Of a DNA stretch of 64,000 nucleotides, positions 1 through 64,000 are shown piece after piece (within the stretch, counting starts at the first letter, position 1; each line of letters begins with the position of its first letter). The notes beneath the pieces were generated by a model. It saw nothing but the letters and a program-made list of their open reading frames with translations, was not told where the DNA came from and made no database searches. The position numbers were made by a program, and so were the translations under genes. This DNA is from Rhynochetos jubatus (Eukaryota > Chordata > Aves > Eurypygiformes > Rhynochetidae): contig CM050665.1 in NCBI GenBank assembly GCA_027574665.1, positions 372,001-436,000 on the forward strand, read 5' to 3'.

Positions 1-277
1 GAGCAGGGGAAGGAGCCATGTCGGTGCAGTGTCGTGCTCCTCTTGGCAGGCCTTTGCAATCCCAATTATCCCTGGAGCTGTGGGCTTTCTGGTTCTCCGG
101 ACCCTAACCCTAACCCTAACCCTAGAAGTTGCCGACCGTGGTTTCCGGCCACGACCCCCCCGGGTTCTGGCTAGGAAAGCAGGGGAAGGAGCCATGTCTG
201 TGAAGTGTCGTGCTCCTCTTGGCAGGCCTTTGCAATCCCAATTATCCCTGGAGCTGTGGGCTTTCTGGTTCTCCGGA

Positions 278-301
278 CCCTAACCCTAACCCTAACCCTA
301 G
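278..301 (+). repeat. Four-tract telomeric block (CCCTAA x3 + CCCTAG), the standard form
   Basis: Three perfect CCCTAA units followed by CCCTAG, flanked by TTCTCCGGA and GAAGTTGC. The - strand reads as four GGG tracts spaced by TTA, the minimum for one intramolecular telomeric G-quadruplex. It also contains overlapping TAGGGTT-type sites of the kind bound by TRF1 and TRF2 Myb domains in vertebrates. The sequence is seen directly; binding and folding are inferred. This form recurs in most monomers of the window. Confidence 0.95.
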
Positions 302-322
302 AAGTTGCTGACCGCGGTTTCC

Positions 323-332
323 GGCCATGGCC
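323..332. repeat. 10-bp perfect palindrome GGCCATGGCC
   Basis: A variant of the usual GGCCACGGCC produced by a C to T change at the CpG. It recurs near 2638, 5653 and 8309 in block A. The change also creates an ATG on the + strand, which opens a short repeat-derived frame at 327. Confidence 0.8.
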
Positions 333-347
333 CCCCCTGGGTTCTGG

Positions 348-548
348 CTAGGAAAGCTGGGGAAGGAGCCATGTCTGTGCAGTGTCGTGCTCCTCTTGGC
401 AGGCCTTTGCAATCCCAATTATCCCTGGAGCTGTGGGCTTTCTGGTTCTCCGGACCCTAACCCTAACCCTAACCCTAGAAGTTGCCGACCGCGGTTTTCG
501 GCCACGGCCCCCCCGGGTTCTGGCTAGGAAAGCTGGGGAAGGAGCCAT
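348..548 (-). other. Representative G-strand ATG frame (66 codons) containing (Val-Arg)4
   Basis: This - strand frame starts at a true ATG (complement of GGAGCCAT) with G at -3 and G at +4, a favourable Kozak context. It reads MAPSPAFLARTRGG, then SRVRVRVRVRR from the TTAGGG block, and stops 66 codons on. About 25 similar frames exist, most in block A (for example 1056-1256, 2306-2506, 4610-4810 and 9039-9239) in 176-bp units. One at 31516-31893 spans two monomers (125 codons). Valine-arginine and glycine-leucine repeat peptides have been reported from TERRA RNA, so the resemblance is notable. Nothing in the window shows transcription or translation, and I treat it as a non-gene. Confidence 0.55.
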
Positions 549-842
549 GTCGGTGCAGTGTCGTGCTCCTCTTGGCAGGCCTTTGCAATCCCAATTATCC
601 CTGGAGCTGTGGGCTTTCTGGTTCTCCGGACCCTAACCCTAACCCTAACCCTAGAAGTTGCCGACCGCGGTTTCCGGCCACGGCCCACCCCGGGGTTCTG
701 GCTAGGAAAGCAGGGGAAGGAGCCATGTCTGTGCAGTGTCGTGCTCCTCTTGGCAGGCCTTTGCAATCCCAATTATCCCTGGAGCTGTGGGCTTTCTGGT
801 TCTCCGGACCCTAACCCTAACCCTAACCCTAGAAGTTGCCGA

Positions 843-861
843 CCGTGGTTTCCGGCCACGG
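843..861. repeat. Short inverted repeat (6-bp stem, 7-base loop) in CCGTGG-type monomers
   Basis: CCGTGG (843-848), loop TTTCCGG, then CCACGG (856-861), perfectly complementary. In the commoner CCGCGG monomers one stem pair is a mismatch, so the perfect stem arises from a C to T change at a CpG. The same form recurs in many units, for example near 3150, 7408, 13625 and 63870. A biological role is not shown. Confidence 0.7.
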
Positions 862-1515
862 CCCCCCCCGGGTTCTGGCTAGGAAAGCAGGGGAAGGAGC
901 CATGTCTGTGAAGTGTCGTGCTCCTCTTGGCAGGCCTTTGCAATCCCAATTATCCCTGGAGCTGTGGGCTTTCTGGTTCTCCGGACCCTAACCCTAACCC
1001 TAACCCTAGAAGTTGCTGACCGCGGTTTCCGGCCACGGCCCCCCCTGGGTTCTGGCTAGGAAAGCTGGGGAAGGAGCCATGTCTGTGCAGTGTCGTGCTC
1101 CTCTTGGCAGGCCTTTGCAATCCCAATTATCCCTGGAGCCGTGGGCTTTCTGGTTCTCCGGACCCTAACCCTAACCCTAACCCTAGAAGTTGCCGACCGC
1201 GGTTTTCGGCCACGGCCCCCCCGGGTTCTGGCTAGGAAAGCTGGGGAAGGAGCCATGTCGGTACAGTGTCGTGCTCCTCTTGGCAGGCCTTTGCAATCCC
1301 AATTATCCCTGGAGCTGTGGGCTTTCTGGTTCTCCGGACCCTAACCCTAACCCTAACCCTAGAAGTTGCCGACCGCGGTTTCCGGCCACGGCCCCCCCTG
1401 GGTTCTGGCTAGGAAAGCAGGGGAAGGAGCCATGTCTGTGCAGTGTCGTGCTCCTCTTGGCAGGCCTTTGCAATCCCAATTATCCCTGGAGCTGTGGGCT
1501 ATCTGGTTCTCCGGA

Positions 1516-1545
1516 CCCTAACCCTAACCCTAACCCTAACCCTAG
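1516..1545 (+). repeat. Five-tract telomeric block (CCCTAA x4 + CCCTAG), long form
   Basis: One extra CCCTAA makes the monomer about 183 bp. I count about 29 such blocks, for example near 4360, 5250, 6840, 11620, 12870, 13230, 15010, 16795, 18035, 23481, 29487, 35500, 37965, 47079, 49905, 51500, 58545, 60482 and 63305. Some carry a degenerate unit, such as CCCTAAACC near 4360, 11625 and 14830 or GACACTAA near 2051. Confidence 0.93.
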
Positions 1546-2316
1546 AAGTTGCCGACCGCGGTTTCCGGCCACGGCCCCCCCTGGGTTCTGGCTAGGAAAG
1601 CAGGGGAAGGAGCCATGTCTGTGCAGTGTCGTGCTCCTCTTGGCAGGCCTTTGCAATCCCAATTATCCCTGGAGCTGTGGGCTTTCTGGTTCTCCGGACC
1701 CTAACCCTAACCCTAACCCTAGAAGTTGCTGACCGTGGATTCCGGCCACGGCCCCCCCTGGGTTCTGGCTAGGAAAGCAGGGGAAGGAGCCATGTCTGTG
1801 AAGTGTCGTGCTCCTCTTGGCAGGCCTTTGCAATCCCAATTATCCCTGGAGCTGTGGGCTTTCTGGTTCTCCGGACCCTAACCCTAACCCTAACCCTAGA
1901 AGTTGCTGACCGCGGTTTCCGGCCACGGCCCCCCCTGGGTTCTGGCTAGGAAAGCTGGGGAAGGAGCCATGTCTGTGCAGTGTCGTGCTCCTCTTGGCAG
2001 GCCTTTGCAATCCCAATTATCCCTGGAGCTGTGGGCTTTCTGGTTCTCCGGACACTAACCCTAACCCTAACCCTAACCCTAGAAGTTGCCGACCGCGGTT
2101 TCCGGCCACGGCCCCCCCGGGGTTCTGGCTAGGAGAGCAGGGGAAGGAGCCATGTCTGTGCAGTGTCGTGCTCCTCTTGGCAGGCCTTTGCAATCCCAAT
2201 TATCCCTGGAGCTGTGGGCTTTCTGGTTCTCCGGACCCTAACCCTAACCCTAACCCTAGAAGTTGCTGACCGCGGTTTCCGGCCACGGCCCCCCCGGGGT
2301 TCTGGCTAGGAAAGCA

Positions 2317-4620
2317 GGGGAAGGAGCCATGTCGGTGCAGTGTCGTGCTCCTCTTGGCAGGCCTTTGCAATCCCAATTATCCCTGGAGCTGTGGGCTTTC
2401 TGGTTCTCCGGACCCTAACCCTAACCCTAACCCTAGAAGTTGCCGACCGTGGTTTCCGGCCACGACCCCCCCGGGTTCTGGCTAGGAAAGCAGGGGAAGG
2501 AGCCATGTCTGTGAAGTGTCGTGCTCCTCTTGGCAGGCCTTTGCAATCCCAATTATCCCTGGAGCTGTGGGCTTTCTGGTTCTCCGGACCCTAACCCTAA
2601 CCCTAACCCTAGAAGTTGCTGACCGCGGTTTCCGGCCATGGCCCCCCCTGGGTTCTGGCTAGGAAAGCTGGGGAAGGAGCCATGTCTGTGCAGTGTCGTG
2701 CTCCTCTTGGCAGGCCTTTGCAATCCCAATTATCCCTGGAGCTGTGGGCTTTCTGGTTCTCCGGACCCTAACCCTAACCCTAACCCTAGAAGTTGCCGAC
2801 CGCGGTTTTCGGCCACGGCCCCCCCGGGTTCTGGCTAGGAAAGCTGGGGAAGGAGCCATGTCGGTGCAGTGTCGTGCTCCTCTTGGCAGGCCTTTGCAAT
2901 CCCAATTATCCCTGGAGCTGTGGGCTTTCTGGTTCTCCGGACCCTAACCCTAACCCTAACCCTAGAAGTTGCCGACCGCGGTTTCCGGCCACGGCCCACC
3001 CCGGGTTCTGGCTAGGAAAGCAGGGGAAGGAGCCATGTCTGTGCAGTGTCGTGCTCCTCTTGGCAGGCCTTTGCAATCCCAATTATCCCTGGAGCTGTGG
3101 GCTTTCTGGTTCTCCGGACCCTAACCCTAACCCTAACCCTAGAAGTTGCCGACCGTGGTTTCCGGCCACGGCCCCCCCCGGGTTCTGGCTAGGAAAGCAG
3201 GGGAAGGAGCCATGTCTGTGAAGTGTCGTGCTCCTCTTGGCAGGCCTTTGCAATCCCAATTATCCCTGGAGCTGTGGGCTTTCTGGTTCTCCGGACCCTA
3301 ACCCTAACCCTAACCCTAGAAGTTGCCGACCGTGGTTTCCGGCCACGGCCCCCCCCGGGTTCTGGCTAGGAAAGCAGGGGAAGGAGCCATGTCTGTGCAG
3401 TGTCGTGCTCCTCTTGGCAGGCCTTTGCAATCCCAATTATCCCTGGAGCTGTGGGCTTTCTGGTTCTCCGGACCCTAACCCTAACCCTAACCCTAGAAGT
3501 TGCCGACCGTGGTTTCCGGCCACGGCCCCCCCCGGGTTCTGGCTAGGAAAGCAGGGGAAGGAGCCATGTCTGTGAAGTGTCGTGCTCCTCTTGGCAGGCC
3601 TTTGCAATCCCAATTATCCCTGGAGCTGTGGGCTTTCTGGTTCTCCGGACCCTAACCCTAACCCTAACCCTAGAAGTTGCTGACAGCGGTTTCCGGCCAC
3701 GGCCCCCCCTGGGTTCTGGCTAGGAAAGCTGGGGAAGGAGCCATGTCTGTGCAGTGTCGTGCTCCTCTTGGCAGGCCTTTGCAATCCCAATTATCCCTGG
3801 AGCCGTGGGCTTTCTGGTTCTCCGGACCCTAACCCTAACCCTAACCCTAGAAGTTGCCGACCGCGGTTTTCGGCCACGGCCCCCCCGGGTTCTGGCTAGG
3901 AAAGCTGGGGAAGGAGCCATGTCGGTACAGTGTCGTGCTCCTCTTGGCAGGCCTTTGCAATCCCAATTATCCCTGGAGCTGTGGGCTTTCTGGTTCTCCG
4001 GACCCTAACCCTAACCCTAACCCTAGAAGTTGCCGACCGCGGTTTCCGGCCACGGCCCCCCCTGGGTTCTGGCTAGGAAAGCAGGGGAAGGAGCCATGTC
4101 TGTGCAGTGTCGTGCTCCTCTTGGCAGGCCTTTGCAATCCCAATTATCCCTGGAGCTGTGGGCTTTCTGGTTCTCCGGACCCTAACCCTAACCCTAACTC
4201 TAGAAGTTGCCGACCGCGGTTTCCGGCCACGGCCCCCCCTTGGTTCTGGCTAGGAAAGCTGGGGAAGGAGCCATGTCTGTGCAGTGTCGTGCTCCTCTTG
4301 GCAGGCCTTTGCAATCCCAATTATCCCTGGAGCTGTGGGCTTTCTGGTTCTCCGGACCCTAAACCTAACCCTAACCCTAACCCTAGAAGTTGCCGACCGC
4401 GGTTTCCGGCCACGGCCCCCCCGGGGTTCTGGCTAGGAGAGCAGGGGAAGGAGCCATGTCTGTGCAGTGTCGTGCTCCTCTTGGCAGGCCTTTGCAATCC
4501 CAATTATCCCTGGAGCTGTGGGCTTTCTGGTTCTCCGGACCCTAACCCTAACCCTAACCCTAGAAGTTGCTGACCGCGGTTTCCGGCCACGGCCCCCCCG
4601 GGGTTCTGGCTAGGAAAGCA
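2317..4620 (+). repeat. Block A higher-order copy 2 (13 monomers, 2,304 bp)
   Basis: Opening units match copy 1 in order: CACGACCCC near 2460, TGAAGTG and CATGGCC, TTTTCGG near 2808, CACCCCGG near 2997. The middle differs, with CCGTGG units repeated near 3150, 3330 and 3510. The end again has a five-tract block with CCCTAAACC near 4360, GAGAGCAG and GTTGCTGAC. Equal monomer number with different internal composition suggests mosaic exchange. Confidence 0.83.
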
Positions 4621-7600
4621 GGGGAAGGAGCCATGTCGGTGCAGTGTCGTGCTCCTCTTGGCAGGCCTTTGCAATCCCAATTATCCCTGGAGCTGTGGGC
4701 TTTCTGGTTCTCCGGACCCTAACCCTAACCCTAACCCTAGAAGTTGCCGACCGTGGTTTCCGGCCACGACCCCCCCGGGTTCTGGCTAGGAAAGCAGGGG
4801 AAGGAGCCATGTCTGTGAAGTGTCGTGCTCCTCTTGGCAGGCCTTTGCAATCCCAATTATCCCTGGAGCTGTGGGCTTTCTGGTTCTCCGGACCCTAACC
4901 CTAACCCTAACCCTAGAAGTTGCTGACCGCGGTTTCCGGCCATGGCCCCCTCTGGGTTCTGGCTAGGAAAGCTGGGGAAGGAGCCATGTCTGTGCAGTGT
5001 CGTGCTCCTCTTGGCAGGCCTTTGCAATCCCAATTATCCCTGGAGCTGTGGGCTTTCTGGTTCTCCGGACCCTAACCCTAACCCTAACCCTAGAAGTTGC
5101 CGACCGCGGTTTTCGGCCACGGCCCCCCCGGGTTCTGGCTAGGAAAGCTGGGGAAGGAGCCATGTCGGTGCAGTGTCGTGCTCCTCTTGGCAGGCCTTTG
5201 CAATCCCAATTATCCCTGGAGCTGTGGGCTATCTGGTTCTCCGGACCCTAACCCTAACCCTAACCCTAACCCTAGAAGTTGCCGACCGCGGTTTCCGGCC
5301 ACGGCCCCCCCTGGGTTCTGGCTAGGAAAGCAGGGGAAGGAGCCATGTCTGTGCAGTGTCGTGCTCCTCTTGGCAGGCCTTTGCAATCCCAATTATCCCT
5401 GGAGCTGTGGGCTTTCTGGTTCTCCGGACCCTAACCCTAACCCTAACCCTAGAAGTTGCCGACCGTGGATTCCGGCCACGGCCCCCCCTGGGTTCTGGTT
5501 AGGAAAGCAGGGGAAGGAGCCATGTCTGTGCAGTGTCGTGCTCCTCTTGGCAGGCCTTTGCAATCCCAATTATCCCTGGAGCTGTGGGCTTTCTGGTTCT
5601 CCGGACCCTAACCCTAACCCTAACCCTAGAAGTTGCCGACTGCGGTTTCCGGCCATGGCCCCCCCTGGGTTCTGGCTAGGAAAGCTGGGGAAGGAGCCAT
5701 GTCTGTGCAGTGTCGTGCTCCTCTTGGCAGGCCTTTGCAATCCCAATTATCCCTGGAGCTGTGGGCTTTCTGGTTCTCCGGACCCTAACCCTAACCCTAA
5801 CCCTAGAAGTTGCCGACCGCGGTTTTCGGCCACGGCCCCCCCGGGTTCTGGCTAGGAAAGCTGGGGAAGGAGCCATGTCGGTGCAGTGTCGTGCTCCTCT
5901 TGGCAGGCCTTTGCAATCCCAATTATCCCTGGAGCTGTGGGCTTTCTGGTTCTCCGGACCCTAACCCTAACCCTAACCCTAGAAGTTGCCGACCGCGGTT
6001 TCCGGCCACGGCCCCCCCTGGGTTCTGGCTAGGAAAGCAGGGGAAGGAGCCATGTCTGTGCAGTGTCGTGCTCCTCTTGGCAGGCCTTTGCAATCCCAAT
6101 TATCCCTGGAGCTGTGGGCTTTCTGGTTCTCCGGACCCTAACCCTAACCCTAACCCTAGAAGTTGCCGACCGTGGTTTCCGGCCACGGCCCCCCCCGGGT
6201 TCTGGCTAGGAAAGCAGGGGAAGGAGCCATGTCTGTGAAGTGTCGTGCTCCTCTTGGCAGGCCTTTGCAATCCCAATTATCCCTGGAGCTGTGGGCTTTC
6301 TGGTTCTCCGGACCCTAACCCTAACCCTAACCCTAGAAGTTGCTGACCGCGGTTTCCGGCCACGGCCCCCCCTGGGTTCTGGCTAGGAAAGCTGGGGAAG
6401 GAGCCATGTCTGTGCAGTGTCGTGCTCCTCTTGGCAGGCCTTTGCAATCCCAATTATCCCTGGAGCCGTGGGCTTTCTGGTTCTCCGGACCCTAACCCTA
6501 ACCCTAACCCTAGAAGTTGCCGACCGCGGTTTTCGGCCACGGCCCCCCCGGGTTCTGGCTAGGAAAGCTGGGGAAGGAGCCATGTCGGTACAGTGTCGTG
6601 CTGCTCTTGGCAGGCCTTTGCAATCCCAATTATCCCTGGAGCTGTGGGCTTTCTGGTTCTCCGGACCCTAACCCTAACCCTAACCCTAGAAGTTGCCGAC
6701 CGCGGTTTCCGGCCACGGCCCCCCCTGGGTTCTGGCTAGGAAAGCAGGGGAAGGAGCCATGTCTGTGCAGTGTCGTGCTCCTCTTGGCAGGCCTTTGCAA
6801 TCCCAATTATCCCTGGAGCTGTGGGCTATCTGGTTCTCCGGACCCTAACCCTAACCCTAACCCTAACCCTAGAAGTTGCCGACCGCGGTTTCCGGCCACG
6901 GCCCCCCCTGGGTTCTGGCTAGGAAAGCTGGGGAAGGAGCCATGTCTGTGCAGTGTCGTGCTCCTCTTGGCAGGCCTTTGCAATCCCAATTATCCCTGGA
7001 GCTGTGGGCTTTCTGGTTCTCCGGACCCTAACCCTAACCCTAACCCTAGAAGTTGCCGACCGCGGTTTTCGGCCACGGCCCCCCCGGGTTCTGGCTAGGA
7101 AAGCTGGGGAAGGAGCCATGTCGGTGCAGTGTCGTGCTCCTCTTGGCAGGCCTTTGCAATCCCAATTATCCCTGGAGCTGTGGGCTTTCTGGTTCTCCGG
7201 ACCCTAACCCTAACCCTAACCCTAGAAGTTGCCGACCGCGGTTTCCGGCCACGGCCCCCCCTGGGTTCTGGCTAGGAAAGCAGGGGAAGGAGCCATGTCT
7301 GTGCAGTGTCGTGCTCCTCTTGGCAGGCCTTTGCAATCCCAATTATCCCTGGAGCTGTGGGCTTTCTGGTTCTCCGGACCCTAACCCTAACCCTAACCCT
7401 AGAAGTTGCCGACCGTGGTTTCCGGCCACGGCCCCCCCCGGGTTCTGGCTAGGAAAGCAGGGGAAGGAGCCATGTCTGTGAAGTGTCGTGCTCCTCTTGG
7501 CAGGCCTTTGCAATCCCAATTATCCCTGGAGCTGTGGGCTTTCTGGTTCTCCGGACCCTAACCCTAACCCTAACCCTAGAAGTTGCTGACCGCGGTTTCC

Positions 7601-7989
7601 GGCCACGGCCCCCCCTGGGTTCTGGCTAGGAAAGCTGGGGAAGGAGCCATGTCTGTGCAGTGTCGTGCTCCTCTTGGCAGGCCTTTGCAATCCCAATTAT
7701 CCCTGGAGCCGTGGGCTTTCTGGTTCTCCGGACCCTAAGCCTAACCCTAACCCTAGAAGTTGCCGACCGCGGTTTTCGGCCACGGCCCCCCCGGGTTCTG
7801 ACTAGGAAAGCTGGGGAAGGAGCCATGTCTGTGCAGTGTCGTGCTCCTCTTGGCAGGCCTTTGCAATCCCAATTATCCCTGGAGCTGTGGGCTTTCTGGT
7901 TCTCCGGACCCTAACCCTAACCCTAACCCTAGAAGTTGCTGACCGCGGTTTCCGGCCACGGCCCCCCCGGGGTTCTGGCTAGGAAAGCA
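4621..7989 (+). repeat. Block A higher-order copy 3, expanded (19 monomers, 3,369 bp)
   Basis: Opens with CACGACCCC near 4765, TGAAGTG, then CATGGCC and TTTTCGG, as in copies 1 and 2. It is about six monomers longer, with several TTTTCGG units (near 5110, 5820, 6530, 7067 and 7777) and two GGGCTATCTGG five-tract units (near 5228 and 6827). The extra length looks like internal amplification of the four-monomer run. Confidence 0.8.
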
Positions 7990-9402
7990 GGGGAAGGAGC
8001 CATGTCGGTGCAGTGTCGTGCTCCTCTTGGCAGGCCTTTGCAATCCCAATTATCCCTGGAGCTGTGGGCTTTCTGGTTCTCCGGACCCTAACCCTAACCC
8101 TAACCCTAGAAGTTGCCGACCGTGGTTTCCGGCCACGACCCCCCCGGGTTCTGGCTACGAAAGCAGGGGAAGGAGCCATGTCTGTGAAGTGTCGTGCTCC
8201 TCTTGGCAGGCCTTTGCAATCCCAATTATCCCTGGAGCTGTGGGCTTTCTGGTTCTCCGGACCCTAACCCTAACCCTAACCCTAGAAGTTGCTGACCGCG
8301 GTTTCCGGCCATGGCCCCCCCTGGGTTCTGGCTAGGAAAGCTGGGGAAGGAGCCATGTCTGTGCAGTGTCGTGCTCCTCTTGGCAGGCCTTTGCAATCCC
8401 AATTATCCCTGGAGCTGTGGGCTTTCTGGTTCTCCGGACCCTAACCCTAACCCTAACCCTAGAAGTTGCCGACCGCGGTTTTCGGCCACGGCCCCCCCGG
8501 GTTCTGGCTAGGAAAGCTGGGGAAGGAGCCATGTCGGTGCAGTGTCGTGCTCCTCTTGGCAGGCCTTTGCAATCCCAATTATCCCTGGAGCTGTGGGCTT
8601 TCTGGTTCTCCGGACCCTAACCCTAACCCTAACCCTAGAAGTTGCCGACCGCGGTTTCCGGCCACGGCCCACCCCGGGTTCTGGCTAGGAAAGCAGGGGA
8701 AGGAGCCATGTCTGTGCAGTGTCGTGCTCCTCTTGGCAGGCCTTTGCAATCCCAATTATCCCTGGAGCTGTGGGCTTTCTGGTTCTCCGGACCCTAACCC
8801 TAACCCTAACCCTAGAAGTTGCCGACCGTGGTTTCCGGCCACGGCCCCCCCCGGGTTCTGGCTAGGAAAGCAGGGGAAGGAGCCATGTCTGTGAAGTGTC
8901 GTGCTCCTCTTGGCAGGCCTTTGCAATCCCAATTATCCCTGGAGCTGTGGGCTTTCTGGTTCTCCGGACCCTAACCCTAACCCTAACCCTAGAAGTTGCT
9001 GACCGCGGTTTCCGGCCACGGCCCCCCCTGGGTTCTGGCTAGGAAAGCTGGGGAAGGAGCCATGTCTGTGCAGTGTCGTGCTCCTCTTGGCAGGCCTTTG
9101 CAATCCCAATTATCCCTGGAGCTGTGGGCTTTCTGGTTCTCCGGACCCTAACCCTAACCCTAACCCTAGAAGTTGCCGACCGCGGTTTTCGGCCACGGCC
9201 CCCCCGGGTTCTGGCTAGGAAAGCTGGGGAAGGAGCCATGTCGGTACAGTGTCGTGCTCCTCTTGGCAGGCCTTTGCAATCCCAATTATCCCTGGAGCTG
9301 TGGGCTTTCTGGTTCTCCGGACCCTAACCCTAACCCTAGCCCTAGAAGTTGCCGACCGCGGTTTCAGGCCACGGCCCCCCCTGGGTTCTGGCTATGAAAG
9401 CT
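7990..9402 (+). repeat. Block A higher-order copy 4, truncated
   Basis: Opens with CACGACCCC near 8136, here with GGCTACGAAAGC in place of GGCTAGGAAAGC, then TGAAGTG, CATGGCC, TTTTCGG near 8480 and a CACCCCGG unit near 8670. It runs into a six-monomer tandem duplication instead of completing the 13-monomer order. Confidence 0.78.
8343..9402 (+). repeat. Six-monomer tandem duplication, copy 1 (1,060 bp)
   Basis: This unit and the next share the order TTTTCGG, CACCCCGG, CCGTGG, TGAAGTG, TTTTCGG, CGGTAC and both end with the rare GGCTATGAAAGC (9391 and 10451). Equivalent features are exactly 1,060 bp apart. This copy alone has CCTAGCCCTAG near 9337 and TTTCAGGCC near 9362. Confidence 0.88.
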
Positions 9403-10462
9403 GGGGAAGGAGCCATGTCTGTGCAGTGTCGTGCTCCTCTTGGCAGGCCTTTGCAATCCCAATTATCCCTGGAGCTGTGGGCTTTCTGGTTCTCCGGACC
9501 CTAACCCTAACCCTAACCCTAGAAGTTGCCGACCGCGGTTTTCGGCCACGGCCCCCCCGGGTTCTGGCTAGGAAAGCTGGGGAAGGAGCCATGTCGGTGC
9601 AGTGTCGTGCTCCTCTTGGCAGGCCTTTGCAATCCCAATTATCCCTGGAGCTGTGGGCTTTCTGGTTCTCCGGACCCTAACCCTAACCCTAACCCTAGAA
9701 GTTGCCGACCGCGGTTTCCGGCCACGGCCCACCCCGGGTTCTGGCTAGGAAAGCAGGGGAAGGAGCCATGTCTGTGCAGTGTCGTGCTCCTCTTGGCAGG
9801 CCTTTGCAATCCCAATTATCCCTGGAGCTGTGGGCTTTCTGGTTCTCCGGACCCTAACCCTAACCCTAACCCTAGAAGTTGCCGACCGTGGTTTCCGGCC
9901 ACGGCCCCCCCCGGGTTCTGGCTAGGAAAGCAGGGGAAGGAGCCATGTCTGTGAAGTGTCGTGCTCCTCTTGGCAGGCCTTTGCAATCCCAATTATCCCT
10001 GGAGCTGTGGGCTTTCTGGTTCTCCGGACCCTAACCCTAACCCTAACCCTAGAAGTTGCTGACCGCGGTTTCCGGCCACGGCCCCCCCTGGGTTCTGGCT
10101 AGGAAAGCTGGGGAAGGAGCCATGTCTGTGCAGTGTCGTGCTCCTCTTGGCAGGCCTTTGCAATCCCAATTATCCCTGGAGCTGTGGGCTTTCTGGTTCT
10201 CCGGACCCTAACCCTAACCCTAACCCTAGAAGTTGCCGACCGCGGTTTTCGGCCACGGCCCCCCCGGGTTCTGGCTAGGAAAGCTGGGGAAGGAGCCATG
10301 TCGGTACAGTGTCGTGCTCCTCTTGGCAGGCCTTTGCAATCCCAATTATCCCTGGAGCTGTGGGCTTTCTGGTTCTCCGGACCCTAACCCTAACCCTAAC
10401 CCTAGAAGTTGCCGACCGCGGTTTCCGGCCACGGCCCCCCCTGGGTTCTGGCTATGAAAGCT
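9403..10462 (+). repeat. Six-monomer tandem duplication, copy 2 (1,060 bp)
   Basis: Tandem partner of the preceding 1,060-bp unit, sharing its marker order and the terminal GGCTATGAAAGC. It lacks the two private substitutions of copy 1, so the duplication preceded those changes or they were removed by conversion. Confidence 0.88.
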
Positions 10463-12058
10463 GGGGAAGGAGCCATGTCTGTGCAGTGTCGTGCTCCTCT
10501 TGGCAGGCCTTTGCAATCCCAATTATCCCTGGAGCTGTGGGCTTTCTGGTTCTCCGGACCCTAACCCTAACCCTAACCCTAGAAGTTGCCGACCGCGGTT
10601 TCCGGCCACGGCCCCCCCTGGGTTCTGGCTAGGAAAGCTGGGGAAGGAGCCATGTCTGTGCAGTGTCGTGCTCCTCTTGGCAGGCCTTTGCAATCCCAAT
10701 TATCCCTGGAGCTGTGGGCTTTCTGGTTCTCCGGACCCTAACCCTAACCCTAACCCTAGAAGTTGCCGACCGCGGTTTTCGGCCACGGCCCCCCCGGGTT
10801 CTGGCTAGGAAAGCTGGGGAAGGAGCCATGTCGGTACAGTGTCGTGCTCCTCTTGGCAGGCCTTTGCAATCCCAATTATCCCTGGAGCTGTGGGCTTTCT
10901 GGTTCTCCGGACCCTAACCCTAACCCTAACCCTAGAAGTTGCCGACCGCGGTTTCCGGCCACGGCCCCCCCTGGGTTCTGGCTAGGAAAGCAGGGGAAGG
11001 AGCCATGTCTGTGCAGTGTCGTGCTCCTCTTGGCAGGCCTTTGCAATCCCAATTATCCCTGGAGCTGTGGGCTTTCTGGTTCTCCGGACCCTAACCCTAA
11101 CCCTAACCCTAGAAGTTGCCGACCGCGGTTTCCGGCCACGGCCCCCCCCGGGTTCTGGCTAGGAAAGCTGGGGAAGGAGCCATGTCTGTGCAGTGTCGTG
11201 CTCCTCTTGGCAGGCCTTTGCAATCCCAATTATCCCTGGAGCTGTGGGCTTTCTGGTTCTCCGGACCCTAACCCTAACCCTAACCCTAGAAGTTGCCGAC
11301 CGTGGTTTCCGGCCACGGCCCCCCCCGGGCTCTGGCTAGGAAAGCAGGGGAAGGAGCCATGTCTGTGCAGTGTCGTGCTCCTCTTGGCAGGCCTTTGCAA
11401 TCCCAATTATCCCTGGAGCTGTGGGCTTTCTGGTTCTCCGGACCCTAACCCTAACCCTAACCCTAGAAGTTGCCGACCGCGGTTTCCGGCCACGGCCCCC
11501 CCTGGGTTCTGCTAGGAAAGCTGGGGAAGGAGCCATGTCTGTGCAGTGTCGTGCTCCTCTTGGCAGGCCTTTGCAATCCCAATTATCCCTGGAGCTGTGG
11601 GCTTTCTGGTTCTCCGGACCCTAACCCTAAACCTAACCCTAACCCTAGAAGTTGCCGACCGCGGTTTCCGGCCACGGCCCACCCGGGGTTCTGGCTAGGA
11701 GAGCAGGGGAAGGAGCCATGTCGGTGCAGTGTCGTGCTCCTCTTGGCAGGCCTTTGCAATCCCAATTATCCCTGGAGCTGTGGGCTTTCTGGTTCTCCGG
11801 ACCCTAACCCTAACCCTAACCCTAGAAGTTGCCGACCGCGGTTTCCGGCCACGGCCCCCCCTGGGTTCTGGCTAGGAAAGCAGGGGAAGGAGCCATGTCT
11901 GTGCAGTGTCGTGCTCCTCTTGGCAGGCCTTTGCAATCCCAATTATCCCTGGAGCTGTGGGCTTTCTGGTTCTCCGGACCCTAACCCTAACCCTAACCCT
12001 AGAAGTTGCCGACCGCGGTTTCCGGCCACGGCCCCCCCTGGGTTCTGCTAGGAAAGCT

Positions 12059-13669
12059 GGGGAAGGAGCCATGTCTGTGCAGTGTCGTGCTCCTCTTGGC
12101 AGGCCTTTGCAATCCCAATTATCCCTGGAGCTGTGGGCTTTCTGGTTCTCCGGACCCTAACCCTAAACCTAACCCTAACCCTAGAAGTTGCCGACCGCGG
12201 TTTCCGGCCACGGCCCCCCCGGGGTTCTGGCTAGGAGAGCAGGGGAAGGAGCCATGTCGGTGCAGTGTCGTGCTCCTCTTGGCAGGCCTTTGCAATCCCA
12301 ATTATCCCTGGAGCTGTGGGCTTTCTGGTTCTCCGGACCCTAACCCTAACCCTAACCCTAGAAGTTGCCGACCGCGGTTTCCGGCCACGGCCCCCCCTGG
12401 GTTCTGGCTAGGAAAGCAGGGGAAGGAGCCATGTCTGTGCAGTGTCGTGCTCCTCTTGGCAGGCCTTTGCAATCCCAATTATCCCTGGAGCTGTGGGCTT
12501 TCTGGTTCTCCGGACCCTAACCCTAACCCTAACCCTAGAAGTTGCCGACCGCGGTTTCCGGCCACGGCCCCCCCTGGGTTCTGGCTAGGAAAGCAGGGGA
12601 AGGAGCCATGTCTGTGCAGTGTCGTGCTCCTCTTGGCAGGCCTTTGCAATCCCAATTATCCCTGGAGCTGTGGGCTTTCTGGTTCTCCGGACCCTAACCC
12701 TAACCCTAACCCTAGAAGTTGCCGACCGCGGTTTCCGGCCACAGCCCCCCCTGGGTTCTGGCTAGGAAAGCTGGGGAAGGAGCCATGTCTGTGCAGTGTC
12801 GTGCTCCTCTTGGCAGGCCTTTGCAATCCCAATTATCCCTGGAGCTGTGGGCTTTCTGGTTCTCCGGACCCTAACCCTAACCCTAACCCTAACCCTAGAA
12901 GTTGCCGACCGCGGTTTCCGGCCACGGCCCCCCCGGGGTTCTGGCTTGGAGAGCAGTGGAAGGAGCCATGTCGGTGCAGTGTCGTGCTCCTCTTGGCAGG
13001 CCTTTGCAATCCCAATTATCCCTGGAGCTGTGGGCTTTCTGGTTCTCCGGACCCTAACCCTAACCCTAACCCTAGAAGTTGCCGACCGCGGTTTCCGGCC
13101 ACGGCCCCCCCTGGGTTCTGGCTAGGAAAGCTGGGGAAGGAGCCATGTCTGTGCAGTGTCGTGCTCCTCTTGGCAGGCCTTTGCAATCCCAATTATCCCT
13201 GGAGCTGTGGGCTATCTGGTTCTCTGGACCCTAACCCTAACCCTAACCCTAACCCTAGAAGTTGCCGACCGCGGTTTCCGGCCACGGCCCCCACGGGGTT
13301 CTGGCTAGGAAAGCAGGTGAAGGAGCCATGTCTGTGCAGTGTCGTGCTCCTCTTGGCAGGCCTTTGCAATCCCAATTATCCCTGGAGCTGTGGGCTTTCT
13401 GGTTCTCCGGACCCTAACCCTAACCCTAACCCTAGAAGTTGCCGACCGCGGTTTCCGGCCACGGCCCCCCCCGGGTTCTGGCTAGGAAAGCAGGGGAAGG
13501 AGCCATGTCTGTGCCGTGTCGTGCTCCTCTTGGCAGGCCTTTGCAATCCCAATTATCCCTGGAGCTGTGGGCTTTCTGGTTCTCCAGTCCCTAACCCTAA
13601 CCCTAACCCTAGAAGTTGCCGACCGTGGTTTCCGGCCACGGCCCCCCCCGGGTTCTGGCTAGGAAAGCT
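12059..13669 (+). repeat. Block B duplication, copy 1 (9 monomers, 1,611 bp)
   Basis: Shares private variants in order with 14730-16523: CCCTAAACC near 12165, CACAGCCCC near 12740, GGCTTGGAGAGCAGTGG near 12943, TTCTCTGGACCC near 13222, CCCCACGGGG near 13290 and GTGCCGTGTCG near 13512. Such sharing of rare changes indicates a segmental duplication rather than independent mutation. Private to this copy are GCAGGTGAAGG near 13315 and CCAGTCCC near 13585. Confidence 0.88.
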
Positions 13670-14729
13670 GGGGAAGGAGCCATGTCTGTGCAGTGTCGTG
13701 CTCCTCTTGGCAGGCCTTTGCAATCCCAATTATCCCTGGAGCTGTGGGCTTTCTGGTTCTCCGGACCCTAACCCTAACCCTAACCCTAGAAGTTGCCGAC
13801 CGCGGTTTCCGGCCACGGCCCCCCCTGGGTTCTGGCTAGGAGAGCAGGGGAAGGAGCCATGTCGGTGCAGTGTCGTGCTCCTCTTGGCAGGCCTTTGCAA
13901 TCCCAATTATCCCTGGAGCTGTGGGCTTTCTGGTTCTCCGGACCCTAACCCTAACCCTAACCCTAGAAGTTGCCGACCGCGGTTTCCGGCCACGGCCCCC
14001 CTGGGTTCTGGTTAGGAAAGCAGGGGAAGGAGCCATGTCTGTGCAGTGTTGTGCTCCTCTTGGCAGGCCTTTGCAATCCCAATTATCCCTGGAGCTGTGG
14101 GCTTTCTGGTTCTCCGGACCCTAACCCTAACCCTAACCCTAGAAGTTGCCGACCGCGGTTTCCGGCCACGGCCCCCCCCGGGTTCTGGCTAGGAAATCAG
14201 GGGAAGGAGCCATGTCTGTGCAGTGTCGTGCTCCTCTTGGCAGGCCTTTGCAATCCCAATTATCCCTGGAGCTGTGGGCTTTCTGGTTCTCCGGACCCTA
14301 ACCCTAACCCTAACCCTAGAAGTTGCCGACCGCGGTTTCCGGCCACGGCCACCCCCGGGTTCTGGCTAGGAAAGCTGGGGAAGGAGCCATGTCTGTGCAG
14401 TGTCGTGCTCCTCTTGGCAGGCCTTTGCAATCCCAATTATCCCTGGAGCTGTGGGCTTTCTGGTTCTCCGGACCCTAACCCTAACCCTAACCCTAGAAGT
14501 TGCCGACCGTGGTTTCCGGCCACGGCCCCCCCCGGGCTCTGGCTAGGAAAGCTGGGGAAGGAGCCATGTCTGTGCAGTGTCGTGCTCCTCTTGGCAGGCC
14601 TTTGCAATCCCAATTATCCCTGGAGCTGTGGGCTTTCTGGTTCTCCGGACCCTAACCCTAACCCTAACCCTAGAAGTTGCCGACCGCGGTTTCCGGCCAC
14701 GGCCCCCCCTGGGTTCTGCTAGGAAAGCT

Positions 14730-16523
14730 GGGGAAGGAGCCATGTCTGTGCAGTGTCGTGCTCCTCTTGGCAGGCCTTTGCAATCCCAATTATCCCTGGA
14801 GCTGTGGGCTTTCTGGTTCTCCGGACCCTAACCCTAAACCTAACCCTAACCCTAGAAGTTGCCGACCGCGGTTTCCGGCCACGGCCCACCCGGGGTTCTG
14901 GCTAGGAGAGCAGGGGAAGGAGCCATGTCGGTGCAGTGTCGTGCTCCTCTTGGCAGGCCTTTGCAATCCCAATTATCCCTGGAGCTGTGGGCTTTCTGGT
15001 TCTCCGGACCCTAACCCTAACCCTAACCCTAACCCTAGAAGTTGCCGACCGCGGTTTCCGGCCACGGCCCCCCCTGGGTTCTGGCTAGGAAAGCAGGGGA
15101 AGGAGCCATGTCTGTGCAGTGTCGTGCTCCTCTTGGCAGGCCTTTGCAATCCCAATTATCCCTGGAGCTGTGGGCTTTCTGGTTCTCCGGACCCTAACCC
15201 TAACCCTAACCCTAGAAGTTGCCGACCGCGGTTTCCGGCCACGGCCCCCCCTGGGTTCTGGCTAGGAAAGCAGGGGAAGGAGCCATGTCTGTGCAGTGTC
15301 GTGCTCCTCTTGGCAGGCCTTTGCAATCCCAATTATCCCTGGAGCTGTGGGCTTTCTGGTTCTCCGGACCCTAACCCTAACCCTAACCCTAGAAGTTGCC
15401 GACCGTGGTTTCCGGCCACGGCCCCCCCCGGGTTCTGGCTAGGAAAGCAGGGGAAGGAGCCATGTCTGTGCAGTGTCGTGCTCCTCTTGGCAGGCCTTTG
15501 CAATCCCAATTATCCCTGGAGCTGTGGGCTTTCTGGTTCTCCGGACCCTAACCCTAACCCTAACCCTAGAAGTTGCCGACCGCGGTTTCCGGCCACAGCC
15601 CCCCCTGGGTTCTGGCTAGGAAAGCTGGGGAAGGAGCCATGTCTGTGCAGTGTCGTGCTCCTCTTGGCAGGCCTTTGCAATCCCAATTATCCCTGGAGCT
15701 GTGGGCTTTCTGGTTCTCCGGACCCTAACTCTAACCCTAACCCTAACCCTAGAAGTTGCCGACCGCGGTTTCCGGCCACGGCCCCCCCGGGGTTCTGGCT
15801 TGGAGAGCAGTGGAAGGAGCCATGTCGGTGCAGTGTCGTGCTCCTCTTGGCAGGCCTTTGCAATCCCAATTATCCCTGGAGCTGTGGGCTTTCTGGTTCT
15901 CCGGACCCTAACCCTAACCCTAACCCTAGAAGTTGCCGACCGCGGTTTCCGGCCACGGCCCCCCCTGGGTTCTGGCTAGGAAAGCTGGGGAAGGAGCCAT
16001 GTCTGTGCAGTGTCGTGCTCCTCTTGGCAGGCCTTTGCAATCCCAATTATCCCTGGAGCTGTGGGCTATCTGGTTCTCTGGACCCTAACCCTAACCCTAA
16101 CCCTAACCCTAGAAGTTGCCGACCGCAGTTTCCGGCCACGGCCCCCACGGGGTTCTGGCTAGGAAAGCAGGGGAAGGAGCCATGTCTGTGCAGTGTCGTG
16201 CTCCTCTTGGCAGGCCTTTGCAATCCCAATTATCCCTGGAGCTGTGGGCTTTCTGGTTCTCCGGACCCTAACCCTAACCCTAACCCTAGAAGTTGCCGAC
16301 CGCGGTTTCCGGCCACGGCCCCCCCCGGGTTCTGGCTAGGAAAGCAGGGGAAGGAGCCATGTCTGTGCCGTGTCGTGCTCCTCTTGGCAGGCCTTTGCAA
16401 TCCCAATTATCCCTGGAGCTGTGGGCTTTCTGGTTCTCCAGACCCTAACCCTAACCCTAACCCTAGAAGTTGCCGACCGTGGTTTCCGGCCACGGCCCCC
16501 CCCGGGTTCTGGCTAGGAAAGCT
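14730..16523 (+). repeat. Block B duplication, copy 2 (10 monomers, 1,794 bp)
   Basis: Partner of 12059-13669. It is 183 bp longer, which equals one extra monomer (the CCGTGG unit near 15408) plus one extra CCCTAA in its second unit. Shared markers lie 2,671 bp apart before the insertion and 2,854 bp apart after it. It carries its own CCCTAACTC near 15725 and CCGCAGTTTCC near 16124. Confidence 0.88.
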
Positions 16524-17333
16524 GGGGAAGGAGCCATGTCTGTGCAGTGTCGTGCTCCTCTTGGCAGGCCTTTGCAATCCCAATTATCCCTGGAGCTGTG
16601 GGCTTTCTGGTTCTCCGGACCCTAACCCTAACCCTAACCCTAGAAGTTGCCGACCGCGGTTTCTGGGCATGGCCCCCCCTGGGTTCTGGCTAGGAAAGCT
16701 GGGGAAGGAGCCATGTCTGTGCAGTGTCGTGCTCCTCTTGGCAGGCCTTTGCAATCCCAATTATCCCTGGAGCTGTGGGCTTTCTGGTTCTCCGGACCCT
16801 AACCCTAACCCTAACCCTAACCCTAGAAGTTGCCGACCGCGGTTTCCGGCCACGGCCCCCCCTGGGTTCTGGCTAGGAGAGCAGGGGAAGGAGCCATGTC
16901 GGTGCAGTGTCGTGCTCCTCTTGGCAGGCCTTTGCAATCCCAATTATCCCTGGAGCTGTGGGCTTTCTGGTTCTCCGGACCCTAACCCTAACCCTAACCC
17001 TAGAAGTTGCCGACCGCGGTTTCCGGCCACGGCCCCCCCTGGGTTCTGGTTAGGAAAGCAGGGGAAGGAGCCATGTCTGTGCAGTGTTGTGCTCCTCTTG
17101 GCAGGCCTTTGCAATCCCAATTATCCCTGGAGCTGTGGGCTTTCTGGTTCTCCGGACCCTAACCCTAACCCTAACCCTAGAAGTTGCCGACCGCGGTTTC
17201 CGGCCACGGCCCCCCCTGGGTTCTGGCTAGGAAAGCAGGGGAAGGAGCCATGTCGGTGCAGTGTCGTGCTCCTCTTGGCAGGCCTTTGCAATCCCAATTA
17301 TCCCTGGAGCTGTGGGCTTTCTGGTTCTCCGGA

Positions 17334-17351
17334 CCCTAACCCTAACCCTAG
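17334..17351 (+). repeat. First three-tract telomeric block (CCCTAA x2 + CCCTAG), short form
   Basis: One CCCTAA fewer than standard, giving a 171-bp monomer. I see none upstream of this point and about fifty downstream, for example near 17690, 18570, 19450, 22440, 25440, 28440, 32340, 36210, 40085, 45165, 50630, 54860, 57505, 59445, 61560 and 63140. Three GGG tracts on the - strand are too few for a single intramolecular telomeric quadruplex. Most are followed by GTTGCTGAC rather than GTTGCCGAC. Confidence 0.93.
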
Positions 17352-20054
17352 AAGTTGCTGACCGCGGTTTCCGGCCACGGCCCCCCCCGGGTTCTGGCTA
17401 GGAAAGCAGGGGAAGGAGCCATGTCTGTGCAGTGTTGTGCTCCTCTTGGCAGGCCTTTGCAATCCCAATTATCCCTGGAGCTGTGGGCTTTCTGGTTCTC
17501 CGGACCCTAACCCTAACCCTAACCCTAGAAGTTGCCGACCGCGGTTTCCGGCCACGGCCCCCCCTGGGTTCTGGCTAGGAAAGCTGGGGAAGGAGCCATG
17601 TCGGTGCAGTGTCGTGCTCCTCTTGGTAGGCCTTTGCAATCCCAATTATCCCTGGAGCTGTGGGCTTTCTGGTTCTCCGGACCCTAACCCTAACCCTAGA
17701 AGTTGCTGACCGCGGTTTCCGGCCACGGCCCCCCCCGGGTTCTGGCTAGGAAAGCAGGGGAAGGAGCCATATCTGTGCAGTGTCGTGCTCCTCTTGGCAG
17801 GCCTTTGCAATCCCAATTATCTCTGGAGCTGTGGGCTTTCTGGTTCTCCGGACCCTAACCCTAACCCTAACCCTAGAAGTTGCCGACCGCGGTTTCCGGC
17901 CACGGCCCCCCCTGGGTTCTGGCTAGGAAAGCTGGGGAAGGAGCCATGTCTGTGCAGTGTCGTGCTCCTCTTGGCAGGCCTTTGCAATCCCAATTATCCC
18001 TGGAGCTGTGGGCTTTCTGGTTCTCCGGACCCTAACCCTAACCCTAACCCTAACCCTAGAAGTTGCCGACCGCGGTTTCCGGCCACGGCCCCCCCTGGGT
18101 TCTGGCTAGGAGAGCAGGGGAAGGAGCCATGTCGGTGCAGTGTCGTGCTCCTCTTGGCAGGCCTTTGCAATCCCAATTATCCCTGGAGCTGTGGGCTTTC
18201 TGGTTCTCCGGACCCTAACCCTAACCCTAACCCTAGAAGTTGCCGACCGCGGTTTCCGGCCACGGCCCCCCCTGGGTTCTGGTTAGGAAAGCAGGGGAAG
18301 GAGCCATGTCTGTGCAGTGTTGTGCTCCTCTTGGCAGGCCTTTGCAATCCCAATTATCCCTGGAGCTGTGGGCTTTCTGGTTCTCCGGACCCTAACCCTA
18401 ACCCTAACCCTAGAAGTTGCCGACCGCGGTTTCCGGCCACGGCCCCCCCTGGGTTCTGGCTAGGAAAGCAGGGGAAGGAGCCATGTCGGTGCAGTGTCGT
18501 GCTCCTCTTGGCAGGCCTTTGCAATCCCAATTATCCCTGGAGCTGTGGGCTTTCTGGTTCTCCGGACCCTAACCCTAACCCTAGAAGTTGCTGACCGCGG
18601 TTTCCGGCCACGGCCCCCCCCGGGTTCTGGCTAGGAAAGCAGGGGAAGGAGCCATGTCTGTGCAGTGTTGTGCTCCTCTTGGCAGGCCTTTGCAATCCCA
18701 ATTATCCCTGGAGCTGTGGGCTTTCTGGTTCTCCGGACCCTAACCCTAACCCTAACCCTAGAAGTTGCCGACCGCGGTTTCCGGCCACGGCCCCCCCTGG
18801 GTTCTGGCTAGGAAAGCTGGGGAAGGAGCCATGTCTGTGCAGTGTCGTGCTCCTCTTGGCAGGCCTTTGCAATCCCAATTATCCCTGGAGCTGTGGGCTT
18901 TCTGGTTCTCCGGACCCTAACCCTAACCCTAACCCTAGAAGTTGCCGACCGCGGTTTCTGGCCACGGCCCCCCCTGGGTTCTGGCTAGGAAAGCTGGGGA
19001 AGGAGCCATGTCTGTGCAGTGTCGTGCTCCTCTTGGCAGGCCTTTGCAATCCCAATTATCCCTGGAGCTGTGGGCTTTCTGATTCTCCGGACCCTAACCC
19101 TAACCCTAACCCTAGAAGTTGCCGACCGCGGTTTCCGGCCACGGCCCCCCCTGGGTTCTGGCTAGGAAAGCTGGGGAAGGAGCCATGTCTGTGCAGTGTC
19201 GTGCTCCTCTTGGCAGGCCTTTGCAATCCCAATTATCCCTGGAGCTGTGGGCTTTCTGGTTCTCCGGACCCTAACCCTAACCCTAACCCTAGAAGTTGCC
19301 GACCGCGGTTTCTGGCCACGGCCCCCCCTGGGTTCTGGCTAGGAAAGCTGGGGAAGGAGCCATGTCGGTGCAGTGTCGTGCTCCTCTTGGCAGGCCTTTG
19401 CAATCCCAATTATCCCTGGAGCTGTGGGCTTTCTGGTTCTCCGGACCCTAACCCTAACCCTAGAAGTTGCTGACCGCGGTTTCCGGCCACGGCCCCCCCC
19501 GGGTTCTGGCTAGGAAAGCAGGGGAAGGAGCCATATCTGTGCAGTGTCGTGCTCCTCTTGGCAGGCCTTTGCAATCCCAATTATCCCTGGAGCTGTGGGC
19601 TTTCTGGTTCTCCGGACCCTAACCCTAACCCTAACCCTAGAAGTTGCCGACCGCGGTTTCCGGCCACGGCCCCCCCTGGGTTCTGGCTAGGAAAGCAGGG
19701 GAAGGAGCCATGTCTGTGCAGTGTCGTGCTCCTCTTGGCAGGCCTTTGCAATCCCAATTATCCCTGGAGCTGTGGGCTTTCTGGTTCTCCGGACCCTAAC
19801 CCTAACCCTAACCCTAGAAGTTGCCGACCGTGGTTTCCGGCCACGGCCCCCCCCGGGTTCTGGCTAGGAAAGCAGGGGAAGGAGCCATGTCTGTGCAGTG
19901 TCGTGCTCCTCTTGGCAGGCCTTTGCAATCCCAATTATCCCTGGAGCTGTGGGCTTTCTGGTTCTCCGGACCCTAACCCTAACCCTAGAAGTTGCTGACC
20001 GCGGTTTCCGGCCACGGCCCCCCCCGGGTTCTGGCTAGGAAAGCAGGGGAAGGA

Positions 20055-20875
20055 GCCATATCTGTGCAGTGTCGTGCTCCTCTTGGCAGGCCTTTGCAAT
20101 CCCAATTATCCCTGGAGCTGTGGGCTTTCTGGTTCTCCGGACCCTAACCCTAACCCTAACCCTAGAAGTTGCCGACCGCGGTTTCCGGCCACGGCCCCCC
20201 CTGGGTTCTGGCTAGGAAAGCTGGGGAAGGAGCCATGTCTGTGCAGTGTCGTGCTCCTCTTGGCAGGCCTTTGCAATCCCAATTATCCCTGGAGCTGTGG
20301 GCTTTCTGGTTCTCCGGACCCTAACCCTAACCCTAACCCTAGAAGTTGCCGACCGCGGTTTCTGGCCACGGCCCCCCCTGGGTTCTGGCTAGGAAAGCTG
20401 GGGAAGGAGCCATGTCGGTGCAGTGTCGTGCTCCTCTTGGCAGGCCTTTGCAATCCCAATTATCCCAGGAGCTGTGGGCTTTCTGGTTCTCCGGACCCTA
20501 ACCCTAACCCTAACCCTAGAAGTTGCCGACCGCGGTTTCCGGCCACGGCCCCCCCTGGGTTCTGGCTAGGAAAGCTGGGGAAGGAGCCATGTCGGTGCAG
20601 TGTCGTGCTCCTCTTGGCAGGCCTTTGCAATCCCAATTATCCCTGGAGCTGTGGGCTTTCTGGTTCTCCGGACCCTAACCCTAACCCTAACCCTAGAAGT
20701 TGCCGACCGCGGTTTCCGGCCACGGCCCCCCCCGGGTTCTGGCTAGGAAATCAGGGGAAGGAGCCATGTCTGTGCAGTGTCGTGCTCCTCTTGGCAGGCC
20801 TTTGCAATCCCAATTATCCCTGGAGCTGTGGGCTTTCTGGTTCTCCGGACCCTAACCCTAACCCTAGAAGTTGCC
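20055..20875 (+). repeat. Long-range paralogous segment, left copy
   Basis: Shares the unit order CATATCT, standard, TTCTGGCC, rare TATCCCAGGAGC (20461), standard, GGAAATCAGG, three-tract with 43837-44657. Equivalent points are about 23,782 bp apart. Edges are approximate. One visible difference is the C run near 20200, which reads CCCTGGG here and CCCGGGG in the partner. Confidence 0.75.
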
Positions 20876-23208
20876 GACCGCGGTTTCCGGCCACGGCCCC
20901 CCCCGGGGTTCTGGCTAGGAAAGCAGGGGAAGGAGCCATATCTGTGCAGTGTCGTGCTCCTCTTGGCAGGCCTTTGCAATCCCAATTATCCCTGGAGCTG
21001 TGGGCTTTCTGGTTCTCCGGACCCTAACCCTAACCCTAACCCTAGAAGTTGCCGACCGCGGTTTCCGGCCACGGCCCCCCCTGGGTTCTGGCTAGGAAAG
21101 CTGGGGAAGGAGCCATGTCTGTGCAGTGTCGTGCTCCTCTTGGCAGGCCTTTGCAATCCCAATTATCCCTGGAGCTGTGGGCTTTCTGGTTCTCCGGACC
21201 CTAACCCTAACCCTAACCCTAGAAGTTGCCGACCGCGGTTTCTGGCCACGGCCCCCCCTGGGTTCTGGCTAGGAAAGCTGGGGAAGGAGCCATGTCTGTG
21301 CAGTGTCGTGCTCCTCTTGGCAGGCCTTTGCAATCCCAATTATCCCTGGAGCTGTGGGCTTTCTGGTTCTCCGGACCCTAACCCTAACCCTAACCCTAGA
21401 AGTTGCCGACCGTGGTTTCCGGCCACGGCCCCCCCCGGGTTCTGGCTAGGAAAGCAGGGGAAGGAGCCATGTCTGTGCAGTGTCGTGCTCCTCTTGGCAG
21501 GCCTTTGCAATCCCAATTATCCCTGGAGCTGTGGGCTTTCTGGTTCTCCGGACCCTAACCCTAACCCTAGAAGTTGCTGACCGCGGTTTCCGGCCACGGC
21601 CCCCCCCGGGTTCTGGCTAGGAAAGCAGGGGAAGGAGCCATATCTGTGCAGTGTCGTGCTCCTCTTGGCAGGCCTTTGCAATCCCAATTATCCCTGGAGC
21701 TGTGGGCTTTCTGGTTCTCCGGACCCTAACCCTAACCCTAACCCTAGAAGTTGCTGACCGCGGTTTCCGGCCACGGCCCCCCCTGGGTTCTGGCTAGGAA
21801 AGCTGGGGAAGGAGCCATGTCTGTGCAGTGTCGTGCTCCTCTTGGCAGGCCTTTGCAATCCCAATTATCCCTGGAGCTGTGGGCTTTCTGGTTCTCCGGA
21901 CCCTAACCCTAACCCTAACCCTAGAAGTTGCCGACCGCGGTTTCTGGCCACGGCCCCCCCTGGGTTCTGGCTAGGAAAGCTGGGGAAGGAGCCATGTCGG
22001 TGCAGTGTCGTGCTCCTCTTGGCAGGCCTTTGCAATCCCAATTATCCCTGGAGCTGTGGGCTTTCTGGTTCTCCGGACCCTAACCCTAACCCTAACCCTA
22101 GAAGTTGCCGACCGCGGTTTCCGGCCACGGCCCCCCCTGGGTTCTGGCTAGGAAAGCTGGGGAAGGAGCCATGTCTGTGCAGTGTCGTGCTCCTCTTGGC
22201 AGGCCTTTGCAATCCCAATTATCCCTGGAGCTGTGGGCTTTCTGGTTCTCCGGACCCTAACCCTAACCCTAACCCTAGAAGTTGCCGACCGCGGTTTCTG
22301 GCCACGGCCCCCCCCGGGTTCTGGCTAGGAAAGCAGGGGAAGGAGCCATGTCTGTGCAGTGTCGTGCTCCTCTTGGCAGGCCTTTGCAATCCCAATTATC
22401 CCTGGAGCTGTGGGCTTTCTGGTTCTCCGGACCCTAACCCTAACCCTAGAAGTTGCTGACCGCGGTTTCCGGCCACGGCCCCCCCCGGGTTCTGGCTAGG
22501 AAAGCAGGGGAAGGAGCCATGTCGGTGCAGTGTCGTGCTCCTCTTGGCAGGCCTTTGCAATCCCAATTATCCCTGGAGCTGTGGGCTTTCTGGTTCTCCG
22601 GACCCTAACCCTAACCCTAACCCTAGAAGTTGCCGACCGCGGTTTCCGGCCACGGCCCCCCCTGGGTTCTGGCTAGGAAAGCAGGGGAAGGAGCCATGTC
22701 TGTGCAGTGTCGTGCTCCTCTTGGCAGGCCTTTGCAATCCCAATTATCCCTGGAGCTGTGGGCTTTCTGGTTCTCCGGACCCTAACCCTAACCCTAACCC
22801 TAGAAGTTGCCGACCGCGGTTTCTGGCCACGGCCCCCCCTGGGTTCTGGCTAGGAAAGCTGGGGAAGGAGCCATGTCGGTGCAGTGTCGTGCTCCTCTTG
22901 GCAGGCCTTTGCAATCCCAATTATCCCTGGAGCTGTGGGCTTTCTGGTTCTCCGGACCCTAACCCTAACCCTAACCCTAGAAGTTGCCGACCGCGGTTTC
23001 CGGCCACGGCCCCCCCTGGGTTCTGGCTAGGAAAGCAGGGGAAGGAGCCATGTCTGTGCAGTGTCGTGCTCCTCTTGGCAGGCCTTTGCAATCCCAATTA
23101 TCCCTGGAGCTGTGGGCTTTCTGGTTCTCCGGACCCTAACCCTAACCCTAGAAGTTGCCGACCGCGGTTTCTGGCCACGGCCCCCCCTGGGTTCTGGCTA
23201 GGAAAGCA

Positions 23209-23568
23209 GGGGAAGGAGCCATATCTGTGCAGTGTCGTGCTCCTCTTGGCAGGCCTTTGCAATCCCAATTACCCCTGGAGCTGTGGGCTTTCTGGTTCTC
23301 CGGACCCTAACCCTAACCCTAACCCTAGAAGTTGCCGACCGCGGTTTCCGGCCACGGCCCCCCCTGGGTTCTGGCTAGGAAAGCTGGGGAAGGAGCCATG
23401 TCGGAGCAGTGTCGTGCTCCTCTTGGCAGGCCTTTGCAATCCCAATTATCCCTGGAGCTGTGGGCTATCTGGTTCTCCGGACCCTAACCCTAACCCTAAC
23501 CCTAACCCTAGAAGTTGCCGACCGCGGTTTCCGGCCACGGCCCCCACGGGGTTCTGGCTAGGAAAGCA
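23209..23568 (+). repeat. 360-bp linked-variant cassette, copy 1
   Basis: A 177-bp unit with CATATCT and AATTACCCCTGG (23268-) is followed by a 183-bp unit with TCGGAGCAG, GGGCTATCTGG, a five-tract telomeric block (23481-) and CCCCACGGGG. Five independent variants travel together, so the pair acts as one module. The preceding unit has a three-tract block. Confidence 0.85.
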
Positions 23569-26500
23569 GGGGAAGGAGCCATGTCTGTGCAGTGTCGTGC
23601 TCCTCTTGGCAGGCCTTTGCAATCCCAATTATCCCTGGAGCTGTGGGCTTTCTGGTTCTCCGGACCCTAACCCTAACCCTAACCCTAGAAGTTGCCGACC
23701 GCGGTTTCCGGCCACAGCCCCCCCTGGGTTCTGGCTAGGAAAGCAGGGGAAGGAGCCATGTCTGTGCAGTGTCGTGCTCCTCTTGGCAGGCCTTTGCAAT
23801 CCCAATTATCCCTGGAGCTGTGGGCTTTCTGGTTCTCCGGACCCTAACCCTAACCCTAACCCTAGAAGTTGCTGACCGCGGTTTCTGGGCATGGCCCCCC
23901 CTGGGTTCTGGCTAGGAAAGCTGGGGAAGGAGCCATGTCTGTGCAGTGTCGTGCTCCTCTTGGCAGGCCTTTGCAATCCCAATTATCCCTGGAGCTGTGG
24001 GCTTTCTGGTTCTCCGGACCCTAACCCTAACCCTAACCCTAGAAGTTGCCGACCGCGGTTTCCGGCCACGGCCCCCCCTGGGTTCTGGCTAGGAAAGCTG
24101 GGGAAGGAGCCATGTCTGTGCAGTGTCGTGCTCCTCTTGGCAGGCCTTTGCAATCCCAATTATCCCTGGAGCTGTGGGCTTTCTGGTTCTCCGGACCCTA
24201 ACCCTAACCCTAACCCTAGAAGTTGCCGACCGCGGTTTCCGGCCACGGCCCCCCCGGGGTTCTGGCTAGGAAAGCTGGGGAAGGAGCCATGTCGGTGCAG
24301 TGTCGTGCTCCTCTTGGCAGGCCTTTGCAATCCCAATTATCCCTGGAGCTGTGGGCTTTCTGGTTCTCCGGACCCTAACCCTAACCCTAACCCTAGAAGT
24401 TGCCGACCGCGGTTTCCGGCCACGGCCCCCCCCGGGTTCTGGCTAGGAAAGCAGGGGAAGGAGCCATGTCTGTGCAGTGTCGTGCTCCTCTTGGCAGGCC
24501 TTTGCAATCCCAATTATCCCTGGAGCTGTGGGCTTTCTGGTTCTCCGGACCCTAACCCTAACCCTAGAAGTTGCTGACCGCGGTTTCCGGCCACGGCCCC
24601 CCCCAGGTTCTGGCTAGGAAAGCAGGGGAAGGAGCCATATCTGTGCAGTGTCGTGCTCCTCTTGGCAGGCCTTTGCAATCCCAATTATCCCTGGAGCTGT
24701 GGGCTTTCTGGTTCTCCGGACCCTAACCCTAACCCTAACCCTAGAAGTTGCCGACCGCGGTTTCCGGCCACGGCCCCCCCTGGGTTCTGGCTAGGAAAGC
24801 TGGGGAAGGAGCCATGTCTGTGCAGTGTCGTGCTGCTCTTGGCAGGCCTTTGCAATCCCAATTATCCCTGGAGCTGTGGGCTTTCTGGTTCTCCGGACCC
24901 TAACCCTAACCCTAACCCTAGAAGTTGCCGACCGCGGTTTCTGGCCACGGCCCCCCCTGGGTTCTGGCTAGGAAAGCTGGGGAAGGAGCCATGTCGGTGC
25001 AGTGTCGTGCTCCTCTTGGCAGGCCTTTGCAATCCCAGTTATCCCTGGAGCTGTGGGCTTTCTGGTTCTCCGGACCCTAACCCTAACCCTAACCCTAGAA
25101 GTTGCCGACCGCGGTTTCCGGCCACGGCCCCCCCCGGGTTCTGGCTAGGAAAGCTGGGGAAGGAGCCATGTCTGTGCAGTGTCGTGCTCCTCTTGGCAGG
25201 CCTTTGCAATCCCAATTATCCCTGGAGCTGTGGGCTTTCTGGTTCTCCGGACCCTAACCCTAACCCTAACCCTAGAAGTTGCCGACCGTGGTTTCCGGCC
25301 ACGGCCCCCCCCGGGTTCTGGCTAGGAAAGCAGGGGAAGGAGCCATGTCTGTGCAGTGTCGTGCTCCTCTTGGCAGGCCTTTGCAATCCCAATTATCCCT
25401 GGAGCTGTGGGCTTTCTGGTTCTCCGGACCCTAACCCTAACCCTAGAAGTTGCTGACCGCGGTTTCCGGCCACGGCCCCCCCCGGGTTCTGGCTAGGAAA
25501 GCAGGGGAAGGAGCCATATCTGTGCAGTGTCGTGCTCCTCTTGGCAGGCCTTTGCAATCCCAATTATCCCTGGAGCTGTGGGCTTTCTGGTTCTCCGGAC
25601 CCTAACCCTAAACCTAACCCTAACCCTAGAAGTTGCCGACCGCGGTTTCCGGCCACGGCCCCCCCCGGGTTCTGGCTAGGAGAGCAGGGGAAGGAGCCAT
25701 GTCGGTGCAGTGTCGTGCTCCTCTTGGCAGGCCTTTGCAATCCCAATTATCCCTGGAGCTGTGGGCTTTCTGGTTCTCCGGACCCTAACCCTAACCCTAA
25801 CCCTAGAAGTTGCCGACCGCGGTTTCCGGCCACGGCCCCCCCTGGTTTCTGGCTAGGAAAGCTGGGGAAGGAGCCATGTCTGTGCAGTGTCGTGCTCCTC
25901 TTGGCAGGCCTTTGCAATCCCAATTATCCCTGGAGCTGTGGGCTTTCTGGTTCTCCGGACCCTAACCCTAACCCTAACCCTAGAAGTTGCCGACCGCGGT
26001 TTCTGGCCACGGCCCCCCCTGGGTTCTGGCTAGGAAAGCTGGGGAAGGAGCCATGTCTGTGCAGTGTCGTGCTCCTCTTGGCAGGCCTTTGCAATCCCAA
26101 TTATCCCTGGAGCTGTGGGCTTTCTGGTTCTCCGGACCCTAACCCTAACCCTAACCCTAGAAGTTGCCGACCGCGGTTTCCGGCCACGGCCCCCCCTGGG
26201 TTCTGGCTAGGAAAGCAGGGGAAGGAGCCATGTCGGTGCAGTGTCGTGCTCCTCTTGGCAGGCCTTTGCAATCCCAATTATCCCTGGAGCTGTGGGCTTT
26301 CTGGTTCTCCGGACCCTAACCCTAACCCTAACCCTAGAAGTTGCTGACCGCGGTTTCCGGCCACGGCCCCCCCCGGGTTCTGGCTAGGAAAGCAGGGGAA
26401 GGAGCCATATCTGTGCAGTGTCGTGCTCCTCTTGGCAGGCCTTTGCAATCCCAATTATCCCTGGAGCTGTGGGCTTTCTGGTTCTCCGGACCCTAACCCT

Positions 26501-29214
26501 AACCCTAACCCTAGAAGTTGCCGACCGCGGTTTCCGGCCACGGCCCCCCCTGGGTTCTGGCTAGGAAAGCTGGGGAAGGAGCCATGTCTGTGCAGTGTCG
26601 TGCTCCTCTTGGCAGGCCTTTGCAATCCCAATTATCCCTGGAGCTGTGGGCTTTCTGGTTCTCCGGACCCTAACCCTAACCCTAACCCTAGAAGTTGCCG
26701 ACCGCGGTTTCCGGCCACGGCCCCCCCTGGGTTCTGGCTAGGAAAGCAGGGGAAGGAGCCATGTCGGTGCAGTGTCGTGCTCCTCTTGGCAGGCCTTTGC
26801 AATCCCAATTATCCCTGGAGCTGTGGGCTTTCTGGTTCTCCGGACCCTAACCCTAACCCTAACCCTAGAAGTTGCCGACCGCGGTTTCCGGCCACGGCCC
26901 CCCCTGGGTTCTGGCTAGGAAAGCTGGGGAAGGAGCCATGTCGGAGCAGTGTCGTGCTCCTCTTGGCAGGCCTTTGCAATCCCAATTATCCCTGGAGCTG
27001 TGGGCTATCTGGTTCTCCGGACCCTAACCCTAACCCTAACCCTAACCCTAGAAGTTGCCGACCGCGGTTTCCGGCCACGGCCCCCACGGGGTTCTGGCTA
27101 GGAAAGCAGGGGAAGGAGCCATGTCTGTGCAGTGTCGTGCTCCTCTTGGCAGGCCTTTGCAATCCCAATTATCCCTGGAGCTGTGGGCTTTCTGGTTCTC
27201 CGGACCCTAACCCTAACCCTAACCCTAGAAGTTGCCGACCGCGGTTTCTGGCCACGGCCCCCCCTGGGTTCTGGCTAGGAAAGCTGGGGAAGGAGCCATG
27301 TCGGTGCAGTGTCGTGCTCCTCTTGGCAGGCCTTTGCAATCCCAATTATCCCTGGAGCTGTGGGCTTTCTGGTTCTCCGGACCCTAACCCTAACCCTAAC
27401 CCTAGAAGTTGCCGACCGTGGTTTCCGGCCACGGCCCCCCCCGGGTTCTGGCTAGGAAAGCAGGGGAAGGAGCCATGTCTGTGCAGTGTCGTGCTCCTCT
27501 TGGCAGGCCTTTGCAATCCCAATTATCCCTGGAGCTGTGGGCTTTCTGGTTCTCCGGACCCTAACCCTAACCCTAGAAGTTGCTGACCGCGGTTTCCGGC
27601 CACGGCCCCCCCCGGGTTCTGGCTAGGAAAGCAGGGGAAGGAGCCATATCTGTGCAGTGTCGTGCTCCTCTTGGCAGGCCTTTGCAATCCCAATTATCCC
27701 TGGAGCTGTGGGCTTTCTGGTTCTCCGGACCCTAACCCTAACCCTAACCCTAGAAGTTGCCGACCGCGGTTTCCGGCCACGGCCCCCCCTGGGTTCTGGC
27801 TAGGAAAGCTGGGGAAGGAGCCATGTCTGTGCAGTGTCGTGCTCCTCTTGGCAGGCCTTTGCAATCCCAATTATCCCTGGAGCTGTGGGCTTTCTGGTTC
27901 TCCGGACCCTAACCCTAACCCTAACCCTAGAAGTTGCCGACCGCGGTTTCTGGCCACGGCCCCCCCTGGGTTCTGGCTAGGAAAGCAGGGGAAGGAGCCA
28001 TGTCGGTGCAGTGTCGTGCTCCTCTTGGCAGGCCTTTGCAATCCCAATTATCCCTGTAGCTGTGGGCTTTCTGGTTCTCCGGACCCTAACCCTAACCCTA
28101 ACCCTAGAAGTTGCCGACCGCGGTTTCCGGCCACGGCCCCCCCTGGGTTCTGGCTAGGAAAGCTGGGGAAGGAGCCATGTCTGTGCAGTGTCGTGCTCCT
28201 CTTGGCAGGCCTTTGCAATCCCAATTATCCCTGGAGCTGTGGGCTTTCTGGTTCTCCGGACCCTAACCCTAACCCTAACCCTAGAAGTTGCCGACCGCGG
28301 TTTCCAACCACGGCCCCCCCCGGGTTCTGGCTAGGAAAGCAGGGGAAGGAGCCATGTCTGTGCAGTGTCGTGCTCCTCTTGGCAGGCCTTTGCAATCCCA
28401 ATTATCCCTGGAGCTGTGGGCTTTCTGGTTCTCCGGACCCTAACCCTAACCCTAGAAGTTGCTGACCGCGGTTTCCGGCCACGGCCCCCCCTGGGTTCTG
28501 GCTAGGAAAGCAGGGGAAGGAGCCATGTCGGTGCAGTGTCGTGCTCCTCTTGGCAGGCCTTTGCAATCCCAATTATCCCTGGAGCTGTGGGCTTTCTGGT
28601 TCTCCGGACCCTAACCCTAACCCTAACCCTAGAAGTTGCCGACCGCGGTTTCCGGCCACGGCCCCCCCTGGGTTCTGGCTAGGAAAGCAGGGGAAGGAGC
28701 CATGTCTGTGCAGTGTCGTGCTCCTCTTGGCAGGCCTTTGCAATCCCAATTATCCCTGGAGCTGTGGGCTTTCTGGTTCTCCGGACCCTAACCCTAACCC
28801 TAACCCTAGAAGTTGCCGACCGCGGTTTCTGGCCACGGCCCCCCCTGGGTTCTGGCTAGGAAAGCTGGGGAAGGAGCCATGTCGGTGCAGTGTCGTGCTC
28901 CTCTTGGCAGGCCTTTGCAATCCCAATTATCCCTGGAGCTGTGGGCTTTCTGGTTCTCCGGACCCTAACCCTAACCCTAACCCTAGAAGTTGCCGACCGC
29001 GGTTTCCGGCCACGGCCCCCCCTGGGTTCTGGCTAGGAAAGCTGGGGAAGGAGCCATGTCTGTGCAGTGTCGTGCTCCTCTTGGCAGGCCTTTGCAATCC
29101 CAATTATCCCTGGAGCTGTGGGCTTTCTGGTTCTCCGGACCCTAACCCTAACCCTAGAAGTTGCCGACCGCGGTTTCCAACCACGGCCCCCCCCGGGTTC
29201 TGGCTAGGAAAGCA

Positions 29215-29574
29215 GGGGAAGGAGCCATATCTGTGCAGTGTCGTGCTCCTCTTGGCAGGCCTTTGCAATCCCAATTACCCCTGGAGCTGTGGGCTTTCTG
29301 GTTCTCCGGACCCTAACCCTAACCCTAACCCTAGAAGTTGCCGACCGCGGTTTCCGGCCACGGCCCCCCCTGGGTTCTGGCTAGGAAAGCTGGGGAAGGA
29401 GCCATGTCGGAGCAGTGTCGTGCTCCTCTTGGCAGGCCTTTGCAATCCCAATTATCCCTGGAGCTGTGGGCTATCTGGTTCTCCGGACCCTAACCCTAAC
29501 CCTAACCCTAACCCTAGAAGTTGCCGACCGCGGTTTCCGGCCACGGCCCCCACGGGGTTCTGGCTAGGAAAGCA
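29215..29574 (+). repeat. 360-bp linked-variant cassette, copy 2
   Basis: Same two-monomer order as the copy at 23209, including TTACCCC near 29275, TCGGAGCAG near 29406, the five-tract block near 29487 and CCCCACGGGG near 29550. The unit before it carries the three-tract block and TTCCAACCACGG. Confidence 0.85.
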
Positions 29575-32335
29575 GGGGAAGGAGCCATGTCTGTGCAGTG
29601 TCGTGCTCCTCTTGGCAGGCCTTTGCAATCCCAATTATCCCTGGAGCTGTGGGCTTTCTGGTTCTCCGGACCCTAACCCTAACCCTAACCCTAGAAGTTG
29701 CCGACCGCGGTTTCCGGCCACGGCCCCCCCGGGTTCTGGTTAGGAAAGCAGGGGAAGGAGCCATGTCTGTGCAGTGTCGTGCTCCTCTTGGCAGGCCTTT
29801 GCAATCCCAATTATCCCTGGAGCTGTGGGCTTTCTGGTTCTCCGGACCCTAACCCTAACCCTAACCCTAGAAGTTGCCGACCGCGGTTTCTGGGCATGGC
29901 CCCCCCCGGGTTCTGGCTAGGAAAGCAGGGGAAGGAGCCATGTCTGTGCAGTGTCGTGCTCCTCTTGGCAGGCCTTTGCAATCCCAATTATCCCTGGAGC
30001 TGTGGGCTTTCTGGTTCTCCGGACCCTAACCCTAACCCTAACCCTAGAAGTTGCCGACCGCGGTTTCCGGCCACGGCCCCCCCTGGGTTCTGGCTAGGAA
30101 AGCTGGGGAAGGAGCCATGTCTGTGCAGTGTCGTGCTCCTCTTGGCAGGCCTTTGCAATCCCAATTATCCCTGGAGCTGTGGGCTTTCTGGTTCTCCGGA
30201 CCCTAACCCTAACCCTAACCCTAGAAGTTGCCGACCGCAGTTTCTGGCCACGGCCCCCCCTGGGTTCTGGCTAGGAAAGCAGGGGAAGGAGCCATGTCTG
30301 TGCAGTGTCGTGCTCCTCTTGGCAGGCCTTTGCAATCCCAATTATCCCTGGAGCTGTGGGCTTTCTGGTTCTCCGGACCCTAACCCTAACCCTAACCCTA
30401 GAAGTTGCCGACCGTGGTTTCCGGCCACGGCCCCCCCTGGGTTCTGGCTAGGAAAGCTGGGGAAGGAGCCATGTCTGTGCAGTGTCGTGCTCCTCTTGGC
30501 AGGCCTTTGCAATCCCAATTATCCCTGGAGCTGTGGGCTTTCTGGTTCTCCGGACCCTAACCCTAACCCTAACCCTAGAAGTTGCCGACCGTGGTTTCCG
30601 GCCACGGCCCCCCCCGGGCTCTGGCTAGGAACGCTGGGGAAGGAGCCATGTCTGTGCAGTGTCGTGCTCCTCTTGGCAGGCCTTTGCAATCCCAATTATC
30701 CCTGGAGCTGTGGGCTTTCTGGTTCTCCGGACCCTAACCCTAACCCTAACCCTAGAAGTTGCCGACCGCGGTTTCCGGCCACGGCCCCCCCTGGGTTCTG
30801 GCTAGGAAAGCAGGGGAAGGAGCCATGTCTGTGCAGTGTCGTGCTCGTCTTGGCAGGCCTTTGCAATCCCAATTATCCCTGGAGCTGTGGGCTATCTGGT
30901 TCTCCGGACCCTAACCCTAACCCTAACCCTAACCCTAGAAGTTGCCGACCGCGGTTTCCGGCCACGGCCCCCCCTGGGTTCTGGCTAGGAAAGCAGGGGA
31001 AGGAGCCATGTCTGTGCAGTGTCGTGCTCCTCTTGGCAGGCCTTTGCAATCCCAATTATCCCTGGAGCTGTGGGCTTTCTGGTTCTCCGGACCCTAACCC
31101 TAACCCTAACCCTAGAAGTTGCCGACCGCGGTTTCCGGCCACGGCCCCCCCTGGGTTCTGGCTAGGAAAGCAGGGGAAGGAGCCATGTCTGTGAAGTGTC
31201 GTGCTCCTCTTGGCAGGCCTTTGCAATCCCAATTATCCCTGGAGCTGTGGGCTTTCTGGTTCTCCGGACCCTAACCCTAACCCTAACCCTAGAAGTTGCC
31301 GACCGCGGTTTCCGGCCACGGCCCCCCCTGGGTTCTGGCTAGGAAAGCAGGGGAAGGAGCCATGTCTGTGCAGTGTCGTGCTCCTCTTGGCAGGCCTTTG
31401 CAATCCCAATTATCCCTGGAGCTGTGGGCTTTCTGGTTCTCCGGACCCTAACCCTAACCCTAACCCTAGAAGTTGCCGACCGCGGTTTCCGGCCACGGCC
31501 CCCCCCGGGTTCTGGCTAGGAAAGCTGGGGAAGGAGCCATGTCTGTGCAGTGTCGTGCTCCTCTTGGCAGGCCTTTGCAATCCCAATTATCCCTGGAGCT
31601 GTGGGCTTTCTGGTTCTCCGGACCCTAACCCTAACCCTAACCCTAGAAGTTGCCGACCGTGGTTTCCGGCCACGGCCCCCCCCGGGCTCTGGCTGGGAAA
31701 GCTGGGGAAGGAGCCATGTCTGTGCAGTGTCGTGCTCCTCTTGGCAGGCCTTTGCAATCCCAATTATCCCTGGAGCTGTGGGCTTTCTGGTTCTCCGGAC
31801 CCTAACCCTAACCCTAACCCTAGAAGTTGCCGACCGCGGTTTCCGGCCACGGCCCCCCCTGGGTTCTGCTAGGAAAGCTGGGGAAGGAGCCATGTCTGTG
31901 CAGTATCGTGCTCCTCTTGGCAGGCCTTTGCAATCCCAATTATCCCTGGAGCTGTGGGCTTTCTGGTTCTCCGGACCCTAACCCTAACCCTAACCCTAGA
32001 AGTTGCCGACCGCGGTTTCCGGCCACGGCCCCCCCCGGGTTCTGGCTAGGAAAGCTGGGGAAGGAGCCATGTCTGTGCAGTGTCGTGCTCCTCTTGGCAG
32101 GCCTTTGCAATCCCAATTATCCCTGGAGCTGTGGGCTGTCTGGTTCTCTGGACCCTAACCCTAACCCTAACCCTAACCCTAGAAGTTGCTGACCGCGGTT
32201 TCCGGCCACGGCCCCCCCTGGGTTCTGGGTAGGAAAGCAGGGGAAGGAGCCATGTCGGTGCAGTGTCGTGCTCCTCTTGGCAGGCCTTTGCAATCCCAAT
32301 TATCCCTGGAGCTGTGGGCTTTCTGGTTCTCCGGA
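29575..32335 (+). repeat. Island resembling blocks A and B inside block C
   Basis: About 15 monomers without any three-tract or CATATCT unit. It carries markers otherwise seen in blocks A and B: TGAAGTG near 31192 (otherwise only block A), GGGCTCTGG near 30617 and 31686, GTTCTGCTAGG near 31865 (otherwise only block B), and TTCTCTGGACCC plus a five-tract block near 32147. The run ending at 31872 matches the one ending at 14722 in unit order, an offset of 17,150 bp. The left edge is approximate because it abuts a block C cassette. Confidence 0.72.
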
Positions 32336-35300
32336 CCCTAACCCTAACCCTAGAAGTTGCTGACCGCGGTTTCCGGCCACGGCCCCCCCCGGGTTCTGGC
32401 TAGGAAAGCAGGGGAAGGAGCCATGTCTGTGCAGTGTTGTGCTCCTCTTGGCAGGCCTTTGCAATCCCAATTATCCCTGGAGCTGTGGGCTTTCTGGTTC
32501 TCCGGACCCTAACCCTAACCCTAACCCTAGAAGTTGCCGACCGCGGTTTCCGGCCACGGCCCCCCCTGGGTTCTGGCTAGGAAAGCAGGGGAAGGAGCCA
32601 TGTCGGTGCAGTGTCGTGCTCCTCTTGGCAGGCCTTTGAAATCCCAATTATCCCTGGAGCTGTGGGCTTTCTGGTTCTCCGGACCCTAACCCTAACCCTA
32701 GAAGTTGCTGACCGCGGTTTCCGGCCACGGCCCCCCCCGGGTTCTGGCTAGGAAAGCAGGGGAAGGAGCCATGTCTGTGCGGTGTTGTGCTCCTCTTGGC
32801 AGGCCTTTGCAATCCCAATTATCCCTGGAGCTGTGGGCTTTCTGGTTCTCCGGACCCTAACCCTAACCCTAACCCTAGAAGTTGCCGACCGCGGTTTCCG
32901 GCCACGGCCCCCCCTGGGTTCTGGCTAGGAAAGCTGGGGAAGGAGCCATGTCTGTGCAGTGTCGTGCTCCTCTTGGCAGGCCTTTGCAATCCCAATTATC
33001 CCTGGAGCTGTGGGCTTTCTGGTTCTCCGGACCCTAACCCTAACCCTAACCCTAGAAGTTGCCGACCGCGGTTTCTGGCCACGGCCCCCCCTGGGTTCTG
33101 GCTAGGAAAGCTGGGGAAGGAGCCATGTCTGTGCAGTGTCGTGCTCCTCTTGGCAGGCCTTTGCAATCCCAATTATCCCTGGAGCTGTGGGCTTTCTGGT
33201 TCTCCGGACCCTAACCCTAACCCTAACCCTAGAAGTTGCCGACCGCGGTTTCCGGCCACGGCCCCCCCTGGGTTCTGGCTAGGAAAGCTGGGGAAGGAGC
33301 CATGTCTGTGCAGTGTCGTGCTCCTCTTGGCAGGCCTTTGCAATCCCAATTATCCCTGGAGCTGTGGGCTTTCTGGTTCTCCGGACCCTAACCCTAACCC
33401 TAACCCTAGAAGTTGCCGACCGCGGTTTCTGGCCACGGCCCCCCCTGGGTTCTGGCTAGGAAAGCTGGGGAAGGAGCCATGTCGGTGCAGTGTCGTGCTC
33501 CTCTTGGCAGGCCTTTGCAATCCCAATTATCCCTGGAGCTGTGGGCTTTCTGGTTCTCCGGACCCTAACCCTAACCCTAACCCTAGAAGTTGCCGACCGC
33601 GGTTTCCAGCCACGGCCCCCCCCGGGTTCTGGCTAGGAAATCAGGGGAAGGAGCCATGTCTGTGCAGTGTCGTGCTCCTCTTGGCAGGCCTTTGCAATCC
33701 CAATTATCCCTGGAGCTGTGGGCTTTCTGGTTCTCCGGACCCTAACCCTAACCCTAGAAGTTGCTGACCGCGGTTTCCGGCCACGGCCCCCCCCGGGGTT
33801 CTGGCTAGGAAAGCAGGGGAAGGAGCCATATCTGTGCAGTGTCGTGCTCCTCTTGGCAGGCCTTTGCAATCCCAATTATCCCTGGAGCTGTGGGCTTTCT
33901 GGTTCTCCGGACCCTAACCCTAACCCTAACCCTAGAAGTTGCCGACCGCGGTTTCCGGCCACGGCCCCCCCTGGGTTCTGGCTAGGAAAGCTGGGGAAGG
34001 AGCCATGTCTGTGCAGTGTCGTGCTCCTCTTGGCAGGCCTTTGCAATCCCAATTATCCCTGGAGCTGTGGGCTTTCTGGTTCTCCGGACCCTAACCCTAA
34101 CCCTAACCCTAGAAGTTGCCGACCGCGGTTTCTGGCCACGGCCCCCCCTGGGTTCTGGCTAGGAAAGCTGGGGAAGGAGCCATGTCGGTGCAGTGTCGTG
34201 CTCCTCTTGGCAGGCCTTTGCAATCCCAATTATCCCTGGAGCTGTGGGCTTTCTGGTTCTCCGGACCCTAACCCTAACCCTAACCCTAGAAGTTGCCGAC
34301 CGTGGTTTCCGGCCACGGCCCCCCCCGGGTTCTGGCTAGGAAAGCAGGGGAAGGAGCCATGTCTGTGCAGTGTCGTGCTCCTCTTGGCAGGCCTTTGCAA
34401 TCCCAATTATCCCTGGAGCTGTGGGCTTTCTGGTTCTCCGGACCCTAACCCTAACCCTAGAAGTTGCTGACCGCGGTTTCCGGCCACGGCCCCCCCCGGG
34501 TTCTGGCTAGGAAAGCAGGGGAAGGAGCCATATCTGTGCAGTGTCGTGCTCCTCTTGGCAGGCCTTTGCAATACCAATTATCCCTGGAGCTGTGGGCTTT
34601 CTGGTTCTCCGGACCCTAACCCTAACCCTAACCCTAGAAGTTGCCGACCGCGGTTTCCGGCCACGGCCCCCCCTGGGTTCTGGCTAGGAAAGCTGGGGAA
34701 GGAGCCATGTCGGTGCAGTGTCGTGCTCCTCTTGGCAGGCCTTTGCAATCCCAATTATCCCTGGAGCTGTGGGCTTTCTGGTTCTCCGGACCCTAACCCT
34801 AACCCTAGAAGTTGCTGACCGCGGTTTCCGGCCACGGCCCCCCCCGGGTTCTGGCTAGGAAAGCAGGGGAAGGAGCCATATCTGTGCAGTGTCGTGCTCC
34901 TCTTGGCAGGCCTTTGCAATCCCAATTATCCCTGGAGCTGTGGGCTTTCTGGTTCTCCGGACCCTAACCCTAACCCTAACCCTAGAAGTTGCCGACCGCG
35001 GTTTCCGGCCACGGCCCCCCCTGGGTTCTGGCTAGGAAAGCTGGGGAAGGAGCCATGTCTGTGCAGTGTCGTGCTCCTCTTGGCAGGCCTTTGCAATCCC
35101 AATTATCCCTGGAGCTGTGGGCTTTCTGGTTCTCCGGACCCTAACCCTAACCCTAACCCTAGAAGTTGCCGACCGCGGTTTCCGGCCACGGCCCCCCCTG
35201 GGTTCTGGCTAGGAAAGCTGGGGAAGGAGCCATGTCGGTGCAGTGTCGTGCTCCTCTTGGCAGGCCTTTGCAATCCCAATTATCCCTGGAGCTGTGGGCT

Positions 35301-38300
35301 TTCTGGTTCTCCGGACCCTAACCCTAACCCTAACCCTAGAAGTTGCCGACCGCGGTTTCCGGCCACGGCCCCCCCTGGGTTCTGGCTAGGAAAGCTGGGG
35401 AAGGAGCCATGTCTGTGCAGTGTCGTGCTCCTCTTGGCAGGCCTTTGCAATCCCAATTATCCCTGGAGCTGTGGGCTTTCTGGTTCTCCGGACCCTAACC
35501 CTAACCCTAACCCTAACCCTAGAAGTTGCCGACCGCGGTTTCCGGCCACGGCCCCCCCTGGGTTCTGGCTAGGAGAGCAGGGGAAGGAGCCATGTCGGTG
35601 CAGTGTCGTGCTCCTCTTGGCAGGCCTTTGCAATCCCAATTATCCCTGGAGCTGTGGGCTTTCTGGTTCTCCGGACCCTAACCCTAACCCTAACCCTAGA
35701 AGTTGCCGACCGCGGTTTCCGGCCACGGCCCCCCCTGGGTTCTGGCTAGGAAAGCAGGGGAAGGAGCCATGTCGGTGCAGTGTCGTGCTCCTCTTGGCAG
35801 GCCTTTGCAATCCCAATTATCCCTGGAGCTGTGGGCTTTCTGGTTCTCCGGACCCTAACCCTAACCCTAGAAGTTGCTGACCGCGGTTTCCGGCCACGGC
35901 CCCCCCCGGGTTCTGGCTAGGAAAGCAGGGGAAGAAGCCATGTCTGTGCAGTGTTGTGCTCCTCTTGGCAGGCCTTTGCAATCCCAATTATCCCTGGAGC
36001 TGTGGGCTTTCTGGTTCTCCGGACCCTAACCCTAACCCTAACCCTAGAAGTTGCCGACCGCGGTTTCCGGCCACGGCCCCCCCTGGGTTCTGGCTAGGAA
36101 AGCTGGGGAAGGAGCCATGTCGGTGCAGTGTCGTGCTCCTCTTGGCAGGCCTTTGCAATCCCAATTATCCCTGGAGCTGTGGGCTTTCTGGTTCTCCGGA
36201 CCCTAACCCTAACCCTAGAAGTTGCTGACCGCGGTTTCCGGCCACGGCCCCCCCGGGTTCTGGCTAGGAAAGCAGGGGAAGGAGCCATATCTGTGCAGTG
36301 TCGTGCTCCTCTTGGCAGGCCTTTGCAATCCCAATTATCCCTGGAGCTGTGGGCTTTCTGGTTCTCCGGACCCTAACCCTAACCCTAACCCTAGAAGTTG
36401 CCGACCGCGGTTTCCGGCCACGGCCCCCCCTGGGTTCTGGCTAGGAAAGCTGGGGAAGGAGCCATGTCTGTGCAGTGTCGTGCTCCTCTTGGCAGGCCTT
36501 TGCAATCCCAATTATCCCTGGAGCTGTGGGCTTTCTGGTTCTCCGGACCCTAACCCTAACCCTAACCCTAGAAGTTGCCGACCGCGGTTTCTGGCCACGG
36601 CCCCCCCTGGGTTCTGGCTAGGAAAGCTGGGGAAGGAGCCATGTCTGTGCAGTGTCGTGCTCCTCTTGGCAGGCCTTTGCAATCCCAATTATCCCTGGAG
36701 CTGTGGGCTTTCTGGTTCTCCGGACCCTAACCCTAACCCTAACCCTAGAAGTTGCCGACCGCAGTTTCCGGCCACGGCCCCCCCTGGGTTCTGGCTAGGA
36801 AAGCTGGGGAAGGAGCCATGTCTGTGCAGTGTCGTGCTCCTCTTGGCAGGCCTTTGCAATCCCAATTATCCCTGGAGCTGTGGGCTTTCTGGTTCTCCGG
36901 ACCCTAACCCTAACCCTAACCCTAGAAGTTGCCGACCGCGGTTTCCGGCCACGGCCCCCCCTGGGTTCTGGCTAGGAAAGCTGGGGAAGGAGCCATGTCG
37001 GTGCAGTGTCGTGCTCCTCTTGGCAGGCCTTTGCAATCCCAATTATCCCTGGAGCTGTGGGCTTTCTGGTTCTCCGGACCCTAACCCTAACCCTAACCCT
37101 AGAAGTTGCCGACCGCGGTTTCCGGCCACGGCCCCCCCCGGGTTCTGGCTAGGAAAGCAGGGGAAGGAGCCATATCTTTGCAGTGTCGTGCTCCTCTTGG
37201 CAGGCCTTTGCAATCCCAATTATCCCTGGAGCTGTGGGCTTTCTGGTTCTCCGGACCCTAACCCTAACCCTAACCCTAGAAGTTGCCGACCGTGGTTTCC
37301 GGCCACGGCCCCCCCCGGGTTCTGGCTAGGAAAGCAGGGGAAGGAGCCATGTCTGTGCAGTGTCGTGCTCCTCTTGGCAGGCCTTTGCAATCCCAATTAT
37401 CCCTGGAGCTGTGGGCTTTCTGGTTCTCCGGACCCTAACCCTAACCCTAGAAGTTGCTGACCGCGGTTTCCGGCCACGGCCCCCCCCGGGTTCTGGCTAG
37501 GAAAGCAGGGGAAGGAGCCATATCTGTGCAGTGTCGTGCTCCTCTTGGCAGGCCTTTGCAATCCCAATTATCCCTGGAGCTGTGGGCTTTCTGGTTCTCC
37601 GGACCCTAACCCTAACCCTAACCCTAGAAGTTGCCGACCGTGGTTTCCGGCCACGGCCCCCCCCGGGTTCTGGCTAGGAAAGCTGGGGAAGGAGCCATGT
37701 CTGTGCAGTGTCGTGCTCCTCTTGGCAGGCCTTTGCAATCCCAATTATCCCTGGAGCTGTGGGCTTTCTGGTTCTCCGGACCCTAACCCTAACCCTAACC
37801 CTAGAAGTTGCCGACCGCGGTTTCCGGCCACGGCCCCCCCTGGGTTCTGGCTAGGAAAGCTGGGGAAGGAGCCATGTCTGTGCAGTGTCGTGCTCCTCTT
37901 GGCAGGCCTTTGCAATCCCAATTATCCCTGGAGCTGTGGGCTTTCTGGTTCTCCGGACCCTAACCCTAACCCTAACCCTAACCCTAGAAGTTGCCGACCG
38001 CGGTTTCCGGCCACGGCCCCCCCGGGGTTCTGGCTAGGAGAGCAGGGGAAGGAGCCATGTCGGTGCAGTGTCGTGCTCCTCTTGGCAGGCCTTTGCAATC
38101 CCAATTATCCCTGGAGCTGTGGGCTTTCTGGTTCTCCGGACCCTAACCCTAACCCTAACCCTAGAAGTTGCCGACCGCGGTTTCCGGCCACGGCCCCCCC
38201 TGGGTTCTGGTTAGGAAAGCAGGGGAAGGAGCCATGTCTGTGCAGTGTTGTGCTCCTCTTGGCAGGCCTTTGCAATCCCAATTATCCCTGGAGCTGTGGG

Positions 38301-41300
38301 CTTTCTGGTTCTCCGGACCCTAACCCTAACCCTAACCCTAGAAGTTGCCGACCGCGGTTTCCGGCCACGGCCCCCCCTGGGTTCTGGCTAGGAAAGCAGG
38401 GGAAGGAGCCATGTCGGTGCAGTGTCGTGCTCCTCTTGGCAGGCCTTTGCAATCCCAATTATCCCTGGAGCTGTGGGCTTTCTGGTTCTCCGGACCCTAA
38501 CCCTAACCCTAGAAGTTGCTGACCGCGGTTTCCGGCCACGGCCCCCCCCGGGTTCTGGCTAGGAAAGCAGGGGAAGGAGCCATGTCTGTGCAGTGTTGTG
38601 CTCCTCTTGGCAGGCCTTTGCAATCCCAATTATCCCTGGAGCTGTGGGCTTTCTGGTTCTCCGGACCCTAACCCTAACCCTAACCCTAGAAGTTGCCGAC
38701 CGCGGTTTCCGGCCACGGCCCCCCCTGGGTTCTGGCTAGGAAAGCTGGGGAAGGAGCCATGTCGGTGCAGTGTCGTGCTCCTCTTGGCAGGCCTTTGCAA
38801 TCCCAATTATCCCTGGAGCTGTGGGCTTTCTGGTTCTCCGGACCCTAACCCTAACCCTAGAAGTTGCTGACCGCGGTTTCCGGCCACGGCCCCCCCCGGG
38901 TTCTGGCTAGGAAAGCAGGGGAAGGAGCCATATCTGTGCAGTGTCGTGCTCCTCTTGGCAGGCCTTTGCAATCCCAATTATCCCTGGAGCTGTGGGCTTT
39001 CTGGTTCTCCGGACCCTAACCCTAACCCTAACCCTAGAAGTTGCCGACCGCGGTTTCTGGCCACGGCCCCCCCTGGGTTCTGGCTAGGAAAGCTGGGGAA
39101 GGAGCCATGTCTGTGCAGTGTCGTGCTCCTCTTGGCAGGCCTTTGCAATCCCAATTATCCCTGGAGCTGTGGGCTTTCTGGTTCTCCGGACCCTAACCCT
39201 AACCCTAACCCTAGAAGTTGCCGACCGCAGTTTCCGGCCACGGCCCCCCCTGGGTTCTGGCTAGGAAAGCTGGGGAAGGAGCCATGTCTGTGCAGTGTCG
39301 TGCTCCTCTTGGCAGGCCTTTGCAATCCCAATTATCCCTGGAGCTGTGGGCTTTCTGGTTCTCCGGACCCTAACCCTAACCCTAACCCTAGAAGTTGCCG
39401 ACCGCGGTTTCCGGCCACGGCCCCCCCTGGGTTCTGGCTAGGAAAGCTGGGGAAGGAGCCATGTCGGTGCAGTGTCGTGCTCCTCTTGGCAGGCCTTTGC
39501 AATCCCAATTATCCCTGGAGCTGTGGGCTTTCTGGTTCTCCGGACCCTAACCCTAACCCTAACCCTAGAAGTTGCCGACCGCGGTTTCCGGCCACGGCCC
39601 CCCCCGGGTTCTGGCTAGGAAATCAGGGGAAGGAGCCATGTCTGTGCAGTGTCGTGCTCCTCTTGGCAGGCCTTTGCAATCCCAATTATCCCTGGAGCTG
39701 TGGGCTTTCTGGTTCTCCGGACCCTAACCCTAACCCTAGAAGTTGCTGACCGCGGTTTCCGGCCACGGCCCCCCCCGGGGTTCTGGCTAGGAAAGCAGGG
39801 GAAGGAGCCATATCTGTGCAGTGTCGTGCTCCTCTTGGCAGGCCTTTGCAATCCCAATTATCCCTGGAGCTGTGGGCTTTCTGGTTCTCCGGACCCTAAC
39901 CCTAACCCTAACCCTAGAAGTTGCCGACCGTGGTTTCCGGCCACGGCCCCCCCCGGGTTCTGGCTAGGAAAGCAGGGGAAGGAGCCATGTCTGTGCAGTG
40001 TCGTGCTCCTCTTGGCAGGCCTTTGCAATCCCAATTATCCCTGGAGCTGTGGGCTTTCTGGTTCTCCGGACCCTAACCCTAACCCTAGAAGTTGCTGACC
40101 GCGGTTTCCGGCCACGGCCCCCCCCGGGTTCTGGCTAGGAAAGCAGGGGAAGGAGCCATATCTGTGCAGTGTCGTGCTCCTCTTGGCAGGCCTTTGCAAT
40201 CCCAATTATCCCTGGAGCTGTGGGCTTTCTGGTTCTCCGGACCCTAACCCTAACCCTAACCCTAGAAGTTGCCGACCGTGGTTTCCGGCCACGGCCCCCC
40301 CCGGGTTCTGGCTAGGAAAGCTGGGGAAGGAGCCATGTCTGTGCAGTGTCGTGCTCCTCTTGGCAGGCCTTTGCAATCCCAATTATCCCTGGAGCTGTGG
40401 GCTTTCTGGTTCTCCGGACCCTAACCCTAACCCTAACCCTAGAAGTTGCCGACCGCGGTTTCCGGCCACGGCCCCCCCTGGGTTCTGGTTAGGAAAGCAG
40501 GGGAAGGAGCCATGTCTGTGCAGTGTTGTGCTCCTCTTGGCAGGCCTTTGCAATCCCAATTATCCCTGGAGCTGTGGGCTTTCTGGTTCTCCGGACCCTA
40601 ACCCTAACCCTAACCCTAGAAGTTGCCGACCGCGGTTTCCGGCCACGGCCCCCCCCGGGTTCTGGCTAGGAAAGCAGGGGAAGGAGCCATGTCGGTGCAG
40701 TGTCGTGCTCCTCTTGGCAGGCCTTTGCAATCCCAATTATCCCTGGAGCTGTGGGCTTTCTGGTTCTCCGGACCCTAACCCTAACCCTAGAAGTTGCTGA
40801 CCGCGGTTTCCGGCCACGGCCCCCCCCGGGTTCTGGCTAGGAAAGCAGGGGAAGGAGCCATGTCTGTGCAGTGTTGTGCTCCTCTTGGCAGGCCTTTGCA
40901 ATCCCAATTATCCCTGGAGCTGTGGGCTTTCTGGTTCTCCGGACCCTAACCCTAACCCTAACCCTAGAAGTTGCCGACCGCGGTTTCCGGCCACGGCCCC
41001 CCCTGGGTTCTGGCTAGGAAAGCTGGGGAAGGAGCCATGTCGGTGCAGTGTCGTGCTCCTCTTGGCAGGCCTTTGCAATCCCAATTATCCCTGGAGCTGT
41101 GGGCTTTCTGGTTCTCCGGACCCTAACCCTAACCCTAGAAGTTGCCGACCGTGGTTTCCGGCCACGGCCCCCCCCGGGTTCTGGCTAGGAAAGCAGGGGA
41201 AGGAGCCATATCTGTGCAGTGTCGTGCTCCTCTTGGCAGGCCTTTGCAATCCCAATTATCCCTGGAGCTGTGGGCTTTCTGGTTCTCCGGACCCTAACCC

Positions 41301-42423
41301 TAACCCTAACCCTAGAAGTTGCCGACCGCGGTTTCCGGCCACGGCCCCCCCTGGGTTCTGGCTAGGAAAGCTGGGGAAGGAGCCATGTCTGTGCAGTGTC
41401 GTGCTCCTCTTGGCAGGCCTTTGCAATCCCAATTATCCCTGGAGCTGTGGGCTTTCTGGTTCTCCGGACCCTAACCCTAACCCTAACCCTAGAAGTTGCC
41501 GACCGCGGTTTCCGGCCACGGCCCCCCCTGGGTTCTGGCTAGGAAAGCTGGGGAAGGAGCCATGTCGGTGCAGTGTCGTGCTCCTCTTGGCAGGCCTTTG
41601 CAATCCCAATTATCCCTGGAGCTGTGGGCTTTCTGGTTCTCCGGACACTAACCCTAACCCTAACCCTAGAAGTTGCCGACCGCGGTTTCCGGCCACGGCC
41701 CCCCCCTAGGTTCTGGCTAGGAAATCAGGGGAAGGAGCCATATCTGTGCAGTGTCGTGCTCCTCTTGGCAGGCCTTTGCAATCCCAATTATCCCTGGAGC
41801 TGTGGGCTTTCTGGTTCTCCGGACCCTAACCCTAACCCTAACCCTAGAAGTTGCCGACCGTGGTTTCCGGCCACGGCTCCCCCCGGGTTCTGGCTAGGAA
41901 AGCAGGGGAAGGAGCCATGTCTGTGCAGTGTCGTGCTCCTCTTGGCAGGCCTTTGCAATCCCAATTATCCCTGGAGCTGTGGGCTTTCTGGTTCTCCGGA
42001 CCCTAACCCTAACCCTAGAAGTTGCTGACCGCGGTTTCCGGCCACGGCCCCCCCCGGGTTCTGGCTAGGAAAGCAGGGGAAGGAGCCATGTCTGTGCAGT
42101 GTTGTGCTCCTCTTGGCAGGCCTTTGCAATCCCAATTATCCCTGGAGCTGTGGGCTTTCTGGTTCTCCGGACCCTAACCCTAACCCTAACCCTAGAAGTT
42201 GCCGACCGCGGTTTCCGGCCACGGCCCCCCCTGGGTTCTGGCTAGGAAAGCTGGGGAAGGAGCCATGTCGGTGCAGTGTCGTGCTCCTCTTGGCAGGCCT
42301 TTGCAATCCCAATTATCCCTGGAGCTGTGGGCTTTCTGGTTCTCCGGACCCTAACCCTAACCCTAGAAGTTGCTGACCGCGGTTTCCGGCCACGGCCCCC
42401 CCCGGGTTCTGGCTAGGAAAGCA

Positions 42424-43827
42424 GGGGAAGGAGCCATATCTGTGCAGTGTCGTGCTCCTCTTGGCAGGCCTTTGCAATCCCAATTATCCCTGGAGCTGTG
42501 GGCTTTCTGGTTCTCCGGACCCTAACCCTAACCCTAACCCTAGAAGTTGCCGACCGCGGTTTCCGGCCACGGCCCCCCCTGGGTTCTGGCTAGGAAAGCT
42601 GGGGAAGGAGCCATGTCTGTGCAGTGTCGTGCTCCTCTTGGCAGGCCTTTGCAATCCCAATTATCCCTGGAGCTGTGGGCTTTCTGGTTCTCCGGACCCT
42701 AACCCTAACCCTAACCCTAGAAGTTGCCGACCGCGGTTTCCGGCCACGGCCCCCCCTGGGTTCTGGCTAGGAAAGCTGGGGAAGGAGCCATGTCGGTGCA
42801 GTGTCGTGCTCCTCTTGGCAGGCCTTTGCAATCCCAATTATCCCTGGAGCTGTGGGCTTTCTGGTTCTCCGGACACTAACCCTAACCCTAACCCTAGAAG
42901 TTGCCGACCGCGGTTTCCGGCCACGGCCCCCCCCGGGTTCTGGCTAGGAAATCAGGGGAAGGAGCCATATCTGTGCAGTGTCGTGCTCCTCTTGGCAGGC
43001 CTTTGCAATCCCAATTATCCCTGGAGCTGTGGGCTTTCTGGTTCTCCGGACCCTAACCCTAACCCTAACCCTAGAAGTTGCCGACCGTGGTTTCCGGCCA
43101 CGGCTCCCCCCGGGTTCTGGCTAGGAAAGCAGGGGAAGGAGCCATGTCTGTGCAGTGTCGTGCTCCTCTTGGCAGGCCTTTGCAATCCCAATTATCCCTG
43201 GAGCTGTGGGCTTTCTGGTTCTCCGGACCCTAACCCTAACCCTAGAAGTTGCCGACCGCGGTTTCCGGCCACGGCCCCCCCCGGGTTCTGGCTAGGAAAG
43301 CAGGGGAAGGAGCCATATCTGTGCAGTGTCGTGCTCCTCTTGGCAGGCCTTTGCAATCCCAATTATCCCTGGAGCTGTGGGCTTTCTGGTTCTCCGGACC
43401 CTAACCCTAACCCTAACCCTAGAAGTTGCCGACCGCGGTTTCCGGCCACGGCCCCCCCTGGGTTCTGGCTAGGAAAGCTGGGGAAGGAGCCATGTCGGTG
43501 CAGTGTCGTGCTCCTCTTGGCAGGCCTTTGCAATCCCAATTATCCCTGGAGCTGTGGGCTTTCTGGTTCTCCGGACCCTAACCCTAACCCTAACCCTAGA
43601 AGTTGCCGACCGTGGTTTCCGGCCACGGCCCCCCCCGGGTTCTGGCTAGGAAAGCAGGGGAAGGAGCCATGTCTGTGCAGTGTCGTGCTCCTCTTGGCAG
43701 GCCTTTGCAATCCCAATTATCCCTGGAGCTGTGGGCTTTCTGGTTCTCCGGACCCTAACCCTAACCCTAGAAGTTGCTGACCGCGGTTTCCGGCCACGGC
43801 CCCCCCCGGGTTCTGGCTAGGAAAGCA
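42424..43827 (+). repeat. Eight-monomer unit, copy 1 (1,404 bp)
   Basis: Eight monomers, two of them three-tract, equal in length to the next unit. It ends with a CCGTGG unit followed by a three-tract unit with GTTGCTGAC, as does the neighbour. Internally it has GACACTAA near 42873, GGAAATCAGG and CACGGCTCCCC near 43100, which the neighbour lacks, so identity is partial. Confidence 0.72.
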
Positions 43828-45231
43828 GGGGAAGGAGCCATATCTGTGCAGTGTCGTGCTCCTCTTGGCAGGCCTTTGCAATCCCAATTATCCCTGGAGC
43901 TGTGGGCTTTCTGGTTCTCCGGACCCTAACCCTAACCCTAACCCTAGAAGTTGCCGACCGCGGTTTCCGGCCACGGCCCCCCCGGGGTTCTGGCTAGGAA
44001 AGCTGGGGAAGGAGCCATGTCTGTGCAGTGTCGTGCTCCTCTTGGCAGGCCTTTGCAATCCCAATTATCCCTGGAGCTGTGGGCTTTCTGGTTCTCCGGA
44101 CCCTAACCCTAACCCTAACCCTAGAAGTTGCCGACCGCGGTTTCTGGCCACGGCCCCCCCTGGGTTCTGGCTAGGAAAGCTGGGGAAGGAGCCATGTCGG
44201 TGCAGTGTCGTGCTCCTCTTGGCAGGCCTTTGCAATCCCAATTATCCCAGGAGCTGTGGGCTTTCTGGTTCTCCGGACCCTAACCCTAACCCTAACCCTA
44301 GAAGTTGCCGACCGCGGTTTCCGGCCACGGCCCCCCCTGGGTTCTGGCTAGGAAAGCTGGGGAAGGAGCCATGTCGGTGCAGTGTCGTGCTCCTCTTGGC
44401 AGGCCTTTGCAATCCCAATTATCCCTGGAGCTGTGGGCTTTCTGGTTCTCCGGACCCTAACCCTAACCCTAACCCTAGAAGTTGCCGACCGCGGTTTCCG
44501 GCCACGGCCCCCCCCGGGTTCTGGCTAGGAAATCAGGGGAAGGAGCCATGTCTGTGCAGTGTCGTGCTCCTCTTGGCAGGCCTTTGCAATCCCAATTATC
44601 CCTGGAGCTGTGGGCTTTCTGGTTCTCCGGACCCTAACCCTAACCCTAGAAGTTGCCGACCGCGGTTTCCGGCCACGGCCCCCCCTGGGTTCTGGCTAGG
44701 AAAGCTGGGGAAGGAGCCATGTCTGTGCAGTGTCGTGCTCCTCTTGGCAGGCCTTTGCAATCCCAATTATCCCTGGAGCTGTGGGCTTTCTGGTTCTCCG
44801 GACCCTAACCCTAACCCTAACCCTAGAAGTTGCCGACCGCGGTTTCTGGCCACGGCCCCCCCTGGGTTCTGGCTAGGAAAGCTGGGGAAGGAGCCATGTC
44901 TGTGCAGTGTCGTGCTCCTCTTGGCAGGCCTTTGCAATCCCAATTATCCCTGGAGCTGTGGGCTTTCTGGTTCTCCGGACCCTAACCCTAACCCTAACCC
45001 TAGAAGTTGCCGACCGTGGTTTCCGGCCACGGCCCCCCCCGGGTTCTGGCTAGGAAAGCAGGGGAAGGAGCCATGTCTGTGCAGTGTCGTGCTCCTCTTG
45101 GCAGGCCTTTGCAATCCCAATTATCCCTGGAGCTGTGGGCTTTCTGGTTCTCCGGACCCTAACCCTAACCCTAGAAGTTGCTGACCGCGGTTTCCGGCCA
45201 CGGCCCCCCCCGGGTTCTGGCTAGGAAAGCA
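43828..45231 (+). repeat. Eight-monomer unit, copy 2 (1,404 bp)
   Basis: Same length and same terminal order as 42424-43827. Its first five monomers instead match 20055-20875, including the rare TATCCCAGGAGC. The unit is therefore a mosaic of two sources. Confidence 0.72.
43837..44657 (+). repeat. Long-range paralogous segment, right copy
   Basis: Partner of 20055-20875 at an offset of about 23,782 bp. The rare TATCCCAGGAGC is at about 44245 and I saw it nowhere else in the window. Edges are approximate. Confidence 0.75.
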
Positions 45232-46805
45232 GGGGAAGGAGCCATATCTGTGCAGTGTCGTGCTCCTCTTGGCAGGCCTTTGCAATCCCAATTATCCCTG
45301 GAGCTGTGGGCTTTCTGGTTCTCCGGACCCTAACCCTAACCCTAACCCTAGAAGTTGCCGACCGCGGTTTCCGGCCACGGCCCCCCCTGGGTTCTGGCTA
45401 GGAAAGCTGGGGAAGGAGCCATGTCTGTGCAGTGTCGTGCTCCTCTTGGCAGGCCTTTGCAATCCCAATTATCCCTGGAGCTGTGGGCTTTCTGGTTCTC
45501 CGGACCCTAACCCTAACCCTAACCCTAGAAGTTGCCGACCGCGGTTTCTGGCCACGGCCCCCCCTGGGTTCTGGCTAGGAAAGCTGGGGAAGGAGCCATG
45601 TCGGTGCAGTGTCGTGCTCCTCTTGGCAGGCCTTTGCAATCCCAATTATCCCTGGAGCTGTGGGCTTTCTGGTTCTCCGGACCCTAACCCTAACCCTAAC
45701 CCTAGAAGTTGCCGACCGTGGTTTCCGGCCACGGCCCCCCCCGGGTTCTGGCTAGGAAAGCAGGGGAAGGAGCCATGTCTGTGCAGTGTCGTGCTCCTCT
45801 TGGCAGGCCTTTGCAATCCCAATTATCCCTGGAGCTGTGGGCTTTCTGGTTCTCCGGACCCTAACCCTAACCCTAGAAGTTGCTGACCGCGGTTTCCGGC
45901 CACGGCCCCCCCCGGGTTCTGGCTAGGAAAGCAGGGGAAGGAGCCATATCTGTGCAGTGTCGTGCTCCTCTTGGCAGGCCTTTGCAATCCCAATTATCCC
46001 TGGAGCTGTGGGCTTTCTGGTTCTCCGGACCCTAACCCTAACCCTAGAAGTTGCTGACCGCGGTTTCCGGCCACGGCCCCCCCCGGGTTCTGGCTAGGAA
46101 AGCAGGGGAAGGAGCCATGTCGGTGCAGTGTCGTGCTCCTCTTGGCAGGCCTTTGCAATCCCAATTATCCCTGGAGCTGTGGGCTTTCTGGTTCTCCGGA
46201 CCCTAACCCTAACCCTAACCCTAGAAGTTGCCGACCGCGGTTTCCGGCCACGGCCCCCCCGGGTTCTGGCTAGGAAAGCAGGGGAAGGAGCCATGTCGGA
46301 GCAGTGTCGTGCTCCTCTTGGCAGGCCTTTGCAATCCCAATTATCCCTGGAGCTGTGGGCTTTCTGGTTCTCCGGACCCTAACCCTAACCCTAACCCTAG
46401 AAGTTGCCGACCGCGGTTTCTGGCCACGGCCCCCCCTGGGTTCTGGCTAGGAAAGCTGGGGAAGGAGCCATGTCGGTGCAGTGTCGTGCTCCTCTTGGCA
46501 GGCCTTTGCAATCCCAATTATCCCTGGAGCTGTGGGCTTTCTGGTACTCCGGACCCTAACCCTAACCCTAACCCTAGAAGTTGCCGACCGCGGTTTCCGG
46601 CCACGGCCCCCCCTGGGTTCTGGCTAGGAAAGCAGGGGAAGGAGCCATGTCTGTGCAGTGTCGTGCTCCTCTTGGCAGGCCTTTGCAATCCCAATTATCC
46701 CTGGAGCTGTGGGCTTTCTGGTTCTCCGGACCCTAACCCTAACCCTAGAAGTTGCCGACCGCGGTTTCTGGCCACGGCCCCCCCTGGGTTCTGGCTAGGA
46801 AAGCA

Positions 46806-47165
46806 GGGGAAGGAGCCATATCTGTGCAGTGTCGTGCTCCTCTTGGCAGGCCTTTGCAATCCCAATTACCCCTGGAGCTGTGGGCTTTCTGGTTCTCCGG
46901 ACCCTAACCCTAACCCTAACCCTAGAAGTTGCCGACCGCGGTTTCCGGCCACGGCCCCCCCTGGGTTCTAGCTAGGAAAGCTGGGGAAGGAGCCATGTCG
47001 GAGCAGTGTCGTGCTCCTCTTGGCAGGCCTTTGCAATCCCAATTATCCCTGGAGCTGTGGGCTATCTGGTTCTCCGGACCCTAACCCTAACCCTAACCCT
47101 AACCCTAGAAGTTGCCGACCGCGGTTTCCGGCCACGGCCCCCACGGGGTTCTGGCTAGGAAAGCA
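46806..47165 (+). repeat. 360-bp linked-variant cassette, copy 3
   Basis: CATATCT with TTACCCC near 46866, then TCGGAGCAG near 47001, GGGCTATCTGG, a five-tract block near 47079 and CCCCACGGGG near 47141. The first unit has GGTTCTAGCTAGG near 46965 in place of GGTTCTGGCTAGG. Confidence 0.85.
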
Positions 47166-47895
47166 GGGGAAGGAGCCATGTCTGTGCAGTGTCGTGCTCC
47201 TCTTGGCAGGCCTTTGCAATCCCAATTATCCCTGGAGCTGTGGGCTTTCTGGTTCTCCGGACCCTAACCCTAACCCTAACCCTAGAAGTTGCCGACCGCG
47301 GTTTCCGGCCACGGCCCCCCCTGGGTTCTGGCTAGGAAAGCAGGGGAAGGAGCCATGTCTGTGCAGTGTCGTGCTCCTCTTGGCAGGCCTTTGCAATCCC
47401 AATTATCCCTGGAGCTGTGGGCTTTCTGGTTCTCCGGACCCTAACCCTAACCCTAACCCTAGAAGTTGCCGACCGCGGTTTCTGGGCATGGCCCCCCCTG
47501 GGTTCTGGCTAGGAAAGCTGGGGAAGGAGCCATGTCTGTGCAATGTCGTGCTCCTCTTGGCAGGCCTTTGCAATCCCAATTATCCCTGGAGCTGTGGGCT
47601 TTCTGGTTCTCCGGACCCTAACCCTAACCCTAACCCTAGAAGTTGCCGACCGTGGTTTCCGGCCACGGCCCCCCCCGGGTTCTGGCTAGGAAAGCAGGGG
47701 AAGGAGCCATGTCTGTGCAGTGTCGTGCTCCTCTTGGCAGGCCTTTGCAATCCCAATTATCCCTGGAGCTGTGGGCTTTCTGGTTCTCCGGACCCTAACC
47801 CTAACCCTAGAAGTTGCTGACCGCGGTTTCCGGCCACGGCCCCCCCCGGGTTCTGGCTAGGAAAGCAGGGGAAGGAGCCATATCTGTGCAGTGTC

Positions 47896-50646
47896 GTGCT
47901 CCTCTTGGCAGGCCTTTGCAATCCCAATTATCCCTGGAGCTGTGGGCTTTCTGGTTCTCCGGACCCTAACCCTAACCCTAACCCTAGAAGTTGCCGACCG
48001 CGGTTTCCGGCCACGGCCCCCCCTGGGTTCTGGCTAGGAAAGCAGGGGAAGGAGCCATGTCTGTGCAGTGTCGTGCTCCTCTTGGCAGGCCTTTGCAATC
48101 CCAATTATCCCTGGAGCTGTGGGCTATCTGGTTCTCCGGACCCTAACCCTAACCCTAACCCTAGAAGTTGCCGACCGCGGTTTCCGGCCACGGCCCCCAC
48201 GGGGTTCTGGCTAGGAAAGCAGGGGAAGGAGCCATGTCTGTGCAGTGTCGTGCTCCTCTTGGCAGGCCTTTGCAATCCCAATTATCCCTGGAGCTGTGGG
48301 CTTTCTGGTTCTCCGGACCCTAACCCTAACCCTAACCCTAGAAGTTGCCGACCGCGGTTTCCGGCCACGGCCCCCCCGGCGTTCTGGCTAGGAAAGCAGG
48401 GGAAGGAGCCATGTCTGTGCAGTGTCGTGCTCCTCTTGGCAGGCCTTTGCAATCCCAATTATCCCTGGAGCTGTGGGCTTTCTGGTTCTCCGGACCCTAA
48501 CCCTAACCCTAACCCTAGAAGTTGCCGACCGCGGTTTCTGGGCATGGCCCCCCCTGGGTTCTGGCTAGGAAAGCTGGGGAAGGAGCCATGTCTGTGCAGT
48601 GTCGTGCTCCTCTTGGCAGGCCTTTGCAATCCCAATTATCCCTGGAGCTGTGGGCTTTCTGGTTCTCCGGACCCTAACCCTAACCCTAACCCTAGAAGTT
48701 GCCGACCGCGGTTTCCGGCCACGGCCCCCCCTGGGTTCTGGCTAGGAAAGCTGGGGAAGGAGCCATGTCTGTGCAGTGTCGTGCTCCTCTTGGCAGGCCT
48801 TTGCAATCCCAATTATCCCTGGAGCTGTGGGCTTTCTGGTTCTCCGGACCCTAACCCTAACCCTAACCCTAGAAGTTGCCGACCGCGGTTTCCAACCACG
48901 GCCCCCCCCGGGTTCTGGCTAGGAAAGCAGGGGAAGGAGCCATGTCGGTGCAGTGTCGTGCTCCTCTTGGCAGGCCTTTGCAATCCCAATTATCCCTGGA
49001 GCTGTGGGCTTTCTGGTTCTCCGGACCCTAACCCTAACCCTAACCCTAGAAGTTGCCGACCGCGGTTTCCGGCCACGGCCCCCCCTGGGTTCTGGCTAGG
49101 AAAGCAGGGGAAGGAGCCATGTCTGTGCAGTGTCGTGCTCCTCTTGGCAGGCCTTTGCAATCCCAATTATCCCTGGAGCTGTGGGCTTTCTGGTTCTCCG
49201 GACCCTAACCCTAACCCTAACCCTAGAAGTTGCCGACCGCGGTTTCTGGCCACGGCCCCCCCTGGGTTCTGGCTAGGAAAGCTGGGGAAGGAGCCATGTC
49301 GGTGCAGTGTCGTGCTCCTCTTGGCAGGCCTTTGCAATCCCAATTATCCCTGGAGCTGTGGGCTTTCTGGTTCTCCGGACCCTAACCCTAACCCTAACCC
49401 TAGAAGTTGCCGACCGCGGTTTCCGGCCACGGCCCCCCCTGGGTTCTGGCTAGGAAAGCAGGGGAAGGAGCCATGTCTGTGCAGTGTCGTGCTCCTCTTG
49501 GCAGGCCTTTGCAATCCCAATTATCCCTGGAGCTGTGGGCTTTCTGGTTCTCCGGACCCTAACCCTAACCCTAGAAGTTGCCGACCGCGGTTTCTGGCCA
49601 CGGCCCCCCCCGGGTTCTGGCTAGGAAAGCAGGGGAAGGAGCCATATCTGTGCAGTGTCGTGCTCCTCTTGGCAGGCCTTTGCAATCCCAATTACCCCTG
49701 GAGCTGTGGGCTTTCTGGTTCTCCGGACCCTAAACCTAACCCTAACCCTAGAAGTTGCCGACCGCGGTTTCCGGCCACGGCCCCCCCTGGGTTCTGGCTA
49801 GGAAAGCTGGGGAAGGAGCCATGTCGGAGCAGTGTCGTGCTCCTCTTGGCAGGCCTTTGCAATCCCAATTATCCCTGGAGCTGTGGGCTATCTGGTTCTC
49901 CGGACCCTAACCCTAACCCTAACCCTAACCCTAGAAGTTGCCGACCGCGGTTTCCGGCCACGGCCCCCCCTGGGTTCTGGCTAGGAAAGCAGGGGAAGGA
50001 GCCATGTCTGTGCAGTGTCGTGCTCCTCTTGGCAGGCCTTTGCAATCCCAATTATCCCTGGAGCTGTGGGCTTTCTGGTTCTCCGGACCCTAACCCTAAC
50101 CCTAACCCTAGAAGTTGCCGACCGCGGTTTCTGGCCACGGCCCCCCCTGGGTTCTGGCTAGGAAAGCTGGGGAAGGAGCCATGTCGGTGCAGTGTCGTGC
50201 TCCTCTTGGCAGGCCTTTGCAATCCCAGTTATCCCTGGAGCTGTGGGCTTTCTGGTTCTCCGGACCCTAACCCTAACCCTAACCCTAGAAGTTGCCGACC
50301 GCGGTTTCCGGCCACGGCCCCCCCCGGGTTCTGGCTAGGAAAGCTGGGGAAGGAGCCATGTCTGTGCAGTGTCGTGCTCCTCTTGGCAGGCCTTTGCAAT
50401 CCCAATTATCCCTGGAGCTGTGGGCTTTCTGGTTCTCCGGACCCTAACCCTAACCCTAACCCTAGAAGTTGCCGACCGTGGTTTCCGGCCACGGCCCCCC
50501 CCGGGTTCTGGCTAGGAAAGCAGGGGAAGGAGCCATGTCTGTGCAGTGTCGTGCTCCTCTTGGCAGGCCTTTGCAATCCCAATTATCCCTGGAGCTGTGG
50601 GCTTTCTGGTTCTCCGGACCCTAACCCTAACCCTAGAAGTTGCTGA
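47896..50646 (+). other. Longest repeat-derived open frame (916 codons), not considered a gene
   Basis: It starts with GTG, not ATG, inside a monomer and reads through 15 to 16 monomers. The translation is a 59-residue repeat containing PNPNPNP from CCCTAA, with LLLAGLCNPNYPWSCG from the core. The frame stays open because 177, 171 and 183 are all multiples of three and the consensus has no stop in this phase. It ends where GTTGCCGAC becomes GTTGCTGAC, a CpG to TpG change that makes TGA. No domain, promoter or conserved start is visible. Frames of 894 codons (14677-17361, TTG start) and 855 codons (54952-57519, GTG start) have the same origin. Confidence 0.9.
49632..49991 (+). repeat. 360-bp linked-variant cassette, copy 4
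   Basis: TTACCCC near 49692, TCGGAGCAG, GGGCTATCTGG and a five-tract block near 49905 are present. The terminal CCCCACGGGG is replaced by the ordinary CCCCCTGGG, and the first unit has CCCTAAACC near 49730. This suggests partial conversion at the 3' end. Confidence 0.82.
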
Positions 50647-53600
50647 CCGCGGTTTCCGGCCACGGCCCCCCCTGGGTTCTGGCTAGGAAAGCAGGGGAAG
50701 GAGCCATATCTGTGCAGTGTCGTGCTCCTCTTGGCAGGCCTTTGCAATCCCAATTATCCCTGGAGCTGTGGGCTTTCTGGTTCTCCGGACCCTAACCCTA
50801 ACCCTAACCCTAGAAGTTGCCGACCGCGGTTTCCGGCCACGGCCCCCCCTGGGTTCTGGCTAGGAAAGCAGGGGAAGGAGCCATGTCTGTGCAGTGTCGT
50901 GCTCCTCTTGGCAGGCCTTTGCAATCCCAATTATCCCTGGAGCTGTGGGCTTTCTGGTTCTCCGGACCCTAACCCTAACCCTAACCCTAGAAGTTGCCGA
51001 CCGCGGTTTCTGGGCATGGCCCCCCCTGGGTTCTGGCTAGGAAAGCTGGGGAAGGAGCCATGTCTGTGCAGTGTCGTGCTCCTCTTGGCAGGCCTTTGCA
51101 ATCCCAATTATCCCTGGAGCTGTGGGCTTTCTGGTTCTCCGGACCCTAACCCTAACCCTAACCCTAGAAGTTGCCGACCGCGGTTTCCGGCCACGGCCCC
51201 CCCTGGGTTCTGGCTAGGAAAGCTGGGGAAGGAGCCATGTCTGTGCAGTGTCGTGCTCCTCTTGGCAGGCCTTTGCAATCCCAATTATCCCTGGAGCTGT
51301 GGGCTTTCTGGTTCTCCGGACCCTAACCCTAACCCTAACCCTAGAAGTTGCCGACCGCGGTTTCCGGCCACGGCCCCCCCGGGGTTCTGGCTAGGAAAGC
51401 TGGGGAAGGAGCCATGTCGGTGCAGTGTCGTGCTCCTCTTGGCAGGCCTTTGCAATCCCAATTATCCCTGGAGCTGTGGGCTTTCTGGTTCTCCGGACCC
51501 TAACCCTAACCCTAACCCTAACCCTAGAAGTTGCCGACCGCGGTTTCCGGCCACGGCCCCCCCTGGGTTCTGGCTAGGAAAGCTGGGGAAGGAGCCATGT
51601 CTGTGCAGTGTCGTGCTGCTCTTGGCAGGCCTTTGCAATCCCAATTATCCCTGGAGCTGTGGGCTTTCTGGTTCTCCGGACCCTAACCCTAACCCTAACC
51701 CTAGAAGTTGCCGACCGCGGTTTCTGGCCACGGCCCCCCCTGGGTTCTGGCTAGGAAAGCTGGGGAAGGAGCCATGTCTGTGCAGTGTCGTGCTCCTCTT
51801 GGCAGGCCTTTGCAATCCCAGTTATCCCTGGAGCTGTGGGCTTTCTGGTTCTCCGGACCCTAACCCTAACCCTAACCCTAGAAGTTGCCGACCGCGGTTT
51901 CCGGCCACGGCCCCCCCCGGGTTCTGGCTAGGAAAGCTGGGGAAGGAGCCATGTCTGTGCAGTGTCGTGCTCCTCTTGGCAGGCCTTTGCAATCCCAATT
52001 ATCCCTGGAGCTGTGGGCTTTCTGGTTCTCCGGACCCTAACCCTAACCCTAACCCTAGAAGTTGCCGACCGTGGTTTCCGGCCACGGCCCCCCCCGGGTT
52101 CTGGCTAGGAAAGCAGGGGAAGGAGCCATGTCTGTGCAGTGTCGTGCTCCTCTTGGCAGGCCTTTGCAATCCCAATTATCCCTGGAGCTGTGGGCTTTCT
52201 GGTTCTCCGGACCCTAACCCTAACCCTAGAAGTTGCGGACCGCGGTTTCCGGCCACGGCCCCCCCCGGGTTCTGGCTAGGAAAGCAGGGGAAGGAGCCAT
52301 ATCTGTGCAGTGTCGTGCTCCTCTTGGCAGGCCTTTGCAATCCCAATTATCCCTGGAGCTGTGGGCTTTCTGGTTCTCCGGACCCTAACCCTAACCCTAA
52401 CCCTAGAAGTTGCCGACCGCGGTTTCCGGCCACGGCCCCCCCTGGGTTCTGGCTAGGAAAGCTGGGGAAGGAGCCATGTCTGTGCAGTGTCGTGCTCCTC
52501 TTGGCAGGCCTTTGCAATCCCAATTATCCCTGGAGCTGTGGGCTTTCTGGTTCTCCGGACCCTAACCCTAACCCTAACCCTAGAAGTTGCCGACCGCGGT
52601 TTCTGGCCACGGCCCCCCCTGGGTTCTGGCTAGGAAAGCTGGGGAAGGAGCCATGTCTGTGCAGTGTCGTGCTCCTCTTGGCAGGCCTTTGCAATCCCAA
52701 TTATCCCTGGAGCTGTGGGCTTTCTGGTTCTCCGGACCCTAACCCTAACCCTAACCCTAGAAGTTGCCGACCGCGGTTTCCGGCCACGGCCCCCCCTGGG
52801 TTCTGGCTAGGAAAGCAGGGGAAGGAGCCATGTCGGTGCAGTGTCGTGCTCCTCTTGGCAGGCCTTTGCAATCCCAATTATCCCTGGAGCTGTGGGCTTT
52901 CTGGTTCTCCGGACCCTAACCCTAACCCTAACCCTAGAAGTTGCTGACCGCGGTTTCCGGCCACGGCCCCCCCCGGGTTCTGGCTAGGAAAGCAGGGGAA
53001 GGAGCCATATCTGTGCAGTGTCGTGCTCCTCTTGGCAGGCCTTTGCAATCCCAATTATCCCTGGAGCTGTGGGCTTTCTGGTTCTCCGGACCCTAACCCT
53101 AACCCTAACCCTAGAAGTTGCCGACCGCGGTTTCCGGCCACGGCCCCCCCTGGGTTCTGGCTAGGAAAGCTGGGGAAGGAGCCATGTCTGTGCAGTGTCG
53201 TGCTCCTCTTGGCAGGCCTTTGCAATCCCAATTATCCCTGGAGCTGTGGGCTTTCTGGTTCTCCGGACCCTAACCCTAACCCTAGAAGTTGCTGACCGCG
53301 GTTTCCGGCCACGGCCCCCCCCGGGTTCTGGCTAGGAAAGCAGGGGAAGGAGCCATGTCTGTGCAGTGTCGTGCTCCTCTTGGCAGGCCTTTGCAATCCC
53401 AGTTATCCCTGGAGCTGTGGGCTTTCTGGTTCTCCGGACCCTAACCCTAACCCTAACCCTAGAAGTTGCCGACCGCGGTTTCCGGCCACGGCCCCCCCCG
53501 GGTTCTGGCTAGGAAAGCTGGGGAAGGAGCCATGTCTGTGCAGTGTCGTGCTCCTCTTGGCAGGCCTTTGCAATCCCAATTATCCCTGGAGCTGTGGGCT

Positions 53601-56600
53601 TTCTGGTTCTCCGGACCCTAACCCTAACCCTAACCCTAGAAGTTGCCGACCGTGGTTTCCGGCCACGGCCCCCCCCGGGTTCTGGCTAGGAAAGCAGGGG
53701 AAGGAGCCATGTCTGTGCAGTGTCGTGCTCCTCTTGGCAGGCCTTTGCAATCCCAATTATCCCTGGAGCTGTGGGCTTTCTGGTTCTCCGGACCCTAACC
53801 CTAACCCTAGAAGTTGCGGACCGCGGTTTCCGGCCACGGCCCCCCCCGGGTTCTGGCTAGGAAAGCAGGGGAAGGAGCCATATCTGTGCAGTGTCGTGCT
53901 CCTCTTGGCAGGCCTTTGCAATCCCAATTATCCCTGGAGCTGTGGGCTTTCTGGTTCTCCGGACCCTAACCCTAACCCTAACCCTAGAAGTTGCCGACCG
54001 CGGTTTCCGGCCACGGCCCCCCCTGGGTTCTGGCTAGGAAAGCTGGGGAAGGAGCCATGTCTGTGCAGTGTCGTGCTCCTCTTGGCAGGCCTTTGCAATC
54101 CCAATTATCCCTGGAGCTGTGGGCTTTCTGGTTCTCCGGACCCTAACCCTAACCCTAACCCTAGAAGTTGCCGACCGCGGTTTCTGGCCACGGCCCCCCC
54201 TGGGTTCTGGCTAGGAAAGCTGGGGAAGGAGCCATGTCTGTGCAGTGTCGTGCTCCTCTTGGCAGGCCTTTGCAATCCCAATTATCCCTGGAGCTGTGGG
54301 CTTTCTGGTTCTCCGGACCCTAACCCTAACCCTAACCCTAGAAGTTGCCGACCGCGGTTTCCGGCCACGGCCCCACCTGGGTTCTGGCTAGGAATGCTGG
54401 GGAAGGAGCCATGTCGGTGCAGTGTCGTGCTCCTCTTGGCAGGCCTTTGCAATCCCAATTATCCCTGGAGCTGTGGGCTTTCTGGTTCTCCGGACCCTAA
54501 CCCTAACCCTAACCCTAGAAGTTGCTGACCGCGGTTTCCGGCCACGGCCCCCCCCGGGTTCTGGCTAGGAAAGCAGGGGAAGGAGCCATATCTGTGCAGT
54601 GTCGTGCTCCTCTTGGCAGGCCTTTGCAATCCCAATTATCCCTGGAGCTGTGGGCTTTCTGGTTCTCCGGACCCTAACCCTAACCCTAACCCTAGAAGTT
54701 GCCGACCGCGGTTTCCGGCCACGGCCCCCCCTGGGTTCTGGCTAGGAAAGCTGGGGAAGGAGCCATGTCTGTGCAGTGTCGTGCTCCTCTTGGCAGGCCT
54801 TTGCAATCCCAATTATCCCTGGAGCTGTGGGCTTTCTGGTTCTCCGGACCCTAACCCTAACCCTAGAAGTTGCTGACCGCGGTTTCCGGCCACGGCCCCC
54901 CCCGGGTTCTGGCTAGGAAAGCAGGGGAAGGAGCCATGTCGGTGCAGTGTCGTGCTCCTCTTGGCAGGCCTTTGCAATCCCAATTATCCCTGGAGCTGTG
55001 GGCTTTCTGGTTCTCCGGACCCTAACCCTAACCCTAACCCTAGAAGTTGCCGACCGCGGTTTCCGGCCACGGCCCCCCCTGGGTTCTGGCTAGGAAAGCA
55101 GGGGAAGGAGCCATGTCGGTGCAGTGTCGTGCTCCTCTTGGCAGGCCTTTGCAATCCCAATTATCCCTGGAGCTGTGGGCTTTCTGGTTCTCCGGACCCT
55201 AACCCTAACCCTAACCCTAGAAGTTGCCGACCGCGGTTTCCGGCCACGGCCCCCCCTGGGTTCTGGCTAGGAAAGCTGGGGAAGGAGCCATGTCGGAGCA
55301 GTGTCGTGCTCCTCTTGGCAGGCCTTTGCAATCCCAATTATCCCTGGAGCTGTGGGCTATCTGGTTCTCCGGACCCTAACCCTAACCCTAACCCTAGAAG
55401 TTGCCGACCGCGGTTTCCGGCCACGGCCCCCCCGGGGTTCTGGCTAGGAAAGCAGGGGAAGGAGCCATGTCTGTGCAGTGTCGTGCTCCTCTTGGCAGGC
55501 CTTTGCAATCCCAATTATCCCTGGAGCTGTGGGCTTTCTGGTTCTCCGGACCCTAACCCTAACCCTAACCCTAGAAGTTGCCGACCGCGGTTTCTGGGCA
55601 TGGCCCCCCCCGGGTTCTGGCTAGGAAAGCTGGGGAAGGAGCCATGTCTGTGCAGTGTCGTGCTCCTCTTGGCAGGCCTTTGCAATCCCAATTATCCCTG
55701 GAGCTGTGGGCTTTCTGGTTCTCCGGACCCTAACCCTAACCCTAACCCTAGAAGTTGCCGACCGCGGTTTCTGGCCACGGCCCCCCCTGGGTTCTGGCTA
55801 GGAAAGCTGGGGAAGGAGCCATGTCGGTGCAGTGTCGTGCTCCTCTTGGCAGGCCTTTGCAATCCCAATTATCCCTGGAGCTGTGGGCTTTCTGGTTCTC
55901 CGGACCCTAACCCTAACCCTAACCCTAGAAGTTGCCGACCGCGGTTTCCGGCCACGGCCCCCCCTGGGTTCTGGCTAGGAAAGCTGGGGAAGGAGCCATG
56001 TCTGTGCAGTGTCGTGCTCCTCTTGGCAGGCCTTTGCAATCCCAATTATCCCTGGAGCTGTGGGCTTTCTGGTTCTCCGGACCCTAACCCTAACCCTAAC
56101 CCTAGAAGTTGCCGACCGTGGTTTCCGGCCACGGCCCCCCCTGGGTTCTGGCTAGGAAAGCAGGGGAAGGAGCCATGTCTGTGCAGTGTCGTGCTCCTCT
56201 TGGCAGGCCTTTGCAATCCCAATTATCCCTGGAGCTGTGGGCTTTCTGGTTCTCCGGACCCTAACCCTAACCCTAGAAGTTGCCGACCGCGGTTTCCGGC
56301 CACGGCCCCCACGGGGTTCTGGCTAGGAAAGCAGGGGAAGGAGCCATGTCTGTGCAGTGTCGTGCTCCTCTTGGCAGGCCTTTGCAATCCCAATTATCCC
56401 TGGAGCTGTGGGCTTTCTGGTTCTCCGGACCCTAACCCTAACCCTAACCCTAGAAGTTGCCGACCGCGGTTTCCGGCCACGGCCCCCCCTGGGTTCTGGC
56501 TAGGAAAGCAGGGGAAGGAGCCATGTCTGTGCAGTGTCGTGCTCCTCTTGGCAGGCCTTTGCAATCCCAATTATCCCTGGAGCTGTGGGCTTTCTGGTTC

Positions 56601-57566
56601 TCCGGACCCTAACCCTAACCCTAACCCTAGAAGTTGCCGACCGCGGTTTCCGGCCACGGCCCCCCCCGGGTTCTGGCTAGGAAAGCTGGGGAAGGAGCCA
56701 TGTCTGTGCAGTGTCGTGCTCCTCTTGGCAGGCCTTTGCAATCCCAATTATCCCTGGAGCTGTGGGCTTTCTGGTTCTCTGGACCCTAACCCTAACCCTA
56801 ACCCTAGAAGTTGCCGACCGCGGTTTCTGGCCACGGCCCCCCCTGGGTTCTGGCTAGGAAAGCTGGGGAAGGAGCCATGTCGGTGCAGTGTCGTGCTCCT
56901 CTTGGCAGGCCTTTGCAATCCCAATTATCCCTGGAGCTGTGGGCTTTCTGGTTCTCCGGACCCTAACCCTAACCCTAACCCTAGAAGTTGCCGACCGCGG
57001 TTTCCGGCCACGGCCCCCCCTGCGTTCTGGCTAGGAAGGCAGGGGAAGGAGCCATGTCTGTGCAGTGTCGTGCTCCTCTTGGCAGGCCTTTGCAATCCCA
57101 ATTATCCCTGGAGCTGTGGGCTTTCTGGTTCTCCGGACCCTAACCCTAACCCTAACCCTAGAAGTTGCCGACCGCGGTTTCTGGCCACGGCCCCCCCTGG
57201 GTTCTGGCTAGGAAAGCTGGGGAAGGAGCCATGTCGGTGCAGTGTCGTGCTCCTCTTGGCAGGCCTTTGCAATCCCAATTATCCCTGGAGCTGTGGGCTT
57301 TCTGGTTCTCCGGACCCTAACCCTAACCCTAACCCTAGAAGTTGCCGACCGCGGTTTCCAACCACGGCCCCCCCCGGGTTCTGGCTAGGAAAGCAGGGGA
57401 AGGAGCCATGTCTGTGCAGTGTCGTGCTCCTCTTGGCAGGCCTTTGCAATCCCAATTATCCCTGGAGCTGTGGGCTTTCTGGTTCTCCGGACCCTAACCC
57501 TAACCCTAGAAGTTGCTGACCGCGGTTTCCGGCCACGGCCCCCCCCGGGTTCTGGCTAGGAAAGCA

Positions 57567-59507
57567 GGGGAAGGAGCCATGTCGGTGCAGTGTCGTGCTC
57601 CTCTTGGCAGGCCTTTGCAATCCCAATTATCCCTGGAGCTGTGGGCTTTCTGGTTCTCCGGACCCTAACCCTAACCCTAACCCTAGAAGTTGCCGACCGC
57701 GGTTTCCGGCCACGGCCCCCCCTGGGTTCTGGCTAGGAAAGCAGGGGAAGGAGCCATGTCTGTGCAGTGTCGTGCTCCTCTTGGCAGGCCTTTGCAATCC
57801 CAATTATCCCTGGAGCTGTGGGCTTTCTGGTTCTCCGGACCCTAACCCTAACCCTAACCCTAGAAGTTGCCGACCGCGGTTTCTGGCCACGGCCCCCCCT
57901 GGGTTCTGGCTAGGAAAGCTGGGGAAGGAGCCATGTCGGTGCAGTGTCGTGCTCCTCTTGGCAGGCCTTTGCAATCCCAATTATCCCTGGAGCTGTGGGC
58001 TTTCTGGTTCTCCGGACCCTAACCCTAACCCTAACCCTAGAAGTTGCCGACCGCGGTTTCCGGCCACGGCCCCCCCTGGGTTCTGGCTAGGAAAGCAGGG
58101 GAAGGAGCCATGTCTGTGCAGTGTCGTGCTCCTCTTGGCAGGCCTTTGCAATCCCAATTATCCCTGGAGCTGTGGGCTTTCTGGTTCTCCGGACCCTAAC
58201 CCTAACCCTAGAAGTTGCCGACCGCGGTTTCCAACCACGGCCCCCCCCGGGTTCTGGCTAGGAAAGCAGGGGAAGGAGCCATATCTGTGCAGTGTCGTGC
58301 TCCTCTTGGCAGGCCTTTGCAATCCCAATTACCCCTGGAGCTGTGGGCTTTCTGGTTCTCCGGACCCTAACCCTAACCCTAACCCTAGAAGTTGCCGACC
58401 GCGGTTTCCGGCCACGGCCCCCACGGGGTTCTGGCTAGGAAAGCTGGGGAAGGAGCCATGTCGGTGCAGTGTCGTGCTCCTCTTGGCAGGCCTTTGCAAT
58501 CCCAATTATCCCTGGAGCTGTGGGCTATCTGGTTCTCCGGACCCTAACCCTAACCCTAACCCTAACCCTAGAAGTTGCCGACCGCGGTTTCCGGCCACGG
58601 CCCCCACGGGGTTCTGGCTAGGAAAGCAGGGGAAGGAGCCATGTCTGTGCAGTGTCGTGCTCCTCTTGGCAGGCCTTTGCAATCCCAATTATCCCTGGAG
58701 CTGTGGGCTTTCTGGTTCTCCGGACCCTAACCCTAACCCTAACCCTAGAAGTTGCCGACCGCGGTTTCCGGCCACGGCCCCCCCTGGGTTCTGGCTAGGA
58801 AAGCTGGGGAAGGAGCCATGTCTGTGCAGTGTCGTGCTCCTCTTGGCAGGCCTTTGCAATCCCAATTATCCCTGGAGCTGTGGGCTTTCTGGTTCTCCGG
58901 ACCCTAACCCTAACCCTAACCCTAGAAGTTGCCGACCGCGGTTTCCGGCCACGGCCCCCCCTGGGTTCTGGCTAGGAAAGCTGGGGAAGGAGCCATGTCT
59001 GTGCAGTGTCGTGCTCCTCTTGGCAGGCCTTTGCAATCCCAATTATCCCTGGAGCTGTGGGCTTTCTGGTTCTCCGGACCCTAACCCTAACCCTAACCCT
59101 AGAAGTTGCCGACCGCGGTTTCTGGCCACGGCCCCCCCTGGGTTCTGGCTAGGAAAGCTGGGGAAGGAGCCATGTCGGTGCAGTGTCGTGCTCCTCTTGG
59201 CAGGCCTTTGCAATCCCAATTATCCCTGGAGCTGTGGGCTTTCTGGTTCTCCGGACCCTAACCCTAACCCTAACCCTAGAAGTTGCCGACCGCGGTTTCC
59301 AACCACGGCCCCCCCCGGGTTCTGGCTAGGAAAGCAGGGGAAGGAGCCATGTCTGTGCAGTGTCGTGCTCCTCTTGGCAGGCCTTTGCAATCCCAATTAT
59401 CCCTGGAGCTGTGGGCTTTCTGGTTCTCCGGACCCTAACCCTAACCCTAGAAGTTGCTGACCGCGGTTTCCGGCCACGGCCCCCCCCGGGTTCTGGCTAG
59501 GAAAGCA
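57567..59507 (+). repeat. Eleven-monomer unit, copy 1 (1,941 bp)
   Basis: Begins with a CGGTGC unit after a three-tract block, includes the 360-bp cassette and ends with TTCCAACCACGG and three-tract units. The first six or seven monomers match the following unit in order at an offset of 1,941 bp. Confidence 0.83.
58269..58628 (+). repeat. 360-bp linked-variant cassette, copy 5
   Basis: TTACCCC near 58330, GGGCTATCTGG, a five-tract block near 58545 and CCCCACGGGG near 58605. It differs from other copies by TCGGTGCAG instead of TCGGAGCAG, and its first unit also ends in CCCCACGGGG near 58420. Confidence 0.82.
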
Positions 59508-61625
59508 GGGGAAGGAGCCATGTCGGTGCAGTGTCGTGCTCCTCTTGGCAGGCCTTTGCAATCCCAATTATCCCTGGAGCTGTGGGCTTTCTGGTTCTCC
59601 GGACCCTAACCCTAACCCTAACCCTAGAAGTTGCCGACCGCGGTTTCCGGCCACGGCCCCCCCTGGGTTCTGGCTAGGAAAGCAGGGGAAGGAGCCATGT
59701 CTGTGCAGTGTCGTGCTCCTCTTGGCAGGCCTTTGCAATCCCAATTATCCCTGGAGCTGTGGGCTTTCTGGTTCTCCGGACCCTAACCCTAACCCTAACC
59801 CTAGAAGTTGCCGACCGCGGTTTCCGGCCACGGCCCCCCCTGGGTTCTGGCTAGGAAAGCTGGGGAAGGAGCCATGTCGGTGCAGTGTCGTGCTCCTCTT
59901 GGCAGGCCTTTGCAATCCCAATTATCCCTGGAGCTGTGGGCTTTCTGGTTCTCCGGACCCTAACCCTAACCCTAACCCTAGAAGTTGCCGACCGCGGTTT
60001 CCGGCCACGGCCCCCCCTGGGTTCTGGCTAGGAAAGCAGGGGAAGGAGCCATGTCTGTGCAGTGTCGTGCTCCTCTTGGCAGGCCTTTGCAATCCCAATT
60101 ATCCCTGGAGCTGTGGGCTTTCTGGTTCTCCGGACCCTAACCCTAACCCTAGAAGTTGCCGACCGCGGTTTCCAACCACGGCCCCCCCTGGGTTCTGGCT
60201 AGGAAAGCAGGGGAAGGAGCCATATCTGTGCAGTGTCGTGCTCCTCTTGGCAGGCCTTTGCAATCCCAATTACCCCTGGAGCTGTGGGCTTTCTGGTTCT
60301 CCGGACCCTAACCCTAACCCTAACCCTAGAAGTTGCCGACCGCGGTTTCCGGCCACGGCCCCCCCTGGGTTCTGGCTAGGAAAGCGGGGGAAGGAGCCAT
60401 GTCGGAGCAGTGTCGTGCTCCTCTTGGCAGGCCTTTGCAATCCCAATTATCCCTGGAGCTGTGGGCTATCTGGTTCTCCGGACCCTAACCCTAACCCTAA
60501 CCCTAACCCTAGAAGTTGCCGACCGCGGTTTCCGGCCACGGCCCCCACGGGGTTCTGGCTAGGAAAGCAGGGGAAGGAGCCATGTCTGTGCAGTGTCGTG
60601 CTCCTCTTGGCAGGCCTTTGCAATCCCAATTATCCCTGGAGCTGTGGGCTTTCTGGTTCTCCGGACCCTAACCCTAACCCTAACCCTAGAAGTTGCCGAC
60701 CGCGGTTTCCGGCCACGGCCCCCCCTGGGTTCTGGCTAGGAAAGCAGGGGAAGGAGCCATGTCTGTGCAGTGTCGTGCTCCTCTTGGCAGGCCTTTGCAA
60801 TCCCAATTATCCCTGGAGCTGTGGGCTTTCTGGTTCTCCGGACCCTAACCCTAACCCTAACCCTAGAAGTTGCCGACCGCGGTTTCTGGGCATGGCCCCC
60901 CCTGGGTTCTGGCTAGGAAAGCAGGGGAAGGAGCCATGTCTGTGCAGTGTCGTGCTCCTCTTGGCAGGCCTTTGCAATCCCAATTATCCCTGGAGCTGTG
61001 GGCTTTCTGGTTCTCCGGACCCTAACCCTAACCCTAACCCTAGAAGTTGCCGACCGCGGTTTCCGGCCACGGCCCCCCCTGGGTTCTGGCTAGGAAAGCT
61101 GGGGAAGGAGCCATGTCTGTGCAGTGTCGTGCTCCTCTTGGCAGGCCTTTGCAATCCCAATTATCCCTGGAGCTGTGGGCTTTCTGGTTCTCCGGACCCT
61201 AACCCTAACCCTAACCCTAGAAGTTGCCGACCGCGGTTTCCGGCCACGGCCCCCCCGGGGTTCTGGCTAGGAAAGCTGGGGAAGGAGCCATGTCGGTGCA
61301 GTGTCGTGCTCCTCTTGGCAGGCCTTTGCAATCCCAATTATCCCTGGAGCTGTGGGCTTTCTGGTTCTCCGGACCCTAACCCTAACCCTAACCCTAGAAG
61401 TTGCCGACCGCGGTTTCCGGCCACGGCCCCCCCCGGGTTCTGGCTAGGAAAGCAGGGGAAGGAGCCATGTCTGTGCAGTGTCGTGCTCCTCTTGGCAGGC
61501 CTTTGCAATCCCAATTATCCCTGGAGCTGTGGGCTTTCTGGTTCTCCGGACCCTAACCCTAACCCTAGAAGTTGCTGACCGCGGTTTCCGGCCACGGCCC
61601 CCCCCGGGTTCTGGCTAGGAAAGCA
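59508..61625 (+). repeat. Eleven-monomer unit, copy 2, one monomer longer (2,118 bp)
   Basis: Tandem partner of 57567-59507. It exceeds it by 177 bp, exactly one monomer. The early order matches, including the cassette, while the later part has a TTCTGGGCATGG unit near 60888 that copy 1 lacks. Confidence 0.82.
60210..60569 (+). repeat. 360-bp linked-variant cassette, copy 6
   Basis: TTACCCC near 60270, TCGGAGCAG near 60402, GGGCTATCTGG, a five-tract block near 60482 and CCCCACGGGG near 60543. The unit junction reads AAAGCGGGGG near 60383, a private variant. It lies exactly 1,941 bp after copy 5. Confidence 0.85.
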
Positions 61626-64000
61626 GGGGAAGGAGCCATATCTGTGCAGTGTCGTGCTCCTCTTGGCAGGCCTTTGCAATCCCAATTATCCCTGGAGCTG
61701 TGGGCTTTCTGGTTCTCCGGACCCTAACCCTAACCCTAGAAGTTGCTGACCGCGGTTTCCGGCCACGGCCCCCCCCGGGTTCTGGCTAGGAAAGCAGGGG
61801 AAGGAGCCATATCTGTGCAGTGTCGTGCTCCTCTTGGCAGGCCTTTGCAATCCCAATTATCCCTGGAGCTGTGGGCTTTCTGGTTCTCCGGACCCTAACC
61901 CTAACCCTAACCCTAGAAGTTGCCGACCGCGGTTTCCGGCCACGGCCCCCCCTGGGTTCTGGCTAGGAAAGCAGGGGAAGGAGCCATGTCTGTGCAGTGT
62001 CGTGCTCCTCTTGGCAGGCCTTTGCAATCCCAATTATCCCTGGAGCTGTGGGCTTTCTGGTTCTCCGGACCCTAACCCTAACCCTAACCCTAGAAGTTGC
62101 CGACCGCGGTTTCCGGCCACGGCCCCCCCTGGGTTCTGGCTAGGAAAGCAGGGGAAGGAGCCATGTCTGTGCAGTGTCGTGCTCCTCTTGGCAGGCCTTT
62201 GCAATCCCAATTATCCCTGGAGCTGTGGGCTTTCTGGTTCTCCAGACCCTAACCCTAACCCTAACCCTAGAAGTTGCCGACCGCGGTTTCCGGCCACGGC
62301 CCCCCCTGGGTTCTGGCTAGGAAAGCTGGGGAAGGAGCCATGTCTGTGCAGTGTCGTGCTGCTCTTGGCAGGCCTTTGCAATCCCAATTATCCCTGGAGC
62401 TGTGGGCTTTCTGGTTCTCCGGACCCTAACCCTAACCCTAACCCTAGAAGTTGCCGACCGCGGTTTCTGGCCACGGCCCCCCCTGGGTTCTGGCTAGGAA
62501 AGCTGGGGAAGGAGCCATGTCTGTGCAGTGTCGTGCTCCTCTTGGCAGGCCTTTGCAATCCCAATTATCCCTGGAGCTGTGGGCTTTCTGGTTCTCCGGA
62601 CCCTAACCCTAACCCTAACCCTAGAAGTTGCCGACCGCGGTTTCCGGCCACGGCCCCCCCTGGGTTCTAGCTAGGAAAGCAGGGGAAGGAGCCATGTCGG
62701 TGCAGTGTCGTGCTCCTCTTGGCAGGCCTTTGCAATCCCAATTATCCCTGGAGCTGTGGGCTTTCTGGTTCTCCGGACCCTAACCCTAACCCTAACCCTA
62801 GAAGTTGCCGACCGTGGTTTCCGGCCACGGCCCCCCCCGGGTTCTGGCTAGGAAAGCAGGGGAAGGAGCCATGTCTGTGCAGTGTCGTGCTCCTCTTGGC
62901 AGGCCTTTGCAATCCCAATTATCCCTGGAGCTGTGGGCTTTCTGGTTCTCCAGACCCTAACCCTAACCCTAACCCTAGAAGTTGCCGACCGTGGTTTCCG
63001 GCCACGGCCCCCCCCGGGTTCTGGCTAGGAAAGCTGGGGAAGGAGCCATGTCTGTGTAGTGTCGTGCTCCTCTTGGCAGGCCTTTGCAATCCCAATTATC
63101 CCTGGAGCTGTGGGCTTTCTGGTTCTCCGGACCCTAACCCTAACCCTAGAAGTTGCCGACCGCGGTTTCCGGCCACGGCCCCCCACTGGGTTCTGGCGAG
63201 GAAAGCTGGGGAAGGAGCCATGTCGGAGCAGTGTCGTGCTCCTTTTGGCAGGCCTTTGCAATCCCAATTATCCCTGGAGCTGTGGGCTATCTGGTTCTCC
63301 GGACCCTAACCCTAACCCTAACCCTAACCCTAGAAGTTGCCGACCGCGGTTTCCGGCCACGGCCCCCACGGGGTTCTGGCTAGGAAAGCAGGGGAAGGAG
63401 CCATGTCTGTGCAGTGTCGTGCTCCTCTTGGCAGGCCTTTGCAATCCCAATTATCCCTGGAGCTGTGGGCTTTCTGGTTCTCCGGACCCTAACCCTAACC
63501 CTAACCCTAGAAGTTGCCGACCGCGGTTTCCGGCCACGGCCCCCCCTGGGTTCTGGCTAGGAAAGCAGGGGAAGGAGCCATGTCTGTGCAGTGTCGTGCT
63601 CCTCTTGGCAGGCCTTTGCAATCCCAATTATCCCTGGAGCTGTGGGCTTTCTGGTTCTCCGGACCCTAACCCTAACCCTAACCCTAGAAGTTGCCGACCG
63701 CGGTTTCCGGCCACGGCCCCCCCTGGGTTCTGGCTAGGAATGCTGGGGAAGGAGCCATGTCTGTGCAGTGTCGTGCTCCTCTTGGCAGGCCTTTGCAATC
63801 CCAATTATCCCTGGAGCTGTGGGCTTTCTGGTTCTCCGGACCCTAACCCTAACCCTAACCCTAGAAGTTGCCGACCGTGGTTTCCGGCCACGGCCCCCCC
63901 CGGGTTCTGGCTAGGAAAGCAGGGGAAGGAGCCATGTCTGTGCAGTGTCGTGCTCCTCTTGGCAGGCCTTTGCAATCCCAATTATCCCTGGAGCTGTGGG

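Follow-up and report, generated by a model that had tools for sequence, protein, structure and literature searches.

The 64,000-bp stretch of the Rhynochetos jubatus genome analyzed here (the window; C20:372001-436000, CM050665.1; genome size 1.33 Gb) consists of a 177-bp satellite that carries a tract of telomere repeat within its monomer. We consider it probable that this satellite is a major centromeric or immediately pericentromeric repeat of many mid-sized and small chromosomes of this bird, with the embedded telomere tract being ancestral.

The window array and its telomere block

Tandem Repeats Finder resolved the window into a single array (period 177, 362.5 copies, 96% matches) without interruption and with all monomers in the same orientation, and cutting at a conserved anchor yielded 362 full monomers, 145 of them distinct, in agreement with the preliminary description of about 360 consecutive monomers in one orientation over the whole 64 kb. 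The 362 anchor distances were 177 bp in 237 cases, 171 bp in 38, 176 bp in 37 and 183 bp in 29. Most polymorphic columns of the monomer fell within its high-variation part, exact duplications in the window were local only (≤1,032 bp), and no higher-order repeat was found in the window or in 17 ten-kb pieces. The array exceeds the window, extending from ~6.2 kb to 740-760 kb on this scaffold: each sampled slice from ~6.2 kb to 740 kb was satellite, and the 760-kb slice was other sequence.

Table 1. Coordinates of the array and of its first full monomer within the window
Feature	Position	Strand	Basis
Subfamily A array of the 177-bp satellite (362 full monomers, arranged head to tail)	2..64000	+	Tandem Repeats Finder and monomer cutting
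Full monomer no. 1, example unit	40..215	+	Sequence, monomer cutting
Low-variation half of unit, copy 1 (consensus 1-93, telomere block inside)	40..132	+	
Telomere block (ACCCTA)4 of monomer no. 1	101..124	+ (G-rich strand -)	
High-variation part of unit, copy 1 (consensus 94-165)	133..204	+	

CCCTAA occurred 1,051 times in the window, TTAGGG not once and CCCTAG 363 times, and CCCTAACCCTAA was counted 681 times compared with 0.04 expected in shuffles. Among the 361 uninterrupted blocks closing with CCCTAG, three CCCTAA units were present in 276, two in 57, four in 22 and one in 6; the earlier figure of two to four units per monomer therefore holds for 355 of 361 blocks. In the ACCCTA frame, a perfect run was present in 341 of 354 parsed monomers (the other eight of the 362, with an altered flank base, were left out), comprising four units in 270, three in 52 and five in 19, so that the usual block is a 24-bp perfect (ACCCTA)4. 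The CCCTAG previously assigned to every block is indeed there, but not as a separate unit: it is the end of the last perfect unit followed by the core base G, and a variant telomere unit is excluded. Together with its flanking G, the block of monomer no. 1 contains three YTAGGGTTR sites as well as a single four-tract G-quadruplex motif. Genome-wide, block lengths of one to six units were found in 0, 68, 3,953, 38,628, 3,009 and 47 of 45,705 exact copies, respectively, four units thus being the prevailing length and one-unit blocks being absent.

The window also holds 45 ORFs of at least 150 aa (longest 916 aa), which exist because 177 is divisible by 3 and were rejected as genes for that reason. 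ARAGORN gave no match to tRNA-type genes. An Rfam search with 3,000 bases of the array returned 0 matches, and one with 420 bases gave just two weak lncRNA matches, scoring 12-14 bits where the cut-off is 75; neither search matched telomerase RNA. Satellite patterns were without match among phages, plasmids and viral contigs (three patterns) and among prokaryote genomes (one pattern).

Genome-wide distribution and subfamilies

A 27-bp core word occurred exactly 54,233 times in the genome (~9.6 Mb), with 0 occurrences of the reversed control. Long tandem arrays whose complex monomer includes telomere units correspond to satellite DNA with an embedded telomere motif and not to a single-locus telomere run left as a fusion relic or break-repair insertion, and the preliminary description was right in setting the sequence apart from both pure telomeres and ordinary interstitial telomeric runs. 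Sequence searches, with edges set by sparsely sampled slices, located 15 arrays on 12 scaffolds >10 Mb (C11, C13, C14, C16, C19-C24, C27 and C28): one per scaffold on nine of the 12 as sampled, and two each on C11, C19 and C22. Eight arrays lay well inside their scaffolds (relative position 0.24-0.39, 0.65 or 0.78; seven scaffolds) and seven in the outer 3% (C19 twice, C20, C21, C22, C23 and C28), while scaffolds C19 and C22 begin within an array. Array polarity was that of the nearer scaffold end's telomere in 14 of 15 cases, and the strand was uniform within each scaffold among the matches listed. Scaffold-end or near-end pieces of C20, C24 and C28 carried a different, 22-bp minisatellite.

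The 177-bp repeat of Trypanosoma brucei was excluded as a candidate, the present genome measuring 1.33 Gb. Separately, a beta-globin exon of the assembly matched bird chains in its first 12 hits, ahead of human and turtle chains, and the alpha-A exon matched first six human double-alpha constructs, whose scores count two domains, then 15 bird alpha-A/alpha chains and lastly a turtle chain, in line with the bird origin of the genome.

Subfamily A monomers were homogeneous with perfect blocks, and subfamily B was 86% identical to A with a degenerate block. The full order B-A-B was observed on four of the 12 sampled scaffolds (C20, C22, C24 and C28). C21, C23 and C27 each showed a single B flank, and the slices sampled from C11, C13, C14, C16 and C19 showed none. 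Monomer identity was 0.9660 within scaffolds and 0.9649 between them (eight scaffolds, leaving out the C11 arrays, which stood further from A at 94.5-95.8% identity). In B monomers and in old scattered copies, which match the A consensus at ~78-89% at best, the telomere block occupies the same monomer position, and because of this shared place the block is, on sequence comparison, ancestral to the satellite family and predates the A/B split.

Centromeric reading and its alternatives

Both the centromere function of the arrays and the binding of telomere proteins to them are what we infer from the sequence. The centromeric reading is suggested by a monomeric repeat of nucleosome length, single-polarity arrays on at least 12 scaffolds >10 Mb and one variant pool common to the compared scaffolds. 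Evolving centromere arrays are expected to show a young, homogeneous core and older flanks. Unequal exchange and gene conversion among the centromere-proximal regions of different chromosomes would keep the arrays alike, with homogeneous A copies originating in mid-array and pushing older B copies outward, and the telomere tract would be inherited along with the rest of the unit. The 24-bp tract may sit in the linker (177 = 147 + 30), where it could help to phase one nucleosome per monomer, since telomere repeats disfavor nucleosomes, and one TRF1/TRF2 dimer per monomer could fit on it. A fuller version, in which such dimers on the linker tract would phase centromeric nucleosomes and exchange between centromere-proximal ends would keep the tract polarity toward the short arm, appears to us rather improbable. 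Chromosome-class-specific satellites are known from bird centromeres (PMC11745021, cited from an excerpt).

Counting against the centromeric reading are the paired arrays on C11, C19 and C22, which mean that not every array is an active centromere unless the scaffolding is wrong. The lack of B flanks in the sampled slices of five of 12 scaffolds, the diverged C11 arrays, the absence of a higher-order repeat from the window and the 17 pieces and the absence of a CENP-B box from the window (0 occurrences) also count against it; higher-order repeats and CENP-B boxes are features of human alpha-type centromeric satellites that this repeat does not share. The location of seven arrays in the outer 3% fits acrocentric chromosomes and also subterminal blocks.

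A possible though doubtful alternative is that the arrays are heterochromatic short-arm or pericentromere blocks and not kinetochore DNA, with a passive tract spread by short-arm exchange. Such blocks would account for the near-end arrays, the polarity matched to the closer scaffold end in 14 of the 15 arrays, the almost complete lack of chromosome-specific difference and the paired arrays; the eight internal arrays on seven scaffolds and the B-A-B layering on four argue against them.

Compatible with the centromeric reading, and in itself unlikely, is a telomere-protein platform, on which TRF1/TRF2 would bind once per nucleosome and recruit heterochromatin or nuclear-envelope attachment. Loading of telomere-binding proteins had been proposed in the preliminary description and is predicted to be possible in principle, as at least two YTAGGGTTR sites were present in 362 of 362 window monomers and in 820 of 828 monomers from 15 other A loci. 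The prevalence of four-unit blocks also speaks for a platform, as does the degenerate B block, which still has two sites (two were present in 71 of 77 B monomers, compared with 2 of 16 scattered old copies). However, selection on these sites was not significant: eight A monomers had fewer than two sites, and random placement of substitutions yielded a number not far from this (12.0 ± 2.5, P = 0.078). Moreover, the adjoining non-telomeric segment 1-61 was about as highly conserved as the block, slippage and homogenization could account for the narrow range of block lengths, and the scattered copies are more decayed overall.

Much less plausible is that recombination-based telomere maintenance has amplified a subtelomeric or captured-telomere unit, as with mTALT. 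The tandem union of telomere units with non-telomeric sequence, the polarity and the seven near-end arrays point that way, but the unit is 177 bp and not ~7.4 kb as excerpted for mTALT (PMC7889907), eight arrays are internal, the block is ancestral, and pieces at or near the ends of C20, C24 and C28 carry the different, 22-bp minisatellite. A recent origin of the captured unit suggested earlier finds no backing, and the array does not resemble a recent, kb-scale ALT unit at chromosome ends. An assembly artefact, with the array collapsed or falsely extended, is highly improbable: the double arrays on three scaffolds and the starts of C19 and C22 inside an array keep part of this earlier worry alive, but 145 distinct monomers among 362, the ordered B-A-B layering on four scaffolds and similar arrays on many scaffolds lessen it.

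Implications and known systems

Telomere probes mark centromeres in some birds, including some large chromosome pairs of three woodpecker species, for which the authors weigh fusion relics against telomere-resembling repeats (PMC5230766, excerpt). The Rhynochetos satellite is a sequenced case of a telomere-resembling repeat, but on mid-sized and small scaffolds, not the largest, and such satellites could partly explain telomere-probe signals away from chromosome ends. At 24 bp per core word, it would hold ~1.3 Mb of telomere sequence, beside perfect telomere runs of at least 44 kb in the same assembly, assemblies under-representing telomeres. The background of qPCR telomere measurement in Rhynochetos jubatus would be raised considerably by it, interstitial repeats being a known concern for this assay (PMC9804776, excerpt). 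The satellite also offers a direct test case of whether telomere-binding proteins can belong to vertebrate centromeric chromatin.

No published name for the satellite was found in literature searched by topic, among the matches listed, although Repbase or Dfam descriptions may exist, and six array fragments had no match in literature text. Reportedly, naked mole-rats possess a TRF1-bound repeat; it was dropped as a comparator, no report of it being among the literature matches listed. Cat FA-SAT is described as containing telomere-like motifs. It was likewise dropped, such motifs not being evident in the excerpt of PMC6379292 and the present genome being avian.

The remaining comparisons draw on excerpts of the cited sources. 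PaB6 of Prospero autumnale (249 bp) is likewise a pericentromeric, very high-copy satellite with several intact vertebrate-type TTAGGG units; the telomere probe co-localizes with it, and one length variant arose from TTAGGG insertion. It differs in being from a plant and in having seven perfect units dispersed among other sequence, along with imperfect ones, where the present monomer has a single unbroken run of four (PMC4273535). CpeSat05-72 and CpeSat02-24 of Carollia perspicillata are vertebrate satellites with telomere repeats and pericentromeric telomere-probe signals, but their units are named 72 and 24 bp, and CpeSat02-24 is the telomere repeat itself (PMC12467311). DraI (Pagellus erythrinus, Sparidae) and RUSI (Rumex induratus) are telomere-motif satellites, RUSI being centromeric too on some chromosomes, whereas a subtelomeric distribution is reported for them and the RUSI motifs are degenerate (PMC12467311, PMC5615363). 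Among bird tandem repeats, mallard APL-HaeIII (190 bp, a similar unit size) and chicken CNM-41 are centromeric (PMC11745021) and lapwing satellites lie on microchromosomes (PMC10887557); the excerpts mention no telomere block, and these are set apart by description and not by sequence. In mTALT, known from mouse embryonic stem cells with ALT, non-telomeric sequence is co-amplified with telomere repeats, but as a recent ~7.4-kb region at the telomeres of cultured telomerase-deficient cells (PMC7889907). TERC-ITS and other interstitial telomeric sequences are internal vertebrate telomere repeats, but single insertion loci at break sites and not tandem satellites (PMC8537989). Satellites with telomere motifs are already known, and a 177-bp unit with a continuous four-unit tract appears to be new among them, judged by the published descriptions compared.

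Monomer structure and the telomere block

The whole window consisted of one head-to-tail array with a 177-bp monomer, and cutting it at a conserved anchor yielded 362 full monomers (145 distinct) with a mean pairwise identity of 96.4%. Telomere units were confined to one strand (1,051 CCCTAA and no TTAGGG in the window), which bears out the single orientation proposed in the preliminary description, while CCCTAG, read there as part of the telomere block, is not a unit of its own and represents the end of the run plus a core G. Block parsing covered 354 of the 362 monomers, with 8 unparsed, and a perfect ACCCTA run was found in 341 of the 354 (3 units in 52, 4 in 270 and 5 in 19); monomer lengths of 171, 177 and 183 bp tracked block length in 6-bp steps. 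Fifteen other ten-kb pieces of the window-type subfamily (A) gave 824 monomers, of which 733 combined exact flanks with a perfect block and the other 91 did not. Genome-wide counts for n = 1–6 units, which leave out monomers with an altered flank or block, gave 0, 68, 3,953, 38,628 and 3,009 copies with both flanks exact for n = 1, 2, 3, 4 and 5, respectively, and 47 copies for n = 6 (shorter left flank used), with n = 4 accounting for 84.5% of the 45,705 exact copies. Two seven-unit blocks at C16:8.09–8.10 Mb were the longest in any sampled monomer.

Variation within the unit is lopsided. Scored in 24-bp windows, deviation from the window consensus was 0.06–0.4% of bases at positions 1–84, including the telomere block, and 1.9–4.3% at positions 85–168. 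With polymorphic columns defined at thresholds of 2, 4 and 8 copies, permutation tests of the emptiest 100-bp circular stretch gave p = 0/2,000, 0.0075 and 0.002, respectively, and those of the longest empty run p = 0.013, 0.137 and 0.029, five of the six values being below 0.05. At other A loci and in the diverged subfamily B, the block was about as conserved as the adjoining segment 1–61. No higher-order period was found in the window or in 17 ten-kb pieces, and local exact duplications in the window reached at most 1,032 bp. Long open frames on the + strand of the window (up to 916 aa) were rejected as genes, since they are a product of the unit length, 177 being a multiple of 3.

Genomic distribution, layering and polarity

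The window occupies C20:372001–436000 of a 1.331-Gb assembly in 148 contigs. Among natural globin chains, exons taken from C19 and C2 were closest to those of birds, which identifies the genome as avian. A 27-bp core word had 28,941 and 25,292 occurrences on the two strands of the assembly (reversed control, 0), corresponding to ~9.6 Mb of satellite or 0.72% of the assembly, with the B consensus lacking the exact word. Arrays were present on 12 scaffolds larger than 10 Mb (C11, C13, C14, C16, C19, C20, C21, C22, C23, C24, C27 and C28), and satellite places also occurred on the smaller contigs C55, C122, C128 and C144. Judged from slices and core-word places, with some ends unbounded, array length ranged from ~0.13–0.3 Mb (right array of C19) to ~1.5 Mb (C13, C14). 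The complete lists of rare block forms (47 and 68 places) did not name C12, C15, C17, C18, C25, C26 or C29–C54, and array-bearing C27 was equally missed there. Among the first 100 core-word places listed, those on C2–C8 were scattered and those on C11 formed a long array; in slices, some C2–C8 places were runs of diverged monomers occupying the entire slice. The scattered old copies and diverged runs on these largest scaffolds had best matches of ~78–89% and a decayed telomere block.

Across nine loci (16 monomers), the old scattered C2–C8 copies, whose retrieval by the exact core word biases segment comparisons, mostly carried a short, often degenerate telomere-like block at the same site; the block is therefore an ancestral component of the unit rather than a recent acquisition, and the captured telomere and subtelomere unit considered in the preliminary description is not supported as a recent event.

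Subfamily A, with the perfect block, and subfamily B (176 bp, block ACGCTAACCCTAGCCCTAACCCTAA), identical at 153 of 177 aligned positions, were layered on four scaffolds (Table). A single B flank was seen in sampled slices of C21, C23 and C27, and none in slices of C11, C13, C14, C16 and C19. By eye, a degenerate CTGGAATTTCTCCTGGACTTGGG-type repeat adjoined B-side arrays at C20:3.8–6.2 kb and C27:8.85 Mb. A 22-bp minisatellite, GGCGGGGCTTAAGGGGCGAGGG with near forms, lay at or near scaffold ends (C20:1–3789, C24:1–10000 and near the C28 end) and is perhaps subtelomeric.

Table. Layering of subfamilies A and B, sampled sparsely in 300–1000-base slices and ten-kb pieces
Scaffold	B flank	A core	B flank
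C20	6.2–20 kb	30–665 kb	675–740 kb
C22	1–50 kb	100–650 kb	700 kb
C24	3.29 Mb	3.30–3.66 Mb	3.68–3.72 Mb
C28	9.80 Mb	9.91–10.20 Mb	10.25 Mb

Computed over 8 scaffolds from at most 40 monomers per scaffold, mean monomer identity was 0.9660 within and 0.9649 between scaffolds, the more diverged C11 arrays (94.5–95.8% to A) being left out of this comparison. All listed places of a scaffold were on the same strand, both in the search that placed the window in the assembly and in the two complete rare-block-form lists. Outside the arrays, two diverged copies near the C28 end had the orientation opposite to the C28 array, and two diverged copies also lay near the C27 end. Taking the nearer scaffold end as a mere stand-in for the short arm and scaffold joins as assembled, the embedded repeat shared the polarity of the telomere at the nearer end in 14 of the 15 arrays that lie on scaffolds larger than 5 Mb (p = 0.001 by a two-sided sign test). 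Agreement was 11/12 (p = 0.006) with one array per scaffold, C19 being represented by its disagreeing array, and 16/18 (p = 0.001) with C55, C122 and C128 added and C144 left out; only C128 and the left of the two C19 arrays disagreed. This rule was first noticed on the first seven arrays, and the later large-scaffold arrays agreed in seven of eight cases.

Protein sites, nucleosome phasing and centromeric prediction

TRF1 and TRF2 share the site consensus YTAGGGTTR. At least two such sites were present in all 362 window monomers, in 820 of 828 monomers from 15 other A loci, and in 71 of 77 B monomers compared to 2 of 16 scattered copies. Judged from its sequence, the block of each monomer could accommodate one TRF1/TRF2 dimer. 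Selection on these sites was not significant, with 8 A monomers carrying fewer than two sites versus 12.0 ± 2.5 expected when the observed substitutions were placed at random (P = 0.078). Of the 362 window monomers, 299 contain a four-tract G-quadruplex motif, which the B consensus lacks. Telomere repeats disfavour nucleosomes in most eukaryotes, according to one review (PMC8122249). Subtracting 147 bp from the 177-bp unit leaves a 30-bp linker that could take up the 24-bp block, and a block seated there may help to phase nucleosomes.

We predict that the arrays are centromeric or pericentromeric DNA, because the unit is nucleosome-sized, one long array was found on 9 of 12 sampled scaffolds, and a homogeneous core lies between diverged flanks on four. 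Two observations count against this reading. Seven of the 15 arrays lie close to a scaffold end, and two separate arrays occur on each of C11 (8.8 and 13.75–14.0 Mb), C19 (0–0.29 and 20.5 Mb) and C22 (0–0.7 and 5.8–6.15 Mb); these pairs could be relic centromeres, fusions or scaffolding errors.

Relation to known satellites

Satellites with telomere motifs as such are already known, including PaB6 in Prospero (PMC4273535) and telomere-bearing satellites in Rumex, in a bat and in a sparid fish (PMC12467311, PMC5615363). Birds have their own satellites at centromeres and on microchromosomes (PMC11745021, PMC10887557), and literature searches found no published description of the 177-bp satellite. 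Compared to the known telomere-motif satellites, the repeat described here carries one continuous, mostly perfect four-unit tract within an otherwise unique bird repeat, and combines centromere-like arrays with a common polarity.
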